Assembly (NCBI RefSeq): GCF_014397005.1
Contig: NZ_JACGWS010000018.1
Span: 1 to 64,000, forward strand
Source: Kordia aestuariivivens
GTDB lineage: Bacteria > Bacteroidota > Bacteroidia > Flavobacteriales > Flavobacteriaceae
Direction of reading: 5' to 3'
Length of the DNA stretch: 64,000 bases
Position 1 is the first letter of the stretch; each line of letters starts with the position of its first letter. Below the pieces are notes generated by a model that saw only the letters and a program-made list of their open reading frames with translations, was not told where the DNA came from and searched no databases. Positions 1 through 64,000 of the stretch are shown in pieces. A program made the translations under genes and the position numbers.

Positions 1-651
1 AACACTGTAAACTAACTTCGCTTTTTTATTGTGACCGTTTTTAATCTCAATTAATCAAAGCTTGAGATCAAAACAAAATTAGACCAAAAAGAAAATCGCC
101 TAAAAATTACTTTTTAGACGACCTCTTCTCGTAAAACTAAAATTACGTTTAAGAGTTTGTAAATTTCAGATCTGATAAATTAATTTCTCTAAAAGAAAAA
201 TACCCTGTAATTTATCTATCTACTAAACAGAAATCAGCAATTCTTCCACGCAAGCTCTTCTATGTCATAAAACATACATTTTACAACAGATATATGGTGT
301 TTTTTACTTCAGTTTCTTATACAAAACAACAGACAATACATATCATGTCTATTGATAATATAAACGTTGGCAAAATCGAAATGTAACTAAATAATCTTTG
401 ATTAGTTCTTTACAGAACCTGCAAATAAGGTAGACGTTAGGGGTAACGTTTTGTGTAGTCTTTACACGTTAAAATCTAAATACTAGAAACGTATTTTGGC
501 TGAAACACCTTCTAATTTTTCTTAAATCTATACAAATGTAATCGAACTACAAAACAAAGAACCGAATTTATATCGATCCTAAATAGCGTATAAATACCTG
601 TTTTTTTAATAATTACAGAAGAAACACACGCGGAACTTTCAAGGTATACTC
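1..651. other. non-coding stretch at left edge
   Basis: No convincing coding region is visible on either strand, and I see no tRNA, tmRNA, SRP or RNase P signature. The only clear structure is a strong hairpin near the left end (separate entry). The stretch lies downstream of the ACT-like gene on the minus strand, so it may be a long 3' untranslated region or hold a small RNA ending at that hairpin. Confidence 0.5.
85..120 (-). terminator. putative intrinsic terminator
   Basis: The arms CGCCTAAAAA (97-106) and TTTTTAGACG (111-120) pair over 10 bp with one G-U and a 4-nt loop. Read on the minus strand, the stem is followed by a T-rich run (TTTTCTTTTT). It would end a transcript coming from the right, although the nearest gene stops more than 500 bp away. 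Confidence 0.5.
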
Positions 652-1311
652 CTAGAGTGATTTCAAGTTTTTAATGACGGTAAAAGCTTTATCTACTTGT
701 TCATCATTTACTAAAATTGTAAACTCATTCGTTGTTGAAATGACTTCATAAATATTGATACCTTCCCAAGATAAACGCTGAAAAATAAAGTAATAAATCC
801 CAGGAACATTTACATTATCTTTTGGCAATTTGACTGTGATTGAAGATAAATTTTCTTGTTTTTCCAATAAGATTTCATGCTGAAAAAACTTTCCTACTAA
901 TTCCGAAACTTCATTACTAACCACAATATTAGATTCGTTTACACCACGAGACGATGTATAAAAAACAGTATTCAAACCTTCAATTTCAGACATAAATGCT
1001 GCCTGACTTTTTAATAAAGTGTCCGATACTTTAAAAGTATAATCGTTCAACGCTGAACGTACGGTAATTTCTCCAATATTGCGGACAAATTTCAATACTC
1101 TGTGTGTGACACGAAACTCCAATTCGGAAGACAATCGCTTCAATGCCATTACAATAGCACCATTTTTCACCTCTTTCCCCAATTGCTGTTCAATTTCAGG
1201 TTTTATCAAGCGTGATAACGATGTCAAATTGATGATTCCTTGTGATAAAGCACTCGATAAAAATGGCTTAGTTTTTATGTACTCTTCTACAATTGAAGAA
1301 ATGGTTTTCAT
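652..1311 (-). CDS. ACT-domain-like regulatory protein (aspartate kinase-like)
   Basis: A 219-residue protein without signal peptide or membrane segment. The N-terminal half (about 1-100) looks helical and winged-helix-like. The C-terminal part (about 150-219) has the beta-alpha-beta pattern of ACT domains, with 'VPGIYYFIFQRLSWEGINIYEVIST' resembling the amino-acid-binding ACT repeats of aspartate kinases. No kinase domain is present, so it is probably a stand-alone sensor and not an enzyme. It lies 83 bp downstream of yraN on the same strand and may be cotranscribed with it. The function is not established from sequence. Confidence 0.6.
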   Translation of the reverse strand: MKTISSIVEEYIKTKPFLSSALSQGIINLTSLSRLIKPEIEQQLGKEVKNGAIVMALKRLSSELEFRVTHRVLKFVRNIGEITVRSALNDYTFKVSDTLLKSQAAFMSEIEGLNTVFYTSSRGVNESNIVVSNEVSELVGKFFQHEILLEKQENLSSITVKLPKDNVNVPGIYYFIFQRLSWEGINIYEVISTTNEFTILVNDEQVDKAFTVIKNLKSL

Positions 1312-1394
1312 TAGTCTATAATTTTAGTAGACTGCGAAAATACAAACATAAAAAGTAGTTTCAAAACAATTTGTTATAATTATAACATCATTTT

Positions 1395-1754
1395 TTAAAA
1401 ATGATAAAAGGCATCTTCTATATGATTTATTGTGACATTCGTTTTATCAAATACAATGGCAATAATATCAAACCTGACGTCCACATTCAGGTCGTTCTCA
1501 TTTACGTATTGATCAATTGCTTTGACCAATAATTTAATCTTTTTAGGGCTTACAAACTCCTCTGGATTTCCGAAATCTGAGGAAGTTCTCGTTTTTACTT
1601 CTACAACTGCCAAAGTTTCTCCTTTTCGTGAAATGACATCAACTTCTGCTTTTTGAAACCGATAATTGGTCTCCAATATTTCATAGCCATTTGCTATCAG
1701 ATGTTGTACCGCCAACTTTTCACCTTCAATTCCTAAATCATTATGTGCTGCCAT
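1395..1754 (-). CDS. yraN: YraN family (UPF0102) endonuclease-like protein
   Basis: At 119 residues this has the usual UPF0102 length. It shows the family pattern: 'GEKLAVQHLIANGYEILETNYR', then 'AEVDVISRKGETLAVVEVKTR', which carries the Asp and the E-x-K of the PD-(D/E)XK nuclease fold. The family is restriction-endonuclease-like; its cellular role, perhaps in DNA processing, is poorly defined. It is followed on the same strand by the ACT-like gene. A methyltransferase gene on the opposite strand separates it from the LD-carboxypeptidase gene, which is also on the minus strand. Confidence 0.85.
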   Translation of the reverse strand: MAAHNDLGIEGEKLAVQHLIANGYEILETNYRFQKAEVDVISRKGETLAVVEVKTRTSSDFGNPEEFVSPKKIKLLVKAIDQYVNENDLNVDVRFDIIAIVFDKTNVTINHIEDAFYHF

Positions 1755-1877
1755 AAACTATACTTCTAAAATTTTACATAAAATACACATCTTACACCTA
1801 AAAATCAACAGTAATTCTCAAAAAAACAAGATACAACTATCAGTTTTTGTGATGATTACCTACAATATGCGAAATTT

Positions 1878-1906
1878 TATATTTAGTATCTTAGTGCATA
1901 CTAAAT
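1878..1906 (+). promoter_or_regulatory. promoter -7 element overlapped by a perfect inverted repeat
   Basis: ATTTAGTAT (1881-1889) and ATACTAAAT (1898-1906) are perfect 9-bp inverted arms with an 8-bp spacer, ending 9 bp before the methyltransferase start codon. TATATTTA (1878-1885) fits the TAnnTTTG-type -7 element and overlaps the left arm. Such placement suits a repressor operator, or a hairpin hiding the translation start. Confidence 0.5.
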
Positions 1907-1914
1907 AATTCCAG

Positions 1915-2703
1915 ATGGAAGCAAAATACAATCACATTGGAAAAGGGTACAACACTACTCGAAGAGCAGATCCTTACTTATTAGAACGACTTCACTATCA
2001 CTTAAACCCAATTAACGAAGGATTATATTTAGATATTGGCTGCGGCACAGGAAATTACACGTCACAATTACATGATGAAGAAATACGATTTATTGGGATT
2101 GATCCTTCTGAAAAAATGCTCGATAAGGCAAAAAAAACAGTTCCACAGATTGAATGGAAACTAGGCAAAGCAGAAAACATTCCACTTGAAAACAATAGTA
2201 TGGAAGGTGTTGTCGGAACCTTAACATTACACCATTGGGATAATTTAGAAAAAGGATTCTCCGAACTCTTTCGTGTGATGAAACCCTATACAAACGTGGT
2301 CTTTTTTACAGCTACACCAAAACAAATGAAAGGATATTGGCTCAATCATTATTTCCCGAAAATGTTAGCAGATTCTATGCAACAAATGCCGTCGATGGAA
2401 AAAATTACGAACGCAATGAATGCCGCAGGGTTTAACGATATTTTCATTGAAAAATATAACATTCAACCCAATTTAAAAGATCAGTTTTTATACGCTGGAA
2501 AGCAAAATCCATCATTATACTTAGATGAAAATGTTCGCAATGGCATTTCTTCTTTTTCACACTTAGCACATCAAGATGAAGTACAAAAAGGCTTGACACA
2601 GCTTGAAAAAGATATCGCTTCTGGTGAAATCAATACGATCATGAAAACGTATGAAAACAAGGATGGTGATTATTTATTTCTATTAAGTCAAAAAGAAGGT
2701 TAA
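1915..2703 (+). CDS. class I SAM-dependent methyltransferase
   Basis: A 262-residue soluble protein with a Rossmann-type methyltransferase domain in about residues 1-160. Motif I is 'YLDIGCGTGNYTSQL', motif II is 'FIGIDPSEKMLDKAK', and the post-I region has 'GKAENIPLENNSMEGVVGTLTLHHW', as in UbiE/COQ5-like enzymes. The substrate cannot be told from sequence. The C-terminal 100 residues are less conserved and may hold substrate specificity. The start is fixed by an inverted repeat and promoter just upstream. It is a single-gene unit pointing at the convergent LD-carboxypeptidase gene, with a structured repeat between them. Confidence 0.85.
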   Translation: MEAKYNHIGKGYNTTRRADPYLLERLHYHLNPINEGLYLDIGCGTGNYTSQLHDEEIRFIGIDPSEKMLDKAKKTVPQIEWKLGKAENIPLENNSMEGVVGTLTLHHWDNLEKGFSELFRVMKPYTNVVFFTATPKQMKGYWLNHYFPKMLADSMQQMPSMEKITNAMNAAGFNDIFIEKYNIQPNLKDQFLYAGKQNPSLYLDENVRNGISSFSHLAHQDEVQKGLTQLEKDIASGEINTIMKTYENKDGDYLFLLSQKEG

Positions 2704-2734
2704 ATAGCTTGTGAAGGTTTTTTTGATTCTTTTT

Positions 2735-2899
2735 CTGAAGTATAGAAAAGGTTTTGCGTTAAAAATTTTTGAAGCCTTGGAAAAAATTTAGCAAAAGTTT
2801 TTCGGTTTTAGTTTTCCGAAGAGAAAACTAAAAATACCTCTAGAAAAAGCGCACTTTCTTTTGTTTCTGTTTTCTTTGTGCGAGCAAAGAAAATGAAAA
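2735..2899. repeat. structured intergenic repeat, copy 1
   Basis: First of three copies in the window; the others are at 21764-21970 and 47677-47931. It has three hairpins. Arms GAAAAGGTTTTGC (2745-2757) and GCAAAAGTTTTTC (2791-2803) pair with one mismatch. TTTTAGTTTTC (2806-2816) and GAAAACTAAAA (2823-2833) pair perfectly around a CGAAGA loop. TTTTCTTTG (2870-2878) and CAAAGAAAA (2885-2893) pair around TGCGAG. It lies between converging genes. Confidence 0.85.
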
Positions 2900-2966
2900 T
2901 AAAAAACTACAAATTCCCTATTTAACTGTAATCGCGAATAAATACTTCATTTTTATTTTAAATATA

Positions 2967-3857
2967 TCAAAAAGTAAGTTTAACTTCATCATCAACAGAA
3001 AAAGTAACTTCTCTTCCAAAAATCAACGCACGATTGTCATCCAAATGTCCTGCTGGAAAATTGAAGCAAATTGGGAAATCGTATTCCGCAGTAATATCCA
3101 AAATAATTTCGTGTGCAGTTTTTCCAAAAGGAACTGAATTATCATGCATATCGGTCATTCCGCCAACAATCAATCCGGCTAAACCGTCAAAATAACCATT
3201 GCGTTTCAAGTTCATCAACATGCGATCAATATGATACAAATATTCATCTAAATCTTCCAAAAACAGAATTTTTCCTTTGGTACTTAAACTCAAATCGGAA
3301 CCTGTCATGCTATACAACATGCTCAAATTTCCTCCTATCAATTCGCCAGTAGCAGTTCCTTTTCTATGATAAGAAACATTCGGAATTGTATACTGTAGGC
3401 TTTCGCCGAATAGTACTTGGCGTAAACTTTCAATAGCTTCTGATGTGTTTTTTGAAACATTAATCGGCATGGTTGCATGCAAGATTTCAACGTTCAATTG
3501 CTGTGCCTTTGCATGCAAAACGGTAATATCAGAATAGCCAATAATCCATTTTGGTTTTTGCGCAAATCGTGAAAAATCTAAGTGATCAATAATACGAATC
3601 GTTCCATAGCCGCCGCGTGCGCACCAAATTGCATCAATATTTTCATCGTCCATAAACTGTTGGAAATTCAATGCACGTGTCATATCATCGCCAGCAAACT
3701 GGTTTTCTTCTAGATCAATCGTTGTTCCTAGAACAACTTTTAAATCCCAACTATGTAGTAATTCAATAGCAGCTTCAATTTCCGCAATGGAAATTTTGCG
3801 TGCGGTTGATAAAATACCGACAGTAGCTCCTTTGTGTAATGATTTGGGTTGGTTCAT
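2967..3857 (-). CDS. LD-carboxypeptidase (peptidase family S66)
   Basis: A 296-residue protein matching muramoyltetrapeptide carboxypeptidases, which remove the terminal D-Ala from murein tetrapeptides during cell-wall recycling. The catalytic Ser region is seen in 'IIGYSDITVLHA', the Glu region in 'ILFLEDLDEYLYHIDRML', and the His in 'FPAGHLDDNRALIFG'. The length fits cytoplasmic LdcA-type enzymes, and there is no signal peptide. It is transcribed toward the converging methyltransferase gene, with a structured repeat between the two stops. Confidence 0.9.
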   Translation of the reverse strand: MNQPKSLHKGATVGILSTARKISIAEIEAAIELLHSWDLKVVLGTTIDLEENQFAGDDMTRALNFQQFMDDENIDAIWCARGGYGTIRIIDHLDFSRFAQKPKWIIGYSDITVLHAKAQQLNVEILHATMPINVSKNTSEAIESLRQVLFGESLQYTIPNVSYHRKGTATGELIGGNLSMLYSMTGSDLSLSTKGKILFLEDLDEYLYHIDRMLMNLKRNGYFDGLAGLIVGGMTDMHDNSVPFGKTAHEIILDITAEYDFPICFNFPAGHLDDNRALIFGREVTFSVDDEVKLTF

Positions 3858-4012
3858 ATATTAAAAGTAGTAGAAAATAGATAGATCGTGTTTTTCAATA
3901 TAAACAAAATTCTTTTTTAGATGATCTGCAAAAAAACTCGTTTTTGTGACTTTTAATCTATAATTAATGCCATTTCCAGCAAATTTCAGCATAAAAATCA
4001 TGAAGGAATCCT

Positions 4013-4020
4013 TATTTTTG
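4013..4020 (+). promoter_or_regulatory. putative -7 promoter element for metG
   Basis: TATTTTTG fits the Bacteroidota TAnnTTTG element and lies 67 bp before the metG start. I see no convincing TTTG at the -33 position, so support is moderate. Confidence 0.4.
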
Positions 4021-4087
4021 CACGTTAATTATACGGTTTTCATCACTAAAGTGAATTTAAAATCGAAACTTATTGAATTGAAACGAA

Positions 4088-6136
4088 ATGACTCAGAATC
4101 CAAAACGTTATACTATTACTGCTGCATTACCATATACAAATGGTCCTATCCACATTGGACACTTGGCTGGTGTGTATGTTCCTGCTGATATTTATGCACG
4201 CTATTTACGATTAACAGGCAATGATGTTGCTTTTATCTGCGGAAGCGACGAACACGGTGTAGCCATTCCGATGCGCGCCAAAAAAGAAGGTGTTTCGCCG
4301 CAAGTCATTATTGATAAATATCACGGAATCATCAAGCAATCGTTTCATGATTTTGGAATTTCGTTTGATAACTATTCAAGAACTTCTTCGGAAATTCATC
4401 ACGAAACTGCGTCTGACTTTTTCAAAAAATTATACAACGACGGCGAATTTATTGAAGAAGTAACCGAACAATTATACGATGCAGAAGCCGATCAGTTTTT
4501 AGCCGATCGTTTCGTTACAGGAACCTGCCCAAAATGTGGTCATGAAGAAGCATACGGCGATCAATGTGAAAACTGTGGAAGTTCGTTAAGCGGCACCGAA
4601 TTGATCAATCCGAAATCAACGATTACAGGAAACGTTCCCACCTTAAAACAAACAAAACACTGGTTTTTACCATTAGATAAATACAGCGATTTTCTCAACG
4701 AATGGATTGTAGAAGGTCACAAAAAAGATTGGAAACCCAATGTGCTCGGACAAGTAAAATCGTGGATTGATGATGGTTTACGACCGCGCGCTGTCACTCG
4801 CGATTTAGATTGGGGAATTCCAGTTCCTGTGGAAGGTGCAGAAGGAAAAGTATTATATGTTTGGTTTGATGCGCCTATCGGATACATTTCGGCAACGAAA
4901 GAATGGGCAGCCAGTGAAGGAAAAGATTGGGAATTGTATTGGAAAGACAAAGACACAAAGTTGGTACACTTTATCGGAAAAGATAATATTGTATTTCACT
5001 GTATCATTTTCCCATCGATGTTAAAAGCGCATGGCGATTATATTTTGCCAGACAATGTGCCTGCTAACGAATTTTTAAACTTAGAAGGAAATAAATTATC
5101 AACGTCCAAAAACTGGGCAGTTTGGTTGCACGAATATTTAGAAGATTTTCCTGGAAAAGAAGATGTATTGCGGTATGCGTTAACCGCGAATGCACCCGAA
5201 ACGAAAGACAACGATTTCACTTGGAAAGATTTTCAAACGCGCAACAACAGTGAATTAGTTGCGATTTTAGGAAACTTTATCAATCGTGTGGTGGTATTGA
5301 CGCATAAATATTACGACGGAATTATTCCTGAGAATACAGGTGATTATGAAGAAATGGGCAACATTAAGCATTTTCCAGCGACCATTTCAAGTTCTATAGA
5401 ACGCTACCGTTTCCGTGAAGGAAGCCAGGAATTGATGAACTTAGCGCGACTCGGAAATCAGTTCTTACAAGCCAACGAGCCTTGGAAAAAGATCAAAGAA
5501 GATCCTGAAACAGTAAAAGGAATCATGTATGTAGCGCTTCAAATTGCAGCAGCACTTGCGGTTTTATCAGAACCATTTTTACCATTTACATCCAACAAAT
5601 TAAAAAATATTTTAGCGCTTGACGCTGATTTAGGATGGAATGACGTTGCAACAAAAGACGTTTTGATTCCTGCAGGACATAAAATTAATCCTGGCGAATT
5701 ATTATTCGCGAAGATTGAAGACAAAGACATTCAAATACAATTGGACAAACTAGAAGCAACGAAAAAAGCGAACGAAGCCGCAAATAAAGTGGTAACACCG
5801 CAAAAAGAAACGTCAACATTTGATGATTTCACAAAACTAGACATTCGTGTTGGAACCATTGTAGAAGCTGAAAAAATGCCAAAAACAAAGAAGCTTCTAG
5901 TCTTAAAAGTAGACACCGGATTAGACACACGAACGATTGTTTCTGGAATTGCAGAAAGTTTCAAGCCTGAAGAAGTTCTTGGAAAAAGAGTCACAGTTTT
6001 GATCAATTTAGCACCAAGAAAATTACGTGGTGTGGAAAGTGAAGGCATGATTTTAATGACGGAAACACCCGAAGGAAAACTTGTTTTTGTAAATCCTGAC
6101 GAAGAAAACGTAACTAACGGAGCGGTAATTAGTTAA
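4088..6136 (+). CDS. metG: methionine--tRNA ligase with C-terminal tRNA-binding domain
   Basis: A 682-residue class I synthetase that charges tRNA(Met). The HIGH signature is at residues 22-25 ('PIHIGH'). A zinc knuckle is seen as 'CPKCG' and 'CENCG' near residue 150, and the KMSKS-equivalent is 'KLSTS' near residue 340. From about residue 580 to the end there is a Trbp111/EMAP-II-like OB domain ('[26 protein letters not shown]') that increases tRNA affinity and dimerises. The start is the ATG just before the conserved N terminus. The gene is monocistronic, with ferritin 93 bp downstream behind its own likely promoter. Confidence 0.97.
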
Positions 6137-6174
6137 TTTCCCTTTAGTTAGAATAAATTAAAATTACACTGCTT

Positions 6175-6189
6175 GTGAGTATAACTCAC
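6175..6189. promoter_or_regulatory. perfect palindrome upstream of ferritin
   Basis: GTGAGT (6175-6180) and ACTCAC (6184-6189) are perfect 6-bp inverted arms around ATA. A -7-like TATTTTTA follows at 6200-6207, so the palindrome would sit about 30 bp upstream of transcription start, where a repressor could block the promoter. The regulator is unknown. Confidence 0.45.
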
Positions 6190-6229
6190 GGGTAATGCGT
6201 ATTTTTACAATTCCAAAAAGAAAAGAGTT

Positions 6230-6745
6230 ATGTTATCAGAACAAATGCAAAATGCGTTAAATGCGCAAATCAAAATAGAAGCCGAATCTTCACAAGTATA
6301 TTTAGCCATGGCAAGCTTCGCTGAAACGCAAGGGTTTGAAGGTGTTTCATCATTTATGTACATGCATTCTGATGAAGAACGCCAACACATGTTAAAATTT
6401 GTGAAGTATGTAAATGAACGTGGCGGACATGCTACGATTTCAGAATTATCGAAGCCACCATTAGAATATGGTTCGTTAAAAGAAATGTTTGAAGAGTTAT
6501 TTGCACACGAAGTAAAAGTTTCAAAAAGTATCAACGATTTAGTTCATATCAGTTTGCAAGAACAAGATTATGCAACGCACAACTTTTTACAATGGTATGT
6601 AGCGGAGCAAATTGAAGAAGAAGCATTGGCACGTACTATTTTAGATAAAATCAATCTAATTGGAGACGATAAAGGTGGATTGTACTTGTTTGACAGAGAT
6701 GTTCAAGCAATTACCGTGCAACCTTCTACAGGTCCAGCAGTATAA
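6230..6745 (+). CDS. ferritin (bacterial FtnA type)
   Basis: A 171-residue iron-storage protein, the normal FtnA length. The ferroxidase ligands are visible: Glu17 in 'IKIEAESSQVYLAMA' and the E-x-x-H of 'DEERQHMLKFVKYVNERGG' near residues 50-53. Further acidic residues follow in the third and fourth helices ('WYVAEQIEEEALARTILDKI'). Such subunits form 24-mers that oxidise Fe(II) and store it as mineral. The gene stands alone between a palindrome-bearing promoter region and a strong terminator. Confidence 0.95.
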   Translation: MLSEQMQNALNAQIKIEAESSQVYLAMASFAETQGFEGVSSFMYMHSDEERQHMLKFVKYVNERGGHATISELSKPPLEYGSLKEMFEELFAHEVKVSKSINDLVHISLQEQDYATHNFLQWYVAEQIEEEALARTILDKINLIGDDKGGLYLFDRDVQAITVQPSTGPAV

Positions 6746-6770
6746 AAACACTGGATTTATAAAGCACAAA

Positions 6771-6800
6771 AGCGATTGAAAATTTCAGTCGCTTTTTTTT
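6771..6800 (+). terminator. intrinsic terminator after ferritin
   Basis: AGCGATTGAAA pairs with TTTCAGTCGCT with one G-U, followed by a run of eight T. It lies 25 bp after the ferritin stop. Confidence 0.85.
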
Positions 6801-6864
6801 GTGTGTTTAAATATCGTCATTGGGCTAGATTTATATTTATATAACAATTAATTATATTTACAGA

Positions 6865-7677
6865 ATGGACAATCTTTCACATTACAAGCTTATTTATTTA
6901 GACACTAATATAGTAAGTGACTTATGCAAAACGGGAAATCTGCTAAATAGATTCATGACTAGGTTTCCTCCAAATAAAGACTACTTGCTTTCCTTTAGCA
7001 CTTACACTTTGTATGAAATAAGCAAAAGTGATAAGTTTTATAATCAATTCAAGAAATTATACTCATTATATCCTTGTGTTATCGTAATGTCGTATTTTCC
7101 ACTTGCGGTAAAGGAATTAGCATCCATAGAAAATAAAGCCGAAATCGTAAACCCAATTATGTTAGCTCCAGTTGGTATTAACATCGAAGGAAAAAATATG
7201 AATCCTGATTCATTAGATATTCTTTTAAACAAAAGTTCTGTTAAAGAAGCGTTTCTAAATGTTGAATCTTACACATCTAATTATTTTGAGGAAATTTCGA
7301 AATTACTTGATCATACAGACTTTCTAAGTATTAAGAATAATATGAAAAACAAAAAAAATGTTTTCATTAAAAAGTTTATTCGTTATGAAATGAAAGAGAG
7401 ATTTTTATTTCCTGAGAACCGAGAACTAGACTTATCAAAACTGAAAAAACTAAAATCACTTGAAGTTCTAGCTTATTCTATCTATTATAAATTTTTTTCA
7501 GATCAAAATCGAAAAGTTTCAGTAAATGACATAGTGGATGTATTAATTATGACAACTGTCCCTTATGTACATACTTTTATTTCAGAAAGGAACTCGATTG
7601 ATATATTGAAAACAGTTCAGAAACAAACTAATTTATTTAATCTAGTAAATCTCTTAGTATTATCTGACCTACGATGA
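6865..7677 (+). CDS. PIN-domain-like protein
   Basis: A 270-residue protein with no signal peptide. It opens with 'LIYLDTNIVSDLCKTG', the first acidic motif of PIN nucleases. A conserved Glu follows in 'YTLYEISKS', and near the end 'VNDIVDVLIMTTVPYVHTFISERN' matches the 'ND..D......PY.D.+..++' pattern of PIN domains. This suggests a Mg-dependent ribonuclease. It is longer than VapC toxins (about 130 residues), and I see no antitoxin gene next to it. Its base composition is more AT-rich than its neighbours, which hints at transfer. The family call rests only on these motifs. Confidence 0.55.
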   Translation: MDNLSHYKLIYLDTNIVSDLCKTGNLLNRFMTRFPPNKDYLLSFSTYTLYEISKSDKFYNQFKKLYSLYPCVIVMSYFPLAVKELASIENKAEIVNPIMLAPVGINIEGKNMNPDSLDILLNKSSVKEAFLNVESYTSNYFEEISKLLDHTDFLSIKNNMKNKKNVFIKKFIRYEMKERFLFPENRELDLSKLKKLKSLEVLAYSIYYKFFSDQNRKVSVNDIVDVLIMTTVPYVHTFISERNSIDILKTVQKQTNLFNLVNLLVLSDLR

Positions 7678-7785
7678 TCTTGACTTTTGTATGGGATTTA
7701 GAATCTTTTTTACTCATCACTATTAACTAAAACCATACAAGCTAATCACAAGTTACAAACTATACAAAAATCTTAAAAATCCAAA

Positions 7786-9330
7786 TCATCGCACCAATTC
7801 CTTAGCTTTCGCTTGAATAATCTCGGCAACAGGTTTATTCTCAATTTTACTTTCGAGCCACGAAATAATATCTAAATACAAAAAGGCTCTGCGTTCGTAC
7901 GGATCCGATTCGTATTCCTTCAACTTTGCGTGCAAACCTTCAAAAGCTTTCTTAATTTCATGCGGATAGATATCACCTAAACTTCGTAAAAACTTAATCA
8001 TTTCCTTTTGAACATCTTGCAAATCGTTCATCTTCAATAAATACTTATACGTGCTTTTCAATTGGGTTTCCAAATGATAATCCAAGCCTAATTCGTAATG
8101 CGCCACCAAATTCAAAATTCGGGCAAAACACACCAAATCTTCACGCACTTTCAATGATTTATTACTGATAATTTTCTGCAAATACGCAATACAATTTTTG
8201 TTATCGCCTGCGCCAAAATACAACGAGGCAATTTTATAATAAAACACCATCACGTGATGTTGATCAATTCTGTTTTCGTACGTAGCAATCTTTTCATTTA
8301 CCTCAGCAATCAAGTGCAAACCTTCGCTAAATGTGCCTTTTAGAAAATGATAATTCAGTTTATTCATATACACATACAAAAAGCCCAAAACTTCTGTATT
8401 ATCGTTTTTAGGAATCACTTCATTCTCAATATCTTGCTCCAATTGCAACAACACTTCGTTAAATTTTGATTCGTGTTTAATGAAAAATAACGACTCCAAT
8501 AAATAATGATTTCCTTTCAAATAAAACACCGGATTAATGGTAATCATCTTCTCCGATGATCGAAATAAATCAACCCATTTACTAGCGTATTTATAACTCG
8601 ATAAAAAATCTTGTGTCAAAAAACTATACCACAAATGTGCTTTGTACAACCATAATTTCTCTCTAAATCCAAGTTGATCCATTGAAAATTTTGGCAAGCG
8701 ATTGTTAAAATAGGTTTTAATAATTTCGTAATCTTCTTCGTTCTTTACATAACCCGTTTTTAACAAAATGCCATACAATTGCAACGACAAATTAGACAGT
8801 TTACTCGTCAAAACATTTTGTATACTCAACGATTTGGCTTGCTCAGACAACACATCGGCTCTACTTCTGATACTTCTTGTAATATATTGTGTTTCAATAA
8901 TTTTTTCCAGCTCTACAATTTCATACGCAATATTTTTTTCTTCATGTTCCATCGCTAACAACTTAGCTTTGTCGAGCAGTTTCAAGCTTTGCGAATACAA
9001 ACCTTTATTGTACAAAATAGTTGCGTAGTCTAATTGTTCTCGAATGGTAATTCGGATATTATGTTGTGCAGGATTTAAGCGTAGACTCTTTAAAATTTGC
9101 TTATATAAATTAGCTTTTAAGTTTGATAATTGTTGTTTGGTGACAATTTTCTTCTTCAAGATAGCTTGCTCGTCATACACTGGACTTTTATCTAAAAAAG
9201 TGAATAATGCCAAGTATTTAGAATCGGCATTTCCCTCAAATCGTCCAACATATAGTTTGAATTGTCGCTTTTCCGATTTAGACAACGATTTAATCAATAC
9301 AAATAAGGATTCCTTTTGTGGGTTTGGCAT
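7786..9330 (-). CDS. conserved hypothetical helical-repeat protein
   Basis: A 514-residue protein made almost entirely of predicted helices, with TPR-like spacing ('LDYATILYNKGLYSQSLKLLDKAKLLA', 'YFGAGDNKNCIAYLQKII'). It has no signal peptide, membrane segment or catalytic motif that I recognise. It is probably a cytoplasmic scaffold. It is divergent from leuA across a 159-bp intergenic region, but nothing links it to leucine synthesis. Confidence 0.6.
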   Translation of the reverse strand: MPNPQKESLFVLIKSLSKSEKRQFKLYVGRFEGNADSKYLALFTFLDKSPVYDEQAILKKKIVTKQQLSNLKANLYKQILKSLRLNPAQHNIRITIREQLDYATILYNKGLYSQSLKLLDKAKLLAMEHEEKNIAYEIVELEKIIETQYITRSIRSRADVLSEQAKSLSIQNVLTSKLSNLSLQLYGILLKTGYVKNEEDYEIIKTYFNNRLPKFSMDQLGFREKLWLYKAHLWYSFLTQDFLSSYKYASKWVDLFRSSEKMITINPVFYLKGNHYLLESLFFIKHESKFNEVLLQLEQDIENEVIPKNDNTEVLGFLYVYMNKLNYHFLKGTFSEGLHLIAEVNEKIATYENRIDQHHVMVFYYKIASLYFGAGDNKNCIAYLQKIISNKSLKVREDLVCFARILNLVAHYELGLDYHLETQLKSTYKYLLKMNDLQDVQKEMIKFLRSLGDIYPHEIKKAFEGLHAKLKEYESDPYERRAFLYLDIISWLESKIENKPVAEIIQAKAKELVR

Positions 9331-9489
9331 TGTAAAAAATTATTTTTTAAAATACTGATTATCAATATTTTAAATTGCATATTTAGTGTTTTAGCGAGTG
9401 TAAAATCAAACAATAGATCTTATACTTTCGAAGATACAAAGTATACATTCGTATGGATAAAAAGAAATAAACGCTTAAAATATTAATAC

Positions 9490-10662
9490 ATGAGTTCAAA
9501 TCGAGTCCATATTTTTGATACAACTTTACGTGATGGTGAGCAGGTTCCAGGCTGTAAACTAAACACCGATGAAAAGTTAATGATTGCTTCGCAATTAGAC
9601 AATTTAGGTGTTGATGTCATTGAAGCTGGGTTTCCAGTTTCGAGTCCAGGAGATTTCCAATCGGTTCAAGCAATTGGAAAACTGATAAAAAATGCAACAG
9701 TTTGCGGACTCACAAGAGCCGTAAAAAACGATATAAAAGTAGCTTCAGAAGCATTAGTGTACGCTAAAAGACCACGAATTCACACAGGAATCGGAACTTC
9801 TGAATCACACATGAAATATAAATTTAACGCAACACCTGAACAAATTATAGAACGTGCAGTTGCTGCGGTTGCGTATGCAAAAACGTTTGTAGAAGATGTA
9901 GAATTCTATGCAGAAGATGCTGGAAGAAGCGACAATGAGTTTTTAGCTAGAGTCTGCGAAGCTGTGATCAAAGCTGGCGCAACAGTGTTGAACATTCCTG
10001 ATACAACTGGGTATTGTTTGCCTGATGAATACGGAGCCAAAATAAAATACTTAAAAGAAAACGTTACTGGAATTCACAACGCCATACTTTCTTGCCATTG
10101 TCATAACGATTTAGGATTGGCTACTGCAAACTCTATTGCAGGTGTTTTAAATGGCGCACGACAAATAGAATGTACGATCAACGGAATTGGCGAACGTGCA
10201 GGAAATACTTCGTTAGAAGAAGTAACTATGATTCTAAAACAACATCCCGATTTAGAATTAAATACAAATATCAACTCAAGAATGTTGACAAGTATCAGTC
10301 AATTAGTTTCTGATACGATGGGAATGCCTGTGCAACCAAACAAAGCGATTGTGGGTGCAAATGCATTTTCGCACAGTTCAGGAATTCATCAAGATGGTGT
10401 GATTAAAAATAGAGAAACCTATGAAATCATGGACCCAAAAGATGTTGGTGCTGCAGATTCGGCTATTGTATTAACTGCAAGAAGCGGAAGAGCTGCGTTG
10501 GCGTACAGAGCTAAAAATGTTGGGTACGACCTAACCAAAAGAGAATTGGATACCATATATGTAGACTTTTTAAATTTTGCTGACAAAAACAAAGAAGTAA
10601 CCGATACAGATATTCATCAGATTATAAAAATGAATGCTGTTTCAAAAAGAATGTACGCATAA
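9490..10662 (+). CDS. leuA: 2-isopropylmalate synthase, short form
   Basis: A 390-residue enzyme condensing acetyl-CoA with 2-oxoisovalerate in the first committed step of leucine synthesis. The TIM-barrel begins with '[13 protein letters not shown]', the metal-binding H-x-H is in '[16 protein letters not shown]', and 'HSSGIHQDG' is the family motif. The protein ends before the roughly 130-residue C-terminal LeuA dimer domain that binds leucine in the 520-residue enterobacterial enzymes. Classical feedback inhibition through that domain is therefore not possible. The stop overlaps the leuC start by one base, showing a tight operon. Confidence 0.93.
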
Positions 10663-12053
10663 TGGGAAAAACATTATTTGATAAAGTATGGGATTCACAT
10701 GTCGTAGACAGCATTCCCAATGGACCACAAATTTTATACATTGACAAACATTTAATTCATGAAGTAACGAGTCCGCAAGCATTCAATGAATTAAAAAAAC
10801 GAGACATTCCAGTTTTCAGACCGAAACAAATTGTAGCAACTGCCGATCACAATACACCAACAGTAGATCAACATTTGCCTGTAAAAGACGCTTTGTCTCG
10901 AAATCAACTGGAACAATTACAACAAAACTGCGACGAACACAACATAGAATTATATGCATTAGGACACAAATACAACGGAATCGTTCACGTGATGGCACCC
11001 GAATTGGGAATCACACAACCTGGAATGACGATGGTTTGCGGCGACAGTCACACCTCCACACACGGTGCCTTTGGCGCGATTGCTTTCGGAATTGGAACAA
11101 GTCAAGTTGCACAAGTATTTGCAAGTCAATCATTATTATTAAAGAAACCAAAAAAGATGCGCATTACCGTAAATGGTACAACGCACAAAAACGTACTTCC
11201 GAAAGATGTCATCTTATATATCATTTCAAAATTAGGAACGGATAGCGGAACCGAACACTTTATAGAGTTCGCTGGCGACGTATTTAAAAATATGTCTATG
11301 GAAGGACGCATGACGGTTTGCAACATGAGTATAGAAATGGGCGCGCGTGGCGGCATGATTGCGCCTGACGAAACCACTTTTGCATACATAGCAGGCAAAA
11401 AATTTGCACCAAAAGGCACTGATTTTGACACCAAAGTTGCCTATTGGAAAACGTTGAAAACGGACGATTCCGCGGAATTTGACACGGAATTTACGTTTGA
11501 CGCTTCCGACATTACGCCAATGATTACGTTTGGTACAAATCCAGGGATGGGAATTCAACTTACAGAAAACATTCCGACAGGAAAAGATGCCAACTTAGAG
11601 AAATCGCTCCAATACATGAATTTCGAAAAAGGCGCTTCGTTGCTTGGACAAAAAGTAAACTATGTCTTCATCGGAAGTTGTACCAATTCTAGAATTGAAG
11701 ATTTTAGAGTTGTCGCAGACTATGTAAAAGGCAAGCAAAAAGCATCAAATATTAATGCTTGGTTAGTGCCAGGTTCGCAATTGGTTGTAGAACAAATAAA
11801 AAAAGAAGGTTTAGACAAAGTATTTGAAGCAGCAGGTTTCAAGTTGCGTCAACCAGGTTGTTCAGCGTGTTTGGCAATGAATGATGATAAAATTCCGGAA
11901 GGCGAATATTGCGTTTCTACGTCTAACCGAAATTTTGAAGGACGACAAGGACAAGGTTCGCGTACGTTATTAGCGAGTCCGTTAGTAGCAGCGGCAACTG
12001 CCATTGCAGGAGAAATAATTGATGTTAACGTTCCAGTATTGGAAGAAGCCTAA
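10662..12053 (+). CDS. leuC: 3-isopropylmalate dehydratase large subunit
   Basis: A 463-residue aconitase-family subunit that, with LeuD, isomerises 2- to 3-isopropylmalate. The [4Fe-4S] ligands are visible in '[13 protein letters not shown]' and in '[15 protein letters not shown]'. '[28 protein letters not shown]' is the active-site signature. The length is typical. The start overlaps the leuA stop by one base, and leuD follows 9 bp after the stop. Confidence 0.96.
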
Positions 12054-12062
12054 AAATAGAGT

Positions 12063-12647
12063 ATGAGCACATTCAAAAAAATCACATCTACGGCGTATCC
12101 ATTACCCGAAGAAAATATAGACACCGATCAAATCATTCCTGCGCGCTTTCTAAAAGCGACCGACAGAGAAGGTTTTGGTGAAAATTTATTTAGAGATTGG
12201 CGCTATCACAATGATGGAAGCGAAAATACTGATTTCGTATTAAATCAAACGCACTATTCAGGTGCAATTTTGGTAGCTGGACATAACTTTGGTTGCGGTT
12301 CTAGTAGAGAACACGCGGCTTGGGCATTGAAAGACTTTGGATTCAGCGTTATCATATCGAGTTTCTTTGCAGATATTTTCAAAGGAAATGCATTAAACAA
12401 TCATGTATTGCCAATTCAGGTGACACCTGACTATTTAGAGCAACTATTACAAACCATACAAGAAGATCCAAAAACCGCGATTGAAGTCAATTTAGACGAG
12501 CAAACGGTTACTTTTGGAGCAAACAAAGTTACGTTTGACATTGATCCGTATAAAAAACTGTGCTTACAAAATGGATATGATGATATTGACTTTTTAGTCA
12601 GTAAACTATCCAACATTGAAGCATTTGAAAAACAACATATATATTAG
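12063..12647 (+). CDS. leuD: 3-isopropylmalate dehydratase small subunit
   Basis: A 194-residue swivel-domain subunit of the isopropylmalate isomerase. 'NIDTDQIIPARFLK' and 'GHNFGCGSSREHAAWAL' are the family signatures, the second carrying the Ser-Arg of the substrate loop. It partners LeuC from the gene just upstream. Only 2 bp separate it from leuB. Confidence 0.96.
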   Translation: MSTFKKITSTAYPLPEENIDTDQIIPARFLKATDREGFGENLFRDWRYHNDGSENTDFVLNQTHYSGAILVAGHNFGCGSSREHAAWALKDFGFSVIISSFFADIFKGNALNNHVLPIQVTPDYLEQLLQTIQEDPKTAIEVNLDEQTVTFGANKVTFDIDPYKKLCLQNGYDDIDFLVSKLSNIEAFEKQHIY

Positions 12648-12649
12648 TT

Positions 12650-13765
12650 ATGAACTTACACATTGCAGTCCTTTCAGGTGATGGAATTGGTCCTGAAGTT
12701 ACGAGTCAATCCATAAAAATATTAACTGCGATCGCAGAGAAATATCAGCATACCTTTACGTTTGAAAATGCATTGGTTGGCGCTATTGCCATCGATGAAA
12801 CTGGAAATCCATTGCCCGAAAAAACATTAGACCTTTGTTTGGATGCAGATGCCGTATTATTTGGCGCTATTGGCGATCCAAAATACGATAATGATCCTTC
12901 AGCGAAAGTACGTCCCGAACAAGGTTTATTAGCCTTGCGAAAAGCACTGGGTTTATTTGCCAACATTCGTCCTGTAAAAGCGTATGATACTTTATTGGAC
13001 AAATCGCCTTTAAAAAAACATATCATTCAAGATACAGATATTGTTATTTATCGCGAATTGACTGGCGGAATTTATTTTGGTAAAAAAACATTAAGTGAAG
13101 ATGGTACAAAAGCTTCTGATTTATGTGAGTATAGCCGAGGAGAAATAGAACGCGTTGCGCATTTGGCTTTTAAAGCTGCTCAAGGCAGAAGAAACAAGTT
13201 GACATTAGTTGACAAAGCCAATGTACTAGAAACTTCTCGTTTGTGGCGAAAAGTGGTGACGGCAATGGCTTCACATTATCCTGATGTTGCTTTAGATTTT
13301 CTTTTTGTAGACAATGCTGCGATGCAAATGGTGTTAAATCCGAGTCAGTTTGATGTCATTTTAACGGAGAACATGTTTGGTGATATCATTTCGGATGAAG
13401 CCAGCGTTATTGGCGGATCAATCGGTTTATTAGCGTCTGCCTCTATCGGAAGCAAATATGCGTTGTTTGAACCAATTCACGGTTCGTATCCGCAAGCTAC
13501 AGGAAAAGGAATTGCAAATCCGGTTGCATCTATTCTATCGGCAGCGATGTTGTTAGATCATTTTGGATTGTCGGAAGAAGCCGAAACCGTTAGAAGTGCC
13601 GTAGAACATACCATCAATTTAGAAATTTGCACACCCGATCTAAATAAAGATGGCGGCTATTCCACAGAAAATGTAGGAACATTTATAGAAGAATTCATCG
13701 CAAATAGCGGTGGAATACATATCAATTCAGGAAATATAAAAGTAGGTCAATCTACCATAATTTAG
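12650..13765 (+). CDS. leuB: 3-isopropylmalate dehydrogenase
   Basis: A 371-residue NAD-dependent oxidative decarboxylase, third step of the leucine branch. 'VLSGDGIGPEV' starts the protein, 'RPEQGLLALRKALGLFANIRPVK' carries the substrate arginines, and 'VILTENMFGDIISDEASVIGGSIGLLASAS' holds the metal Asp residues and the family signature. It closes the A-C-D-B operon, which ends in a strong hairpin 16 bp after the stop. Confidence 0.96.
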   Translation: MNLHIAVLSGDGIGPEVTSQSIKILTAIAEKYQHTFTFENALVGAIAIDETGNPLPEKTLDLCLDADAVLFGAIGDPKYDNDPSAKVRPEQGLLALRKALGLFANIRPVKAYDTLLDKSPLKKHIIQDTDIVIYRELTGGIYFGKKTLSEDGTKASDLCEYSRGEIERVAHLAFKAAQGRRNKLTLVDKANVLETSRLWRKVVTAMASHYPDVALDFLFVDNAAMQMVLNPSQFDVILTENMFGDIISDEASVIGGSIGLLASASIGSKYALFEPIHGSYPQATGKGIANPVASILSAAMLLDHFGLSEEAETVRSAVEHTINLEICTPDLNKDGGYSTENVGTFIEEFIANSGGIHINSGNIKVGQSTII

Positions 13766-13780
13766 TGATTAGAGTACCTA

Positions 13781-13817
13781 GTATTCCCTTTCGTTTGCCC
13801 GAAAGGGGATACTTTTT
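13781..13817 (+). terminator. intrinsic terminator of the leu operon
   Basis: GTATTCCCTTTCG (13781-13793) pairs with CGAAAGGGGATAC (13800-13812) across a 6-nt loop, with one G-U, followed by five T. Confidence 0.9.
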
Positions 13818-13853
13818 AGTTCATTCATTCTCAAGCATCTAGAAAATATTCTC

Positions 13854-13861
13854 TATTTTTG
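13854..13861 (+). promoter_or_regulatory. putative -7 element of the first toxin-antitoxin pair
   Basis: TATTTTTG fits TAnnTTTG and lies 19 bp before the antitoxin ATG. No clear -33 TTTG is seen. Confidence 0.45.
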
Positions 13862-13880
13862 CATCAATAAAAGATTGAAA

Positions 13881-14102
13881 ATGAATATTCAAGCTGAAAA
13901 AATAGAATTATTGAAATTGTTATCGAATACCGATAATCCTAAAACTATTCAAGCAATCAAGCAAATCTTTGAAAAAGAAAATGCTACTGATTTGTGGGAC
14001 GAACTAACTGCGGAGCAAAAAGCTGAAATTAAACAAGCTACTTCTGAAATTGAAAGCGGAAATGTTACTGATTACAATTCATTTATGGCAAACCATAAAT
14101 AA
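13881..14102 (+). CDS. putative type II antitoxin
   Basis: I chose the ATG over an in-frame TTG two codons upstream, giving 73 residues. The protein is helical and acidic toward the end ('LWDELTAEQKAEIKQATSEIESGNVTDYNSFM'), a tail common in Bacteroidota antitoxins paired with RelE/ParE toxins. No DNA-binding fold is obvious. It sits 6 bp upstream of the toxin gene. Confidence 0.7.
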   Translation: MNIQAEKIELLKLLSNTDNPKTIQAIKQIFEKENATDLWDELTAEQKAEIKQATSEIESGNVTDYNSFMANHK

Positions 14103-14108
14103 GTAAGA

Positions 14109-14408
14109 ATGAACAGAAAAGTGAAAATTTCAGAAACTGCAGAAAGAAAACTTGAAAAACTTTTTGATTCTCTACTCAAAAATTGGTCTGTAAAGGTAAA
14201 GTTTGACTTTATAAAAAAATTAGATAAGTCTATTAAGGTTATAAAATTACACCCTAAAATATTTCCCGAAGTACAGAAAGGCAGTGGACTTTATAGATGC
14301 GCAATTACTAAGCTAACACCTTTGTATTATCGATTTAACACGGAAACAATATTCATAGTTACCATTTTTGATACAAGACAAAATCCATCAAATTTGAAAA
14401 ACTCATAA
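14109..14408 (+). CDS. RelE/ParE family toxin
   Basis: A basic 99-residue protein with the RelE/ParE layout: an N-terminal helical hairpin ('ISETAERKLEKLFDSLLKNW'), a central strand ('LYRCAITKLTPLYYRF'), and the terminal 'IVTIFDTRQNPSNL' seen in many Bacteroidota members. Such toxins cleave mRNA on the ribosome or poison gyrase; which applies here cannot be told. It pairs with the small gene just upstream. Confidence 0.8.
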   Translation: MNRKVKISETAERKLEKLFDSLLKNWSVKVKFDFIKKLDKSIKVIKLHPKIFPEVQKGSGLYRCAITKLTPLYYRFNTETIFIVTIFDTRQNPSNLKNS

Positions 14409-14417
14409 AATAAAATG

Positions 14418-14444
14418 TGTCACATCGAGCACAGCCGAGATGAC
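14418..14444. repeat. imperfect palindrome of the dispersed 'gagcgcagtcga' type
   Basis: TGTCA...TGACA arms enclose a degenerate form of the 'TCGAGCRCAGYCGA' unit that recurs in intergenic gaps of this window (44218-44240, 47980-48008). It is non-coding. Confidence 0.5.
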
Positions 14445-14593
14445 AAAAAACCACAAATCACACCGAGAACTTTCAATCTGAAAGTAAGAAACATTCTTAT
14501 CAACAAAACTATTAGAATTGTTCATTGAATCTTACCAAAGGCATCGTTCCTGTGAAATGATTTTAATACTTTTACAGCTATATTTAATAGATC

Positions 14594-16486
14594 ATGAAAA
14601 TCGCTCAAAAAAATTATATTTTCGATTTCGACAGCACACTTACGAGTGTGGAAGCATTGGATGTTTTAGCCGAAATCACTTTGGTAAACAATCCGAAGAA
14701 AAACGAAATTATTGAAGAAATTCAAGAAATTACCAACTTAGGAATTGACGGCGAAATTTCCTTTACGGAATCGTTAGAGCGACGCATTAAGTTATTGCAT
14801 GCGCACAAATCTAATTTGGATGAATTAATCCGCAGATTGCATCAACAATTATCATCTTCTATTGAAAGTAACAAAGAATTTTTTGAGAACTATGCGGATG
14901 ATATTTATGTAATTTCATGCGGATTCAAAGAGTTTATCGAACCTATTGTGAAAGAATACAATATTCCTGCCGATCGTGTGTATGCGAATACATTTACGTT
15001 TGATGAAGAAGGTCATATTATTGGGTTTGATGCCGAAAATGTACTCTCGCAACACAACGGGAAAATTCAATGTTTAAAAGACATGGGGCTCGAAGGAGAA
15101 ATTCAGGTAATTGGCGATGGATATAGCGATTATGTGATGCGTGAAGCTGGTGTTGCCGATAAGTTTTTTGCCTTTACAGAAAATGTTTCTAGAGACAAAG
15201 CGGTAGACAAAGCTGATCATGTAACTCCAAATTTGGACGAGTTTTTATTTGTAAATAAATTACCGCGAAACATCTCGTATCCAAAAAATAGAATCAAAAT
15301 ATTATTACTAGAAAACATTCACTCTGACGCGTTTGACCGTTTGGCAGATGATGGATTTAGTGTAGAAATATTATCGCACAGTTTATCAGAAGACGATTTA
15401 ATCGAAAAAATAAAAGACATTCACGTGTTGGGAATTCGTTCCAAAACGCAAGTCACACCGAAAGTCATTAAAGCGGCTAAAAAGTTATTAACGATTGGTG
15501 CTTTTTGTATCGGAACGAAGCAAATAGATTTAGAATCGTGTAAAGAACACGGAATTGTCGTATTCAACGCGCCATACAGCAATACGCGTTCGGTGGTTGA
15601 ATTGGCAATTGGAGAAATTATTATGTTGATGCGAAGTGTATTTCCTCGAAGTACCGAATTGCACAACGGACAATGGAATAAGACTGCAAAAGGTTCACGT
15701 GAAGTACGTGGAAAGAAACTCGGAATTATTGGATATGGAAACATTGGAAAGCAATTATCTGTCTTAGCAGAAGCCATGGGAATGGTGGTTCATTATTACG
15801 ATATTGAAGATCGATTGGCACTTGGAAACGCTCGAAAATGTAACTCTTTGGAAGAATTATTAGCGATTTCAGATGTGGTTTCATTACACGTAGATGATAA
15901 TGCTGCGAATAAAAATTTCTTTGGCAAAGCTCAATTTGACCAAATGAAAGATGGTGCTATCTTAATCAACTTAGCTAGAGGTTTTGTGGTAGATATTGAA
16001 GCTTTAAAAGCGGCAATTGAAAGTGGTAAAATTGCAGGTACTGCTGTAGATGTATATCCAGAAGAACCACGTGCTAACGGAGCGTTTGAAACACCATTGA
16101 AAGGACTCAACAATGTAATTTTAACGCCACATGTTGGTGGAAGTACGGAAGAAGCACAACGTGATATAGCCGATTTTGTTCCGAATAAAATTATGGCATA
16201 CATCAACTCTGGAAATACAGTTGATGCCGTCAACTTTCCAAACATTCGCTTACCACGACAAACCAATGCGCATCGTTTCTTGCACATTCACAAAAACGTA
16301 CCTGGAATCATGGCGAAAGTCAACAAAGTATTGGCAAAATACGAATTGAACGTAACTGGACAATATTTATCTACGGATAGTAAAGTTGGGTATGTAATTG
16401 TGGATGTAGACAAAGAGTACAACAAAAAAGTAACCTCAGCGTTGAAGAATGTAGAGCATACGATTAAGTTTCGGATATTGTATTAA
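14594..16486 (+). CDS. bifunctional phosphoserine phosphatase / D-3-phosphoglycerate dehydrogenase
   Basis: A 630-residue fusion of the first and last steps of serine synthesis. Residues 1-220 are a HAD phosphatase: 'YIFDFDSTLTSVEALD' has both catalytic Asp residues, and 'IGDGYSDYVM' is the third HAD motif. Residues about 235-545 are a SerA-type dehydrogenase with the NAD-binding 'LGIIGYGNIGKQLS' and the catalytic His in 'ILTPHVGGSTEEAQ'. The last 80 residues ('VPGIMAKVNKVLAKYELNVTGQYLSTD') form an ACT domain. The middle enzyme, SerC, is not in the window. The start is the ATG 13 codons before the first HAD Asp cluster ends. Confidence 0.93.
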   Translation: MKIAQKNYIFDFDSTLTSVEALDVLAEITLVNNPKKNEIIEEIQEITNLGIDGEISFTESLERRIKLLHAHKSNLDELIRRLHQQLSSSIESNKEFFENYADDIYVISCGFKEFIEPIVKEYNIPADRVYANTFTFDEEGHIIGFDAENVLSQHNGKIQCLKDMGLEGEIQVIGDGYSDYVMREAGVADKFFAFTENVSRDKAVDKADHVTPNLDEFLFVNKLPRNISYPKNRIKILLLENIHSDAFDRLADDGFSVEILSHSLSEDDLIEKIKDIHVLGIRSKTQVTPKVIKAAKKLLTIGAFCIGTKQIDLESCKEHGIVVFNAPYSNTRSVVELAIGEIIMLMRSVFPRSTELHNGQWNKTAKGSREVRGKKLGIIGYGNIGKQLSVLAEAMGMVVHYYDIEDRLALGNARKCNSLEELLAISDVVSLHVDDNAANKNFFGKAQFDQMKDGAILINLARGFVVDIEALKAAIESGKIAGTAVDVYPEEPRANGAFETPLKGLNNVILTPHVGGSTEEAQRDIADFVPNKIMAYINSGNTVDAVNFPNIRLPRQTNAHRFLHIHKNVPGIMAKVNKVLAKYELNVTGQYLSTDSKVGYVIVDVDKEYNKKVTSALKNVEHTIKFRILY

Positions 16487-16607
16487 AAAGAGAAAAGAGC
16501 CTAGATCGCTTTGCTTATAGAAAATAGACACTTAGGAACGTCAGATCGAGTGGTTTTTTTCATGGAGAGCAATCGAAATGAAAAAAATTGTATCGAGATC
16601 TAATTTC

Positions 16608-16672
16608 TGTCATTCCTGCGAAGGCAGGAATCCATCAAGAATAAGGGTAGATTCCGCAACAAGTGCGGAATC
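16608..16672. repeat. pair of short palindromic repeats
   Basis: ATTCCTGC/GCAGGAAT (16612-16631, loop GAAG) is followed by GATTCCGCA/TGCGGAATC (16650-16672, 5-nt loop). Both are perfect. The first matches the widespread 'TCATTCCTGCGAAGGCAGGAAT' dispersed palindrome found in many bacteria. It lies between serA and the hemolysin III gene. Confidence 0.75.
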
Positions 16673-16756
16673 AACTAGAAACAAACTTTCAATTAAAACC
16701 ACTTGGTAACATCATAGAAATCGAAGTTACCTTTTTAATCCACAAAAAAATACTCT

Positions 16757-17413
16757 TTGAAACCTAAAAAAGAAGTTGTCTATTATTCGCCTTTAGAGGA
16801 AAAACTCAATATCGTTTCGCACGGAATTGGCGTAGTTTTGGGTGTCATTGCGTTGGTGTTTTTAATCATTCATGCGGCGCAACATGGTGAAACCGTTCAC
16901 ATTGTAAGTTTTACAATATATGGTTTTAGTATTATCATTTTGTATTTGGCTTCTACCTTATATCACAAAGCAACAAAACCACTACTGCGAAACCGACTGC
17001 GTATTTTTGATCATGCAGCGATATATGTGCTTATTGCAGGAACCTACACACCTTTTGCGCTCGTTACACTCAAAGGAACGACAGGCTGGGTTATTTTTGG
17101 AACCGTTTGGGCATTTGCCGCGATTGGAATTACGATGAAACTCTTCTTTACAGGCAAATTTGACAAGCTTTCCACTATGATGTATGTTTTTATGGGTTGG
17201 ATTATTGTTTTTGCTATCAAACCGCTCATCGCGAATTTACCAAGTGAAGGTTTATTTTGGTTGATGGCTGGTGGCGCTGCGTATACGATTGGCGCAATTT
17301 TATACAGCATTCGCAGTTTAAAGTTTAATCATGCTATCTTCCATGTTTTTGTCTTAATTGGAAGTGTTTGTCACTTTATTTCTGTGTATTGGTATGTGTT
17401 GCCGAGAGGTTAG
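16757..17413 (+). CDS. hemolysin III / PAQR family membrane protein (YqfA-like)
   Basis: A 218-residue integral membrane protein with about seven hydrophobic segments. It has the family motifs 'EEKLNIVSHGIGVVLGV', 'STLYH' and 'FDHAAIYVLIAGTYTPF', and the late 'NHAIFHVFVLIGSVCHFISVYWYVLP' with the conserved His residues thought to bind metal. Bacterial members are linked to membrane lipid homeostasis. The frame opens with TTG; the alternative ATGs are well inside the first conserved region, so the TTG start is likely real. Confidence 0.88.
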   Translation: MKPKKEVVYYSPLEEKLNIVSHGIGVVLGVIALVFLIIHAAQHGETVHIVSFTIYGFSIIILYLASTLYHKATKPLLRNRLRIFDHAAIYVLIAGTYTPFALVTLKGTTGWVIFGTVWAFAAIGITMKLFFTGKFDKLSTMMYVFMGWIIVFAIKPLIANLPSEGLFWLMAGGAAYTIGAILYSIRSLKFNHAIFHVFVLIGSVCHFISVYWYVLPRG

Positions 17414-17445
17414 TCATTCATTAATCAAATTAAAAATAATCTATT

Positions 17446-17928
17446 ATGAAAATCTTATTGAAAGCATTCATAATAGTTGTGGTGCTATTTACAATATTTA
17501 TAACCTTATTTTTAGTTGCATTTGGCGATTACACAAATAGAACACATTTCAAAATTTACTCTTCTGACAAAAGTCAATGTGTTACTATTATTACCAAAGG
17601 TTATTTTCGATATATTATTGATGGGAAACATAGTATTGTACCAACTTCTAATTATATAAAACTTGACGTTAGAAATATTGATAGTTTGGGAGATGAGATT
17701 GGAGTTTGTTGGCATAATGGAAACTACGAATGGGAAATTGTCAATGATCGCGCTATTATTATTGAAAATAAGCTTGATACAACTCGTTTTAAATTCAATA
17801 CAAGCTGGGAAAAAGATGAGCGAGGTATTCCAAATCCCAAAAAATATTTAGCGCCAAATTGCGGAACAATGGATTTGTTAAGAATGGAAGACCTTCTTTC
17901 TGGTGAAAATATAATTATAGAAAATTAA
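17446..17928 (+). CDS. hypothetical membrane-anchored protein
   Basis: A 160-residue protein with an N-terminal hydrophobic segment (about residues 5-24) that is a signal anchor or uncleaved signal, followed by a beta-rich domain ('FKIYSSDKSQCVTIITKGYFRYIIDG'). I do not recognise the family. It starts 32 bp after the hemolysin III stop and may share its transcript. Confidence 0.6.
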   Translation: MKILLKAFIIVVVLFTIFITLFLVAFGDYTNRTHFKIYSSDKSQCVTIITKGYFRYIIDGKHSIVPTSNYIKLDVRNIDSLGDEIGVCWHNGNYEWEIVNDRAIIIENKLDTTRFKFNTSWEKDERGIPNPKKYLAPNCGTMDLLRMEDLLSGENIIIEN

Positions 17929-18172
17929 AACTATTAATAGCTAACCATTCCACTTTTCTTCACCATAAAGCCCTAAGTATAAACACGCGTTTTCACGATT
18001 CTGCTTTAACCCAATTCATCTTTTCAGTATCTTTAGTTCCTGCACAACGTAAGACTTCCCTATTAATTTACACATCCGTCGAGCTTTGCAAAAAATAGCT
18101 GTTGGAGTCCAGATCCCACGTTAAAAAACGGAACAATGCTGTAAAAAATATGGAGCAAAAAAACAATTGAGT

Positions 18173-19036
18173 ATGGTTATAGTAAATACCCTAGAAGGTC
18201 AGGCGCGTGTGCGACTTTATATTAAAGATAAAAATTTGTATCTGACAAGATCTTTAAGTAGTCAAAAATTTCTTGAAGGTAAAAATAATAGATTTGGAGA
18301 TATTGGAAAGGTTTCATGGTGGGAAATTCATCCCGTAGAAGCTGGAAAACCCGAAAAAGGAAATCGATTTTCTAATGACGGTTTTTATATATCTACTAAA
18401 ATTACTGAAGTACTATATAGGTCGCCCCAAGCCATAGAATTAGTAAAAGATGAAGCGCATGCAGTTATTTTATATGCTAGAGCACCAAGCGAATCTTCAA
18501 CTACTTTTGTACTTACTTCTGGTATAGATAATCATTCAAGCAGAGCACTTTCGCTAACTGCTCGAGGTGACGTTGGTATATATCATTTATTACTTCCAAA
18601 TGACGAAACACCTATATTTCAACACTTTATACCAAAAGGAAATCTACAACCGTTACCTTATAAAGTAGGCGACCATGTTGGTGGTGGTATTGTATTTTGG
18701 GTGAATGATGATGGCAGCGAAGGACGCGTAGTTGCATTAGAAGATCAAGACAATGAAATCAATTGGTCAGAAGCTAAAGAGCTTTGTGAAAACTTAGAAC
18801 TAAATGGATTTTCCGATTGGTACGCACCTTCTATTAGCGATTTAAAATACATGGAATTTAACTTAGACAGTGCAGGTTTGGGAGATTTTAATCAAGAGAA
18901 ACCTTATTGGAGTTCTAAAGCCCACGATAAAACGCATGCTTGGACTTTTAAGTTTAAGGATCATGGAACGGCTATCGCACATCACAAAGTCAATTTATAT
19001 AATACGCGTGCTGTTAGAGACATTAAAGCCGAATAA
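18173..19036 (+). CDS. protein with C-terminal Lcl (DUF1566-like) domain
   Basis: I prefer the ATG at the third codon of the frame over the upstream TTG, giving 287 residues. Residues about 1-145 are beta-rich and unrecognised. From about residue 160, 'YKVGDHVGGGIVFWVNDDGSEGRVVALEDQDNEINWSEAKELCENL.LNGFSDWYAPSISDL' follows the Legionella collagen-like C-terminal (DUF1566) pattern, a lectin-like fold of surface proteins. No signal peptide is visible, so localisation is unclear. A TTCG-loop terminator follows. Confidence 0.7.
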   Translation: MVIVNTLEGQARVRLYIKDKNLYLTRSLSSQKFLEGKNNRFGDIGKVSWWEIHPVEAGKPEKGNRFSNDGFYISTKITEVLYRSPQAIELVKDEAHAVILYARAPSESSTTFVLTSGIDNHSSRALSLTARGDVGIYHLLLPNDETPIFQHFIPKGNLQPLPYKVGDHVGGGIVFWVNDDGSEGRVVALEDQDNEINWSEAKELCENLELNGFSDWYAPSISDLKYMEFNLDSAGLGDFNQEKPYWSSKAHDKTHAWTFKFKDHGTAIAHHKVNLYNTRAVRDIKAE

Positions 19037-19060
19037 GAGCATCCATTATAATTTATAAAA

Positions 19061-19090
19061 CCATAAAGCTAGGTTCGCCTAGTTTTATGG
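19061..19090 (+). terminator. intrinsic terminator with TTCG tetraloop
   Basis: CCATAAAGCTAGG pairs with CCTAGTTTTATGG around TTCG, with one G-U; the downstream tract is only moderately T-rich. Confidence 0.7.
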
Positions 19091-19146
19091 GTTTACTTTA
19101 AGACAGTTATATTTTTTAGTACATTTAAACAAAATCATATACAACA

Positions 19147-19893
19147 ATGAGTGAAGAAGCTACAGAACCAAAAGAAAATAAAATTGTATCCGCTATCCTT
19201 TCCTTATTGCGTGAAACATTTATGGTAATCGTAGGAATTTTGCTAGCACTTCAAATTGATGGTTACGTAGGTGATATCGCGGATACAAATACACTGAAAA
19301 GTAATCTGAATTATGTCATTGAAGATTTAAACAATAACAAAAAAGCATTGCTAGCCATAAAAGAAGTAAAAGAAAAATCGATTGCTGCATGCACCGAACT
19401 TATTGACAACTACAAACAACACAAGTCGATGCATTCCGATGACATTCTGAATACGCTTGTGAGCATTCTTAAGACCAATAAATTTGTAAACGATCAAAGT
19501 GGTTTTGATAGAATTAAATCTTCTCCTTTGTATGAATCCGATGATTTTTTCTCGGTAAGAGATAAAATACGAACCTATAACGGCATCTTAGCAGATTTAC
19601 GATTTACGGAAAACTTTATCAACACCTATATCACTTCGCTATCGCTAGAAATGTCTAAAAATGGAGAGTTGCTAAAAGTATTTGATTATGTTAGAATGAA
19701 ACTTGGCATTGCGCAGTACAAAACAGCATTACCACATTTTGAGGTTGATGAAATTTTACGCGATAACAAACCACTACAAGCCGTATTGCATAAGTACGAA
19801 TTTGATGCGCTTACGCTCATTGAAAACTATACAAAGCTTATTAAGACAGGTGAAGCGTTGCGCACTGAAATAAATACATATTTAGAAGAATAA
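19147..19893 (+). CDS. DUF6090-like membrane protein
   Basis: A 248-residue protein with one membrane segment near the N terminus ('FMVIVGILLALQIDGYVGD'). This matches the pattern 'RE.FI+VIGILIALQI' that opens a large flavobacterial family of unknown function. The rest is a long helical domain outside or inside the membrane. Two or more such genes often occur in tandem; here there is one. The role is unknown. Confidence 0.7.
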   Translation: MSEEATEPKENKIVSAILSLLRETFMVIVGILLALQIDGYVGDIADTNTLKSNLNYVIEDLNNNKKALLAIKEVKEKSIAACTELIDNYKQHKSMHSDDILNTLVSILKTNKFVNDQSGFDRIKSSPLYESDDFFSVRDKIRTYNGILADLRFTENFINTYITSLSLEMSKNGELLKVFDYVRMKLGIAQYKTALPHFEVDEILRDNKPLQAVLHKYEFDALTLIENYTKLIKTGEALRTEINTYLEE

Positions 19894-19951
19894 AAGAAAT
19901 AATGGTTTTTGCTTATAAAAAAGTTATTTTTAACATCTTCAATTTATATTC

Positions 19952-20611
19952 ATGAAAAACATAGTCTTACTCTTTTTGATTGGAATGTCCAATCTTGCAT
20001 TTTCACAAACGATGACACAAATTGATTCTATATCGAACATTTTCTGTGACTACCTGAAACAATCTGACATTAAAAATGATACGTTAAAAATAAATACACT
20101 CTACGAAAAGCAGTTTTATACATATCTAAGAAATGTTGAAAGTTCGAAAGTAGATAAAGTTGGAAACCAGCTTTATTATAGACTTCAAAGAAACTGTTTA
20201 GAATTTCGTGAATTGTTAGACAGGTTAGAACCGCCAAAAGAAGCTGTGGTAAGAATCACAGAAAAACCTACACCAGAAATTTCTCGAAAACAACTCAAGG
20301 AATTTAAAAACCAAAAAAAATTCTATTATTTTGAAGTTGCTGGAGACACAACTAAGGTCGTAATGAAAGATGGATTTTGGACAGACTCCTTTACTAATAA
20401 AACGTATTCTAAACTCACTTATAATTGGATTAATGATACTGAATTTGAATTAATTTTTATAGAAAGCAACAATGAATCGAGGTCAAACTTTAGTGCCAAA
20501 GGAGATAAATTCGTGTATCAAGTTTTGTCCAAAGAAGAAGATTTCTATTTTATGAGTGTGAATATTCCTGGGCAAAAAACGTTTGACAAATTTAAAATAT
20601 ATTACAAATAA
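19952..20611 (+). CDS. hypothetical secreted protein
   Basis: A 219-residue protein with a clear signal peptide ('MKNIVLLFLIGMSNLAFSQ', cleavage after AFS-Q). The mature part starts helical and ends in beta strands ('YYFEVAGDTTKVVMKDGFWTDSF'). I do not recognise the family. It ends 3 bp before the VOC gene, so the two are probably cotranscribed. Confidence 0.65.
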   Translation: MKNIVLLFLIGMSNLAFSQTMTQIDSISNIFCDYLKQSDIKNDTLKINTLYEKQFYTYLRNVESSKVDKVGNQLYYRLQRNCLEFRELLDRLEPPKEAVVRITEKPTPEISRKQLKEFKNQKKFYYFEVAGDTTKVVMKDGFWTDSFTNKTYSKLTYNWINDTEFELIFIESNNESRSNFSAKGDKFVYQVLSKEEDFYFMSVNIPGQKTFDKFKIYYK

Positions 20612-20614
20612 ACC

Positions 20615-21043
20615 ATGCAACAACGCGTTACCATTATCGGGTTAGGAGTTACTAACTTAGAAGTTTCTACCGCTTTCTATATAGAAAAATTTGGCTGGAA
20701 AAAGATGAAATCAAGCAATGAACATATTTCGTTTTTTCAATTGAACGGTTTGTTACTTTCCTTATATCCAAAAGACAAACTTGCCGAAGATGCTACGGTT
20801 GATCCAACAGGTTCAGGATTCAAAGCATTTACACTCGCGTACAACACTCATTCTAAAGAGGAAGTTGACGAAATCATTACCAATTTGGCTTTCAAAGGCG
20901 TAAAAGTGGTCAAACAACCCGAACATGTTTTTTGGGGCGGTTACAGTGGTTACATTGCCGATCCGGATGAAAACCTATGGGAAATTGCGTATAATCCGTT
21001 TTTAGCATTAGACGCTGACGGAAATACGATTGAAGAAGCATAA
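20615..21043 (+). CDS. VOC family (glyoxalase/bleomycin-resistance fold) protein
   Basis: A 142-residue protein with the paired beta-alpha-beta-beta-beta units of the vicinal oxygen chelate fold. 'IIGLGVTNLEVSTAFYIEKFGWKK' starts the first half, and 'VVKQPEHVFWGGYSGYIADPDENLWEIAYNP' closes the second with the metal-binding Glu. The substrate is unknown; such proteins include lyases, dioxygenases and resistance proteins. Confidence 0.85.
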   Translation: MQQRVTIIGLGVTNLEVSTAFYIEKFGWKKMKSSNEHISFFQLNGLLLSLYPKDKLAEDATVDPTGSGFKAFTLAYNTHSKEEVDEIITNLAFKGVKVVKQPEHVFWGGYSGYIADPDENLWEIAYNPFLALDADGNTIEEA

Positions 21044-21067
21044 ATTATTTAATTTAAAAAAGCAATA

Positions 21068-21760
21068 ATGAAACAGTTATTTATCGTTCTTATCTTTTTC
21101 CTGTGTATCACAAGTTGTAAAAACGAATACTATACACCCGAAGGAATAATTGACAAAACCGAAGAACTCATACAAAAAAAGCAACAGTGGACTTCACTAA
21201 ACGATAAAGAAAGAGTTGATGGATATACCAGAATTGGAGATGCTATTTTTGGTGGAGAAATTGCTTGTAACGTTAAACCTCTAAAAGGTATAGATGTACA
21301 AACCTTTAAAGTGTTTGCGGGAACAAGTTATGCCAAAGACAAAAATCACGTGTATTATCCGCTACGTCAGCTTTGTATTGACTATACTGATTGTGGTGTA
21401 TGTTATTACAGTGACATAATTATAACGTCTGCTAATGTAGAAAATTTTAGATATTTAGGAAAAGAATATGCAACCGATGGTAAGAATGTTTATTTCAGAG
21501 GAGAACTACTAAAAAATGCTGACGGCGCAACGTTTAAAGTAATTGACGGTCCTGAATAGTTCTATTTTGCAACTGATAAAAATGTTGTTTATAAACATAA
21601 TACAATTTTCAAAGATGCGGATCCTAGTACGTTCTACTTTGACAAATCTGACACAAGAAATATTGATCAAAATTACCTTCACAAATACATCATTGGAGAT
21701 AAAAATAAAGAATGGGAATTCACTCCACCAAGCACGATTACTGAAATTGAAAAACAATAA
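21068..21760 (+). pseudogene. DKNYY-family lipoprotein interrupted by an in-frame stop
   Basis: The frame starts with a lipoprotein signal ('LIFFLCITSCKNE', lipobox Cys). It then shows DKNYY-type repeats ('YAKDKNHVYYPLRQL', 'YATDGKNVYFRGELLKNADGATFKVIDG'). A TAG at 21557-21559, codon 164, cuts it. Reading on in the same frame gives 66 more codons to a TAA at 21758-21760, and these continue the repeat pattern: 'FYFATDKNVVYKHNTIFKDADPSTFYF'. So this is one 230-codon gene with a nonsense codon, not two genes. A 163-residue truncated product may still be made. A sequencing error or suppression is possible. Confidence 0.8.
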
Positions 21761-21763
21761 TTA

Positions 21764-21970
21764 ATCTGAGTTTGATATAAAAATTATAAGCGACGGGTTC
21801 TTTTTACGCAGTGTAGCAATCATTTTACGTTAAGAATTTTTGAAGCCTTGGAGAAAATTTAGTAAAATGATTGCGGTTTTAGCTTTCCGAAGAGAAGGCT
21901 AAAAACACCTCTGTAAAAAGCGCACTTTCTTTTGTTTCTTTTCTTTGTGCGAGCAAAGTAAAAGAAAATA
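21764..21970. repeat. structured intergenic repeat, copy 2
   Basis: Same family as 2735-2899 and 47677-47931. GCAATCATTTTAC (21816-21828) and GTAAAATGATTGC (21862-21874) are a perfect 13-bp stem. TTTTAGCTTTC (21877-21887) and GAAGGCTAAAA (21894-21904) pair with one G-U around CGAAGA. CTTTG/CAAAG close the third around TGCGAG. It begins right after the DKNYY gene and lies between converging genes. Confidence 0.88.
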
Positions 21971-22034
21971 GAAATCAAATACTTAGTTCTAATTTTTCAA
22001 GAAATACTTAAATTTTCATTTTGTAGAAGTTATA

Positions 22035-22736
22035 TCAAACGCTCGTTAATCGCAACAACAAATTAGGGTCAGGACAATTTTCTTTATAAAATTCTACATC
22101 TTTCTTAGAAGCAACACCAGCATAATCGCCTGTATACCCTTGCATATCTTTAATGATTTGAAAATGTAAATGCGGCGGATAATCTCCATTCACACACGCA
22201 TCGCCTAAGGTTGCGATTTGCGCACCTTTCTCAAACTTCTCACCTATTTGTATGGTTGAAATTGAAGTCAAGCTTAAATGACCATATAAGGTGTAAAACT
22301 CAAAACCATCAACCGTGTGTTTTAGAATGATTGTCGGTCCGTAATCGCCAAAGTTGGTATTGTTTTGAAAGCTATGCACTTCGCCATCCAAAGGTGTATA
22401 AATGGGCGTTTCGGCAGCAATCCACAAATCGAGTCCTAAATGAATATTGCGTTCGGTTTCAGGGTTTGTATCGTTGAAATAATCACTGCGTCGATAAATA
22501 CCGCGCGTTTCCAAATACCCGCCAAAAGCAACTTTTGCATCGTGCGCTTTTATATGATTGTCAACATAAATTCCTAACTTCTCCGAAGAAGAAACATCCA
22601 CAGTTTGCAGCATTTCATTTGTCACGGATAAATCCAGCGCGACATAGGCTGACTTTTGAATTTCAGCATCTAACACATACAATGATTGATTCCCTAAACG
22701 ATGTAGCAATTGTGTGAATGTTGTTGTAGACATCAA
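22035..22736 (-). CDS. M23 (LytM-type) peptidase-like protein
   Basis: A 233-residue protein with a complete LytM zinc site: 'HLGLDLWIAAETPIYTPLDGEV' (His and Asp ligands), then 'LYGHLSL', and the H-x-H in 'PPHLHFQI'. M23 enzymes cut peptide bridges in peptidoglycan. Unusually, there is no signal peptide; the N-terminal 80 residues are soluble and unrecognised. This suggests a cytoplasmic enzyme or one exported another way. Confidence 0.88.
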   Translation of the reverse strand: MMSTTTFTQLLHRLGNQSLYVLDAEIQKSAYVALDLSVTNEMLQTVDVSSSEKLGIYVDNHIKAHDAKVAFGGYLETRGIYRRSDYFNDTNPETERNIHLGLDLWIAAETPIYTPLDGEVHSFQNNTNFGDYGPTIILKHTVDGFEFYTLYGHLSLTSISTIQIGEKFEKGAQIATLGDACVNGDYPPHLHFQIIKDMQGYTGDYAGVASKKDVEFYKENCPDPNLLLRLTSV

Positions 22737-22836
22737 TTTTTATTTCAAAAATACAATTATTTTTTATCCGAAAGCCTGTCGCAGGTCTGCGGGAACGTTT
22801 CAAACACGTTAGTTATAGTTTGAACAACCAAACAAA

Positions 22837-22868
22837 CTTGGACGTTTTACCAATTTTTGGTACATTTG
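22837..22868 (+). promoter_or_regulatory. parDE promoter with overlapping operator
   Basis: CTTG (22837-22840), a 20-bp spacer and TACATTTG (22861-22868) form a good TTTG-N20-TAnnTTTG promoter. A perfect palindrome, TACCAA-TTT-TTGGTA (22848-22862), overlaps the -7 element, 17 bp before the parD start. This is the place for autorepression by a ribbon-helix-helix antitoxin. Confidence 0.7.
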
Positions 22869-22884
22869 ATAAAACGATTGAAAA

Positions 22885-23136
22885 ATGAGTAAAAATACAT
22901 CTATATCACTTGGAGATTATTTTGATCAATTTATCCAAACCCAAATTTCTACTGGAAGGTATAAAAATGTTAGCGAAATAATTAGAGCTGGACTTCGACT
23001 CTTAGAAGACGAAGAAAGTAAGGTAATTGCTCTTAGAAATGCTATTCAAGAAGGATTGAATAGTCCAATAGTGGAAAACTTTGATTTTGATGAACACCTA
23101 GCAAAACTAAAATCTGAAAAAAGAAAAAATGGCTAA
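22885..23136 (+). CDS. parD: ParD-family antitoxin
   Basis: An 83-residue protein with a CopG/ParD ribbon-helix-helix N terminus ('NTSISLGDYFDQFIQTQISTGRYKNVSEIIRAGLRLLEDEE') and a disordered, charged tail that wraps the toxin. It should bind the palindrome in its own promoter. The 3' end overlaps parE by 8 bp, which couples translation. Confidence 0.92.
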   Translation: MSKNTSISLGDYFDQFIQTQISTGRYKNVSEIIRAGLRLLEDEESKVIALRNAIQEGLNSPIVENFDFDEHLAKLKSEKRKNG

Positions 23137-23428
23137 ACTCATATTGAGGCAAAAAGCCATTGATGATCTAACAGATATTTGGGATTATACTTCAAAAACT
23201 TGGTCGGAAAATCAAGCTGATAAATATTATGGCATGATAAAATCTGCTTGTAGAGAAATCGCTAAAAGTGCTACAATCGGAAGAAGCTATGATAAAATTG
23301 AGAATAATTTATTGGGGCATAGCACTGGGAAACACATTATTTTTTACCAAATCGTTTCTAATAACGAAATTGAAGTCATTAGAATATTACACGAAAGAAT
23401 GGATTTAAAGAACAAATTAACTGAATAA
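23129..23428 (+). CDS. parE: ParE-family toxin
   Basis: A 99-residue RelE/ParE-fold protein: 'LILRQKAIDDLTDIWDYTSKTWSENQADKYYGMIKSACREIAKS' and the terminal 'KHIIFYQIVSNNEIEVIRILHERMDL' are typical ParE. Family members poison DNA gyrase. It is paired and overlapped with parD. Confidence 0.92.
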   Translation: MAKLILRQKAIDDLTDIWDYTSKTWSENQADKYYGMIKSACREIAKSATIGRSYDKIENNLLGHSTGKHIIFYQIVSNNEIEVIRILHERMDLKNKLTE

Positions 23429-23482
23429 AAAAACCACCAACCCAATATCTCAACTTCAAAGAAAATAAGTATCTTCAACCTC

Positions 23483-24070
23483 TTGAAACCCAAAAAAACA
23501 TATCTCAAAGGAAAATCTGTTTTCATCGTTTCGTTGCTTGTTATTGTTGCAACGGCGTTGACGGTATATCTTACAGGAATCAATTTTCATAGAAGTATCA
23601 CTTCCAATTTTTACATTTCACTTGGCATTATTGCTGCAACACTGTTTCTGTTTTTAACATACGGATTGTACAAAGGTGCACGTATTGCCGACAACTTTCC
23701 CAAACTGAAAGATTTTAAAAGTCCTGAATGGTTCGGAAATGGAAATGGAACAGTAGGCGACGTACCTGATATTGGTATTGACATTGGCGATGGTATTGGC
23801 GGAGTGATTATTTCTATTATTCTATGGATTCTAATGTCAATCGTATTGGTGTTTTTACTTGTCGTACTAGAGACCATCTTTTGGTTTTCACTATTTATGA
23901 TTCTAGCCATGTTGTATTGGGTGTTTTTTAGAGCCATGCGATTGGTGTTTTCAAAAGCGCATCACACACAAAACGATCTCGGATTATCAACAGTCTACGC
24001 GTTTGCCTACACATTTTTGTATATTGGTTGGATCTTCGGAATTGTATATCTAACGACCGTTTTGAAGTAA
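23483..24070 (+). CDS. hypothetical membrane protein
   Basis: A 195-residue protein with about five hydrophobic segments (around residues 10-32, 35-55, 105-130, 130-150 and 170-195). A glycine-rich acidic stretch lies in the middle ('GNGNGTVGDVPDIGIDIGDGIGG'). The frame opens with TTG (TTG AAA CCC AAA AAA), the same opening as the hemolysin III gene. The family is not recognised. It follows parE by 54 bp. Confidence 0.6.
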   Translation: MKPKKTYLKGKSVFIVSLLVIVATALTVYLTGINFHRSITSNFYISLGIIAATLFLFLTYGLYKGARIADNFPKLKDFKSPEWFGNGNGTVGDVPDIGIDIGDGIGGVIISIILWILMSIVLVFLLVVLETIFWFSLFMILAMLYWVFFRAMRLVFSKAHHTQNDLGLSTVYAFAYTFLYIGWIFGIVYLTTVLK

Positions 24071-24259
24071 AAATAATCTTCTTTGAAATTCATATCTACA
24101 TGAATTTGGCACGAATTACACTTGTATTACGCTAGCTAACAATTAATTCCTCCAAAAAAAAATAAACGGGTAGTTACACGCTGAACTTATAGGTTAAATA
24201 GTATTATCATTAGGTTCTTAAAAAAAGCCCTTTAGTAATCCATTAACCTATCATATATT

Positions 24260-25327
24260 ATGTGTACACGAGTATTTAACAACAGAAACAAAGCGTATTT
24301 AACAACCGCTAGAAACATGGACTGGAATACCCAACTTCCTACAAGTCTATTTTCATACCAAAGTGGATTGATAAAATATGCGCTAGACAAAAAACAAGCT
24401 AAGAAAAAGAAATTTAAGAACAAGAATTGGAAATGGACTTCTAAGTATAGTAGTCTAGTAACTATGGTCGGAAATGAAGATCATGGATATGCAGCTTCAG
24501 ACGGAATAAATTCGCAAGGATTGGTTGCGAATGTTCTCTACGCGAAAGGTTCTGACTATGAACTAGAAAAGAAGAAGGAATACAATCCACTCAATGTATT
24601 GCGATGGGTACAGTATGTCTTAGACAACTTTAAAACTGCTAAAGAAGTTCGCAATGAATTTGAAAACGGTGAAGTAGAACTTGTTGAAACAAAAGTTCCT
24701 GGAAGTGAATCTACTGCAGCGCTTCATCTTTCCGTATCAGATAGAAAAGGATACACAACAATTGTGGAAGTATATGGAGGAAAATATCATGTTCATTACG
24801 GAAAAGAATATAGTGTAATGACCAATGAACCAACCTATAAAATTCAACTTCAATTGAATAAATATTGGTCATGGCAATGGAATGACAACAACGATTTTCC
24901 AAGTCACACCATTCCTGGAGGTCCTTTTGCATCAGATCGTTTTGAAAGAGCATCTTACTATTATAATCATTTAGAAGCGCCTATAAACATACTTGAGTCT
25001 TTATCGCAAGCAAAATCTGTCGTAGCAAATGCTTCCGTACCAATTGGAATGCTAGGTTTTGAAGGACATCCTAATATTGCACCAACACTATGGTCGACAC
25101 TTTCAGATCATAAACAATTAAAATATTATTTCTGCAACGCACGAACTCCAAATGTAGTTTGGGTAGATATGAATGGAAAACTACCTGCTGCTAAAGTTTC
25201 CAAATTAGACCTTGTGACAGAACATGATGGAGAGTTTACAAACATGAAATATGTTGGATGTATAAATAATAAATTAAAAGCTACGAAAGATCCATACGGG
25301 CCTTTCAAAATAAAATGTAAACACTAG
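24260..25327 (+). CDS. linear amide C-N hydrolase (choloylglycine hydrolase / penicillin V acylase family)
   Basis: A 355-residue Ntn hydrolase. After removal of Met1, Cys2 becomes the N-terminal nucleophile ('MCTRVFNNRNKAYLTTARNMDW'), with Asp21 and the 'RNMDW' motif of the family. Substrates in this family include bile salts, penicillin V and acyl-homoserine lactones; which fits here is unknown. There is no signal peptide, unlike many Gram-negative members. A strong terminator follows. Confidence 0.88.
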   Translation: MCTRVFNNRNKAYLTTARNMDWNTQLPTSLFSYQSGLIKYALDKKQAKKKKFKNKNWKWTSKYSSLVTMVGNEDHGYAASDGINSQGLVANVLYAKGSDYELEKKKEYNPLNVLRWVQYVLDNFKTAKEVRNEFENGEVELVETKVPGSESTAALHLSVSDRKGYTTIVEVYGGKYHVHYGKEYSVMTNEPTYKIQLQLNKYWSWQWNDNNDFPSHTIPGGPFASDRFERASYYYNHLEAPINILESLSQAKSVVANASVPIGMLGFEGHPNIAPTLWSTLSDHKQLKYYFCNARTPNVVWVDMNGKLPAAKVSKLDLVTEHDGEFTNMKYVGCINNKLKATKDPYGPFKIKCKH

Positions 25328-25344
25328 ACAACCATATTTAGATA

Positions 25345-25371
25345 AAACCGCTTATAATGAGCGGTTTTTTT
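25345..25371 (+). terminator. intrinsic terminator
   Basis: AACCGCT and AGCGGTT pair around a 7-nt loop and are followed by a T run, 17 bp after the amidase stop. Confidence 0.85.
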
Positions 25372-25467
25372 TATCCTAAAACCCGTAAAAACACGCATAG
25401 TCACATCAGAACATTTTTCGTATTTTGTTTTGTATCTTGAAACACTAACTAACCAAAACCAATTCAC

Positions 25468-26580
25468 ATGAAATCAATCTATTACGTAGCCATCTTATCA
25501 TGTCTATTTTTATTTACGAATTGTAAAGACAAAAAACCGAAAGAAGGAGAAAAAGCAGGACAAGCCGAAGCAGAAGTAGTAATCCCCGCAAAACCTATTT
25601 TTAGTTTTTCGTTTGTAGGCTGTAATCGTGTCAATTGGGGCGATGTTACAGATAGTATTCCTTCCACCGCAAATAGAGGCGTATTGGAACGCATTTTTAA
25701 AGAAATGGTTGCCGAAAAACAACAAACGGAGTTATTTTTCTTTTTGGGAGATTTGGTCCTTGCAGAAAGTACACTTCCAAAATTGAATACACAATTAGCT
25801 GCTTGGAAAAAATTGTATGACGCAAATCCGATTAGTACATCGGGTATAGAAATGGTTGCCGTTCCTGGGAATCATGAAATGTTGTATAGTGAAAAAGATA
25901 AATCAGGAAAATATAAAGAATATCCATTAAAAGGCGCTACCGATATTTGGTTGAAATATATGGGAGAATATATGCCTAAAAACCGTGATACTGTTGGAGG
26001 AAAAGAAAGTCACATCAATAGCATGACGTTTTCGTTTACGCGACATAATACAGGTTTCATTGTGATGAACACAGATACCTACAACGCGCCACCAACAGGA
26101 AAGACTCATGGTAAAGAAGGTATGGTGCCAACACCTTGGATTTTAAATAAAATTAAAGAATACCAGAAAGACGAAACCATCAAACATATTTTTCTTTTAG
26201 GACACAAACCGTATTATGTGTGTGGTGTTCCAAGAGTTGATCACAAAGGCTTGCCTGAAGGTCCAGTTATTTGGCCAGCCATGAAAGCTGGTGGCGTTAC
26301 CGCAATGCTTTCTGCACATGTACATGATTATCAACGTTCGCAACCGGGAGATGAAGGTCCATACCAAATTGTGGCTGGAAATGGCGGAAGCGAAGGTGCT
26401 GCAACGTTTTTTGGCTATTCTACCATTACTATTTTAGATGATGGAAATGTAGAATTAGTCTCTAAAGGTTTTGATGTGGGAACTCCTTATAACAAAGTAA
26501 GTGACAAACCTTCAACGGTTAGAGATCGTACGATGTTGACAGCCACAAAGAATGCAAATCCGTATCCGTGTACTAATTAA
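25468..26580 (+). CDS. metallophosphoesterase lipoprotein
   Basis: A 370-residue protein with a lipoprotein signal ('ILSCLFLFTNCKDKK', Cys as lipid site). Calcineurin-like phosphoesterase motifs follow in order: 'FLGDLVLAE' (GD), 'VAVPGNHEML' (GNHE), 'IFLLGHKPYY' (GH), and 'MLSAHVHDYQRSQP' (GHxH-like, here S-A-H-V-H). It resembles purple-acid-phosphatase-like outer-surface enzymes. The substrate is unknown; nucleotides or phosphate esters are plausible. Confidence 0.88.
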   Translation: MKSIYYVAILSCLFLFTNCKDKKPKEGEKAGQAEAEVVIPAKPIFSFSFVGCNRVNWGDVTDSIPSTANRGVLERIFKEMVAEKQQTELFFFLGDLVLAESTLPKLNTQLAAWKKLYDANPISTSGIEMVAVPGNHEMLYSEKDKSGKYKEYPLKGATDIWLKYMGEYMPKNRDTVGGKESHINSMTFSFTRHNTGFIVMNTDTYNAPPTGKTHGKEGMVPTPWILNKIKEYQKDETIKHIFLLGHKPYYVCGVPRVDHKGLPEGPVIWPAMKAGGVTAMLSAHVHDYQRSQPGDEGPYQIVAGNGGSEGAATFFGYSTITILDDGNVELVSKGFDVGTPYNKVSDKPSTVRDRTMLTATKNANPYPCTN

Positions 26581-26710
26581 ATTTGGTGTCCGATAAAAGA
26601 TAAAAGACCGCTAGGCTGTTAGATTATAGAGTAAAGACTAGTTTAGTAACCAACTGAAAAAAACGTCCTCCTATATTTGTAGAAGGGTGACTTATAAAAT
26701 TTATAAATTA

Positions 26711-26742
26711 AAAAAGACCGACTTTAGCGTTGGTCTTTTTTT
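26711..26742. terminator. bidirectional intrinsic terminator
   Basis: AAAAAGACCGAC pairs with GTTGGTCTTTTT around TTTAGC, with one G-U. Flanking A and T runs let it work in both directions between the converging metallophosphoesterase gene and the 186-residue membrane protein gene. Confidence 0.85.
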
Positions 26743-26790
26743 AATTCTTTACGTCTGATTGTTAGTAAATCATATAACTCGCTTCCGTTT
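26726..26790. repeat. direct repeat, copy A
   Basis: This stretch spans part of the terminator and the last codons of the membrane protein gene. It recurs with small changes at 27379-27436, on the other side of the same gene. The first 40 or so bases are nearly identical. Confidence 0.7.
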
Positions 26791-27322
26791 TTGTTCGCAA
26801 CTGTGGAATTAATTTTTCAATAAGTACTTGCTTATGTCCTTCTGAATCAACAATAAACTGAAAATTATATTTTTTATTCTTGTATTGAAATTCTAAGTAA
26901 TTATCTGTTGCTGTATAGCGCCTTATGCGTCTGTCAGTATAGACAAACATTCTAGGTTTTATAAAATTCATCATCTTAAACTTGACATAGGTAATTTCAG
27001 TGATCGGGTATTTAGTGGTGTAATCAATGGTAATTTCATTTTCGTCAATAAGGAGCAATCCTTCCTTTTTTAGGTATGTTCCATCTGCATCGCCAAAAAT
27101 TTTCATTATTTGAATAAATGCCATCACAAAAAACAGAAACCCTATAAAATTAAATACGAAGTAATCAAAAAGATGTACTCCATATAGCATATAATAAATA
27201 GCAACGAAACTAAATAATGAAATAAGACCTATTAAACCTATGCTCGGAATTATTTTTGAATTGAACACATCAAAGAAAATTCCTTTTTTAAATACTACTA
27301 AGTCAAAAGCGATTCTTTCCAT
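26762..27322 (-). CDS. hypothetical membrane protein
   Basis: A 186-residue protein with two membrane segments (about residues 28-48 and 52-75), followed by a beta-rich domain with PH-like spacing ('LLIDENEITIDYTTKYPITEITYVKFKMM', 'YLEFQYKNKKYNFQFIVDSEGHK'). The layout resembles bacterial PH-domain membrane proteins but the match is loose. The gene is bracketed by direct repeats, which suggests a past tandem duplication. Confidence 0.6.
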   Translation of the reverse strand: MERIAFDLVVFKKGIFFDVFNSKIIPSIGLIGLISLFSFVAIYYMLYGVHLFDYFVFNFIGFLFFVMAFIQIMKIFGDADGTYLKKEGLLLIDENEITIDYTTKYPITEITYVKFKMMNFIKPRMFVYTDRRIRRYTATDNYLEFQYKNKKYNFQFIVDSEGHKQVLIEKLIPQLRTKTEASYMIY

Positions 27323-27378
27323 TGCTATAGATTTCTATTGTATCCATTATAAGTATAAAAACGCAACCAAACGTTACT

Positions 27379-27436
27379 AGCGTTGGTCTTTTTTAATTCT
27401 TTATATCTGAATGTTAGTAATTCACTTTCGTTTTTT
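27379..27436. repeat. direct repeat, copy B
   Basis: Second copy of 26726-26790. It includes the right half of the terminator (GTTGGTCTTTTTT) and decayed bases that match the 3' end of the membrane protein gene, but lies upstream of that gene and of hemN. Confidence 0.7.
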
Positions 27437-27460
27437 AATTGAGTTGAATAATTCCCAAAT

Positions 27461-27504
27461 ATGATATATGTCATAAATTCCCTGCGTATGGATTCCTAAT
27501 TTTG
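27461..27504 (+). promoter_or_regulatory. Fnr-like site and -7 element of hemN
   Basis: ATGATATATGTCAT (27461-27474) has ATGA/TCAT arms around six bases. TAATTTTG (27497-27504) is a full TAnnTTTG -7 element beginning 29.5 bp from the palindrome centre. Transcription would start near 27509, putting the site close to -41.5, the class II activator position, with a leader of about 15 nt. Confidence 0.75.
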
Positions 27505-27523
27505 GAGTATAATAAAATTAGGT

Positions 27524-28885
27524 ATGTGTAATTTAGTAAATAAATATAATGTAGCGGGACCACGTTATACAAGTTATCCAACGGTTCCGTATTGGAATAT
27601 GAACACGTTTTCATTGAAAAAGTGGAAACAATCTTTGCAACAATCATTCAACGAAAGTAATAATGCAGAAGGAATCAGTTTGTATATCCATTTGCCTTTT
27701 TGCGAAAGTTTGTGTACGTTTTGCGGTTGCAATAAACGCATTACCAAACGACACGAAGTGGAACAACCTTACATCAGCGCATTATTAAAAGAATGGTCGT
27801 TGTATTGTGATGTATTAGGCGCAATTCCAAAAATTAAAGAATTACATATTGGTGGTGGAACACCCACGTTTTTTTCTCCAGAACATTTACAACAATTGAT
27901 AAAAGGTTTGCTTCGCAATGCAACGTTGGCAGAAAATTACGAATTTAGCTTTGAAGGTCATCCAAATAATACTACCGAAGCACACTTGCAAACCTTATAT
28001 GATGTAGGTTTTAGACGTGTGAGTTTTGGTGTGCAAGATTACAATGAAACGGTTCAGAAAGCAATTCATAGAATACAACCATTTGAAAATGTACAACGTG
28101 TGACGGAGCTTGCTCGACAAATTGGCTATACATCCGTAGGACACGATCTTATTTTTGGATTGCCGTTTCAAACGACTGAACATGTACAGGAAACCATTAC
28201 AAAAACAAAATTATTAGCACCCGATCGGATTGCTTTTTATAGCTATGCGCATGTTCCTTGGATAAAAGGAAACGGACAACGCGGTTTTAACGATGAAGAT
28301 CTGCCAACAGCAACCGAAAAAACAGCACAATACAATTTAGGAAAGACATTATTGCAAGAAGCTGATTATACAGATATTGGAATGGATCATTTTGCATTGC
28401 CAACCGATAGTTTGTACACATCCATGATCGAAAAGCGATTGCACAGAAATTTTATGGGCTATACAGCACAAAAAACACAAGTGATGATTGGCTTAGGCGT
28501 TTCATCTATTGGTGATAGTTGGTATGGTTTTGCACAAAATGTGAAGAATATTGAAACCTATTACGGATTGCTGCAAGAAAACATCATTCCGTTAAGTAAA
28601 GGACATCTTTTAAGCGAAGAAGATTTAATCATCAGAAAACATATTTTAAATCTGATGTGTAACTTTAGAACGTCGTGGACTCATGAAACAACTCAGATTC
28701 CTGAATTATCAAATATTACCGAGAAATTAAAAGAATTTCAACGTGATGAATTGATCCAATTAAACAACAACACTTTAATCATTACTAAAAAAGGAAAACC
28801 TTTTGTCCGCAATATTTGTATGGCTTTTGACGTGCTTTTACAACGAAAAAAACCTGGTACACAGTTGTTTTCCATGACTATTTAA
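27524..28885 (+). CDS. hemN: oxygen-independent coproporphyrinogen III oxidase
   Basis: A 453-residue radical-SAM enzyme that makes protoporphyrinogen IX without oxygen. 'IHLPFCESLCTFCGCNK' carries the CxxxCxxC for the [4Fe-4S] cluster, extended by the family's extra Cys. 'HIGGGTPTFFSPEHL' and 'VSFGVQDYNETVQKAIHR' are SAM-binding motifs. The length matches true HemN and not the shorter HemW. It is placed under an Fnr-like site, as expected for an anaerobic heme step that also feeds the cbb3 oxidase. A universal stress protein gene follows 18 bp later. Confidence 0.96.
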   Translation: MCNLVNKYNVAGPRYTSYPTVPYWNMNTFSLKKWKQSLQQSFNESNNAEGISLYIHLPFCESLCTFCGCNKRITKRHEVEQPYISALLKEWSLYCDVLGAIPKIKELHIGGGTPTFFSPEHLQQLIKGLLRNATLAENYEFSFEGHPNNTTEAHLQTLYDVGFRRVSFGVQDYNETVQKAIHRIQPFENVQRVTELARQIGYTSVGHDLIFGLPFQTTEHVQETITKTKLLAPDRIAFYSYAHVPWIKGNGQRGFNDEDLPTATEKTAQYNLGKTLLQEADYTDIGMDHFALPTDSLYTSMIEKRLHRNFMGYTAQKTQVMIGLGVSSIGDSWYGFAQNVKNIETYYGLLQENIIPLSKGHLLSEEDLIIRKHILNLMCNFRTSWTHETTQIPELSNITEKLKEFQRDELIQLNNNTLIITKKGKPFVRNICMAFDVLLQRKKPGTQLFSMTI

Positions 28886-28903
28886 ACTTAAAAAACGAAA
28901 CAG

Positions 28904-29737
28904 ATGAAAAAAATTATTGTACCCATAGATTTCTCGATACATTCAGAATATGCATTAGAAGCTGCAGCTATTTTGGCGCGCAAGCACAACGCGGAAATTT
29001 TAGCATTACACATGTTAGAATTATCAAACGCCTTGATTTCTGAAGATATGAATTCGAAACAAGCTGAAGCTGTTTTTTACTTGAAATTAGCCGAGCAGAA
29101 GTTTACTGAATTTTTAGAAAAACCATTTTTAGAAGGCGTAGACGTAACGCCTATTGTAAAACATTTTAAAGTGTTTAGCGAAGTCAATGATGTGGCTAAA
29201 GAACATAATGCAGACTTAATTGTAATGGGCTCACATGGCTCTAGCGGAATAAAAGAAGTTTTTATAGGATCGAATACAGAAAAAGTAGTGCGTCATTCAG
29301 ACATTCCGGTATTGGTCATTAAGCACAATCCTATTTTGATGGACTTTGAAAAGGTGGTTTTTGCGAGTGATTTTTCAAAAGAAGCAATCAAACCCTATAT
29401 CAACGCTTCGAGTTTATTTAAAAAGCTTGGCGCAAAGGTACACTTGGTCTATGTTAACTTACCAGGGTCAAGTTTCAAGAGTTCGTCTGAAATAGAAATT
29501 AAAGTTGCCGATTTCTTGAAAGTTGCCGATGGGAATTTAGACAATATGAATAACGTTCATTATGTAAACGATTATTCTATTGAGCAAGGTATTTTAAACT
29601 TTGCCAGTGCCGAAAATGCAGATTTAGTTGCTGTTGCAACACACGGACGCAAAGGATTGGCACACTTTTTTGAAGGAAGCATTTCAGAAGATATTGCAAA
29701 CCATTCGGTATTGCCCGTAATGACATTTAGGATATAA
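28904..29737 (+). CDS. universal stress protein, tandem-domain
   Basis: A 277-residue protein of two Usp domains (about 1-143 and 150-277). The first ends in the ATP-binding pattern 'VMGSHGSSGIKEVFIGSNTEKVVRHSDIPVLVI', the second in 'AVATHGRKGLAHFFEGSISEDIANHSVLPVMTF'. Such proteins bind ATP and aid survival under oxygen limitation or respiratory stress. Cotranscription with hemN would place it under the Fnr-like site. Confidence 0.92.
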   Translation: MKKIIVPIDFSIHSEYALEAAAILARKHNAEILALHMLELSNALISEDMNSKQAEAVFYLKLAEQKFTEFLEKPFLEGVDVTPIVKHFKVFSEVNDVAKEHNADLIVMGSHGSSGIKEVFIGSNTEKVVRHSDIPVLVIKHNPILMDFEKVVFASDFSKEAIKPYINASSLFKKLGAKVHLVYVNLPGSSFKSSSEIEIKVADFLKVADGNLDNMNNVHYVNDYSIEQGILNFASAENADLVAVATHGRKGLAHFFEGSISEDIANHSVLPVMTFRI

Positions 29738-29770
29738 GATTGTTAGTTAATCTTTATTTATTGTTTAAAA

Positions 29771-29802
29771 AGCAGGAAAATTTCCAGATTTCCTGCTTTT
29801 TT
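29771..29802 (+). terminator. intrinsic terminator of hemN-usp
   Basis: AGCAGGAAA pairs with TTTCCTGCT across a 9-nt loop and is followed by six T. Confidence 0.88.
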
Positions 29803-29827
29803 GGTTATAATTCAAACTCTTACATTT

Positions 29828-29859
29828 TTTGAAATATAAAGTTTTAGTTTGTATATTTG
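29828..29859 (+). promoter_or_regulatory. toxin-antitoxin promoter
   Basis: TTTG (29828-29831), a 20-bp spacer and TATATTTG (29852-29859) match the Bacteroidota TTTG-N19/20-TAnnTTTG promoter exactly. The antitoxin start is 17 bp downstream. Confidence 0.75.
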
Positions 29860-29876
29860 ATTAAAAGCAATATAAA

Positions 29877-30098
29877 ATGAATTTAGAGGCTCGGAAAATA
29901 GAGTTTATACAAGAATTTTTAAAACTTCAAAGTGAAGCGTCCATTTCTCGTTTAGAAAAAATATTGAGAAAAGAAAAAGATGTCTCAATTGAGCCAATGA
30001 CTCAAGATGAGTTGAATGAACGAATTGATCAATCTGAAGATGATTTTAAAAACAATCGATTCAAAAGTAGTTCAGCACTTTTAGCCAAATACGAATAA
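29877..30098 (+). CDS. putative type II antitoxin
   Basis: A 73-residue protein: 'ARKIEFIQEFLKLQSEASISRLEKILRKEK' forms an N-terminal helix pair, followed by an acidic tail 'MTQDELNERIDQSEDDFKNNRFKSSSALLAKY'. This layout is frequent in Bacteroidota antitoxins next to ParE-like toxins. The stop is directly followed by the toxin start with no gap. Confidence 0.75.
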   Translation: MNLEARKIEFIQEFLKLQSEASISRLEKILRKEKDVSIEPMTQDELNERIDQSEDDFKNNRFKSSSALLAKYE

Positions 30099-30416
30099 AT
30101 GATATTGAAAGTTATTTGGTCTGAGTTTGCTGAAACTCAACTTGATGAAATCTACACGTATTACGAAAAGAAAGCAAATTCCAAAACTGCTAAAAGACTC
30201 GTAACAGGAATTATTAAAAAATCAAAGAAGTTACTAAAAACACCATTTCTTGGACAAGAAGAAGAATTACTTAAACACAGAAAAATTGAATATCGATATC
30301 TAATTTTCAAAAATTATAAACTGATATATTCTGTAGATGTAGAAAACAGTTTTATAAAAATAGCTGATGTTTTCGATACTCGACAAAATCCTCTAAAAAT
30401 AGAAAGGGATAAATAA
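30099..30416 (+). CDS. RelE/ParE family toxin
   Basis: A 105-residue basic protein: 'VIWSEFAETQLDEIYTYYEKKANSKTAKRLVTGIIKKSKKL' and the terminal 'YRYLIFKNYKLIYSVDVENSFIKIADVFDTRQNPLKI' are typical RelE/ParE. The ending FDTRQNP is shared with the toxin at 14109-14408. Its antitoxin is immediately upstream. Confidence 0.85.
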   Translation: MILKVIWSEFAETQLDEIYTYYEKKANSKTAKRLVTGIIKKSKKLLKTPFLGQEEELLKHRKIEYRYLIFKNYKLIYSVDVENSFIKIADVFDTRQNPLKIERDK

Positions 30417-30517
30417 GTTTAAATTCTTATAGATTTAGCAATGGTAATTTTTTAAGTATAGATATAATAGAACTCACAAAGATTCTTGCTATATGTGTAC
30501 TCTCATTAAGAAAAAAA

Positions 30518-31552
30518 ATGAAATTCGAACAAGAATATATAGCAAAACACCTACATGAAAATCTCCAAAGATATTTCACTAAAAAGAGTGAATCAATTCA
30601 AATATTAATTGAAGGAGTAGGAGTTCATTGGAATTGCAAGTTGAAATCGAATACTAGAGAAACTAAAATTCATTGTTTTGAATATAGATATTACAAAGAT
30701 ATAAAACCCGAATATCTAATATCATTTGAAGAATCAGGACAAAATAAAGCTTGGGGAAGAACATATAATATTGAAGAAACAATTCATAGTGCGGGCGAAT
30801 GGATAAATAATAAAGGAATTGATTATTTGTACGGTAAATATGAATTTATCGATTGGTATAAAAGAAAGATTCAAGAAATCGAAAAACTGCTTATTGAGAG
30901 TAAACCACAATTGAAAGAAACCGAGAGAAGGACAATTTCACCATGGGGTTCAGGTATGTATCAATATTATATCAATTTTAAAAATCGTTCTTGCGAATTA
31001 AATGGTTACGGAAAAGAAGATCCAATTAGTTTTAAAATGCAATGGGATTCTTGCGATTTATTTGTAGTTGAACATCATAATTTGTCGCTACTAGCAGAAG
31101 TCCTAAAAAAATGGTTGATTGATGAAATTGAACCTTCAAAATTAGAAAGTCAGTACGATTGGATTGACGTTGGACAATTAGCAAAACACTATGAGAATGG
31201 TGAAGGCATTAAAGGAGAATTTATAGAGAGTTGGAATTCTATCGAAAGATTTTATAAAGAAATAAATGAAAATTTCACTCCTAAAGTTTTAAACTTAATT
31301 AGTAAGTTAAGACAAAAGAAGTTTGATGAAAAATTGAGAGCAGGACAATCTTTATATACTTTCATACTATCAAGATCACGAAGACATGGTTTAACACAAG
31401 AGCAAAATTTTATTGCTTTGACATTTAGAATTGATAAAGACGAAATGATTGTAACAGATCAAGAAGAAAATGAATTGTTTGTGAATAAAGTTGAATACTC
31501 TGAAGAATTAGAACAAATATTTACCAATTTCACAAAAGACGAAGTAAATTAA
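30518..31552 (+). CDS. hypothetical protein
   Basis: A 344-residue soluble protein, rich in Lys, Glu and Trp, without signal peptide or membrane segment. I recognise no motif. It is AT-rich and sits directly after a toxin-antitoxin pair, so it may be accessory DNA set into the respiratory island. Confidence 0.5.
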   Translation: MKFEQEYIAKHLHENLQRYFTKKSESIQILIEGVGVHWNCKLKSNTRETKIHCFEYRYYKDIKPEYLISFEESGQNKAWGRTYNIEETIHSAGEWINNKGIDYLYGKYEFIDWYKRKIQEIEKLLIESKPQLKETERRTISPWGSGMYQYYINFKNRSCELNGYGKEDPISFKMQWDSCDLFVVEHHNLSLLAEVLKKWLIDEIEPSKLESQYDWIDVGQLAKHYENGEGIKGEFIESWNSIERFYKEINENFTPKVLNLISKLRQKKFDEKLRAGQSLYTFILSRSRRHGLTQEQNFIALTFRIDKDEMIVTDQEENELFVNKVEYSEELEQIFTNFTKDEVN

Positions 31553-31598
31553 AAAAACAAACTTAAAAGGAAAATCAGTTTTTAATACGAACCCAAAA

Positions 31599-32111
31599 AT
31601 GACCATAACAAACAGTACTATAGCTGATATCCCAGAAATCTTCAGGTTGTATAAACTAGCTACCGATTTTCAGAAACTAAAATTTCCAGAAAACCTATGG
31701 CCAGAGTTCGACAAAGGATTGATAACGACTGAAGTTGTTGAAAATCGACAGTTTAAAATAGTCATTGAAGATAAGATAGCGTGTATTTGGGCGATAACTA
31801 ATAGTGATCCGCAAATTTGGGAAGGTAGCGAAAATGATGCTGCGATATACATTCATCGGATCGCCACAAATCCTGAATTTAGAGGAAATAATTTTGTGCA
31901 AGCAATTGTTGATTGGTCTAAAACGTATGCCATCAAGCAACATGCAAAATTCATCAGAATGGATACTTGTGGAAAAAATGAACGGTTAATTAATCATTAC
32001 AAAAATTGTGGGTTTGATTTTTTAGGAATGAAAAAACTAAAAAATACTTCTGAATTGCCATCACATTATCACAACGCAGACGTGTGCTTTTTTGAGATTA
32101 TAGTAGCATAA
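31599..32111 (+). CDS. GNAT family N-acetyltransferase
   Basis: A 170-residue protein with the GNAT fold. Motif A is 'IHRIATNPEFRGNNFVQAIVDWSKTYA', with a degenerate R/Q-x-x-G-x-G/A acetyl-CoA loop, and motif B is 'INHYKNCGFDFLG'. The substrate is unknown. It lies 46 bp after the hypothetical gene and converges on the universal stress protein gene. Confidence 0.85.
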   Translation: MTITNSTIADIPEIFRLYKLATDFQKLKFPENLWPEFDKGLITTEVVENRQFKIVIEDKIACIWAITNSDPQIWEGSENDAAIYIHRIATNPEFRGNNFVQAIVDWSKTYAIKQHAKFIRMDTCGKNERLINHYKNCGFDFLGMKKLKNTSELPSHYHNADVCFFEIIVA

Positions 32112-32134
32112 TTCGATTTACGAAAATTTTATTA

Positions 32135-32962
32135 TCATGGATGCGTTACCAACAAAGGTCTTTTTAACGATTTGCTGATTTCTGTAGTAGATGAATGTTT
32201 GAATAAACGCTCAAAGACCGATTCTTTTTGTACAATGAGTCCAATCATATCAATAGTATGCATTTGCATGTACACCGTTTTTACGTAATGCAACGGCACA
32301 TTTTCAATAACATGATAGGTATAGTTTACCTCTTTGAAGTGTTTCATTAAATACGATTCGTCATAGCGATCGCCATCCATTCCTTTTTCATACACACGCA
32401 GTATATGGACTTCTATATTGTGATGTTTCGCTGTCTCTAAAATAGTTGTGAATGCTTCACTTTGAATGTCATCTTTCGTGTCAAGCGGTAATAACATGGT
32501 TTTTGGTGGTAGAAATTTTACATCTTCCGGAATGACCAACGTTGTACAATTGATTCTTCTAATAATACTTAAGGTATGACTTCCAAAGATGATTTCAGCT
32601 GCATTGGAAGCACCATTATATCCAGCGACTAACAACTGAATTTCTTTCGATTCAATAATACTATCGGTTGCTTCAATAAAGCTATTATAATCAAGAATAC
32701 CATGAAACTCGTGTTTGTCATTGTCAGACAGTTTTTCCAACTCTTCTTTAAAAGTATGCAAGCGTTGTTTTTCAGCCTTTAATATACTTTCATAAACATT
32801 AGCAGTAGCGGTAGACATTAAATCATCCATGGTAAAAGTTCCCGATTTGTGAACGTGCATCACATAAAAACAACAGGTTTGGTTTTTTAGAAAATTGATC
32901 GCATACTGCGCCGCATTACGTGAACACGGAGAGAAATCGGTAAGTATTAAAACATTTTTCAT
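32135..32962 (-). CDS. universal stress protein, tandem-domain
   Basis: A 275-residue protein with two Usp-like domains. The first has 'VLILTDFSPCSRNAAQYAINFL' and 'LLVAGYNGASNAAEIIFGSHTLSIIRRINCTTLVIP'; the second is more diverged and lacks a clear G-x-x-G-x9-G/S loop. It lies 40 bp downstream of the CBS protein gene on the same strand and would share its Fnr-like promoter. Confidence 0.85.
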   Translation of the reverse strand: MKNVLILTDFSPCSRNAAQYAINFLKNQTCCFYVMHVHKSGTFTMDDLMSTATANVYESILKAEKQRLHTFKEELEKLSDNDKHEFHGILDYNSFIEATDSIIESKEIQLLVAGYNGASNAAEIIFGSHTLSIIRRINCTTLVIPEDVKFLPPKTMLLPLDTKDDIQSEAFTTILETAKHHNIEVHILRVYEKGMDGDRYDESYLMKHFKEVNYTYHVIENVPLHYVKTVYMQMHTIDMIGLIVQKESVFERLFKHSSTTEISKSLKRPLLVTHP

Positions 32963-33002
32963 GATGTGTTTTTTAATGTATTTCGCTACTGCTTTTTATT
33001 GT

Positions 33003-33422
33003 TTAAAATTGATCTAATAAGTAGTTAATTAAATCGGTTGTTGTCAAAATTCCAACCAACTTTCCATTATCTACAACTGGTAATGCATGAAACTCTTTTT
33101 TAGCCAAAATTTCTGCCGCTTCTTTAATCAATGTATCCGAAGTGATGCTGATTAAATTTTTAGCCATTACTTGTTCTATGGTAAACATATTGTATACAAT
33201 AGTTTCTACTTCTTCATCGCCTTCGTCCGTTGCATCTGCAAAGCTAATACGCAGTAAATCGGTATAACTCAACATTCCAATAATAGCATCACCACTAACT
33301 ACAGGAATATGGCGAATGTTTTTCGTTTTAAATAAACGTTCTGCCGTATCTAAACTATCTGTATGGTTTAAGGTAATAACCTCTGCCGTCATAATTGTTG
33401 AAACTGGTGTTCTTTTTTTCAT
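33003..33422 (-). CDS. CBS-domain pair protein
   Basis: A 139-residue protein that is just two CBS domains: 'VSTIMTAEVITLNHTDSLDTAERLFKTKNIRHIPVV' and 'VMAKNLISITSDTLIKEAAEILAKKEFHALPVVDNGKLVGILTTTDLI'. CBS pairs sense adenine nucleotides such as AMP, ATP or SAM. It heads a two-gene unit with the Usp gene, divergent from the GCS2-CBS gene across one shared regulatory site. Confidence 0.9.
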   Translation of the reverse strand: MKKRTPVSTIMTAEVITLNHTDSLDTAERLFKTKNIRHIPVVSGDAIIGMLSYTDLLRISFADATDEGDEEVETIVYNMFTIEQVMAKNLISITSDTLIKEAAEILAKKEFHALPVVDNGKLVGILTTTDLINYLLDQF

Positions 33423-33448
33423 AATGATATTTGCTTTAAATTCTATAC

Positions 33449-33522
33449 TAAAGGTAGTAATGAAGTTGAAAAACCACTATGACATTTATCATGTTAAGAT
33501 ACAAAACTAAATAGTAATTTTA
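33449..33522. promoter_or_regulatory. symmetric divergent promoter with one Fnr-like site
   Basis: ATGACATTTATCAT (33479-33492) is centred at 33485.5. Rightward, TAATTTTA (33515-33522) begins 29.5 bp from the centre. Leftward on the minus strand, TACCTTTA (33456 to 33449) begins 29.5 bp from the centre. A single dimer could thus activate both the CBS-usp unit and the GCS2-CBS unit from about -41.5. Confidence 0.75.
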
Positions 33523-33543
33523 AAATATTAATACATTTCAACT

Positions 33544-35406
33544 ATGGGATCACAATCAGTAAAAGCGATTGATACAGAAGCACAACGAAAGGAATTCACG
33601 AAGCAATTATTGCATGATATTGAAGCCTTAGCTACGATGATAGAAACAGATGATTTTGAAAAAGGAATTCAACGTATTGGTGCCGAACAAGAAATGTGTA
33701 TTGTAGATCCATTTTACAGACCTTCTTTTAATGCCTTAGAAATTTTGGACGAAATTAATGATCCACATTTTACTACAGAATTAGGGTTGTTTAATATGGA
33801 AGCAAATTTGGATCCGTTAGAACTTGAAGGCAATTGTTTTTCTCAACTTGAAAATGATCTTACAGATTTACTCGCAAAAGCACATGCCGCTTCTGAAAAG
33901 ATTGAAAACAATAAAATTGTCCTCGCTGGAATATTACCAACTTTCAAGCGTAGCGATTTAATTTTTGAAAATATGACACCACATCAACGCTACAGAACGT
34001 TGAATGATATCTTGAAAAAGATAAAAGGCAATGATTTTAAGTTGCGAATTAGAGGTGTTGACGAACTTATTTTACATCACGAATCCATATTGTTTGAAGC
34101 GTGCAACACCAGTTTTCAAGTGCATTTACAAATCGGATTAGACGATATTATTGATAAGTACAATTGGTCGCAAGCCATTGCCGGACCCGTTTTATCCGTC
34201 ATGACAAATGCGCCCATGTTGTTAGGAAAAGAATTGTGGAGTGAAACACGTATTGCGCTTTTTCAGCAAAGTGTAGATCAACGAAATACTTCCCATTTAT
34301 TACGAGAACAAAAACCGAGAGTTTCCTTTGGAACCGATTGGATTCGAAATTCTATTTTGGATGTTTTTACGGATGATATTACACGCTATAAAGCATTAGT
34401 CACCACCGATTTTGAAGGAAACTCCGTGGACGATTTAGCCAATGGAATAAAACCAAAGTTAAAAGCATTGAATCTTCATAACGGCACACTTTACAAGTGG
34501 AATAGAGTCTGTTATGGAGTTGCCAAAAACGTAGCACACTTACGTATTGAAAACAGATACATTCCAGCTGGACCAAGTATTAAAGATGAAATTGCAAATG
34601 CATTGTTTTGGGTTGGTGTCATGCAAGGAATGCCTGATAACTATAAAAACATTTGGGAAAAAATGGATTTTAAAGATGCGCGTGGAAATTTTATCAAAGC
34701 AGCACGTACGGGAATCGATTCGTATTTTAATTGGTTTGGCAAAGGAATGTCCGCAAAGGAACTAGCATTAGAAGTTTTGATTCCCATGGCAAAAAAAGGA
34801 TTGAAAAAATCGAATGTTAGTGATGTTGATATTGTTTATTATTTAGGCATTATAACACAACGGATCAAAAATAATATCACGGGAAGTAAATGGCAAATTC
34901 GCAGTTCTCGAAAACTTAAAGAAACCATTTCTGCTGAAGAAACAAATATTTTATTGACGTATAATTTACATAAAAATCAACTTCAAAATATTCCTGTCCA
35001 TCAATGGGAATTGGCAACATCTTCAGCTAATGAAGAAACACATTCACACAATAAAATGTATAAAGTAATGACGAAAGAAGTGTATGTTGTGAATGAAGAT
35101 GATTTGGTTTCGTTAATTGAAAAAATAATGGATTGGAAAAATATTCACCATCTTCCAGTAGTGAATGTCGATAATAAAATTGTAGGGATTATATCTGCGA
35201 CAAATTTAGCTGCAAATACACAACCCGATGCGTTTGTAAAAGACATTATGAGCAGCGATGTAATTGTCGGTTATCCTGAGATGACTGTGGAAGAAGCCGA
35301 AAAACAAATGACAGCAAATAATGTAGCTTGTTTGCCTATTTTAGACAATGATTATTTAGTAGGTATCTTTACAAAAAATGATCTTCTAAAGATCCAAAAC
35401 AACTAA
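33544..35406 (+). CDS. GCS2-type carboxylate-amine ligase fused to CBS domains
   Basis: A 620-residue fusion. Residues about 30-420 match glutamate-cysteine ligase family 2 ('RIGAEQEMCIVDPFYRPSFNALEIL', 'GLFNMEANLDPLELEG', 'SFQVHLQIGLDDIIDKYNWSQAIAGPVLSVMTNAPML', 'RIENRYIPAGPSIKDEIANALFW'). Residues about 500-620 are two CBS domains ('VMTKEVYVVNEDDLVSLIEKIMDWKNIHHLPVV', 'DIMSSDVIVGYPEMTVEEAEKQMTANNVACLPIL'). The reaction is probably ATP-dependent amide formation on an amino acid, allosterically set by nucleotides; the exact substrate is not known. An AstE/AspA-like hydrolase gene follows 20 bp later. Confidence 0.85.
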   Translation: MGSQSVKAIDTEAQRKEFTKQLLHDIEALATMIETDDFEKGIQRIGAEQEMCIVDPFYRPSFNALEILDEINDPHFTTELGLFNMEANLDPLELEGNCFSQLENDLTDLLAKAHAASEKIENNKIVLAGILPTFKRSDLIFENMTPHQRYRTLNDILKKIKGNDFKLRIRGVDELILHHESILFEACNTSFQVHLQIGLDDIIDKYNWSQAIAGPVLSVMTNAPMLLGKELWSETRIALFQQSVDQRNTSHLLREQKPRVSFGTDWIRNSILDVFTDDITRYKALVTTDFEGNSVDDLANGIKPKLKALNLHNGTLYKWNRVCYGVAKNVAHLRIENRYIPAGPSIKDEIANALFWVGVMQGMPDNYKNIWEKMDFKDARGNFIKAARTGIDSYFNWFGKGMSAKELALEVLIPMAKKGLKKSNVSDVDIVYYLGIITQRIKNNITGSKWQIRSSRKLKETISAEETNILLTYNLHKNQLQNIPVHQWELATSSANEETHSHNKMYKVMTKEVYVVNEDDLVSLIEKIMDWKNIHHLPVVNVDNKIVGIISATNLAANTQPDAFVKDIMSSDVIVGYPEMTVEEAEKQMTANNVACLPILDNDYLVGIFTKNDLLKIQNN

Positions 35407-35426
35407 TTCATCTTGGAATTCTTTTT

Positions 35427-36560
35427 ATGCAACATCTTATTTTAGATTTAAACCGCATTATTTACAATCAATTAAACCCTGAAGCGACCACGACATTAAT
35501 TTTTATTGGTGGAATTCACGGAAACGAACCTGCTGGAATTTATGGGCTGCAAAAAGTGATCAAAAGTATTCGTGAAAATGACATCCAACTACGCTGTAAT
35601 TTTTATGCATTGGCAGGAAATTTAAACGCAATTCAAAAAAATATTCGCTATGAAACTTCAGATTTGAATCGACTTTGGACACGTGAGAATATCCAGAAAA
35701 TTAAATCGAAAACGACATTTGGTTCTCAGGAAGAAAAAGAACAATCGGAGCTTTACAATTGTATCGAAAACATTCTAAACTCACACACAGGCACTTTTAT
35801 TTTTATTGATTTGCATACAACCTCAGCAGAAACGATTCCGTTTGTCACGATAAGTGATTCGTTACTCAACCGACAATTTGTGTCAAATTTTAAGCTTCCA
35901 ATTATTTTAGGAATTGAAGAATATCTGGATGGTCCGTTATTAACTTACATTAATGAATTTGGTCATATTGCCTTAGGATTTGAAGCGGGTCAGCATGAAG
36001 ATCCAAAAGCTGTAGAAAATTGTGAAGCCTTTATTTGGCAAACGCTTCTCGCTTCCAATGCTGTTGATAAACGCAACATTGAACACCGCGAGTTTTATAA
36101 ACAAACGCTGTCCAAAGATTCTTTGTCCACTGATTTTTATGAAATAAGTGATCGCTATCATCTGAAAAAGGGAGAACATTTTACCATGAACGCAGGATTT
36201 AAGAATTTTGATTCCGTAAAGAAATCTCAAAAACTCGCGACAAGCAACGAAGAAGCTATCAAAGCTAGTGTTAGCGGGAAAATATTTATGCCGTTGTACC
36301 AATCACAAGGAGATGATGGTTTTTTTATCATTACAAAGATTTCTGTTTTTTGGCTACAACTTTCAAGTGTATTCAGAAAATTAAAACTACATCATATTCT
36401 TCGCGTTTTACCAGGCGTGCAACAAGATAAAAAGAATGCAAATGCACTCTTCGTAAACCCTAAAATTGCGGCATTTTTAACCACCAAAATATTTCACCTT
36501 TTCGGCTATCGAAAAAAAGTTATAAAAACGGGTGTTTGGTATTTTATAAAACGAGATTGA
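35427..36560 (+). CDS. succinylglutamate desuccinylase / aspartoacylase family hydrolase
   Basis: A 377-residue zinc carboxypeptidase-like enzyme. 'IFIGGIHGNEPAGIYGLQ' gives the H-x-x-E zinc ligands, 'DLNRLW' the substrate Arg region, and 'FIFIDLHTTSAE' the second His. Family members split N-acyl amino acids. The pairing with an amide-forming GCS2-CBS ligase suggests make-and-break of the same small molecule; that is inference. It is longer than AstE (about 330), with a basic C-terminal tail. Confidence 0.82.
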   Translation: MQHLILDLNRIIYNQLNPEATTTLIFIGGIHGNEPAGIYGLQKVIKSIRENDIQLRCNFYALAGNLNAIQKNIRYETSDLNRLWTRENIQKIKSKTTFGSQEEKEQSELYNCIENILNSHTGTFIFIDLHTTSAETIPFVTISDSLLNRQFVSNFKLPIILGIEEYLDGPLLTYINEFGHIALGFEAGQHEDPKAVENCEAFIWQTLLASNAVDKRNIEHREFYKQTLSKDSLSTDFYEISDRYHLKKGEHFTMNAGFKNFDSVKKSQKLATSNEEAIKASVSGKIFMPLYQSQGDDGFFIITKISVFWLQLSSVFRKLKLHHILRVLPGVQQDKKNANALFVNPKIAAFLTTKIFHLFGYRKKVIKTGVWYFIKRD

Positions 36561-36690
36561 AGTGTTAGACTAAGCTAAGTTCAATATAACTTCTACAAAA
36601 GTGAAATTTCGAGTTAAAAACCTCATTATTAGACTCTTATTTTGTTTACTTGTGTTGAATTCAAATTATAAACGAAAATTTTGATGACTT

Positions 36691-37437
36691 TTAATTCCAT
36701 TTGTTTTGAATTCCTCTTGAATAGTTAATTATCTGTTTAGAGAAATTCAACTCATTAAAATTCTCTTTCTGCTCAAGTTTTTCAACGAGTTTAGTGCACT
36801 GAGTCCATATTTTCATCAGTTGAGATATTTTTGGTTTCAACAGCTTAGCATTGTCAGGAGTAAAATGAACAGTTTTATTTCTTAATCTAAATAGATTTTG
36901 AACCTCGTTTAGAGGAACTTTATTTTCATTTGATTCATCCTTAAATATATATTTAATTCGTTCCATAATTCTTGAAACTGATATTTTAGAATAGCTAGGA
37001 TCATCTATAATTTTTGATTGATTTAAGAACAATAAGTGCCTATTAATTATCGTCTCCATAAAGAAACCAAAATTGTTTAAATGACCTAATATTTGAATAG
37101 AATCAATTTTATGGTCTAATCCGAATTTATACTTTTCTTTTTCTGCTCGAGCTTGAGCATTATCCCATGCATCAAACATAATTTTAGTGGTTTCATCTGA
37201 AATTACCTCAAGTGAATCAGATTGTAATAATCCGATTGGAGTTTCAGGTAAATTTAATTTATCAAATATTTTTTCATCTTCTTTACTAGGTTCAATGTTT
37301 TCTAATAGTTCAGAGAAGAGAATAGTTGTAAGTTCATCTCTAAGTGCTAAATCTAAATATTTAAAAGATTCTTCCAAAAAAAAAGAAGCTCCGAGAGCAA
37401 GTTTTTCATAAGTATTTATATCATGTTTATCACTCAT
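36691..37437 (-). CDS. hypothetical protein with HEPN-like motif
   Basis: A 248-residue all-helical soluble protein. Near residue 185, 'NLFRLRNKTVHFTPDNAKLL' contains R-N-K-T-V-H, the R-x4-H pattern of HEPN domains, which are often RNases or nucleotide-binding. The N-terminal half is unrecognised. It is AT-rich and lies alone between the desuccinylase-like gene and the cco cluster. The call rests on one short motif. Confidence 0.4.
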   Translation of the reverse strand: MSDKHDINTYEKLALGASFFLEESFKYLDLALRDELTTILFSELLENIEPSKEDEKIFDKLNLPETPIGLLQSDSLEVISDETTKIMFDAWDNAQARAEKEKYKFGLDHKIDSIQILGHLNNFGFFMETIINRHLLFLNQSKIIDDPSYSKISVSRIMERIKYIFKDESNENKVPLNEVQNLFRLRNKTVHFTPDNAKLLKPKISQLMKIWTQCTKLVEKLEQKENFNELNFSKQIINYSRGIQNKWN

Positions 37438-37510
37438 TTTACTCTGTATTTTGCTAACATATATAACAGGAACTCCTATTATTTCTCTTATAGCTAAAGA
37501 TATAAACTTT

Positions 37511-38212
37511 TCAATGACAATTCATCACATTCGTAACCATTCCAGCATTTGGAGCTGGAGAAATATACGGAATGCCCAAACCTAAGCCACGAAGAATAAA
37601 TAACACACCAATAATTACTACAAATACGGGAATTGCTTTTTGAATGCGTTGTTTGATAGAAGTGTTCAGGAATTTTCCAACGTAAATTGCAGTGGTCATT
37701 AACGGAATGGTTCCCAAACCAAAAAAGAGCATGTATAAACTTCCTTGCCACATACTTCCAAGAGCAATGGCGCCAAAAACTGCCATGTAGACCAATCCGC
37801 AAGGGAGCAATCCGTTTAAAAATCCGATGGTGAAAAAAGTATCTAGACTTTTCTTTTTAAATTGCTTTCCTAAGCTCGATTTTACCTTTGAAATGATTCT
37901 GTAAATAGGTTTTGAAAAGTTGTACTTACTGAATGTTTTATACGGAATACTAATTGCAACAATCATCACAATACCAATTATAATAGATAAACGTTGTTGC
38001 ATTCCAAAAATGTACAGACTTTTGCCAAGCAATCCAAAAATAAACCCGATCGTTGCATAGGAAAGCAATCTTCCTGTATGATACAGTAAAATTTGTGCTA
38101 CTTTTTTATAGCTATTCGTTCTATCTACGGGCAACATAAACGCAATTGGCCCGCACATACCTACGCAGTGAAAACTTCCCAAAAGTCCTAATAAAAATCC
38201 CGTAGCGATCAT
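37511..38212 (-). CDS. SafE/TauE-like membrane protein of the cco cluster
   Basis: A 233-residue protein with about six membrane segments. 'GLLGSFHCVGMCGPIAFMLP' at the N terminus is the hallmark of the DsbD/CcdA-like 'urease accessory transport' group linked to cbb3 oxidases, with a Cys-containing first helix. 'GLLPCGLVYMAVFGAIA' gives a second Cys. Relatives handle copper or reductant for oxidase assembly. It is the last gene of the operon, 9 bp after ccoH. Confidence 0.85.
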   Translation of the reverse strand: MIATGFLLGLLGSFHCVGMCGPIAFMLPVDRTNSYKKVAQILLYHTGRLLSYATIGFIFGLLGKSLYIFGMQQRLSIIIGIVMIVAISIPYKTFSKYNFSKPIYRIISKVKSSLGKQFKKKSLDTFFTIGFLNGLLPCGLVYMAVFGAIALGSMWQGSLYMLFFGLGTIPLMTTAIYVGKFLNTSIKQRIQKAIPVFVVIIGVLFILRGLGLGIPYISPAPNAGMVTNVMNCH

Positions 38213-38221
38213 CTTTTATGC

Positions 38222-38668
38222 CTAATATGTTATTTCTTCTTTGTATAAATAATACTCTTTTTTGTAATTCCAATCCACGGTAATGTTCCAGCGACCACCT
38301 AATAAACGATTGTCAGGTATGAGCAATGTGTGGTTTGATAACGAGATTGGAATCTCGAAATCGAATTGTCTATTAGATGGTCTATATAGGAACACTTTTC
38401 CTTTTATATTTTCAACAGCAAACGTTTCTGGAAAGGTAATTTCTATCCCTGCTGCTGTTTGTTTTGATGTCACATTTTGCAGTAACTTTTGTGCATTTCG
38501 TTGCTTATCAATATCTTTTTGATATTTTAATTCTTCCTCATAATAGGAATCTGTCACCAAATCATGATCGTACTCTGATTGCACATTCATGCGCACTACA
38601 AAAAACATAATAAAGCTTATAAACGCTATAAATGCTAATACAATTCCTGTTCCCCAATTTATTTTCAT
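38222..38668 (-). CDS. ccoH: FixH/CcoH family cbb3 oxidase assembly protein
   Basis: A 148-residue protein with one N-terminal membrane segment ('GIVLAFIAFISFIMFFVVRM') and a periplasmic beta domain ending 'GRWNITVDWNYKKEYYLYKEEITY', typical of FixH. CcoH stabilises the cbb3 complex during assembly. It is separated from ccoG by 303 bp of repeat-bearing DNA, unusual inside this operon. Confidence 0.88.
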   Translation of the reverse strand: MKINWGTGIVLAFIAFISFIMFFVVRMNVQSEYDHDLVTDSYYEEELKYQKDIDKQRNAQKLLQNVTSKQTAAGIEITFPETFAVENIKGKVFLYRPSNRQFDFEIPISLSNHTLLIPDNRLLGGRWNITVDWNYKKEYYLYKEEITY

Positions 38669-38971
38669 CTGTTCTATTTTTTATGGCATTTCCTCCAATT
38701 ATACTGCTGCTTTGCGCAGTACAATCTCCGGTCAGGCTTTCGGCAGTCGCTTTTGCTCGTCATGCTGAATTTAATTCAGCATCTCACAAAGAGCTCCAAC
38801 AATGCCTCTATCCTTAATGCGGGTTTTAGCTTTTATATTACCATTGCGAAAATTTTCACATTTTAGTCTTTCTGTTTCAAAGTAGTTCTCGATACGATTT
38901 TCTCTCAAAAATCACTCAACCTGACGTTCATTTATACTACGCTAAACAAACAACCAAAAAGCAGCAACTAA
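38669..38971. other. non-coding gap inside the cco operon
   Basis: No gene is seen. It holds a small hairpin (CTGC/GCAG near 38705) and the palindrome TGCTGAATTTAATTCAGCA (38763-38781), which matches the common dispersed 'TCATGCTGAAYTTNATTCAGCATCTC' repeat of flavobacteria. It breaks an otherwise tight gene series. Confidence 0.6.
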
Positions 38972-40396
38972 TTAGTTATAACTCGTGGGTCCTAAGAAAT
39001 TCACCGAAGTGGTTTCTATAAGTTTGTCTTTGCTGTATATATCAATTGTGATATAATTTTTCCCGCTTTTTAAATCGCTTTTATCTATTTCCAGAAATAA
39101 AGTTCCTTTTGCAATTCCTTGTTTCGGAATGATAAATTCGTTGGTTGTTGCTGCCAATTTTATAGTTCCTTTTACCTTTCGCATTCTAAACTGAACATCT
39201 GGAATGGCTTCTGTTGTTTTGTTGACCAATTTATAGGTAAATACATTGCTGATTCGGTTGCCTTCTTTTAGCTCGTATAATTGTCCTGATAGACGTAAAA
39301 TATTTGCTTCTACATCATTTCTAATTAGCAACATTCCGATCAACACACCAATTAAAATGACTAAAACCGCCGTATATCCTTTTAATCGTGGTGTAAATTT
39401 GAACTTCTCTTTCTTTTCAATTTCATCTTCACTTGCAAAACGAATCAATCCTTTTGGCAAGTCTACCTTTTCCATAATGTCATCGCACTCGTCAATACAC
39501 GCGGTACAATTAACACATTCGAGTTGTGTTCCGTTTCTAATGTCAATTCCTGTTGGACACACATTCACACATTGAAAACAATCAATACAATCACCATGAC
39601 CTAATTCGGCTCTGTCTTCATTTTTCCGAATCTTTTTACGTCCGTTTTCGCCTTCTCCACGTTTGTGATCGTACGCTACTATAATCGATTTATTATCTAA
39701 TAACACGCCTTGCAATCTTCCGTAAGGACACGCAATAATACATACTTGCTCACGAAACCATGCAAATACAAAGTAGAATACCGCTGTAAAGATCAGTAAT
39801 GGAAATAAGGTTCCCAAGTGTTTAAAAGGTCCGTCAACAATATCTTGAATGAGTTCATCACTTCCAATTAAATAGGCTAGGAATGCATTCGCAATTGCAA
39901 AAGAAATGATCAAGAAAATAAACCATTTTAAAAGCCGTTTCTTAATTTTTTCAGCATTCCAAGCTTGTTTTTCCAATCGGATTTGTTTTCCTCTATCGCC
40001 TTCAATCCAATATTCAATCCGACGGAAAACCATTTCCAAAAAGATCGTTTGTGGACACATCCAACCGCAAAATATTCTCCCAAATGCTACTGTAAACAGC
40101 GCAATGAAAATAACGCCAATAATCATGGAGATTACTACCAAATGAAAATCTTGTGGCCAGAATGGAAATCCAAAAATATTGAAACGACGTTCCAATACAT
40201 TCATTAGTAAAAACTGGTTTCCGTTTATTTTTACAAACGGAGCGGCAAATAGAAATACTAACAATACATAACTGACGATTTTTCGCCATTCATAATACTT
40301 GCCGCTCGGTTTTTTTGGATACACCCAAGCACGTTTTCCATCTTCATTTATTGTTCCAATGGAATCTCTAAATATTTCGTTTTTTGGTGTTTCCAA
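38972..40396 (-). CDS. ccoG: cytochrome c oxidase accessory protein CcoG
   Basis: A 474-residue membrane ferredoxin. It has about five membrane segments and a NapH-like region with 'FGRIFCGWMCPQTIFLEMVFRRIEYWIEG' and 'CIIACPYGRLQG'. Two clusters follow in 'CIDCFQCVNVCPTGIDIRNGTQLECVNCTACIDECD', and an Ig-like C-terminal domain closes the protein. CcoG is the copper reductase that helps load CuB of cbb3 oxidase. It follows ccoP by 15 bp. Confidence 0.95.
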   Translation of the reverse strand: METPKNEIFRDSIGTINEDGKRAWVYPKKPSGKYYEWRKIVSYVLLVFLFAAPFVKINGNQFLLMNVLERRFNIFGFPFWPQDFHLVVISMIIGVIFIALFTVAFGRIFCGWMCPQTIFLEMVFRRIEYWIEGDRGKQIRLEKQAWNAEKIKKRLLKWFIFLIISFAIANAFLAYLIGSDELIQDIVDGPFKHLGTLFPLLIFTAVFYFVFAWFREQVCIIACPYGRLQGVLLDNKSIIVAYDHKRGEGENGRKKIRKNEDRAELGHGDCIDCFQCVNVCPTGIDIRNGTQLECVNCTACIDECDDIMEKVDLPKGLIRFASEDEIEKKEKFKFTPRLKGYTAVLVILIGVLIGMLLIRNDVEANILRLSGQLYELKEGNRISNVFTYKLVNKTTEAIPDVQFRMRKVKGTIKLAATTNEFIIPKQGIAKGTLFLEIDKSDLKSGKNYITIDIYSKDKLIETTSVNFLGPTSYN

Positions 40397-40411
40397 AATT
40401 ATTTTTGTTGT

Positions 40412-41356
40412 TTATTCTTTGACTTCTACTTTTATAGAATCTGTCGCCTTTATATTTTCATCAACTGCTGTTGGTGCGACCCAAATTTCGCCTTCTGCTG
40501 CTTTTGGTTCGGCTGGCGTCGTTCCTTGAAACGACAATATATAACTCGACACTTGCGCTATTTGAGATGGTTTGAGTCCTTTTTTAGACCACGCTTCCAT
40601 TCCTTTTCCGCTTCGTCCACCTTTGGAAACCGTTTTAAATACATTGTTGATGCCGCCGCCTAAAATCCAATGTTTATCCGTCAAATTTGGACCAATTCCA
40701 CCACCACCATCTGCTTTGTGACACGCAACACAGTTTGCAGTGTAAATTTCTTGTCCAGCTCTTAAATCAGAAGCTTCTGTAAGCAATACAACACTTTTAT
40801 AATCGACAAGGTCTTTTGCTGTTTTTAGGTATTCTTCATACGCTGCTTTTGCTTCTACGTATTCTACTTCCATGGCTTCAATTTGCGTTTGACCGCCAAA
40901 TACATGATAGTTGAGCAGATACACAACCGCAAAAATTATGGAGATGTAAAAACTGTATATCCACCATGGTGGTAAGTTGTTGTCTAGCTCTTTGATGCCA
41001 TCATAATCATGATCTAATATAATTTCAGCTTCTTCCTCAATAGGTTTAGATCCTAGCAATTTTTTGTAGGTTTTCTTAACCCAGTTGATCAATTTGTATT
41101 CTGGAACTTTATTTTTCTTTTCGAGGTAACTCACTTTTTGTTCCTCTGTTAAACCGTTTAATAAGATGCGTTCTAATGCAGCCACAATACCTTCTATTGC
41201 TATTAGTACTAATATGACTAATAGTAAGAATAGCATTATCATTGGTTCTGCCATATATGCTGGTTGATCTCCAGAGTCGACAAAATATTCAATAGCGCCA
41301 AAAATCAGAAAGAATATGACCAAGACACGAATCCAGGATGGAATTAAATTTCTCAT
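40412..41356 (-). CDS. ccoP: cbb3 oxidase subunit III (CcoP), monoheme form
   Basis: A 314-residue subunit. It has two N-terminal membrane segments, a cytoplasmic stretch, then 'LPPWWIYSFYISIIFAVVYLLNYH', the CcoP anchor. One c-type heme site follows, 'NCVACHKADGGGGIGPNLTDKHWI'. Proteobacterial CcoP has two CxxCH motifs; only one is present here, as is common in Bacteroidota. The extra N-terminal helices resemble a fused CcoQ-like piece. The start overlaps the ccoQ stop by 4 bp. Confidence 0.93.
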   Translation of the reverse strand: MRNLIPSWIRVLVIFFLIFGAIEYFVDSGDQPAYMAEPMIMLFLLLVILVLIAIEGIVAALERILLNGLTEEQKVSYLEKKNKVPEYKLINWVKKTYKKLLGSKPIEEEAEIILDHDYDGIKELDNNLPPWWIYSFYISIIFAVVYLLNYHVFGGQTQIEAMEVEYVEAKAAYEEYLKTAKDLVDYKSVVLLTEASDLRAGQEIYTANCVACHKADGGGGIGPNLTDKHWILGGGINNVFKTVSKGGRSGKGMEAWSKKGLKPSQIAQVSSYILSFQGTTPAEPKAAEGEIWVAPTAVDENIKATDSIKVEVKE

Positions 41357-41541
41357 AGCGTTTCGTTATTTTGTTGGTTGTCTAATGGAATATTACTCAC
41401 TTTCGTGATGTATTCTTTTTTTGCTGTGATTACCCACCAAAATAACACCATAAAGAAGGTAAAGAAGATGAGTAAGGAAATTAATGGGTAGATTTCAATA
41501 CCCGTAATGCTTTCCATGTGATTTTTTACAAATTTTAGCAT
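41353..41541 (-). CDS. ccoQ: cbb3 oxidase subunit CcoQ
   Basis: A 62-residue protein with one membrane helix ('YPLISLLIFFTFFMVLFWWVIT') and a short charged tail, the CcoQ/FixQ layout. It lies between ccoNO and ccoP and overlaps ccoP by 4 bp. Confidence 0.85.
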   Translation of the reverse strand: MLKFVKNHMESITGIEIYPLISLLIFFTFFMVLFWWVITAKKEYITKVSNIPLDNQQNNETL

Positions 41542-41546
41542 GGTGT

Positions 41547-43754
41547 TTATTTTTCAGTGGTTAGTTTTGAATCTTTTACTTTGATGTCTGTTCCTAATCG
41601 TTGCAAGTATGCAATCAATGCAATGATTTCACGATCTTTTACTGCGATGAATGCTGCTCCTTCAGCAGTAGCTTCCTGTTCTGCTTGTTCAAAAGAAGCT
41701 GCCAAATCTGGATCTTCTTTTAGGTTTTTAACGATTCCAATAGCTTGCTCGTCCATGTATTGTAAGGCATCTATAATTTCTTGCTCTGTGTATGGAACTC
41801 CAAGCGTAACCATAGCGCGCATTTTAGCTTGCGTCATTGATGTATTGAGTTCATTTCGAATTAACCATGGATAAGCTGGCATAATCGATTTTTCTTCAAT
41901 TCCTCTAGGATCGTACATGTGCTTAAAGTGCCACGAATCTGACTTCTTTAGCTTATCTGTTCCTTCACGATGTAAATCGGGTCCGGTACGTTTACTTCCC
42001 CATAAGAATGGATGATCGTACACAAATTCTCCTGCTTTGGAATATTCGCCATAGCGTTCTACTTCACTTCTAAACGGACGAATCATTTGTGAGTGACAAC
42101 CGACACAACCTTCTCGGATGTAGAGATCTCTCCCTTCGAGTTCTAATGGTGTGTATGGTTTGACTTCCGTGATTGTTGGAATGTTAGAATCAATCATTAA
42201 TGTGGGCACTATTTGTACAATTCCACCAATTAAGATGGCAACCGTAGCATAAATAGTCAGTTTGATTGGTTTACGCTCTAACCATGTATGCCATCCTTCT
42301 CCAGAGGTACGTTTTTTAGATACACGTTGCAATGCTGGAGCTTCTGCTAATTCGTCTGCTACTTTGTTTTTTGATGTTACAATCGTTTTTACTATGTTGT
42401 ATGCTAAGAAGAACATTCCAAATATGTATAGTGAACCTCCAATAGCTCGCATCCAATACATTGGCATTATTTCCGTAACTGTTTCTAAGAAGTTTGCGTA
42501 GACTAAATTTCCATCAGGATTGAATTGTTTCCACATAAATGCTTGTGTAAATCCTGCCACATACATTGGTAATGAATAAATTACAATTCCTAAGGTTCCT
42601 ATCCAGAAATGCGCATTTGCCAATCCTTTTGAATATAGTTTTGTTTTGAAGAGTCTTGGTACCAACCAATAGATCATACCGAAGGCTAAGAAACCATTCC
42701 ATGCCAAGGCTCCAACGTGAACGTGTGCAATAATCCAGTCTGTATAGTGCGCAATAGCATTTACATTTTTTAAGGATAACATTGGCCCTTCAAAGGTTGC
42801 CATACCGTATCCAGTAATCGCAACGACCATGAATTTTAATACAGGATCGGTTCGTACTTTATCCCATGCGCCACGGAGCGTTAGCAATCCGTTGATCATT
42901 CCTCCCCAAGAAGGCATTAATAACATGACAGAGAAGGCAACTCCTAAGTTTTGTGCCCATTCTGGTAATGCCGTATATAATAAGTGATGCGGTCCTGCCC
43001 AGATATAGATAAATATTAGTGACCAAAAGTGTACAATAGATAGTCGATACGAATAAATAGGTCTGTTTGCCGCTTTCGGAATGAAGTAATACATCAATCC
43101 CAAGAATGGTGTTGTTAGGAAGAACGCAACCGCGTTGTGTCCGTACCACCATTGCACTAAAGCATCTTGTACACCTGCGTATACTGAATAACTTTTTAAT
43201 GCACTTACTGGCAATTCTAAACTGTTGAAAATATGCAATACAGCAACCGTTACAAAGGTGGCAAGGTAAAACCAAACCGCTACATATAAGTGACGTTGTC
43301 TTCTTTTTAAGATGGTCCAAATCATGTTGACTCCAAAAGCAACCCAAATGATTGCAATAGCAATATCAAATGGCCATTCTAATTCGGCATATTCTTTAGA
43401 GGTTGTATAGCCTAATGGTAAGGTTATTGCGGCTCCAACAATGATGATTTGCCATCCCCAAAAGTTAATTTTACTTAGTAAGTCACTTGCCATTCGCGCT
43501 TTTAGCAGTCGTTGTAACGAATAGTACACACCTGCAAAGATGGCGTTTCCGACAAAGGCAAAGATCACTGCGTTGGTATGTAATGGACGCAAACGTCCAA
43601 AACTTAACCAAGAAATTCCTTCCCCTATCGTTGGAAATAGAAATAGTAATGCTAATAATAACCCAACTGACATTCCTACTATTCCCCAAATTATGGTGGC
43701 GTAGATGAAGTTTTTAACGATTTTATTATCGTAATAAAATTGTTGTATTTCCAT
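41547..43754 (-). CDS. ccoN: fused cbb3 oxidase subunits I and II (CcoN-CcoO)
   Basis: A 735-residue fusion. Residues 1 to about 475 are CcoN, with about 12 helices and heme/CuB ligands in 'RLRPLHTNAVIFAF', 'QWWYGHNAVAFFLTTPF', 'IWAGPHHLLYT' and 'HVHVGALAWNGFLAFG'. From about 500, CcoO starts with an anchor helix ('IYATVAILIGGIVQIVPTLMI') and carries the heme c site 'EGCVGCHSQMIRPFRSEVERYG'. It is the catalytic core of a high-affinity terminal oxidase reducing oxygen in the inner membrane. The fusion is usual in Bacteroidota. Confidence 0.96.
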   Translation of the reverse strand: MEIQQFYYDNKIVKNFIYATIIWGIVGMSVGLLLALLFLFPTIGEGISWLSFGRLRPLHTNAVIFAFVGNAIFAGVYYSLQRLLKARMASDLLSKINFWGWQIIIVGAAITLPLGYTTSKEYAELEWPFDIAIAIIWVAFGVNMIWTILKRRQRHLYVAVWFYLATFVTVAVLHIFNSLELPVSALKSYSVYAGVQDALVQWWYGHNAVAFFLTTPFLGLMYYFIPKAANRPIYSYRLSIVHFWSLIFIYIWAGPHHLLYTALPEWAQNLGVAFSVMLLMPSWGGMINGLLTLRGAWDKVRTDPVLKFMVVAITGYGMATFEGPMLSLKNVNAIAHYTDWIIAHVHVGALAWNGFLAFGMIYWLVPRLFKTKLYSKGLANAHFWIGTLGIVIYSLPMYVAGFTQAFMWKQFNPDGNLVYANFLETVTEIMPMYWMRAIGGSLYIFGMFFLAYNIVKTIVTSKNKVADELAEAPALQRVSKKRTSGEGWHTWLERKPIKLTIYATVAILIGGIVQIVPTLMIDSNIPTITEVKPYTPLELEGRDLYIREGCVGCHSQMIRPFRSEVERYGEYSKAGEFVYDHPFLWGSKRTGPDLHREGTDKLKKSDSWHFKHMYDPRGIEEKSIMPAYPWLIRNELNTSMTQAKMRAMVTLGVPYTEQEIIDALQYMDEQAIGIVKNLKEDPDLAASFEQAEQEATAEGAAFIAVKDREIIALIAYLQRLGTDIKVKDSKLTTEK

Positions 43755-43778
43755 AATGATACTTATTTATTTTTGTGG

Positions 43779-43949
43779 TTAGTTCTCTTTTTTTGGTTTG
43801 TCTTTTACCAATTCATCTTCAAATAACATGCGCACCGATGGCGTGTAACTATCGTCAAATTGTCCGTTTTTAACCGCTATGATAAATGCGACAAAAAAGA
43901 ATATTGCGACCACAATACTGATGGTTAGTAAAACATATATAACACTCAT
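43779..43949 (-). CDS. ccoS: cbb3 oxidase maturation protein CcoS
   Basis: A small gene of 56 residues: 'MSVIYVLLTISIVVAIFFFVAFIIAVKNGQFDDSYTPSVRMLFEDELV'. One N-terminal membrane helix is followed by the CcoS signature 'AVKNGQFDD...P..R+L'. CcoS is needed for cofactor insertion into the oxidase. It is the first gene of the cco operon, 24 bp before ccoNO, with the Fnr-like promoter right upstream. Confidence 0.92.
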   Translation of the reverse strand: MSVIYVLLTISIVVAIFFFVAFIIAVKNGQFDDSYTPSVRMLFEDELVKDKPKKEN

Positions 43950-44364
43950 ACCTATTGAAGTTATGGTTCAAAATTACGTTTGCATAGATTCCTAAAAAAT
44001 GACTTTTATCATGTTTTAGGTTTAATTCATAGTTTGATTTAGTTTAGGATGATTCTTTATAAGAAATTATGATCTAAACTTTTTTGAATACTGTAATGAG
44101 ATGTTGAGCTTCGATAAACTCAGCATACAAGCATTACGACTGTTATGAAAATTGTTTCTTAAGAAGCAGATTCCTTCGTCGCTTAAGCTTCTTGAAATAC
44201 ATAATAAAATTGTCTCCTCGAGCGCAGTCGAGAGGTAATTTGACTCATTGCTTTTATTGAGTCTCGATAGCTACGCTAGGTATTTTCAATCAAAATATAT
44301 TTTGATTTCAATAATGCTCGACTTGACATTTGTTATAATTAGCTAGAACTGTATGAAACTATAA
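43950..44364. other. intergenic region between ccoS and ccoI
   Basis: It holds the cco promoter at its left end (43969-44012). The remainder shows only dispersed repeat fragments: 'TTGAGCTTCGATAAACTCAGC' type near 44104 and 'CTCGAGCGCAGTCGAGAG' (44217-44234), the latter a near-perfect palindrome. No gene is seen. It separates ccoI, which has its own promoter, from the oxidase operon. Confidence 0.6.
43969..44012 (-). promoter_or_regulatory. Fnr-like site and -7 element of the cco operon
   Basis: ATGACTTTTATCAT (43999-44012) is centred at 44005.5. On the minus strand TAATTTTG (43976 to 43969) is a full -7 element that begins exactly 29.5 bp from the centre. The predicted start is about 15 nt before ccoS. 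This is the same geometry as at hemN. Confidence 0.78.
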
Positions 44365-46749
44365 TTACTTTAGCTTCCTCCCTACAATCGTTGTGCAAAC
44401 CGTTGTAAATAGCACAATACTTATAGAACTTAATGGCATTAAAATAGCCGCGATGACAGGTGCTAATTGTCCTGTGATGGCAAAGTATAATCCGATTGTA
44501 TTGTAAATGAATGAGAGCACGAAACTCCATTTGATGATTTTTATGGCGGATTTGGAAGCGTTCAGATAGCGATCTAATTGATTGAATTTAGAAGCATCTA
44601 ATATCGCGTCACACGCAGGAGAAAATACGTTTACGTTTTCCGACAAGGCAATTCCAACATCGCTTTGCGCTAACGCACCTGCATCATTTAGTCCATCGCC
44701 AATCATTACGATATTTGCGCCTTCTGCTTGATGGTATTTTATATATTCTAGTTTATCGTTTGGCTTTTGGTTGAAAATTAATTTTGTTTTAGACGGCAAT
44801 AGTTTTTTAAGGTTTTCGCGTTCGCCTTCATTATCTCCCGAAAGGATTGCCAAATCATACGTTTTTTTGAGTTTATTGAATAGTTTAGATAAGCCTTTTC
44901 GATATGAATTATAGAACGTATATTTTCCTTTGTATGTATCGTTTGCACTAATGTGAACCGTTGTGTTTAGAATGGTTGTTCTGTCTTCATGACCAACAAA
45001 TTTCGCCGCACCAACTTTGATATGATCGTTGTGGTAACGTGCCGTCATTCCTTTGCCTACATGTTCTTCAAATTGATCTAGTGTGACAATATTTTGTTCG
45101 TCTAAAATGTCATATAGTGTTCTACTCAGCGGATGATTGGAACCGCGCAAGGTGTTTTTCAACAAGGTAGATTCGGCAGTCGTTAGTTGTTCGCCTTCAT
45201 AGCTTGCCGTACTTTTTTGATTGGACGTAATCGTTCCTGTTTTGTCAAATATAATCGTGTTGATGGTTGCTAGTTTTTCTAGAACGCTCGCATTTTTTAC
45301 ATAGAATTTTAGCTTTCCGAAGATTCGTAATAGGTTTCCATACGTAAATGGTGCTGCCAACGCAATCGCGCATGGACAGGCAATGATTAAGACTGCTGTG
45401 AATACATTCATCGCTTTGGAAGCATCAAACCATAACCAAAATAAAGTCGCTACAAACGCAATTGTCAAGACCGTAATCGTAAAGTGTTTACTGATCGCAT
45501 TTGTGAGTGTTGTAAAACTTTCTTCTTTGTTTTTGTCGAATATTGCATTGCTCCATAATTGTGTGAGATAACTTTGTTCTACCGATTTGATCGTTTCTAT
45601 TTCAATGATTCCTGAGGTTTGTTTGCCGCCTGCAAATACTTTATCTCCCGATTGTTTTTGAACCGTTTCCGATTCGCCCGTGACAAAACTGTAATCGATA
45701 GAAGCATTTCCATTAATCAGGATTCCATCTACAGGAATGAGTTCTTCGTTTCTGATGAGTATCCGATCGCCTTTTTCAATATCATAGACTTGAATTGGCG
45801 TTTCTTTTCCGTTCAAAATTTTCGTGACTGCAATTGGAAAGTACGATTTGTAATCACGTTCAAAGGATAGAAATGTGTATGTTTTTTGTTGGAAAAATTT
45901 ACCCAGTAATAGAAAAAAGACCAATCCCGTAAGGCTATCAAAAAAACCTGAACCGAGATCAAATATGATTTCCACAGCACTTCTTATGAATAACACAAAA
46001 ATTCCCAACGCAATCGGCACATCAATGTTGAGCAATTTTGCGCGCAAGCCTTTGTAGGCTGAGATAAAATAATCTTGCGCAGCATAGAAAACTACAGGAA
46101 GCGAAAAGGCAAACATTAACCAACGGAAAAGTGGTTTGTATTGTTCTATCCAAAATCCGCTGACTTGAAAATATTCGGGAAATGATAGAAACATCACATT
46201 TCCAAACGCAAATCCGGCAATTCCAAGTTTGTAAATGAGCGTACGGTTGATTTTGTTTTTTCCAGTTGCATAATCGTCCAAACTTATGTACGGTTCGTAG
46301 CCTATTTTGCTCAGTAATAAAACGGCTTCTTTTAGTGAAAAAGTCGTTGCATTGTAGGTGATTCGGACTGTTTTTTTGCCAAAATTGACTTGTGAAGTTG
46401 AGATTTCTGGATTGAGTTTGTGTAAGTTTTCCAAAATCCATATACACGAACTGCAATGAATATGCGGAATGTACAACGTGACTATTTGCGTAGTTTCATC
46501 ATTAAATTCCAGCAGCTTGTCAATGATATTTTGTTGTGTTAGGAAGTCATATTTCCCTGCTATTTCTTTTGGAATTGCACCTGGAGACGCTTGTAAATCG
46601 TAGTAGCACGACAAATCGTTTTCCGAAAATAATTCGTACACCGTTTTGCATCCAAAACAACAAAAAGATTTTTCTTCTAGTTGAATGATTTCTGACTCGC
46701 ACGCATCACCACAATGAAAACATGTAGTTTGTTTCATAGTATTGCTCAT
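44365..46749 (-). CDS. ccoI: cbb3-type oxidase copper-transporting P-type ATPase (CcoI/FixI)
   Basis: A 794-residue P1B-type ATPase. The N terminus has 'TCFHCGDACESE...CCFGCKTVYEL', an extra metal-binding region typical of FixI, then an HMA-like 'HIHCSSCIWILENLHKL'. Eight membrane helices surround 'IACPCAIALAAP', the ion-binding CPC. 'FDKTGTIT' is the phosphorylation site and 'MIGDGLNDAGALAQSDVGIAL' the hinge. It exports copper for the oxidase. The frame starts close to the predicted transcript start, so the second Met (residue 5) may be the true start. Confidence 0.95.
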   Translation of the reverse strand: MSNTMKQTTCFHCGDACESEIIQLEEKSFCCFGCKTVYELFSENDLSCYYDLQASPGAIPKEIAGKYDFLTQQNIIDKLLEFNDETTQIVTLYIPHIHCSSCIWILENLHKLNPEISTSQVNFGKKTVRITYNATTFSLKEAVLLLSKIGYEPYISLDDYATGKNKINRTLIYKLGIAGFAFGNVMFLSFPEYFQVSGFWIEQYKPLFRWLMFAFSLPVVFYAAQDYFISAYKGLRAKLLNIDVPIALGIFVLFIRSAVEIIFDLGSGFFDSLTGLVFFLLLGKFFQQKTYTFLSFERDYKSYFPIAVTKILNGKETPIQVYDIEKGDRILIRNEELIPVDGILINGNASIDYSFVTGESETVQKQSGDKVFAGGKQTSGIIEIETIKSVEQSYLTQLWSNAIFDKNKEESFTTLTNAISKHFTITVLTIAFVATLFWLWFDASKAMNVFTAVLIIACPCAIALAAPFTYGNLLRIFGKLKFYVKNASVLEKLATINTIIFDKTGTITSNQKSTASYEGEQLTTAESTLLKNTLRGSNHPLSRTLYDILDEQNIVTLDQFEEHVGKGMTARYHNDHIKVGAAKFVGHEDRTTILNTTVHISANDTYKGKYTFYNSYRKGLSKLFNKLKKTYDLAILSGDNEGERENLKKLLPSKTKLIFNQKPNDKLEYIKYHQAEGANIVMIGDGLNDAGALAQSDVGIALSENVNVFSPACDAILDASKFNQLDRYLNASKSAIKIIKWSFVLSFIYNTIGLYFAITGQLAPVIAAILMPLSSISIVLFTTVCTTIVGRKLK

Positions 46750-46761
46750 TTATACCTGTAA

Positions 46762-46805
46762 CAAAGGTTACAAATGAATTGATTTTAAAATATGATATTT
46801 GTCAT
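46762..46805 (-). promoter_or_regulatory. Fnr-like site and -7 element of ccoI
   Basis: ATGATATTTGTCAT (46792-46805) is centred at 46798.5. On the minus strand AACCTTTG (46769 to 46762) begins 29.5 bp away; its TTTG matches but the first base is A and not T. On the plus strand, TAGTTTTA (46814-46821) is a possible -7 for the regulator gene; the site would then overlap that promoter, suiting autorepression. Confidence 0.68.
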
Positions 46806-46844
46806 GCTTTGATTAGTTTTACAGTACTTCAAAAAACAACAACG

Positions 46845-47522
46845 ATGAGTAATTGCGAACAATGTATCATACGACAGTTTAATTCTTTAAAAGCTTTGAC
46901 GAGAGATGAATTGGTTCGTATTTCGGGTTGCAAAACTTCAAAAACCATCAAGAAAGGCGAATTAATTTTTAATGAAGGAGAAAATATAAATGGTGTTTTT
47001 TGTGTGAAAGATGGCGTTTGCAAGTTGACTAAGTTGAGTGCCAATGGAAAGGATCAGATTGTGAAGTTGGTGGTGAAAGGTGATTTGCTCGGGCAAAGAT
47101 CGTTAGTTAGCGATGAAGTCACTAATTTAAGCGCAATAGCTTTAAACGACATGGAAGTTTGTTTTATTCCAAAGCATGAAATTATGAGAGATTTACAGAA
47201 GAATCCGAATTTCACGATGGACGTTTTGCAACAAATGGCAAAAGATTTGAAAGAAGCCGATAACGTGATTGTAAATATGGCGCAAAAATCTGTAAAGCAG
47301 CGTTTGGCGGAAGCCCTTGTATATATTCATACTACATTTGGTACAACCGATGAAGACATGCTTTCGGTTATTCTTTCTCGCGAAGATTATGCAAATATTG
47401 TGGGAACCGCCACCGAATCTGCCATTCGGATTTTATCACAGTTTAAGAAAGATGGTTTTATTTCTACTAAAGGAAAACAAATTAGGATTGAGAATATGAA
47501 TGGTTTGAAGCGTGTGGAATAG
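46845..47522 (+). CDS. Crp/Fnr family transcriptional regulator (Fnr-like)
   Basis: I chose the ATG giving 'MSNCEQC', 225 residues; the frame is open 22 codons further but that part covers the promoter. A cyclic-nucleotide-type beta barrel fills residues 20-120. A winged helix-turn-helix follows at about 170-215 ('LSREDYANIVGTATESAIRILSQFKKDGFI'). Cys4, Cys7, Cys29 and Cys106 could bind an iron-sulfur cluster; Cys106 in 'EVCFIP' aligns with Cys122 of E. coli FNR ('VCEIP'). The recognition helix keeps Glu191 and Arg195, which in FNR and CRP read the GA of the half-site. It is divergent from ccoI across one Fnr-like site and likely controls the whole island. Confidence 0.88.
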   Translation: MSNCEQCIIRQFNSLKALTRDELVRISGCKTSKTIKKGELIFNEGENINGVFCVKDGVCKLTKLSANGKDQIVKLVVKGDLLGQRSLVSDEVTNLSAIALNDMEVCFIPKHEIMRDLQKNPNFTMDVLQQMAKDLKEADNVIVNMAQKSVKQRLAEALVYIHTTFGTTDEDMLSVILSREDYANIVGTATESAIRILSQFKKDGFISTKGKQIRIENMNGLKRVE

Positions 47523-48052
47523 CTTCGACTTCGCTCTGCTAGCTTTTCGACAGGCTTAGCTCGCTTTTTTTGTTTTTTTAATTAAGGTGAGTTAGATATA
47601 ACTTTCAAAAGATTAAAATTTGAGTATTTTTTTGAAAAATTATATCTAAATATTTATTTTTCAATTATTTATTTTCGTTTTCTTTGCTCGCACAAAGAAA
47701 AGAAACAAAAGAAAATGCGCTTTTTAGTTCATGCATTTCTATTTTAAACTAAAGTATTCATGAATCTTCGATTTCCAGAGGTATTTTTAACTTTCTCTAT
47801 CGAAAAGTTAAAACCGCAATCATTTTACTAAATTTTCTCCAAGGCTTCGAAAATTCTTAACGTAAAATGATTGCTATACTGCGGAAAAAGAGTTCACGCC
47901 TATAATTTTTATATCGAACTCAAGGTAATTATCTAAATCTTGGGTGATTCGAATTCAAAAAACGTCAATTCGAGTGATTTTCTGTCATATTGAGCGCAGT
48001 CGAAATAGACAGAAAATTGTATCGAGAATAGTTTTTTGAATTGTTGTACCAT
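47523..48052. other. intergenic region with repeats
   Basis: No gene is seen. It contains a 'TTCGACAGGCTTAGCTCGC' repeat fragment just after the regulator gene, the third structured repeat (separate entry), and a 'TGTCATATTGAGCGCAGTCG' dispersed repeat near 47980-48020. Confidence 0.65.
47677..47931. repeat. structured intergenic repeat, copy 3 (inverted)
   Basis: Same family as 2735-2899 and 21764-21970, but in opposite orientation. GCAATCATTTTAC (47816-47828) and GTAAAATGATTGC (47862-47874) form a perfect stem with the same spacing as copy 2. TTTTAACTTT and AAAGTTAAAA pair at 47785-47813, and TTTTCTTTG/CAAAGAAAA at 47678-47701. It has about 45 extra bases between the second and third hairpins. 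It lies between converging genes. Confidence 0.85.
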
Positions 48053-49735
48053 TTATTTTTGCACTTCCACCGCTTTCACAGCTGTATCCATAAATAGTAA
48101 GCGTTCTTTTATTTTGGTTCTTACTTGTTCAGGTGTAAAGCGCATTCCGTACTGATATGAATCTTCACCTTGCCATCTTAGGCTATCTTTTTTATAGATC
48201 CCACCAGATCGTAAGGTTTTGATTAAAGCATCTGTTCTAGATAGAATTTCCGTGTCTGATAATACTGCATTTTTTCCATCTTTACCAGTTCGCCAATCGT
48301 TGTATCTATCTTTAAACATGTTTACATTTTGGGCATTCTTCATGTAATCTTCCATCAGTAGAAATCGATTGTAACCTATATGATCGCTGTATTTTGCATT
48401 TCCGTACATCAGTTCGCTAGCTGGTGGTACATTGATTGCCCACGAAGAACAAGGCATATCAGGTTTGCAATAACCATAACCAACAGGTGAATAAATATAA
48501 CACCAAGGATTGTTGCCTGTGCATACATAGTATGGAGTTCCGTATGACCATATAAAATCCCAAATGACAGGCTCTAACTCGTTGTCTCTATTGTAAAAGT
48601 AAAAGACATTTTTCCCATTGTAATAACTATCGGGGTTTGCAAAGACATCGGTTACTATAAAATAGTCTATTTCCGCTTCTTCATTTACATTTTCTTGCCA
48701 ATCTAACCCTTTTTTAACTTTCGCTTCGTACAGGTTTATTTTTTCTTGAATATCCGCTTTTTGCTCATCCGTTACTTCTTCATAATCTGGATATTCATAA
48801 TCGAATCTTCTTCCAGTTAGCGTTCTAAAATTTGGAAAATCGTTATCGACTTCTTTTACGATAAAACCACCTTTACTTTTCTTTTTTGTATCTACGTGTT
48901 CTTTCCCTCTTTGTACTTTTTCACCAAACGTGTATAATCCCCAATATTTATTATTTATAAAAACTTGAACATGCTGACTTTGCGGACCATAGTGACCCAT
49001 TTCGGCATACGTATCGTACGATACTTTGTTGCATAAGTGCGATGTATCTATCCAGTTTCCAATCATGATCCATTTGTGACTCGCTGGCATTCCCATGATT
49101 GAGATTGGATTGTCTTTTCCTAAATTCAGCGCAAAACTCAACTTTGGGAAACCCAAACTTCCTTGTCCTCTAGCATGAATTGTTCCTTTGCCCGATTGAT
49201 ATTCTCCAGACATGCTATACCATCCATCTTCCATAGGAACATCATAGAAAGCAAAATCAGCATCTACTTTAATTTTATCATTTTTCGGCATTTTTCCATC
49301 TTTGGTCGTAATGTTTACATACGGTATTGGTGAAGTCGCATCAAACAGGTACTTAACATCATGCTCGATAGTTTTACTAATTCCGTCACCAAGTAACGTT
49401 AGGTTTACATCTAACTCTTGGTTTTGATATTTTTTAAGTTGTGGCGTATTTTTTAAATCAATTGAAATTTCCTTTGACAATTGAAGTGTATCATTTGAAT
49501 GTATTTTCCCTGAATCATTACTCAACGTGTATGTGTAATGTGAATAATCCGCTAGATCTGTCAATTTGATATTTACGATGGTATGATCAGCATCAATTAT
49601 AGATGTAGAATCGGCAGCAATACTATACTCTGTATAAAATGATAGTTTTGGTTCAGTTTGTTTACATGATATACTTAGTGTTATAAAAACAAAGCTTAGT
49701 AAGACCGGAAAAATAGAAGGAAATGAAAGTTTCAT
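48053..49735 (-). CDS. CotH kinase family lipoprotein
   Basis: A 560-residue protein with a lipoprotein signal ('VFITLSISCKQTEPK'). Residues about 130-500 match CotH: 'ARGQGSLGFPKLSFALNLGK', 'KWIMIGNWIDTSHLCNKVSYDTYAEMG', 'VFINNKYWGLYTFGEKVQRGKEHVD' and 'DYFIVTDVFANPDSYYNGKNVFYFYNRDNELEPVIWDFIWSYG', which carries the family's late acidic residues. CotH proteins are atypical kinases, or cell-surface proteins in marine Bacteroidota. The N-terminal 120 residues form an Ig-like beta domain. It is the only gene in its unit. Confidence 0.85.
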   Translation of the reverse strand: MKLSFPSIFPVLLSFVFITLSISCKQTEPKLSFYTEYSIAADSTSIIDADHTIVNIKLTDLADYSHYTYTLSNDSGKIHSNDTLQLSKEISIDLKNTPQLKKYQNQELDVNLTLLGDGISKTIEHDVKYLFDATSPIPYVNITTKDGKMPKNDKIKVDADFAFYDVPMEDGWYSMSGEYQSGKGTIHARGQGSLGFPKLSFALNLGKDNPISIMGMPASHKWIMIGNWIDTSHLCNKVSYDTYAEMGHYGPQSQHVQVFINNKYWGLYTFGEKVQRGKEHVDTKKKSKGGFIVKEVDNDFPNFRTLTGRRFDYEYPDYEEVTDEQKADIQEKINLYEAKVKKGLDWQENVNEEAEIDYFIVTDVFANPDSYYNGKNVFYFYNRDNELEPVIWDFIWSYGTPYYVCTGNNPWCYIYSPVGYGYCKPDMPCSSWAINVPPASELMYGNAKYSDHIGYNRFLLMEDYMKNAQNVNMFKDRYNDWRTGKDGKNAVLSDTEILSRTDALIKTLRSGGIYKKDSLRWQGEDSYQYGMRFTPEQVRTKIKERLLFMDTAVKAVEVQK

Positions 49736-49946
49736 AAAATAAGTTTAAGTTTTAAATATAGAAGAAAAAAAATGAAATTAACAGTAAGAATCTGAAAATC
49801 AATCAATAACAGGTGTTTCTACTTGGATTTGAAATAGCACTAAAATACACGAATAAGAAGTGTATGCTGTTCTATTTGAAATGTTTTTGAGTATAGTTTT
49901 TAATCTTTTTATTACCTTTAATTCTACAAATTGAAGACAAACTGTT

Positions 49947-50633
49947 ATGGAAGCTACTAAAAAACAGCAATTAAAGCAAAACATTGCGATCATTATCGTA
50001 ATCACTATACTTACCGCTATAGGACTTTATTTTTTGAGGAATCATGCATCGAAAGAAGGACGTGAATTGATGAATCCGATGGACGAAGCGAGTCGTATTT
50101 ACGCTGATAAAGGCATTAAAAATTGTGTAAATATTACGGAAATGCAGGCAGATCGGTTGATCACTTTAAATAGTCAATTACAAAAATATAAGGAGCAGCA
50201 TGAGATTACTTTTTTGAAATTGTATACCTATCATTTTACGTCTTCAACGTTGTTTTTAATCTTTTCTATTCTGTCTGCAATGGCATTATTTGTAATTACG
50301 CAAGAAGGTTGGAAAAACACATCCTATTTTGTCAAAACAGTATTTCTAAGCTTTACAGCATTGGCTTCTTTCTTTGGATTGTCATTGAGTACTTTTGAGC
50401 AAAAAATAAGCATTGATCAAAATGCAGATACGTATATTAAGTATGATAATTTACAAAAAGAATTATCGAATTTCTGTGCTACTTCGATGACCATTAAAGG
50501 TGATTCTATCACATTTGATAAATTTCATTCAAAAATTATGAATGAAGCTACAAATATGCATGGTTTTTATTTAGAGTTTGATCCAGAAAGCATCGATACT
50601 TCAAAGATTTTTGATTTGGAGAAGAAGGAGTAA
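49947..50633 (+). CDS. hypothetical membrane protein
   Basis: A 228-residue protein with three membrane segments (about residues 12-32, 105-125 and 130-152) and soluble ends. The family is unrecognised. It ends about 95 bp before the ssb fragment that marks the edge of the mobile element, so it is probably host DNA. Confidence 0.6.
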   Translation: MEATKKQQLKQNIAIIIVITILTAIGLYFLRNHASKEGRELMNPMDEASRIYADKGIKNCVNITEMQADRLITLNSQLQKYKEQHEITFLKLYTYHFTSSTLFLIFSILSAMALFVITQEGWKNTSYFVKTVFLSFTALASFFGLSLSTFEQKISIDQNADTYIKYDNLQKELSNFCATSMTIKGDSITFDKFHSKIMNEATNMHGFYLEFDPESIDTSKIFDLEKKE

Positions 50634-50726
50634 TTCAATATAAAATAGGTAGGTTTTAGTATGTAGAAAAGCGATTGACTCCAAAGAATCAACCGCTTCA
50701 CAAACCCACATGTAGATTTCCCAAAT

Positions 50727-50903
50727 CTATCTCCCCAACATTAATAATTCATTCACGATAATTTCCGTAACGTACCGCTTTTCGCCTTCTTGTGTTTCAT
50801 ACGAACGGTTTGTTAGCTTTCCTTCGATCGCAATTTCTTTTCCTTTAAGCACATAATCTTCAACAATTTTCACAAGTGCACCACGAACTACGATATTGTG
50901 CCA
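50727..50903 (-). pseudogene. ssb: 3' fragment of a short single-stranded DNA-binding protein gene
   Basis: Read on the minus strand, 58 codons encode 'WHNIVVRGALVKIVEDYVLKG...VTEIIVNELLMLGR', the second half of a bacterial SSB OB-fold, starting at the conserved W-H-N/R of 'T.WH.VV' and ending as the short flavobacterial SSBs do. The codon before the Trp is TAG, and no start codon or first half (about 54 codons) precedes it. Instead the serine recombinase gene reads straight into it. This is a gene split by insertion; the 5' half should lie past the right edge of the window. Confidence 0.85.
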
Positions 50904-50906
50904 CTA
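50887..50906. other. putative attachment site (attL) of the mobile element
   Basis: The recombinase frame and the ssb frame overlap here: the recombinase stop TAG (50890 to 50888) is formed inside the ssb codons for Ile-Val. SSB similarity ends at the Trp codon (50901-50903). The crossover core is therefore probably within these bases. The other site is not in the window. Confidence 0.6.
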
Positions 50907-52372
50907 CGTTGACCATTTTGACTTAATTCCAAAGAAGATAGCGGAGCTATTTGCTTTAAGTTGAAGTTTATATTCTTGCCATCGAATTCAATTCGATTGA
51001 CTACTGATTGTACGATGTATCGTTTCTCTGGACGATCAAGCGTATGCCATTTACTGTATAAATCTTTTGATTGATGTAACACTTCTGAGAAGGAATTCTT
51101 AGCATCTAACATTTCTTGGAGTTCTCTTTGCAAGGTTTGGATATTCAATTCTATTTGATCTTTCTGTTCTAATAGTTGCTCATAGTGTTTCTTGAATCCT
51201 TTTATCGGAATTTCTCCTTCAATGTTAAGCGTTAGCAATCGATCCATTTTCTCATCAATCTTTTTTGCATTGTTTTCCGCAAATTCAATTTCATCTTTTT
51301 TCAATTGAATTTCTTCGTTACTTGATTGAGAATATTTGTTCACTTCTTCTTCGGAAATGATAAATTGTTCAAGTCGTGTTTTAAATATTTCTTCTAGATC
51401 ATCTTTATCAATTCTGACTTTACATTGTACACAGGTATACTTATTTGTTTTTCGTGTTAACGACATTTTGTGATCGTTATGACAATATAAATAACTTGTA
51501 AATAAATGGACTTTTTGATTGAGGGGTTTTGTTTGTTTATTCTTTGCTTCTTGTTCTCGTAAAATGGCATTACATGATTCCCATAATTCCTCAGAAACAA
51601 TAGCTGGACATGGATCAAATATCCATTCGGATTTAGGCTTTAATCCACTTGGGTTTTCTGAAGTACGTTTTCCTGTGTAATTTGATCTACGAATACCTTT
51701 CGCATCAGAGTTTTTTATTAATCGAGTAACCGTAATATCTGACCACTTTTTATTCTTTCGAGTTCGATACCCACGTTCATTGAGTATGCGAGCAACAACA
51801 CTTCTTCGTTTGTGTTCAAGAAATAGTTCGTAAATAAGTTTTCTTACGGGTGCTTCCTCTTCGTTAATCACGATGAATGCGTTTTCAAGTTTATACCCAT
51901 GCGATACATTACCACCTACAAACTTTCCCATTTCTCGCCTCGTTTCAATAGAAGCCATCATACGCTCCAAATTGTTTTCTCGTTCCCATTGTCCCATCGC
52001 TCCAATCATGGTGTAGAATAATCTTCCACTTGCCGTTGACGTATCAATATGTTCTCCCAAGGAAACCATATTGGCTTCATACTTCTGAAAATAATTTGAG
52101 TAGTGAATTAACTCCTGAGTATTACGAGCCAATCGTGCAAGCTTGCTGAAGATAAGCGTTTGAATAGTTCCGTTTCTTATATCTTCAAGCATTCGCTGAG
52201 TTTCGCTATGGTTGAGTGTGGACTTTCCTGAGATACTTGGAAGTATGTACACCTTCGTTACGTTCCATCCTTTTGATTCGGCGTATTTTCGCCCTCTGTT
52301 TTCGTGTATTTCGGGGCTTTCTTGATTCTTTGTGTCAATAATGCTGACACGTACATATATACCTACGTTCAT
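50888..52372 (-). CDS. large serine recombinase (integrase)
   Basis: A 494-residue recombinase. The resolvase domain covers about 1-150, with 'GIYVRVS' giving the nucleophile Ser10, 'LIFSKLARLARNTQEL' carrying the catalytic Arg pair, and 'GQWERENNLERM'. A recombinase domain follows (about 160-275), then a zinc ribbon ('YLYCHNDHKMSLTRKTNKYTCVQCK') and a long coiled coil (about 345-430), the directionality element of phage-type integrases. It catalyses attP x attB integration without host DNA homology. The last codons lie in the split ssb gene, so the enzyme sits right at the element's left end. Confidence 0.93.
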   Translation of the reverse strand: MNVGIYVRVSIIDTKNQESPEIHENRGRKYAESKGWNVTKVYILPSISGKSTLNHSETQRMLEDIRNGTIQTLIFSKLARLARNTQELIHYSNYFQKYEANMVSLGEHIDTSTASGRLFYTMIGAMGQWERENNLERMMASIETRREMGKFVGGNVSHGYKLENAFIVINEEEAPVRKLIYELFLEHKRRSVVARILNERGYRTRKNKKWSDITVTRLIKNSDAKGIRRSNYTGKRTSENPSGLKPKSEWIFDPCPAIVSEELWESCNAILREQEAKNKQTKPLNQKVHLFTSYLYCHNDHKMSLTRKTNKYTCVQCKVRIDKDDLEEIFKTRLEQFIISEEEVNKYSQSSNEEIQLKKDEIEFAENNAKKIDEKMDRLLTLNIEGEIPIKGFKKHYEQLLEQKDQIELNIQTLQRELQEMLDAKNSFSEVLHQSKDLYSKWHTLDRPEKRYIVQSVVNRIEFDGKNINFNLKQIAPLSSLELSQNGQRSGTIS

Positions 52373-52441
52373 ATTATCGTTATTTTACGTTTACATCAAT
52401 TTACAAAGACTCCGAAACGAATCCAAGGGAATATTTTGTTT

Positions 52442-55400
52442 TTATTTTTTCTTGGAAAGAAGCTTCACAATCTGTTCTCTAATACTTTTTCCATCAGTTG
52501 ATGGTGCGGCATTTACTTCAGTTGTGATTCTAAATCCTTTGATTACTTCCTGTCTTGGTTGCGTATTCACATCAATACCATCAAGTACCTCAGCAATCCT
52601 ATCAGGCTGGATAAATAATACGTGTGAAAAATCTTTTACAGAGAGCTTTTGCTTTGCCAATGCTTCAATCTTATCCAAGTGATGTTTATTCTTTGAAATC
52701 ATAACCACAGGAAGATATCCATTGTTTAGACATTTTTTGATGTTCTTCACTTCATATTGAGGCGTATTGGTTATGGATATTTCAAAAGCAATTCGTACCG
52801 CACCTTTTTCTAAGGTAATATCAATTCTTCCGCCTTCTTTTGTTTCTTTTTCAATGGTTGAAATAAAGTTACGCTCCTGTCCTATTTTTTTGATGAGATT
52901 TTGTAAATAGCTATGATCTCTATTTCGCATTGAAACCTCTTCGTCTTCTATTAATTTCTTTTTTTCTGCTTCAGAAATACTTGTTCTCGTTATATCATTG
53001 CGATCATTCTCATCATCTTTTATTACTGTGGTTTGTTCCTTAGTCACTTGCGGTTGTGAACCCTCTTTAACCTCTTCTTTTTGAGTCTTTGTTACAACTT
53101 TGTCTTTGTGATTAGATCCTTTTTTAGGAAGCAGACGTTCTAATAGTTCGTCAATCTCTTTTCTTGGTTTACCATACGTTTTTTGAGAATGCTCAATGAT
53201 TGATTGGCGAATGATATTGGATATATCACTCGTCTCTGATAGTCTTTCAGTAGCAAGATTACAATCATGTTGTGAACTGCCAATACGTATAATGGCTTGT
53301 CCGATTCCTAAGCTTTGAAGATCTGATGCTTCAAAAGAAGAAAAACCATTTTCTAATTGTTTCGCATCACGATCACCCAATCGAAAACAGATTCTCACAT
53401 AGGGATTAGAGATAACCGAATTGAGTATTTTAGGATCGTCAATTTGCGCTAGTTCTTGATGTGCTAATATTAATCCCAAGCCATATTTTCTCGCTCCACT
53501 TAATATCGATGTAATTGATTTGGTCATGAAGTTTTGAAACTCGTCAAGATAGATGTAATACGGATGCCTTTGTTCTTTTGAAAGCTGTTGCCTGCCTTGT
53601 GCTACTTGGTTGAACTTAGAAAGGAATAACGAACCTAAGAGATAGCTGTTATCTTCTCCAATAAGTCCTTGTGATAGTTTGATAAGGACTATCTTTTTTT
53701 GTTCAATGCAGGCTTTAAAATCAACGCCTTGTTTTTGAGCAAACATGTAGCGAATAATCTTTGGACGCAGGAACGTATCAATACGAGTAAGCAATGGTGC
53801 AATGCCTTTTCTCACAAATTGGTATTCGTTATTCCAATAATAGTGAATTGATGGATCGTCAACATGCTCTAAAAAATCTCTTCTAAAATTATCTTCAAGT
53901 AAAAATCGTTTTAATTCAATGAGCGTTCCTCCATGAGAACTTTCCAGGAATGTATTAACCGCTTGAGAAAGTACTGCACTCATATTATCGCCCCATGAGG
54001 TTGCGTAACGTTTGAAAGCAGAAACTAAATCAGAACTCAAGACCATTTTCTCCGCCTCAGTCGTTGCGTGCAGTAAATTGAATCCTATCGGAAAATCAAA
54101 ATTTGATGGATCAATGAGGATCACATCATCTTTTCGGTGTTCAGGAACTCTAAGTAAAATATCTTCAATAATATCTCCGTGCGGATCAAAAAGACAACAG
54201 CCATTTCCGTGCTTCATGTCTTCAATCATCATGTTAGCAATGAGTGTCGATTTACCAACTCCTGTTGAACCAATAATATGTGTGTGGCGTAATCGTGCTT
54301 GGTCATTTAGTCCAACAATATTTGATTCTCCATGATGATGATTAACTCCAAGAATATATTTTCCATTAATATATTCCTGTGGAACTCGCTTGGTCATTCC
54401 TCCTTGAATACCAAGTTTTGAAGAAACCACTGTCTTATTCGGATAGTGAACAAAGGTGCTTAACTCTTTACTATTGAGAATCATCCCAAATCGGTTACTT
54501 ATTCTATCTAATAAGTTATATTTATGAAAATCATAGTCGTATCCCTCATTGGAGATTGGAATCAAGCTGTTGAAATTGGAACGAGACACGCTAGAAATAT
54601 TTCGAGCAAACTCACTTGCTAGGTACTGACTTCGATGGTCATCAGCTCCTTGACTCGCAATACGCATGACGGCACTAAACAATGGTTGTGACACTTTTTC
54701 TTTTGCACAGCTTACCATTTCAGGACTATCAGAAAAAAATGATCCTCCACTTCCATCACTTACCGCATAGGGAATGTCATGTGACCACGGAGCGGTTACT
54801 CCTTTAAATATTATTTGAAAGACAACAACGTCATTTGTTTTCAGTGTGTCTAAGCTAGCAATGATTGACGTTAAAGGGTCAATACTGAATGATTGAGATA
54901 TTTGAATTGGACGAACAAATTCATTCTGTAATCCAAAGTCACATATTGCGATAGTTTGGGTATCATCAAATCCAAGGTTATTAGTATCAATGGGTTTGAG
55001 TATTACAAGAGGAAAATATGCTTTGAGTTGAGATTCGATGCGAACCATATCATTAATACTACTTACAATTTGAATGCTGATACTGTCGTAAGTACCAATT
55101 ATTTCAAATGAAATGTTATGCTCACTAAATGAAAGCATATTGAGAAATTCAGTAGTAATGGCTGATGATATGTCGTAACCTTTGGGAAATGATACTGAAA
55201 TTCCACACAGATTAGGAACTTCATCTACCGACAGAAAGTTGGCTTCAATGATAACCTCCTTTGTTTGTTTCTTTTGTTTTGGTGTATCAAAAATACTTAC
55301 TATCTGATTAAATAGAGAAGGAATTTCACCATCGTCAATATATTCATCATGTGAAAGATTAGCATGATGAAAAGGGAGATATCGCGGTTCTATATGAACG

Positions 55401-55483
55401 GGAGTGCCAAAGAGGTAGTAACCACGACCTTGATACTCCCATTGATAGAAATTAAGGGTTGCTTGTTCGCTTAAAGACAGCAT
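52442..55483 (-). CDS. VirD4/HerA-like conjugative ATPase with C-terminal nuclease-like domain
   Basis: A 1013-residue protein. Residues 1-370 are a beta-rich accessory region. Walker A is at 405-413 ('GSTGVGKST') and Walker B near 645 ('YYIYLDEFQNFM'). 'CCLFDPHGDIIEDIL' and 'GLILAHQELAQI' are typical of type IV coupling proteins and HerA-type DNA pumps. A low-complexity linker (about 785-875) leads to a tail, 'GGRIDITLEKGAVRIAFEISITNTPQYEVKNIKKCLNNGY', with the D...E-x-x arrangement of restriction-endonuclease-like folds. It likely moves element DNA during transfer. No relaxase is seen in the window. Confidence 0.85.
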   Translation of the reverse strand: MLSLSEQATLNFYQWEYQGRGYYLFGTPVHIEPRYLPFHHANLSHDEYIDDGEIPSLFNQIVSIFDTPKQKKQTKEVIIEANFLSVDEVPNLCGISVSFPKGYDISSAITTEFLNMLSFSEHNISFEIIGTYDSISIQIVSSINDMVRIESQLKAYFPLVILKPIDTNNLGFDDTQTIAICDFGLQNEFVRPIQISQSFSIDPLTSIIASLDTLKTNDVVVFQIIFKGVTAPWSHDIPYAVSDGSGGSFFSDSPEMVSCAKEKVSQPLFSAVMRIASQGADDHRSQYLASEFARNISSVSRSNFNSLIPISNEGYDYDFHKYNLLDRISNRFGMILNSKELSTFVHYPNKTVVSSKLGIQGGMTKRVPQEYINGKYILGVNHHHGESNIVGLNDQARLRHTHIIGSTGVGKSTLIANMMIEDMKHGNGCCLFDPHGDIIEDILLRVPEHRKDDVILIDPSNFDFPIGFNLLHATTEAEKMVLSSDLVSAFKRYATSWGDNMSAVLSQAVNTFLESSHGGTLIELKRFLLEDNFRRDFLEHVDDPSIHYYWNNEYQFVRKGIAPLLTRIDTFLRPKIIRYMFAQKQGVDFKACIEQKKIVLIKLSQGLIGEDNSYLLGSLFLSKFNQVAQGRQQLSKEQRHPYYIYLDEFQNFMTKSITSILSGARKYGLGLILAHQELAQIDDPKILNSVISNPYVRICFRLGDRDAKQLENGFSSFEASDLQSLGIGQAIIRIGSSQHDCNLATERLSETSDISNIIRQSIIEHSQKTYGKPRKEIDELLERLLPKKGSNHKDKVVTKTQKEEVKEGSQPQVTKEQTTVIKDDENDRNDITRTSISEAEKKKLIEDEEVSMRNRDHSYLQNLIKKIGQERNFISTIEKETKEGGRIDITLEKGAVRIAFEISITNTPQYEVKNIKKCLNNGYLPVVMISKNKHHLDKIEALAKQKLSVKDFSHVLFIQPDRIAEVLDGIDVNTQPRQEVIKGFRITTEVNAAPSTDGKSIREQIVKLLSKKK

Positions 55484-55486
55484 TCA

Positions 55487-56059
55487 CTAGCGTTTGAATA
55501 TGTTGTTGAGTACCGGTTGCTTTTCAAGTTCGGTTAAGGCACGTACTCCTTTTTCATTCAAAATGTCTTTAATTATTTTTTGAACGGTTGCGTTTGCGTA
55601 GGTCATAAACATGGAAGCCGTATCTATTTTGTAATAGGTTTTTGGGTATAGCTTGTCAGCTAAAAAATTACCCACAAACGGAATACGTTTTATGAGTCTA
55701 TTTGCCAAAGAGTCTTTAGTTAATAACCACCATGAGATAAAGAAGCCTGTTCCAAAAGGAGATGCACATATATCATATTCATACTCTTTCCACATAACTC
55801 TTAAATACTTTCTTTGTCCTGATGTCAATCCACCAATGTTACGATAAATATAGGTTGTAGAAATGCCTTGAATTTCTTTAGATAACAACTCTTTTTTTAC
55901 CTTGTCGTAAAAATCTTCTGATGAGTATTTGAAGCCGTCAATGAGCGTACTCCAATTGGAATGATATTCTCTTATGGCTTTTCCAAAAATGAGTCGGAAA
56001 ATTCCAATGATTATGAGTATAAAGAGAATATTCTGTAATAGGTATATTATTGAAAACAT
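55487..56059 (-). CDS. hypothetical membrane protein of the element
   Basis: A 190-residue protein with an N-terminal membrane helix (about residues 5-27) and a second hydrophobic patch near 100-115 ('GTGFFISWWLLT'). The family is unrecognised. Its stop is 3 bp before the ATPase start, so the two are surely cotranscribed and may form a complex at the membrane. Confidence 0.65.
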   Translation of the reverse strand: MFSIIYLLQNILFILIIIGIFRLIFGKAIREYHSNWSTLIDGFKYSSEDFYDKVKKELLSKEIQGISTTYIYRNIGGLTSGQRKYLRVMWKEYEYDICASPFGTGFFISWWLLTKDSLANRLIKRIPFVGNFLADKLYPKTYYKIDTASMFMTYANATVQKIIKDILNEKGVRALTELEKQPVLNNIFKR

Positions 56060-56086
56060 AAGGCTACTGTAGTTTTTAGTTATTTT

Positions 56087-57076
56087 TTATTGCACACTAA
56101 ATGTTCGTATTTCTCCAACATTGGTAGCTCCATCTTCATCGGTGACATATATCAACCATTGGTAGTCTGAGCCAGATGAGAGATTACCAAGTGTATATTG
56201 TATGTTGTTGCTTTCTTGGAGTAAAACTAAACTTGTTCCTATTTCAGAAGCATATACTCTATATATAAGATTTGAGTTGCTGGTTTCAAGGTCACTTCCT
56301 ATCCATGAAAGTGTTATTGAGTTTCCATTAATGACAGCTTCATCTTGAGGACTTAGGTATTGAAGTTGTGGAATTGAATTCACTACACCATTTCCTTGTG
56401 TATACAAACTTCGCACTTCGCTGAAAGAACTTTCTTGTCCATCAAAAGCTTCTACTTTCCAATACAGAGCCGTTCCTTGTGGTAAATTTAAAGTGTAATT
56501 ATTATTCCCAAATGTATTATATATATCAGGTGAATCATCAAATTGTGGGGATGTATCGATGTGTAATTTATATGTTACCGCATCTCCTTGTGGATCATTC
56601 ACATTATTCCATTGAAAAGTAAGATAACTGTTTGAACATTCTGTTTCATTAATTGGAAAAATGAGCATGGGTTCAAATGGTGGATCGTTGTAACCATCTA
56701 AATAAAATGACCATGTTTGACTGTAATTACTCATGTTATCATTACTGTCAATGGTTCGGACTTTCCAATAGTACGTTTGATTTGGGTAAAAATATGCCGT
56801 TGTACTGTTTGTGGTTGTAAAATGATGATACGGATTATTGAAATTTGGATCTGTGTCACTATACCAACGATAGCCTACAATATCATCATCTGGATCGGTT
56901 GCGTTTGTCCACTCAAAAAACACTTCTTGATCTTCGTATTGTTGTAAAACTGTTGAATTATTACTTGGTAATATTAAGCTTGGTGGATTCGGCGCAACGT
57001 TATTGTTTTCTATTTCATCATCAGTACATGAAGACACAAATATTGCAATTACGAATATGTATAACAATTTTCTCAT
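56087..57076 (-). CDS. lipoprotein with fibronectin type III-like repeats
   Basis: A 329-residue protein with a lipoprotein signal ('VIAIFVSSCTDDE'). Three FN3-like repeats follow, each with 'P..P.L..P.N...V......+.F.W....DPD.D.+.Y..+.DT...F', then 'Y.WKV...D....S..S....F'. It is a surface-anchored, beta-sandwich binding protein. The start overlaps the T9SS gene stop by 4 bp (ATGA), so it belongs to the RHS operon. Confidence 0.8.
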   Translation of the reverse strand: MRKLLYIFVIAIFVSSCTDDEIENNNVAPNPPSLILPSNNSTVLQQYEDQEVFFEWTNATDPDDDIVGYRWYSDTDPNFNNPYHHFTTTNSTTAYFYPNQTYYWKVRTIDSNDNMSNYSQTWSFYLDGYNDPPFEPMLIFPINETECSNSYLTFQWNNVNDPQGDAVTYKLHIDTSPQFDDSPDIYNTFGNNNYTLNLPQGTALYWKVEAFDGQESSFSEVRSLYTQGNGVVNSIPQLQYLSPQDEAVINGNSITLSWIGSDLETSNSNLIYRVYASEIGTSLVLLQESNNIQYTLGNLSSGSDYQWLIYVTDEDGATNVGEIRTFSVQ

Positions 57077-58005
57077 TGCTTGATAATTTTGAACGTTTGG
57101 TTATTAACCGAAGGGATTTTAACAATGTATACGCCCGATGGAAGTGATTCGATATTAATGTTAGTTTTTCCGTCTTGAATGGTTGGTGTAAAGTTTCCAA
57201 CTTGTTTTCCATTGATATCAAAGAGCTGAATGTTGATATCGTTTTCTTTGTATGAAGCAGGCATTGAAAAGAATAGCATTTTTTTTGTTGGATTCGGATA
57301 CAGCGTAATTATCTCAGATACGTTTAATATTTCTGTATATTTTCCTTCACAGGCTTTTGAGGATGTTATTTCTAAAACATCTCCATGTTTCCCTTCAAAG
57401 TTAAAACTTGAATCACTGGTTGTACCAATAACTTCTCCGTTGATTGTTATCGTATATGGAGTTGTTCCGTGAATGAAATCTATATGAAAACTATTGCCGT
57501 TGTTTGCTATTCTATTCACAATTTCTAAAGGCTCTGGTTCGTCAATGTTGAGAATAAAGGTTTTTTGAAATATAGTTTCAGGAATATCTTGAATCATTAT
57601 GTAGAGATAGTATTCTCCGCCATCTAAATTATCAAACTGCAATTCCCAGTTATTTATAGCTTGCGAAGTGATTGTCTGCGCTACATTGCTATCGCTATTT
57701 ACCAAGCGAGCTACGTATACATTTTTTCTTAACGCTTCAATAATGACACTTCCGTCGTTTGAATTGATACAGCTTAAACCAATAGCATTTACCGTAAAGT
57801 TGTTGTACGGGAGTTCAACATCTACTGTTCTACCTAAACGATTACCTAAATTATCATAGCTATATTCATAAACGATTCCGCTATAAAAAACAACCTTTAC
57901 CAAACGGTTGAGGTTGTCATATTCGTATACTCTTTGCTCTTCGTGAACTTGTGCGAAGAGTGTGATTGGGATGAGAAATAGTAGTATTTGTATTATATTT
58001 TTCAT
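57073..58005 (-). CDS. T9SS-sorted protein with RHS-like YD repeats at the N terminus
   Basis: A 310-residue secreted protein. A signal peptide ('MKNIIQILLFLIPITLFAQ') is followed by two YD repeats ('YEYDNLNRLVKVVFYSG', 'YEYSYDNLGNRLGRTV'), the repeat unit of RHS proteins. Beta domains follow, and the last 80 residues ('LYPNPTKKMLFFSMP...LPSGVYIVKIPSVNNQTFKIIKQ') are a type A T9SS sorting domain. The start of this protein may derive from an RHS gene. It lies directly after the immunity candidate and overlaps the FN3 lipoprotein gene by 4 bp. Confidence 0.85.
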   Translation of the reverse strand: MKNIIQILLFLIPITLFAQVHEEQRVYEYDNLNRLVKVVFYSGIVYEYSYDNLGNRLGRTVDVELPYNNFTVNAIGLSCINSNDGSVIIEALRKNVYVARLVNSDSNVAQTITSQAINNWELQFDNLDGGEYYLYIMIQDIPETIFQKTFILNIDEPEPLEIVNRIANNGNSFHIDFIHGTTPYTITINGEVIGTTSDSSFNFEGKHGDVLEITSSKACEGKYTEILNVSEIITLYPNPTKKMLFFSMPASYKENDINIQLFDINGKQVGNFTPTIQDGKTNINIESLPSGVYIVKIPSVNNQTFKIIKQ

Positions 58006-58278
58006 TTAATTCATTTTTAATTGATGTAGTTTTTTAGCAACAATATTTAACTGCTCAGCAGTAGATGAAATACCTCCTAATTCTTTTTTTTCTATTTTCT
58101 TCAATAGTCTAATAATTTTAGATTCACTTTCCTTTTTGTTAATTAGTTTTATTAATAAACTTAAATACCTGTCATACTCATCTTCAGCAGTAGAAATATA
58201 AGTAGCATTAAGTGGGTCCCAATCGTTATTTAATATATTTCTAACACAAGAAATGATATGATTTTCCTTATTATTCAT
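58006..58278 (-). CDS. candidate immunity protein for the RHS toxin
   Basis: A 90-residue acidic, helical protein. 'LNNDWDPLNATYISTAEDEYDRYLSLLIKLINKKESESKIIRLLKKIEKKELGG' resembles the small 'WDP....DEYD.Y...+..LI' proteins related to DUF1871 that sit after toxins. Its start overlaps the RHS stop by 4 bp (ATGA), the normal place for an immunity gene. Binding to the toxin is inference. Confidence 0.65.
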   Translation of the reverse strand: MNNKENHIISCVRNILNNDWDPLNATYISTAEDEYDRYLSLLIKLINKKESESKIIRLLKKIEKKELGGISSTAEQLNIVAKKLHQLKMN

Positions 58279-61200
58279 AATTTATTTAAGATATTTAATA
58301 TTTCAGGTTTAAACATTGAGCGTGGATATGTAGTAATAAGCTCCCCAAATGAATCTAATACAACTGCTGCTTTTTCAGTTAGGTACAAAAACCGTTTACC
58401 CCCGCTTTGTTCTAATACTAATAATGGATAGCTAATGGTATCATTTATCAAATCATTTGAAACATTTCTAGATACTGTTTGTTTAATACCATGACCAGAA
58501 AAACTAGATAAACTAATATTCGGTTTATTTACTACAGTTCCTAATTTTCCGAAATTCATCCCTAACAATGACGAGCTTTTTAATGAGGTTGATAAAACAG
58601 TAGCTCCAGTTCTAGATGCTTTATAAGTCCTATACAAGTTTTTCGCTCCTGATATAACTCCAACTCCTGAAGCCCCAACAACAGCATCAATCCCTGCCTG
58701 TTTCCAAGAATAATCTTGCCCTGTTAAAACTGAAAGACCATAACCTATACCAACATTTACAGCAGCTCCTGCCACATAATTCCAAAACTTACCATTACTA
58801 TCTATCTTACTAATCGGATTGTTATCCGCATACGGATATAAATTCGTACTCCAAATAGGGTCTTGAGTTAAGAATCTTCCAATACTTGCATCATAATATC
58901 GTGCCCGAATGTAATAGAGACCTTTATCTCCATCGTCTTCAATGATACCATACTTCCCTAAAAATGTAAATGGATTGTTGTCAGGATTGTATCCAACGCT
59001 AAAACGCTTTACATTCCCAAAATCATCATAAACGTAGTCTCTGATTCGTTCTCCATCTTGATTGCTGACTACTACAACATTTCCACGTAAGTCTCCATGA
59101 TAGTAACGAATAAAGCCAGTTGATGAGATACTTGCCTCCAAACCTAAACCATAGATATGATTACTGAGCACATTCGATCCACTAGCATTCGTTTCTTGGA
59201 TAATATTTTGAGCTAAAATATCCCAAATATAACGTCGCGTTCCTAGATTGGACGTATGTGTCTTTGACACTCTATTTCCATAGGCATCATAAGTAAAGCT
59301 AAAATTTTCACTACTTGCTGATCGGCTGATAAGTTGGTCGTCTATGTTGTATGTATGTGTTGCATATCCATCAGAAATTAAATTTCCGTCATCATTGAAT
59401 AAATATGATCCTTCTATGTGGTTATTTTCATTGTAACTGAAGTTTTGTTCGTTGGTATTAGGGCTAAAATGTAAGTGCTCATAGGTTACTTCATATTCAA
59501 CATCTTGAAGAATAATATTTCCCCTGTTATCAATTTCAATAGCTTCTTTGTAAAGCGGATTGTTATTTATTCCTGTGTGATTTACTCCTGTTTTCCTGCC
59601 TGCTTCATCATAAAAAAAGTGAGTTCTCACTCCATTTCCATAAATAATGTCACTAATTAAATCATCGTTTCGATACTGATATTCTGCGATGGTTGTATTA
59701 CTTCCATTGATTCTTGCTCGTACACGTATTAATCTATTTTTAGCATCGTAGGTATATCGTGCTTCTACCGATACGCCCGAACTTGAACTTGGATATACTA
59801 TTTTGGTAATGTTTCCAACATCATCATAGTCATACGTTACCGTTTCATTGGTATCGTCATTTACGACTTCATCCAATCTATTTAATGGATCATAATCGAA
59901 ATTATATCGAATATCATTTGTTGCAATGCTTTTGATTAAGTCTTTTCTTTTTCCTGTGCCATAATAATCAATATCAGTAATCGTTCCTACATCATTGAGT
60001 TTTCCATCACTTAGATAATCATATTCTATTTGTATTCCGCTTGGCTTGATATATTTATCCAAAGTTCCATCATCATTATAGATATATTGTTTTACTAATG
60101 AACCGAAGGTTTCACTTGTTAGCTGATCTTTATCATTATAAGTAAAACCTGTTTCAATGTTATTGGCATTAATGATAGAAACCATGTTGTCGTTTGCATC
60201 ATAATCAAAACTTGTCGTAAGTCCGCCAATATTGGTATGGCTTAATAGATTATCATTAGCATCGTAGCTATATGATGAAGTCTGCCCGTTGATCGTTTTT
60301 GACAACATTCTATTTACGCCATCATAGGTAAATGATGATGTTAGATTTTCTGGAGCCGTAATGGTAGAAACCGCACCATCGTTTTCATAGGTATAGTTAA
60401 CCGTGATTCCTTCTTGGTTGGTAATAGCGGTTAATTGTCCATAAGTATCGTACGTTAAGTACACATAGTGTCCTAAGGCATCTTCAATTGAAGTGAGATT
60501 ACTGTTATTGTCATAATTGAAGTACGTATTATTTCCGTTTGCATCTTCATAACGTATAAGATTGTTGTCATTGTCATACCAAAAATCTTCATCCGTAATG
60601 CCTTCTTTTTGTATTTCCGTTACATTTCCTCTATCGTCATATTCATAATCGATATCTAAACCGTTAAGGTCAACATTGGTTGGTAATAAGGGAGTTAAAC
60701 TTGATGAAGCAGAAGGATACGTAATGTCTAAATCGTTTACATTATCTTGAAACTGGGTAATCATTCCATCTCCATTGAATTCATAGTGATAGTTTTGATT
60801 TCCTCCATTCGGCATTGGCATTAAAACATTCGCCGTAATAGGATTGGTAACTCCATAATTAAAGATAACATTGATGTCTACGGGATCGTTGCCATTTATA
60901 GTATATTGTTTAAGTTTTCCGTCTTCATCTACATCGTATTCAGCTTCAATAGTATTGTTTCTTGGGAGTCTTACTTTTTTTAGTAAAAATCGTTTATATT
61001 GATGTTGTTCAACAATACCTTCATCATTGGTTAGATAGTAATACCTTGTTCTTTGATCTTTGGCATCATAAAAGTTTTTTAAACGCTCTTCATTGTATGT
61101 AAATCGTATAACTCTTCCTATGGGATCAGTTATGTAATCAATATAATCGGTATTGTTATGGTAGAAGAAATTCAGGCGTTTACCCGAAGGCGCTTCAACG

Positions 61201-62309
61201 TATTCAATACGCTCAAGATCATCTTCTTCCGCTGATTCATACCCAATTATAATTTTATTATCATTCTTATCTTTAATCTCTACCAAATAGAAAATGTCTA
61301 AATCGTTATCAATCTTTTCAAAAGTGTAGCGTGTTTGATCTTTAGTTTTTATACTCAAGATAATATCACCCGTACCGTAAGTGAAATTATCATAAACCCC
61401 TTTTGTCACATATTCCAAATCGGTATCATTCCAAATATGAATTGTCCCATCTGACCAAATAATATAGAAATAATCAATTCCATCTTGTCCTACATTATTT
61501 TCTCTAATGACATAAGAGTTATACGTGTGTGTCCAACCACGACTTAAGGGCTTTATGGGAAAATACGATTCGGGAAGTTCTACCATTTGTGTACTATAGT
61601 AGTGCGAGAAGTTTAAATTTAATTTTCTATCGGGAATCACAAAACTATTTTTAGCGTAGTGACTAAATACACCTTGTTCTAAACCGCGAGCCATCCCAAG
61701 GTTTTGAGGTGTATAATTATTTGGCATGAAATAATTATTTGGATTTAAAAGTGTTGAATTTGAAACTGGATGAAAGTTTGAATTCATTACCCGTGAGATA
61801 ATGGTTTGCATTTCATTGAACGTTATCCCATAATCTCCATTGAAATTGCTTCCAAATAAACCATCAAGAAAGTTTCTATCGTCAGCTTCATTTATGTAAC
61901 CGAAGTAAGGATTACTTTGGCTGATATCGTTAAAAGGAACTGAACCTGTATCGTCTGGCTGAATATCCCACGCTTCCATGATGACTGCTAGTGCTTCATA
62001 TCTACTTACCGTTCCTGTTGGAAGAAAATAACCATTAGAAGAAAGGTGGCTAAGAACCGTTATTCCGTCATTATAATCAAGGTAGCTTAATACACGTATT
62101 TTCTTATCTATTGTTGGATTAGAACTGTACAGATCAAGATATGGAACAGGATAATTGATTGAAGGGTAATCAATAGGATTATTATAATCATAAACTCGGT
62201 CATATACATAAGTTGCTAATCCCCAACGAGGAACACAGTTATTTGTACATTGCGAATAAATATGTTGTGAACAGAGTAAAAGAAAAAAGAGGAGTAATTT
62301 TTTGTACAT
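58275..62309 (-). CDS. RHS-repeat polymorphic toxin with SLH-like domain
   Basis: A 1344-residue protein. A signal peptide covers 1-20. Residues about 95-178 resemble S-layer homology repeats ('TGTVSRYEALAVIMEAWDI', 'PFNDISQSNPYFGYINEADDRNFLDGLFG', 'YGITFNEMQTIISRV'). From about 220 there is a DUF6531-like start ('HYYSTQMVELPES...GWTHTYNSYVI'), then many YD repeats to the RHS core end ('KGLYYIRARYYDASIGRFLTQDPIWSTNLYPYADNNPISKIDSNG'). The final 170 residues are a variable tip; 'HGIKQTVSRNVSNDLINDTISYPLLVLEQSGGKRFLYLTEKAAVVLD' loosely suggests a BECR-fold RNase. The RHS shell should encapsulate the tip. Confidence 0.88.
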   Translation of the reverse strand: MYKKLLLFFLLLCSQHIYSQCTNNCVPRWGLATYVYDRVYDYNNPIDYPSINYPVPYLDLYSSNPTIDKKIRVLSYLDYNDGITVLSHLSSNGYFLPTGTVSRYEALAVIMEAWDIQPDDTGSVPFNDISQSNPYFGYINEADDRNFLDGLFGSNFNGDYGITFNEMQTIISRVMNSNFHPVSNSTLLNPNNYFMPNNYTPQNLGMARGLEQGVFSHYAKNSFVIPDRKLNLNFSHYYSTQMVELPESYFPIKPLSRGWTHTYNSYVIRENNVGQDGIDYFYIIWSDGTIHIWNDTDLEYVTKGVYDNFTYGTGDIILSIKTKDQTRYTFEKIDNDLDIFYLVEIKDKNDNKIIIGYESAEEDDLERIEYVEAPSGKRLNFFYHNNTDYIDYITDPIGRVIRFTYNEERLKNFYDAKDQRTRYYYLTNDEGIVEQHQYKRFLLKKVRLPRNNTIEAEYDVDEDGKLKQYTINGNDPVDINVIFNYGVTNPITANVLMPMPNGGNQNYHYEFNGDGMITQFQDNVNDLDITYPSASSSLTPLLPTNVDLNGLDIDYEYDDRGNVTEIQKEGITDEDFWYDNDNNLIRYEDANGNNTYFNYDNNSNLTSIEDALGHYVYLTYDTYGQLTAITNQEGITVNYTYENDGAVSTITAPENLTSSFTYDGVNRMLSKTINGQTSSYSYDANDNLLSHTNIGGLTTSFDYDANDNMVSIINANNIETGFTYNDKDQLTSETFGSLVKQYIYNDDGTLDKYIKPSGIQIEYDYLSDGKLNDVGTITDIDYYGTGKRKDLIKSIATNDIRYNFDYDPLNRLDEVVNDDTNETVTYDYDDVGNITKIVYPSSSSGVSVEARYTYDAKNRLIRVRARINGSNTTIAEYQYRNDDLISDIIYGNGVRTHFFYDEAGRKTGVNHTGINNNPLYKEAIEIDNRGNIILQDVEYEVTYEHLHFSPNTNEQNFSYNENNHIEGSYLFNDDGNLISDGYATHTYNIDDQLISRSASSENFSFTYDAYGNRVSKTHTSNLGTRRYIWDILAQNIIQETNASGSNVLSNHIYGLGLEASISSTGFIRYYHGDLRGNVVVVSNQDGERIRDYVYDDFGNVKRFSVGYNPDNNPFTFLGKYGIIEDDGDKGLYYIRARYYDASIGRFLTQDPIWSTNLYPYADNNPISKIDSNGKFWNYVAGAAVNVGIGYGLSVLTGQDYSWKQAGIDAVVGASGVGVISGAKNLYRTYKASRTGATVLSTSLKSSSLLGMNFGKLGTVVNKPNISLSSFSGHGIKQTVSRNVSNDLINDTISYPLLVLEQSGGKRFLYLTEKAAVVLDSFGELITTYPRSMFKPEILNILNKL

Positions 62310-62402
62310 ATTGATACACTTTTTAAGGTTTACATGTGCTCAATACTAATGAAAACTCTTTATAAAAAAGTACGGTTTTAACCTTTAGTGATGAATAATT
62401 TC

Positions 62403-62430
62403 AAAAGGTATCCCTTTTCGGATACCTTTT
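62403..62430. terminator. bidirectional intrinsic terminator
   Basis: AAAAGGTATCC (62403-62413) pairs with GGATACCTTTT (62420-62430) over 11 bp around a 6-nt loop, with a T-rich tail on both strands. It ends the regulator transcript before the RHS operon promoter. Confidence 0.85.
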
Positions 62431-62460
62431 GTTTTACTTGCATATCAACCTGTGAAGAAA

Positions 62461-64000
62461 TCATATTCTATTTTTGAATTCCCTTAGTTTTTTAGCATAA
62501 AGATTTACTAAAAAATATTTATCAACATCTTGTTTCCCCTCTATTTCAAAAATTTTATGTAATAAAAGTGCATTTCTTTTTTTGGTAGCTCCGAGGGTAA
62601 TTTTTAATCTGTCTGCGATTTGTTGATTGGTAAATCTATTTGCTTTAAGAACCCAATACTCTAATAGTTTTTTGCTAATATTATATGTATCACTTAGGTG
62701 TTGATGGTATTGAAATAGATTATCATCATTTGAAGTTGCTTGTTCTTGTGTTTGTTCTAATAATTGATGTTCGGTTTTCTTTAATTCTGATTTAGATTCT
62801 TTTAGATTTTTTCCTTGTTTCACCTTCCTAATTATCAAGAAAATTAAAAAGATCGTTAAAGACACCATACTAATTGCCAAAACTGCAATGTAACGTTTGC
62901 CCTTTTTAGTTGTCACTTTAAGTGACGTTATCTGTTTATCTTTTGCATCTACTTCAAATTCAACAATTGCAAATCTATTTTCTTGTATTCGATCAACCTT
63001 ATCCAAACTGTCTCGAACGAAGATGTATCGATCCAACAATTTTTTATACTTGACCTCATCGTATAAATGCAAAAGGAGTTCTTGAGATTTTAAATAATCT
63101 CTGTAGTTATGGGTGTCATGGGCTAATTGTCCAGCTTTTTCAGCATAGTCTCTTGCTTTTATAAAATTTTCTTTTTCTTTATGATATTCCGCTAGATGAA
63201 TGTAGCTGATAACCATTCCAGAAAAAGCTTTTTTATCTTCTCTAATTTTCAATGCCTCCATAAAGTCAGGAAGTACTTCTAATTGTGGATTCTCTTTGAA
63301 TCGAGCATGAGCAAGATTATCAATGACAACGGCTTTAAACCATACATGTTTAGCTTGAGATATAATAGAATCATTTGATAGTATCTCTTTAAAATATTCT
63401 TCTGCTTTGGCATAGTCACCACTATCTTTGTATACTTTTCCGATGTTATTTAATGAGTGTAAATAATAAATTCGCTTATCAAATCGCTCACGTATCTCCG
63501 CAGATTTTTGATGATATTCAAGTGCTTTGTTCCAATTTTTATACTGGTTGAATATAATACCAAGATTATTATATACTGAAGCAATTCTTCTTTCTGCTTT
63601 GATTGGTACTAAATACTTTAGTGCATCAACAGAAGCTGTTTCACTTCCTTTGTAGTCGTGTACATTTTTTTTAACAATAGCAATATTCAGCTTCATCTTT
63701 CCTGCGCCTAAGGAATCTTTGAGTGCATCATATATTTTATAACTGCTATAATAGTATTTATATACACTATCAAGATTGTTGGTAATTACTTTATGATAGT
63801 ACGCTCCATAGTCAAAGTTCTTAGCAATTGCCAGAGAATCTGAAAGGCTTCTCGCTATTGGTAAGTGTTCCGCTCTAAACACATTAAATTGTTTCCAGTC
63901 TTCATTTCTATAACTAAAGAGGACACATTGTTGTAGCACTCTATTTTTCAGAGAATCATTCTGAAGCTTTTTTGTTAACGAGTATGCTTCTTTGCTTAGA
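62461..64000 (-). CDS. TPR-TM-HTH regulator, 5' end beyond the window
   Basis: The frame is open to the right edge, so the start is outside; the visible GTG at 63937-63939 is not the start, because coding sequence ('LQNDSLKNR') continues upstream. At least seven TPR-like repeats ('ASVYNNLGIIFNQYKNWNKALEYHQKSAEI', 'LNNIGKVYKDSGDYAKAEEYFKEIL') precede a membrane helix ('YIAVLAISMVSLTIFLIFLII'), a coiled coil, and a LuxR-like helix-turn-helix ('NRFTNQQIADRLKITLGATKKRNALLLHKIF'). This is a common Bacteroidota layout for membrane-linked transcription regulators. It may control the RHS operon just downstream. Confidence 0.8.
   Translation of the reverse strand, partial: LSKEAYSLTKKLQNDSLKNRVLQQCVLFSYRNEDWKQFNVFRAEHLPIARSLSDSLAIAKNFDYGAYYHKVITNNLDSVYKYYYSSYKIYDALKDSLGAGKMKLNIAIVKKNVHDYKGSETASVDALKYLVPIKAERRIASVYNNLGIIFNQYKNWNKALEYHQKSAEIRERFDKRIYYLHSLNNIGKVYKDSGDYAKAEEYFKEILSNDSIISQAKHVWFKAVVIDNLAHARFKENPQLEVLPDFMEALKIREDKKAFSGMVISYIHLAEYHKEKENFIKARDYAEKAGQLAHDTHNYRDYLKSQELLLHLYDEVKYKKLLDRYIFVRDSLDKVDRIQENRFAIVEFEVDAKDKQITSLKVTTKKGKRYIAVLAISMVSLTIFLIFLIIRKVKQGKNLKESKSELKKTEHQLLEQTQEQATSNDDNLFQYHQHLSDTYNISKKLLEYWVLKANRFTNQQIADRLKITLGATKKRNALLLHKIFEIEGKQDVDKYFLVNLYAKKLREFKNRI

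Follow-up and report, generated by a model that had tools for sequence, protein, structure and literature searches.

Conserved operator spacing at low-oxygen genes of Flavobacteriaceae and its two predicted readers

The window analysed here, the whole 64,000-nucleotide stretch of Kordia aestuariivivens contig NZ_JACGWS010000018.1, carries four similar palindromes upstream of genes including a cbb3 oxidase operon, which raises the question of what holds these sites together and which regulator reads them. A first-pass annotation had described a simple Fnr regulon with Fnr as sole reader; the low-oxygen character that it gave to the genes downstream of the sites is supported by the present analysis, in which the features are as follows.

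27461..27474, +: operator palindrome ATGATATATGTCAT upstream of hemN-usp, gap of 22 nt to TAATTTTG
27497..27504, +: -7 element TAATTTTG of hemN, predicted start ~27509
27524..28885, +: hemN-like radical SAM ORF (Radical_SAM domain; the name hemN is that of the first-pass annotation)
28904..29737, +: universal stress protein with two Usp stretches
32135..32962, -: universal stress protein, following the CBS ORF
33003..33422, -: CBS-domain protein
33449..33456, -: -7 element TACCTTTA of CBS-usp, predicted start ~33444
33479..33492, unstranded: operator palindrome ATGACATTTATCAT, placed as a class II site for each of the two divergent promoters
33515..33522, +: -7 element TAATTTTA of the 620-aa CBS ORF, predicted start ~33527
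33544..35406, +: 620-aa ORF with CBS domains
37511..41356, -: remaining cco cluster, with ccoP, ccoG, ccoH (FixH domain match) and a 233-aa membrane protein; names other than FixH are presumed
41547..43754, -: ccoNO fusion of the cbb3 oxidase (COX1 and FixO domains)
43779..43949, -: small ORF seen in translation, which we take to be ccoS-like, first gene of the cco operon
43969..43976, -: -7 element TAATTTTG of the cco operon, predicted start ~43964
43999..44012, -: operator palindrome of the cco operon, gap of 22 nt conserved across the family
44365..46749, -: ccoI-type P-type ATPase
46762..46769, -: -7-like element AACCTTTG of ccoI, predicted start ~46757
46792..46805, unstranded: operator common to ccoI (centre -41.5) and fnr (centre ~-27.5)
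46814..46821, +: -7 element TAGTTTTA of fnr, 8 nt past the palindrome, predicted start ~46826
46845..47522, +: fnr, CRP/FNR-family regulator with Cys4, Cys7, Cys53 and Cys106

The four palindromes fit ATGAY-N4-RTCAT, a pattern that gives five rows in the window (one site matching both strands) against 0.12 expected, with five or more in 0 of 100 shuffles. In five promoter directions the distance from the palindrome centre to the 5' end of a -7-like element is exactly 29.5 bp, a gap of 22 nt, with the elements starting at 27497(+) and 43976(-) (both TAATTTTG), 33515(+) (TAATTTTA), 33456(-) (TACCTTTA) and 46769(-) (AACCTTTG). A rough, after-the-fact estimate puts the chance that five of eight directions share any single offset among 60 at ~3e-9. 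Both the palindromes and their constant distance had been reported in the first-pass annotation and are confirmed by coordinates and shuffles. Its label GCS2-CBS for the 620-aa ORF was correct for the CBS domains, but GCS2 was not confirmed, hmmscan returning only CBS domains. The cco operon opens with the ccoS-like ORF at 43949, ~15 nt past the predicted start.

The available text of PMC6847099 numbers the -7 positions of Flavobacterium johnsoniae from T-12 to G-5, which places the site centre at -41.5. All transcript starts given here are predicted from -7 elements in this way, with the T at -12, and the position near -41.5 proposed earlier is recovered for these predicted starts, from which we infer that the sites hold the class II position.

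Across the Kordia genome a search for the palindrome by itself shows weak enrichment (21 rows, compared with 15 when the pattern is reversed), so pairs with a -7 element were used as evidence. Pairs with gaps of 7-37 nt gave 47 rows, the reversed control 16; 25 of the 47 fall at exactly 22 nt, and every other gap occurs at most three times. The clustering at 29.5 bp suggested for a genome scan was seen, but as a property of pairs and hardly of the palindrome itself. Over 40 genomes, this one included, 122 of 145 pairs with gaps of 20-24 nt fall at 22, 110 of the 122 inside the genus and family. An exact site lies upstream of ccoNO in 77 of 85 nonredundant loci, and 70 distinct aligned upstreams show, at gap 22, the T, the A and the closing TTT of the -7 element without exception (100%); the first base of the ccoI element is rarely T. 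The half-site had been given as ATGAY and distinguished from TTGAT, which holds in 80 named loci (176 ATGAY-N4-RTCAT against 6 TTGAY-N4-RTCAA sites), but ATGAY is too narrow: 34 of 94 ccoNO sites carry C as their first base on the promoter-distal side, whereas towards the promoter 93 of 94 end in T.

Conservation differs among the other sites. The hemN operator has gap 22 in 8/8 other Kordia hemN upstreams examined and in 2/9 outside the genus, and its conservation throughout the family was rejected. Loci related to the site at 33479 keep gap 22 on the CBS side (8/8) and on the side of the 620-aa ORF (3/3), counts in which duplicates remained: six of 20 relative loci duplicate named ones and were dropped from the ccoNO, Fnr-protein and fnr-promoter counts. 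Among 118 genomes, pairs with gaps of 20-24 nt occur in 11/11 of the family, 2/2 of the rest of the order, 6/16 of the rest of the class and 9/89 others; a phylum-wide rule was rejected on these figures, and the rule is stated for Flavobacteriaceae. As MTGAY-N4-RTCAT, 22 nt and TAnnTTTG, it offers a testable reading of low-oxygen regulons in a large family, for which no CRP/FNR operator was found described in the literature searched.

The nearest candidate reader is the window Fnr, which has cNMP_binding and Crp-type HTH domains. Three of its cysteines, Cys4, Cys7 and Cys106, match cysteine positions in a solved FNR and are present in 95/95 Fnr proteins, as is Cys53; the cluster of E. coli FNR uses C20, C23, C29 and C122, and the Fnr has no equivalent of Cys29. 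The recognition-helix Glu and Arg, noted earlier as retained, are E191 and R195 in 95/95, with Ile at the position of Ser212 of E. coli FNR. The match to NCBIfam Fnr subfamily PRK11161 is 93.3 bits, under the curated cut-off of 228. E. coli FNR binds TTGAT-N4-ATCAA at -41.5 in class II promoters, and the Kordia arrangement shares with it the dimer site, N4 spacer, centre at -41.5, CRP/FNR fold and helix Glu and Arg. It differs in the outer base, A or C and not T, in Ile for Ser212, in a -7 TAnnTTTG replacing the -10 element and in invariant Cys53 where Cys29 is absent, so that neither the E..SR helix with TTGAT nor the four-cysteine set of FNR is found. The protein probably senses oxygen directly through an iron-sulphur cluster bound by an altered set of cysteines, and this altered set poses a direct biochemical question.

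The fourth site, shared by ccoI and fnr, had been included in the constant geometry. This applies to its ccoI side, at 29.5 bp; towards fnr there is no -7 element at that distance, and TAGTTTTA lies 15.5 bp from the centre instead. The fnr side has its own conserved geometry, TA..TTT[GA] at gap 8 (centre 15.5 bp away) in 74/89 fnr promoters. Such placement suggests autorepression of fnr: an activator bound here would switch on ccoI, and the same protein, overlapping the fnr promoter at ~-27.5, would hold fnr down. It also lends something to the idea that the palindromes serve as operators for a repressor or as general parts of promoters, which we consider very improbable for the set as a whole, since the 22-nt gap is exactly class II spacing, the N4 spacer dominates (176 sites, against 11 with N5 and 20 with N3, in 80 loci) and in two family genomes that lack both Fnr and the second regulator described below (G014, G020) no site shows a gap of 20-24 nt.

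Fnr was found in 134 of 169 Flavobacteriaceae genomes with cco genes. The second regulator, a response-regulator receiver fused directly to cNMP_binding and HTH_Crp_2 domains (REC-CRP), accompanies it in 66 and is absent from 68, and the remaining 35 carry REC-CRP without Fnr. None has neither at the thresholds used, a zero bound to those thresholds, as G159 (no REC-CRP) counts as Fnr-positive by a 43% match over residues 34-222 only; G173 was scored positive on a 35% match. Within these genomes one regulator makes up for the absence of the other (p 1.5e-9, taking related genomes as independent, as do all counts here), and 22 of 30 genomes without cco have neither. Gap 22 at ccoNO is kept in 36/37 Fnr-less, 31/33 Fnr-only and 27/29 two-regulator loci, and at ccoI in 33/34, 29/31 and 26/29, with two loci clipped by contig ends (L271, L285) scored as misses; no other gap from 10 to 35 occurs more than 3 times in any class at ccoNO, or more than 8 times at ccoI. 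Three Kordia genomes with cco and without fnr also keep their operators.

These figures bear on the sole-reader claim, in which the window Fnr alone would read the sites and operators of fnr-less genomes would be decaying leftovers. It accounts for the ccoNO sites kept in Fnr-only genomes (31/33), for ccoNO spacers free of G/C in 57/58 sites with Fnr against 25/36 without, and for ccoI in 99 of 100 fetched Fnr loci (six of them duplicates), which indicates that fnr and its presumed target travel together. However, the fnr-less upstreams keep site and spacing across at least seven changes of Fnr state on a ccoI tree of 62 proteins, all 35 fnr-less genomes with cco in the sample carry REC-CRP, and decay did strike the fnr-side -7 element, absent by eye from three fnr-less Kordia genomes (G004, G006, G007) in which the ccoI side stays. 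In that form the sole-reader claim finds no support, and reading by Fnr alone is judged unlikely.

REC-CRP genes adjoin FixL-like heme-PAS kinases. The receiver Asp and helix E, I and R are present in 40/40 REC-CRP proteins, and helix A, E, I and R as in Fnr are kept in the 33 examined of the 35 Fnr-less genomes. In the kinases, putatively heme-binding, a His aligned with a DosP His is present in 38/40 (absent from 2/40) and an Arg position is retained in 31/40; the solved relatives of the contig-8 kinase PAS domain are mostly DosP and FixL. A gap-22 operator lies within ~0.7 kb of the REC-CRP gene in 11/11 Kordia genomes. The fusion, with its kinase, appears to unite the roles of FixJ and FixK in a single protein, and gene presence and helix residues point to it as the reader in fnr-less genomes.

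A third common regulator could instead read the sites, with Fnr and REC-CRP merely co-occurring with a microaerobic lifestyle, and each genome does have several CRP-family matches; some fnr-less genomes hold another Fnr-like protein, the best match in four of 34 re-checked (G169, G203, G229, G233) being a receiver-less CRP-family protein 31-37% identical to Fnr. This too is a doubtful alternative, given the 0/169 cco genomes without both regulators at the thresholds used, their mutual cover, the helix residues common to both and the operator beside REC-CRP. Three Kordia genomes (G002, G004, G007) have a further CRP paralogue with Lys in the helix. In G004 and G007, where it stands beside efflux-type genes, it was considered as a replacement Fnr and is not favoured, having, besides that Lys, no N-terminal cysteine pair and no exact site in the stretch fetched.

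The explanation we regard as likely is a single oxygen-controlled class II operator frame of Flavobacteriaceae, read by Fnr or by REC-CRP with its heme kinase. Sequence shows the sites, their fixed and conserved 22-nt gap and the genes for the regulators; binding, transcript starts, activation and oxygen control are inferred. A dimeric CRP/FNR-type activator at -41.5 would recruit RNA polymerase carrying the primary sigma factor of the phylum, which would use the TAnnTTTG -7 element, and the reader would be either the window Fnr, a putative iron-sulphur oxygen sensor, or the REC-CRP fusion beside a kinase with a FixL/DosP-type heme-PAS domain. Having just one of the two regulators, whichever it is, seems to suffice for the cco operators to be kept; many genomes carry both. 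The spacing would survive loss of Fnr because a second kind of oxygen sensor apparently reads the same sites, a natural experiment in which a regulon outlives replacement of its regulator. We lean, with somewhat less assurance, towards a cbb3 operator frame read interchangeably through unrelated chemistries, by a cysteine-rearranged Fnr or by a FixL-like kinase with a FixJ-FixK fusion, in which lineages repeatedly swap or lose Fnr, -41.5 stays and only the central four bases relax.

This arrangement resembles that of rhizobia, where, in the text available of PMC7888657, FixL-FixJ-FixK and FnrN share an anaerobox upstream of fixNOQP, so that one operator of the cbb3 operon serves both a FixL-type kinase pathway and an Fnr with a cysteine cluster, and where fnrN is also auto-repressed, as suggested for flavobacterial fnr. 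Compared with the same text, the receiver and CRP-type DNA-binding part here form one protein, with no separate FixJ driving a separate fixK, either pathway can be absent, operator letters, sigma factor and phylum differ, and both regulators would read the cco operator directly. The fusion would be a shortened form of the rhizobial cascade. The promoters have the TAnnTTTG and T at -12 of Bacteroidota primary-sigma promoters in PMC6847099 and PMC9723704, whose accessible portions describe no operator geometry for CRP/FNR regulators; the latter reports, for Flavobacterium psychrophilum under oxygen limitation, cbb3 strongly up and heme-synthesis genes up. MalR-type homologues predicted in Flavobacteriales belong to the same family and order, and in the part of PMC8510549 available they have predicted carbon sensing and a Bacteroides-derived motif, with operator and gene set differing from those of Kordia. 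A literature search covering few subscription papers found no described flavobacterial Fnr operator or REC-CRP/FixL pair.

The N4 spacers themselves vary with the regulators present. Those containing G/C number 1/58 with Fnr against 11/36 without at ccoNO, and 5/55 against 9/33 at ccoI. A spacer code, with A/T-only spacers for Fnr and G/C-containing ones for REC-CRP, was rejected, and the split, merely a tendency, is taken as relaxation; Fnr-only genomes within the 40-genome set have G/C in 5 of 29 spacers.

Four palindromes of the form ATGAY-N4-RTCAT lie in the window:
27461, upstream of hemN-usp
33479-33492, upstream of CBS-usp and of the 620-aa CBS ORF
43999, upstream of the cco operon
46792, shared by ccoI and fnr
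The palindromes and five -7-like elements stand where the first-pass annotation placed them, and all five centre-to-element distances are exactly 29.5 bp, equivalent to a gap of 22 nt. In the F. johnsoniae promoters described in PMC6847099 the -7 element spans T-12 to G-5, and by that numbering the site centre therefore falls at -41.5.

The genome-wide scan proposed in that annotation, run over the 46 contigs (5.46 Mb) of the same genome, gave little for the palindrome itself and a clear signal for its pairing with a -7 element. The bare pattern ATGAYNTNTRTCAT is a weak signal on its own, yielding 21 rows where the reversed control yields 15, whereas ATGAYNNNNRTCAT followed by TANNTTT at 7-37 nt gave 47 rows against 16 control rows. 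The gap was 22 nt in 25 of these 47 pairs, with every other gap occurring at most three times (P ~4e-25, assuming a flat gap distribution). The ORFs 3' of the gap-22 sites include cytochrome c, CBS, thioredoxin, MlaE permease, FtsH-like AAA and PCMT proteins, together with proteins judged Usp-like by eye, which suggests a predicted regulon reaching wider low-oxygen or stress genes. Single palindromes with gap-22 -7 elements on either side occur at 33479-33492 in the window and at 243389-243402 of contig C45, and may each drive two divergent promoters. Identical 43-bp site/-7 sequences (contig C6, 137882-137924 and 140155-140197) accompany two adjacent, similar repeat-protein genes, perhaps a recent duplication that included the promoter.

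The spacing extends to relatives. A scan of 40 genomes (own included) for TANNTTTG plus a -7 element at a gap of 20-24 nt gave 22 nt in 122 of 145 rows, divided into 110/122 inside the genus and family and 12/23 in the order's other families. A site/-7 row was present in 28 of 118 genomes sampled across the phylum (11/11 in the family, 2/2 others of the order, 6/16 others of the class and 9/89 others). In 80 named loci, ATGAY-N4-RTCAT occurred at 176 sites, the N5 version at 11, the N3 version at 20 and TTGAY-N4-RTCAA at 6, and 81 of 106 ATGAY/TA..TTTG pairs (gaps 0-60) had gap 22. Exact sites precede ccoNO in 77/85 nonredundant upstream regions and ccoI in 80/93. Among 94 ccoNO sites with at most one mismatch, the promoter-proximal final base is T in 93; at the first position A (56) is commonest, followed by C (34), T (3) and G (1). 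Gap 22 was found in 8/8 CBS and 3/3 620-aa ORF upstreams; hemN carries a gap-22 site in 8/8 Kordia upstreams but 2/9 elsewhere, and is thus an unstable member of the regulon outside Kordia.

The palindromes are most likely class II activator operators under oxygen control, a reading supported by the rise of cbb3 oxidase and heme-synthesis genes under oxygen limitation reported for F. psychrophilum in PMC9723704. The first-pass annotation had described an Fnr-like regulon; its observation was confirmed and its interpretation is partly supported, a receiver domain fused to a CRP-type DNA-binding protein (REC-CRP) being proposed here as a second reader besides Fnr.

The window's Fnr contains cNMP_binding and HTH_Crp_2 domains, and its closest named relatives are from Kordia (K. 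algicida, 84% identity). Across 95 Fnr proteins (the window's and those of 94 loci; window-protein numbering), Cys4, Cys7, Cys53, Cys106, Glu191, Ile194 and Arg195 are each present in 95/95, Cys59 in 90/95 and Cys29 in 87/95. Cys4, Cys7 and Cys106 align to cysteines of a solved FNR-type regulator; the equivalent of the residue numbered Cys29 in E. coli FNR is absent from the 95 proteins compared, and the iron-sulphur ligand set is possibly rearranged. Cys53 may be the fourth ligand, since the general strand order of the jelly roll would put its strand beside that of Cys106.

Three Kordia genomes (G004, in one contig, G006 and G007) encode both ccoNO and ccoI. Their Fnr matches are no stronger than E 2.6e-26, and none lies upstream of ccoI, the G007 contig ending ~0.8 kb past the site. 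Their ccoI and ccoNO operators are all retained at gap 22, the ccoI -7 element of G007 being GACCTTTG. G017, of another genus and without Fnr, has operators CTGATCCAGGTCAT (ccoI) and CTGATCGAGGTCAT (ccoNO), each at gap 22.

In a family sample of 199 genomes (completeness >=95%), CcoNO was found in 169 (E<=1e-150), REC-CRP in 105 (E<=1e-45) and Fnr in 139 (E<=1e-36), soft spots in the last count being G159 (cco+, without REC-CRP), scored on a 43% match spanning residues 34-222, and G173, scored on a 35% match. The 169 cco+ genomes comprise 66 with both regulators, 68 with Fnr only, 35 with REC-CRP only and 0 with neither; the corresponding cco- counts are 1, 4, 3 and 22. With G017 set aside, the fnr-less cco+ genomes (34) were searched for Fnr a second time, to E<=1e-12; 33 gave matches, none stronger than 1.7e-36. 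In G169, G203, G229 and G233 the top match is a CRP-family protein (31-37% identity) whose 237-256-aa frame is too short for a receiver fusion; in the other 29 it lies in a frame of at least 348 aa, like REC-CRP.

Of the CRP paralogues in the window's genome, those on contigs 17 and 8 have the REC-CRP fusion and adjoin histidine kinases. A REC-CRP match occurs in all 11 Kordia genomes, interrupted in G005 by an in-frame stop, and each of the 11 has a gap-22 site at most about 0.7 kb from the gene. The solved relatives of the contig-8 kinase PAS domain come mainly from two oxygen sensors, DosP and FixL, and its His83 and Arg103 align to a DosP His and Arg. Forty REC-CRP loci were compared, 33 of them fnr-less and 7 with fnr: the kinase His is present in 38/40 and Arg in 31/40, the receiver Asp in 40/40, and the DNA-reading helix has Ala, Glu, Ile and Arg in 40/40 and Thr in 35/40. 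The kinase on contig 17 is larger and of multi-PAS/GAF type, so oxygen need not drive every such fusion.

At two loci (L065, 10214-14132, and L069) stress-type ORFs surround a second REC-CRP and its multi-PAS kinase; the neighbours are DnaJ-like, Hsp20-like, phosphotransacetylase-like and acetate-kinase-like (names by eye), and gap-22 sites such as ATGACCTAGATCATTT are close by. The Kordia genome G005 (locus L187) has no fnr or ccoNO match, a stop reported within the REC-CRP match and a kinase match in two pieces, and its REC-CRP/kinase pathway is possibly decaying.

The closest known design is that of rhizobia, where, according to the account in PMC7888657, an anaerobox upstream of fixNOQP is common to FixL-FixJ-FixK and FnrN. 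Unlike in FixL-FixJ-FixK, the receiver and CRP-type activator are here fused in one protein.

For a comparison of operators by regulator class, upstreams were taken from every fnr-less cco+ genome except G238, for which no position was listed (34 of 35), and from three further Kordia that are not in the 199-genome sample. Part of the other genomes supplied 33 Fnr-only and 29 Fnr+REC-CRP ccoNO upstreams, some chosen by list order and some available beforehand. Of the retrieved Fnr+ loci, 56 contain Fnr itself, as do 0 of the Fnr-less ones. When one mismatch was tolerated across site and -7 element together, gap 22 was found at ccoNO in 36/37 Fnr-less, 31/33 Fnr-only and 27/29 two-regulator upstreams, and at ccoI in 33/34, 29/31 and 26/29, while among the remaining gaps of 10-35 the per-class maximum was 3 for ccoNO and, at gap 13, 8 for ccoI. 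Spacers containing G/C numbered 11/36 without Fnr vs 1/58 with it at ccoNO (p 8e-5) and, likewise, 9/33 vs 5/55 at ccoI (p 0.035), p values that ignore relatedness. A quickly built maximum-likelihood tree of the 62 ccoI proteins >600 aa requires 15 changes in Fnr presence, at least 7 of them forced by well-supported branches.

The palindrome at 46792 has gap 22 towards ccoI and TAGTTTTA at gap 8 towards fnr. Site-bearing fnr promoters were found in 90 of 94 loci, and TA..TTT[GA] stands at gap 8 in 74 of the 89 distinct ones, against 3 for the next commonest gap. On the fnr promoter the palindrome would overlie positions from about -34 to -21, a predicted placement that fits repression by occlusion. 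In the fnr-less Kordia genomes the fnr-side -7 element is gone (by eye) and the ccoI side is retained. Near fnr, a 494-aa ORF at 50888-52372 of the window, large-serine-recombinase-like by eye, marks a possible mobile element.
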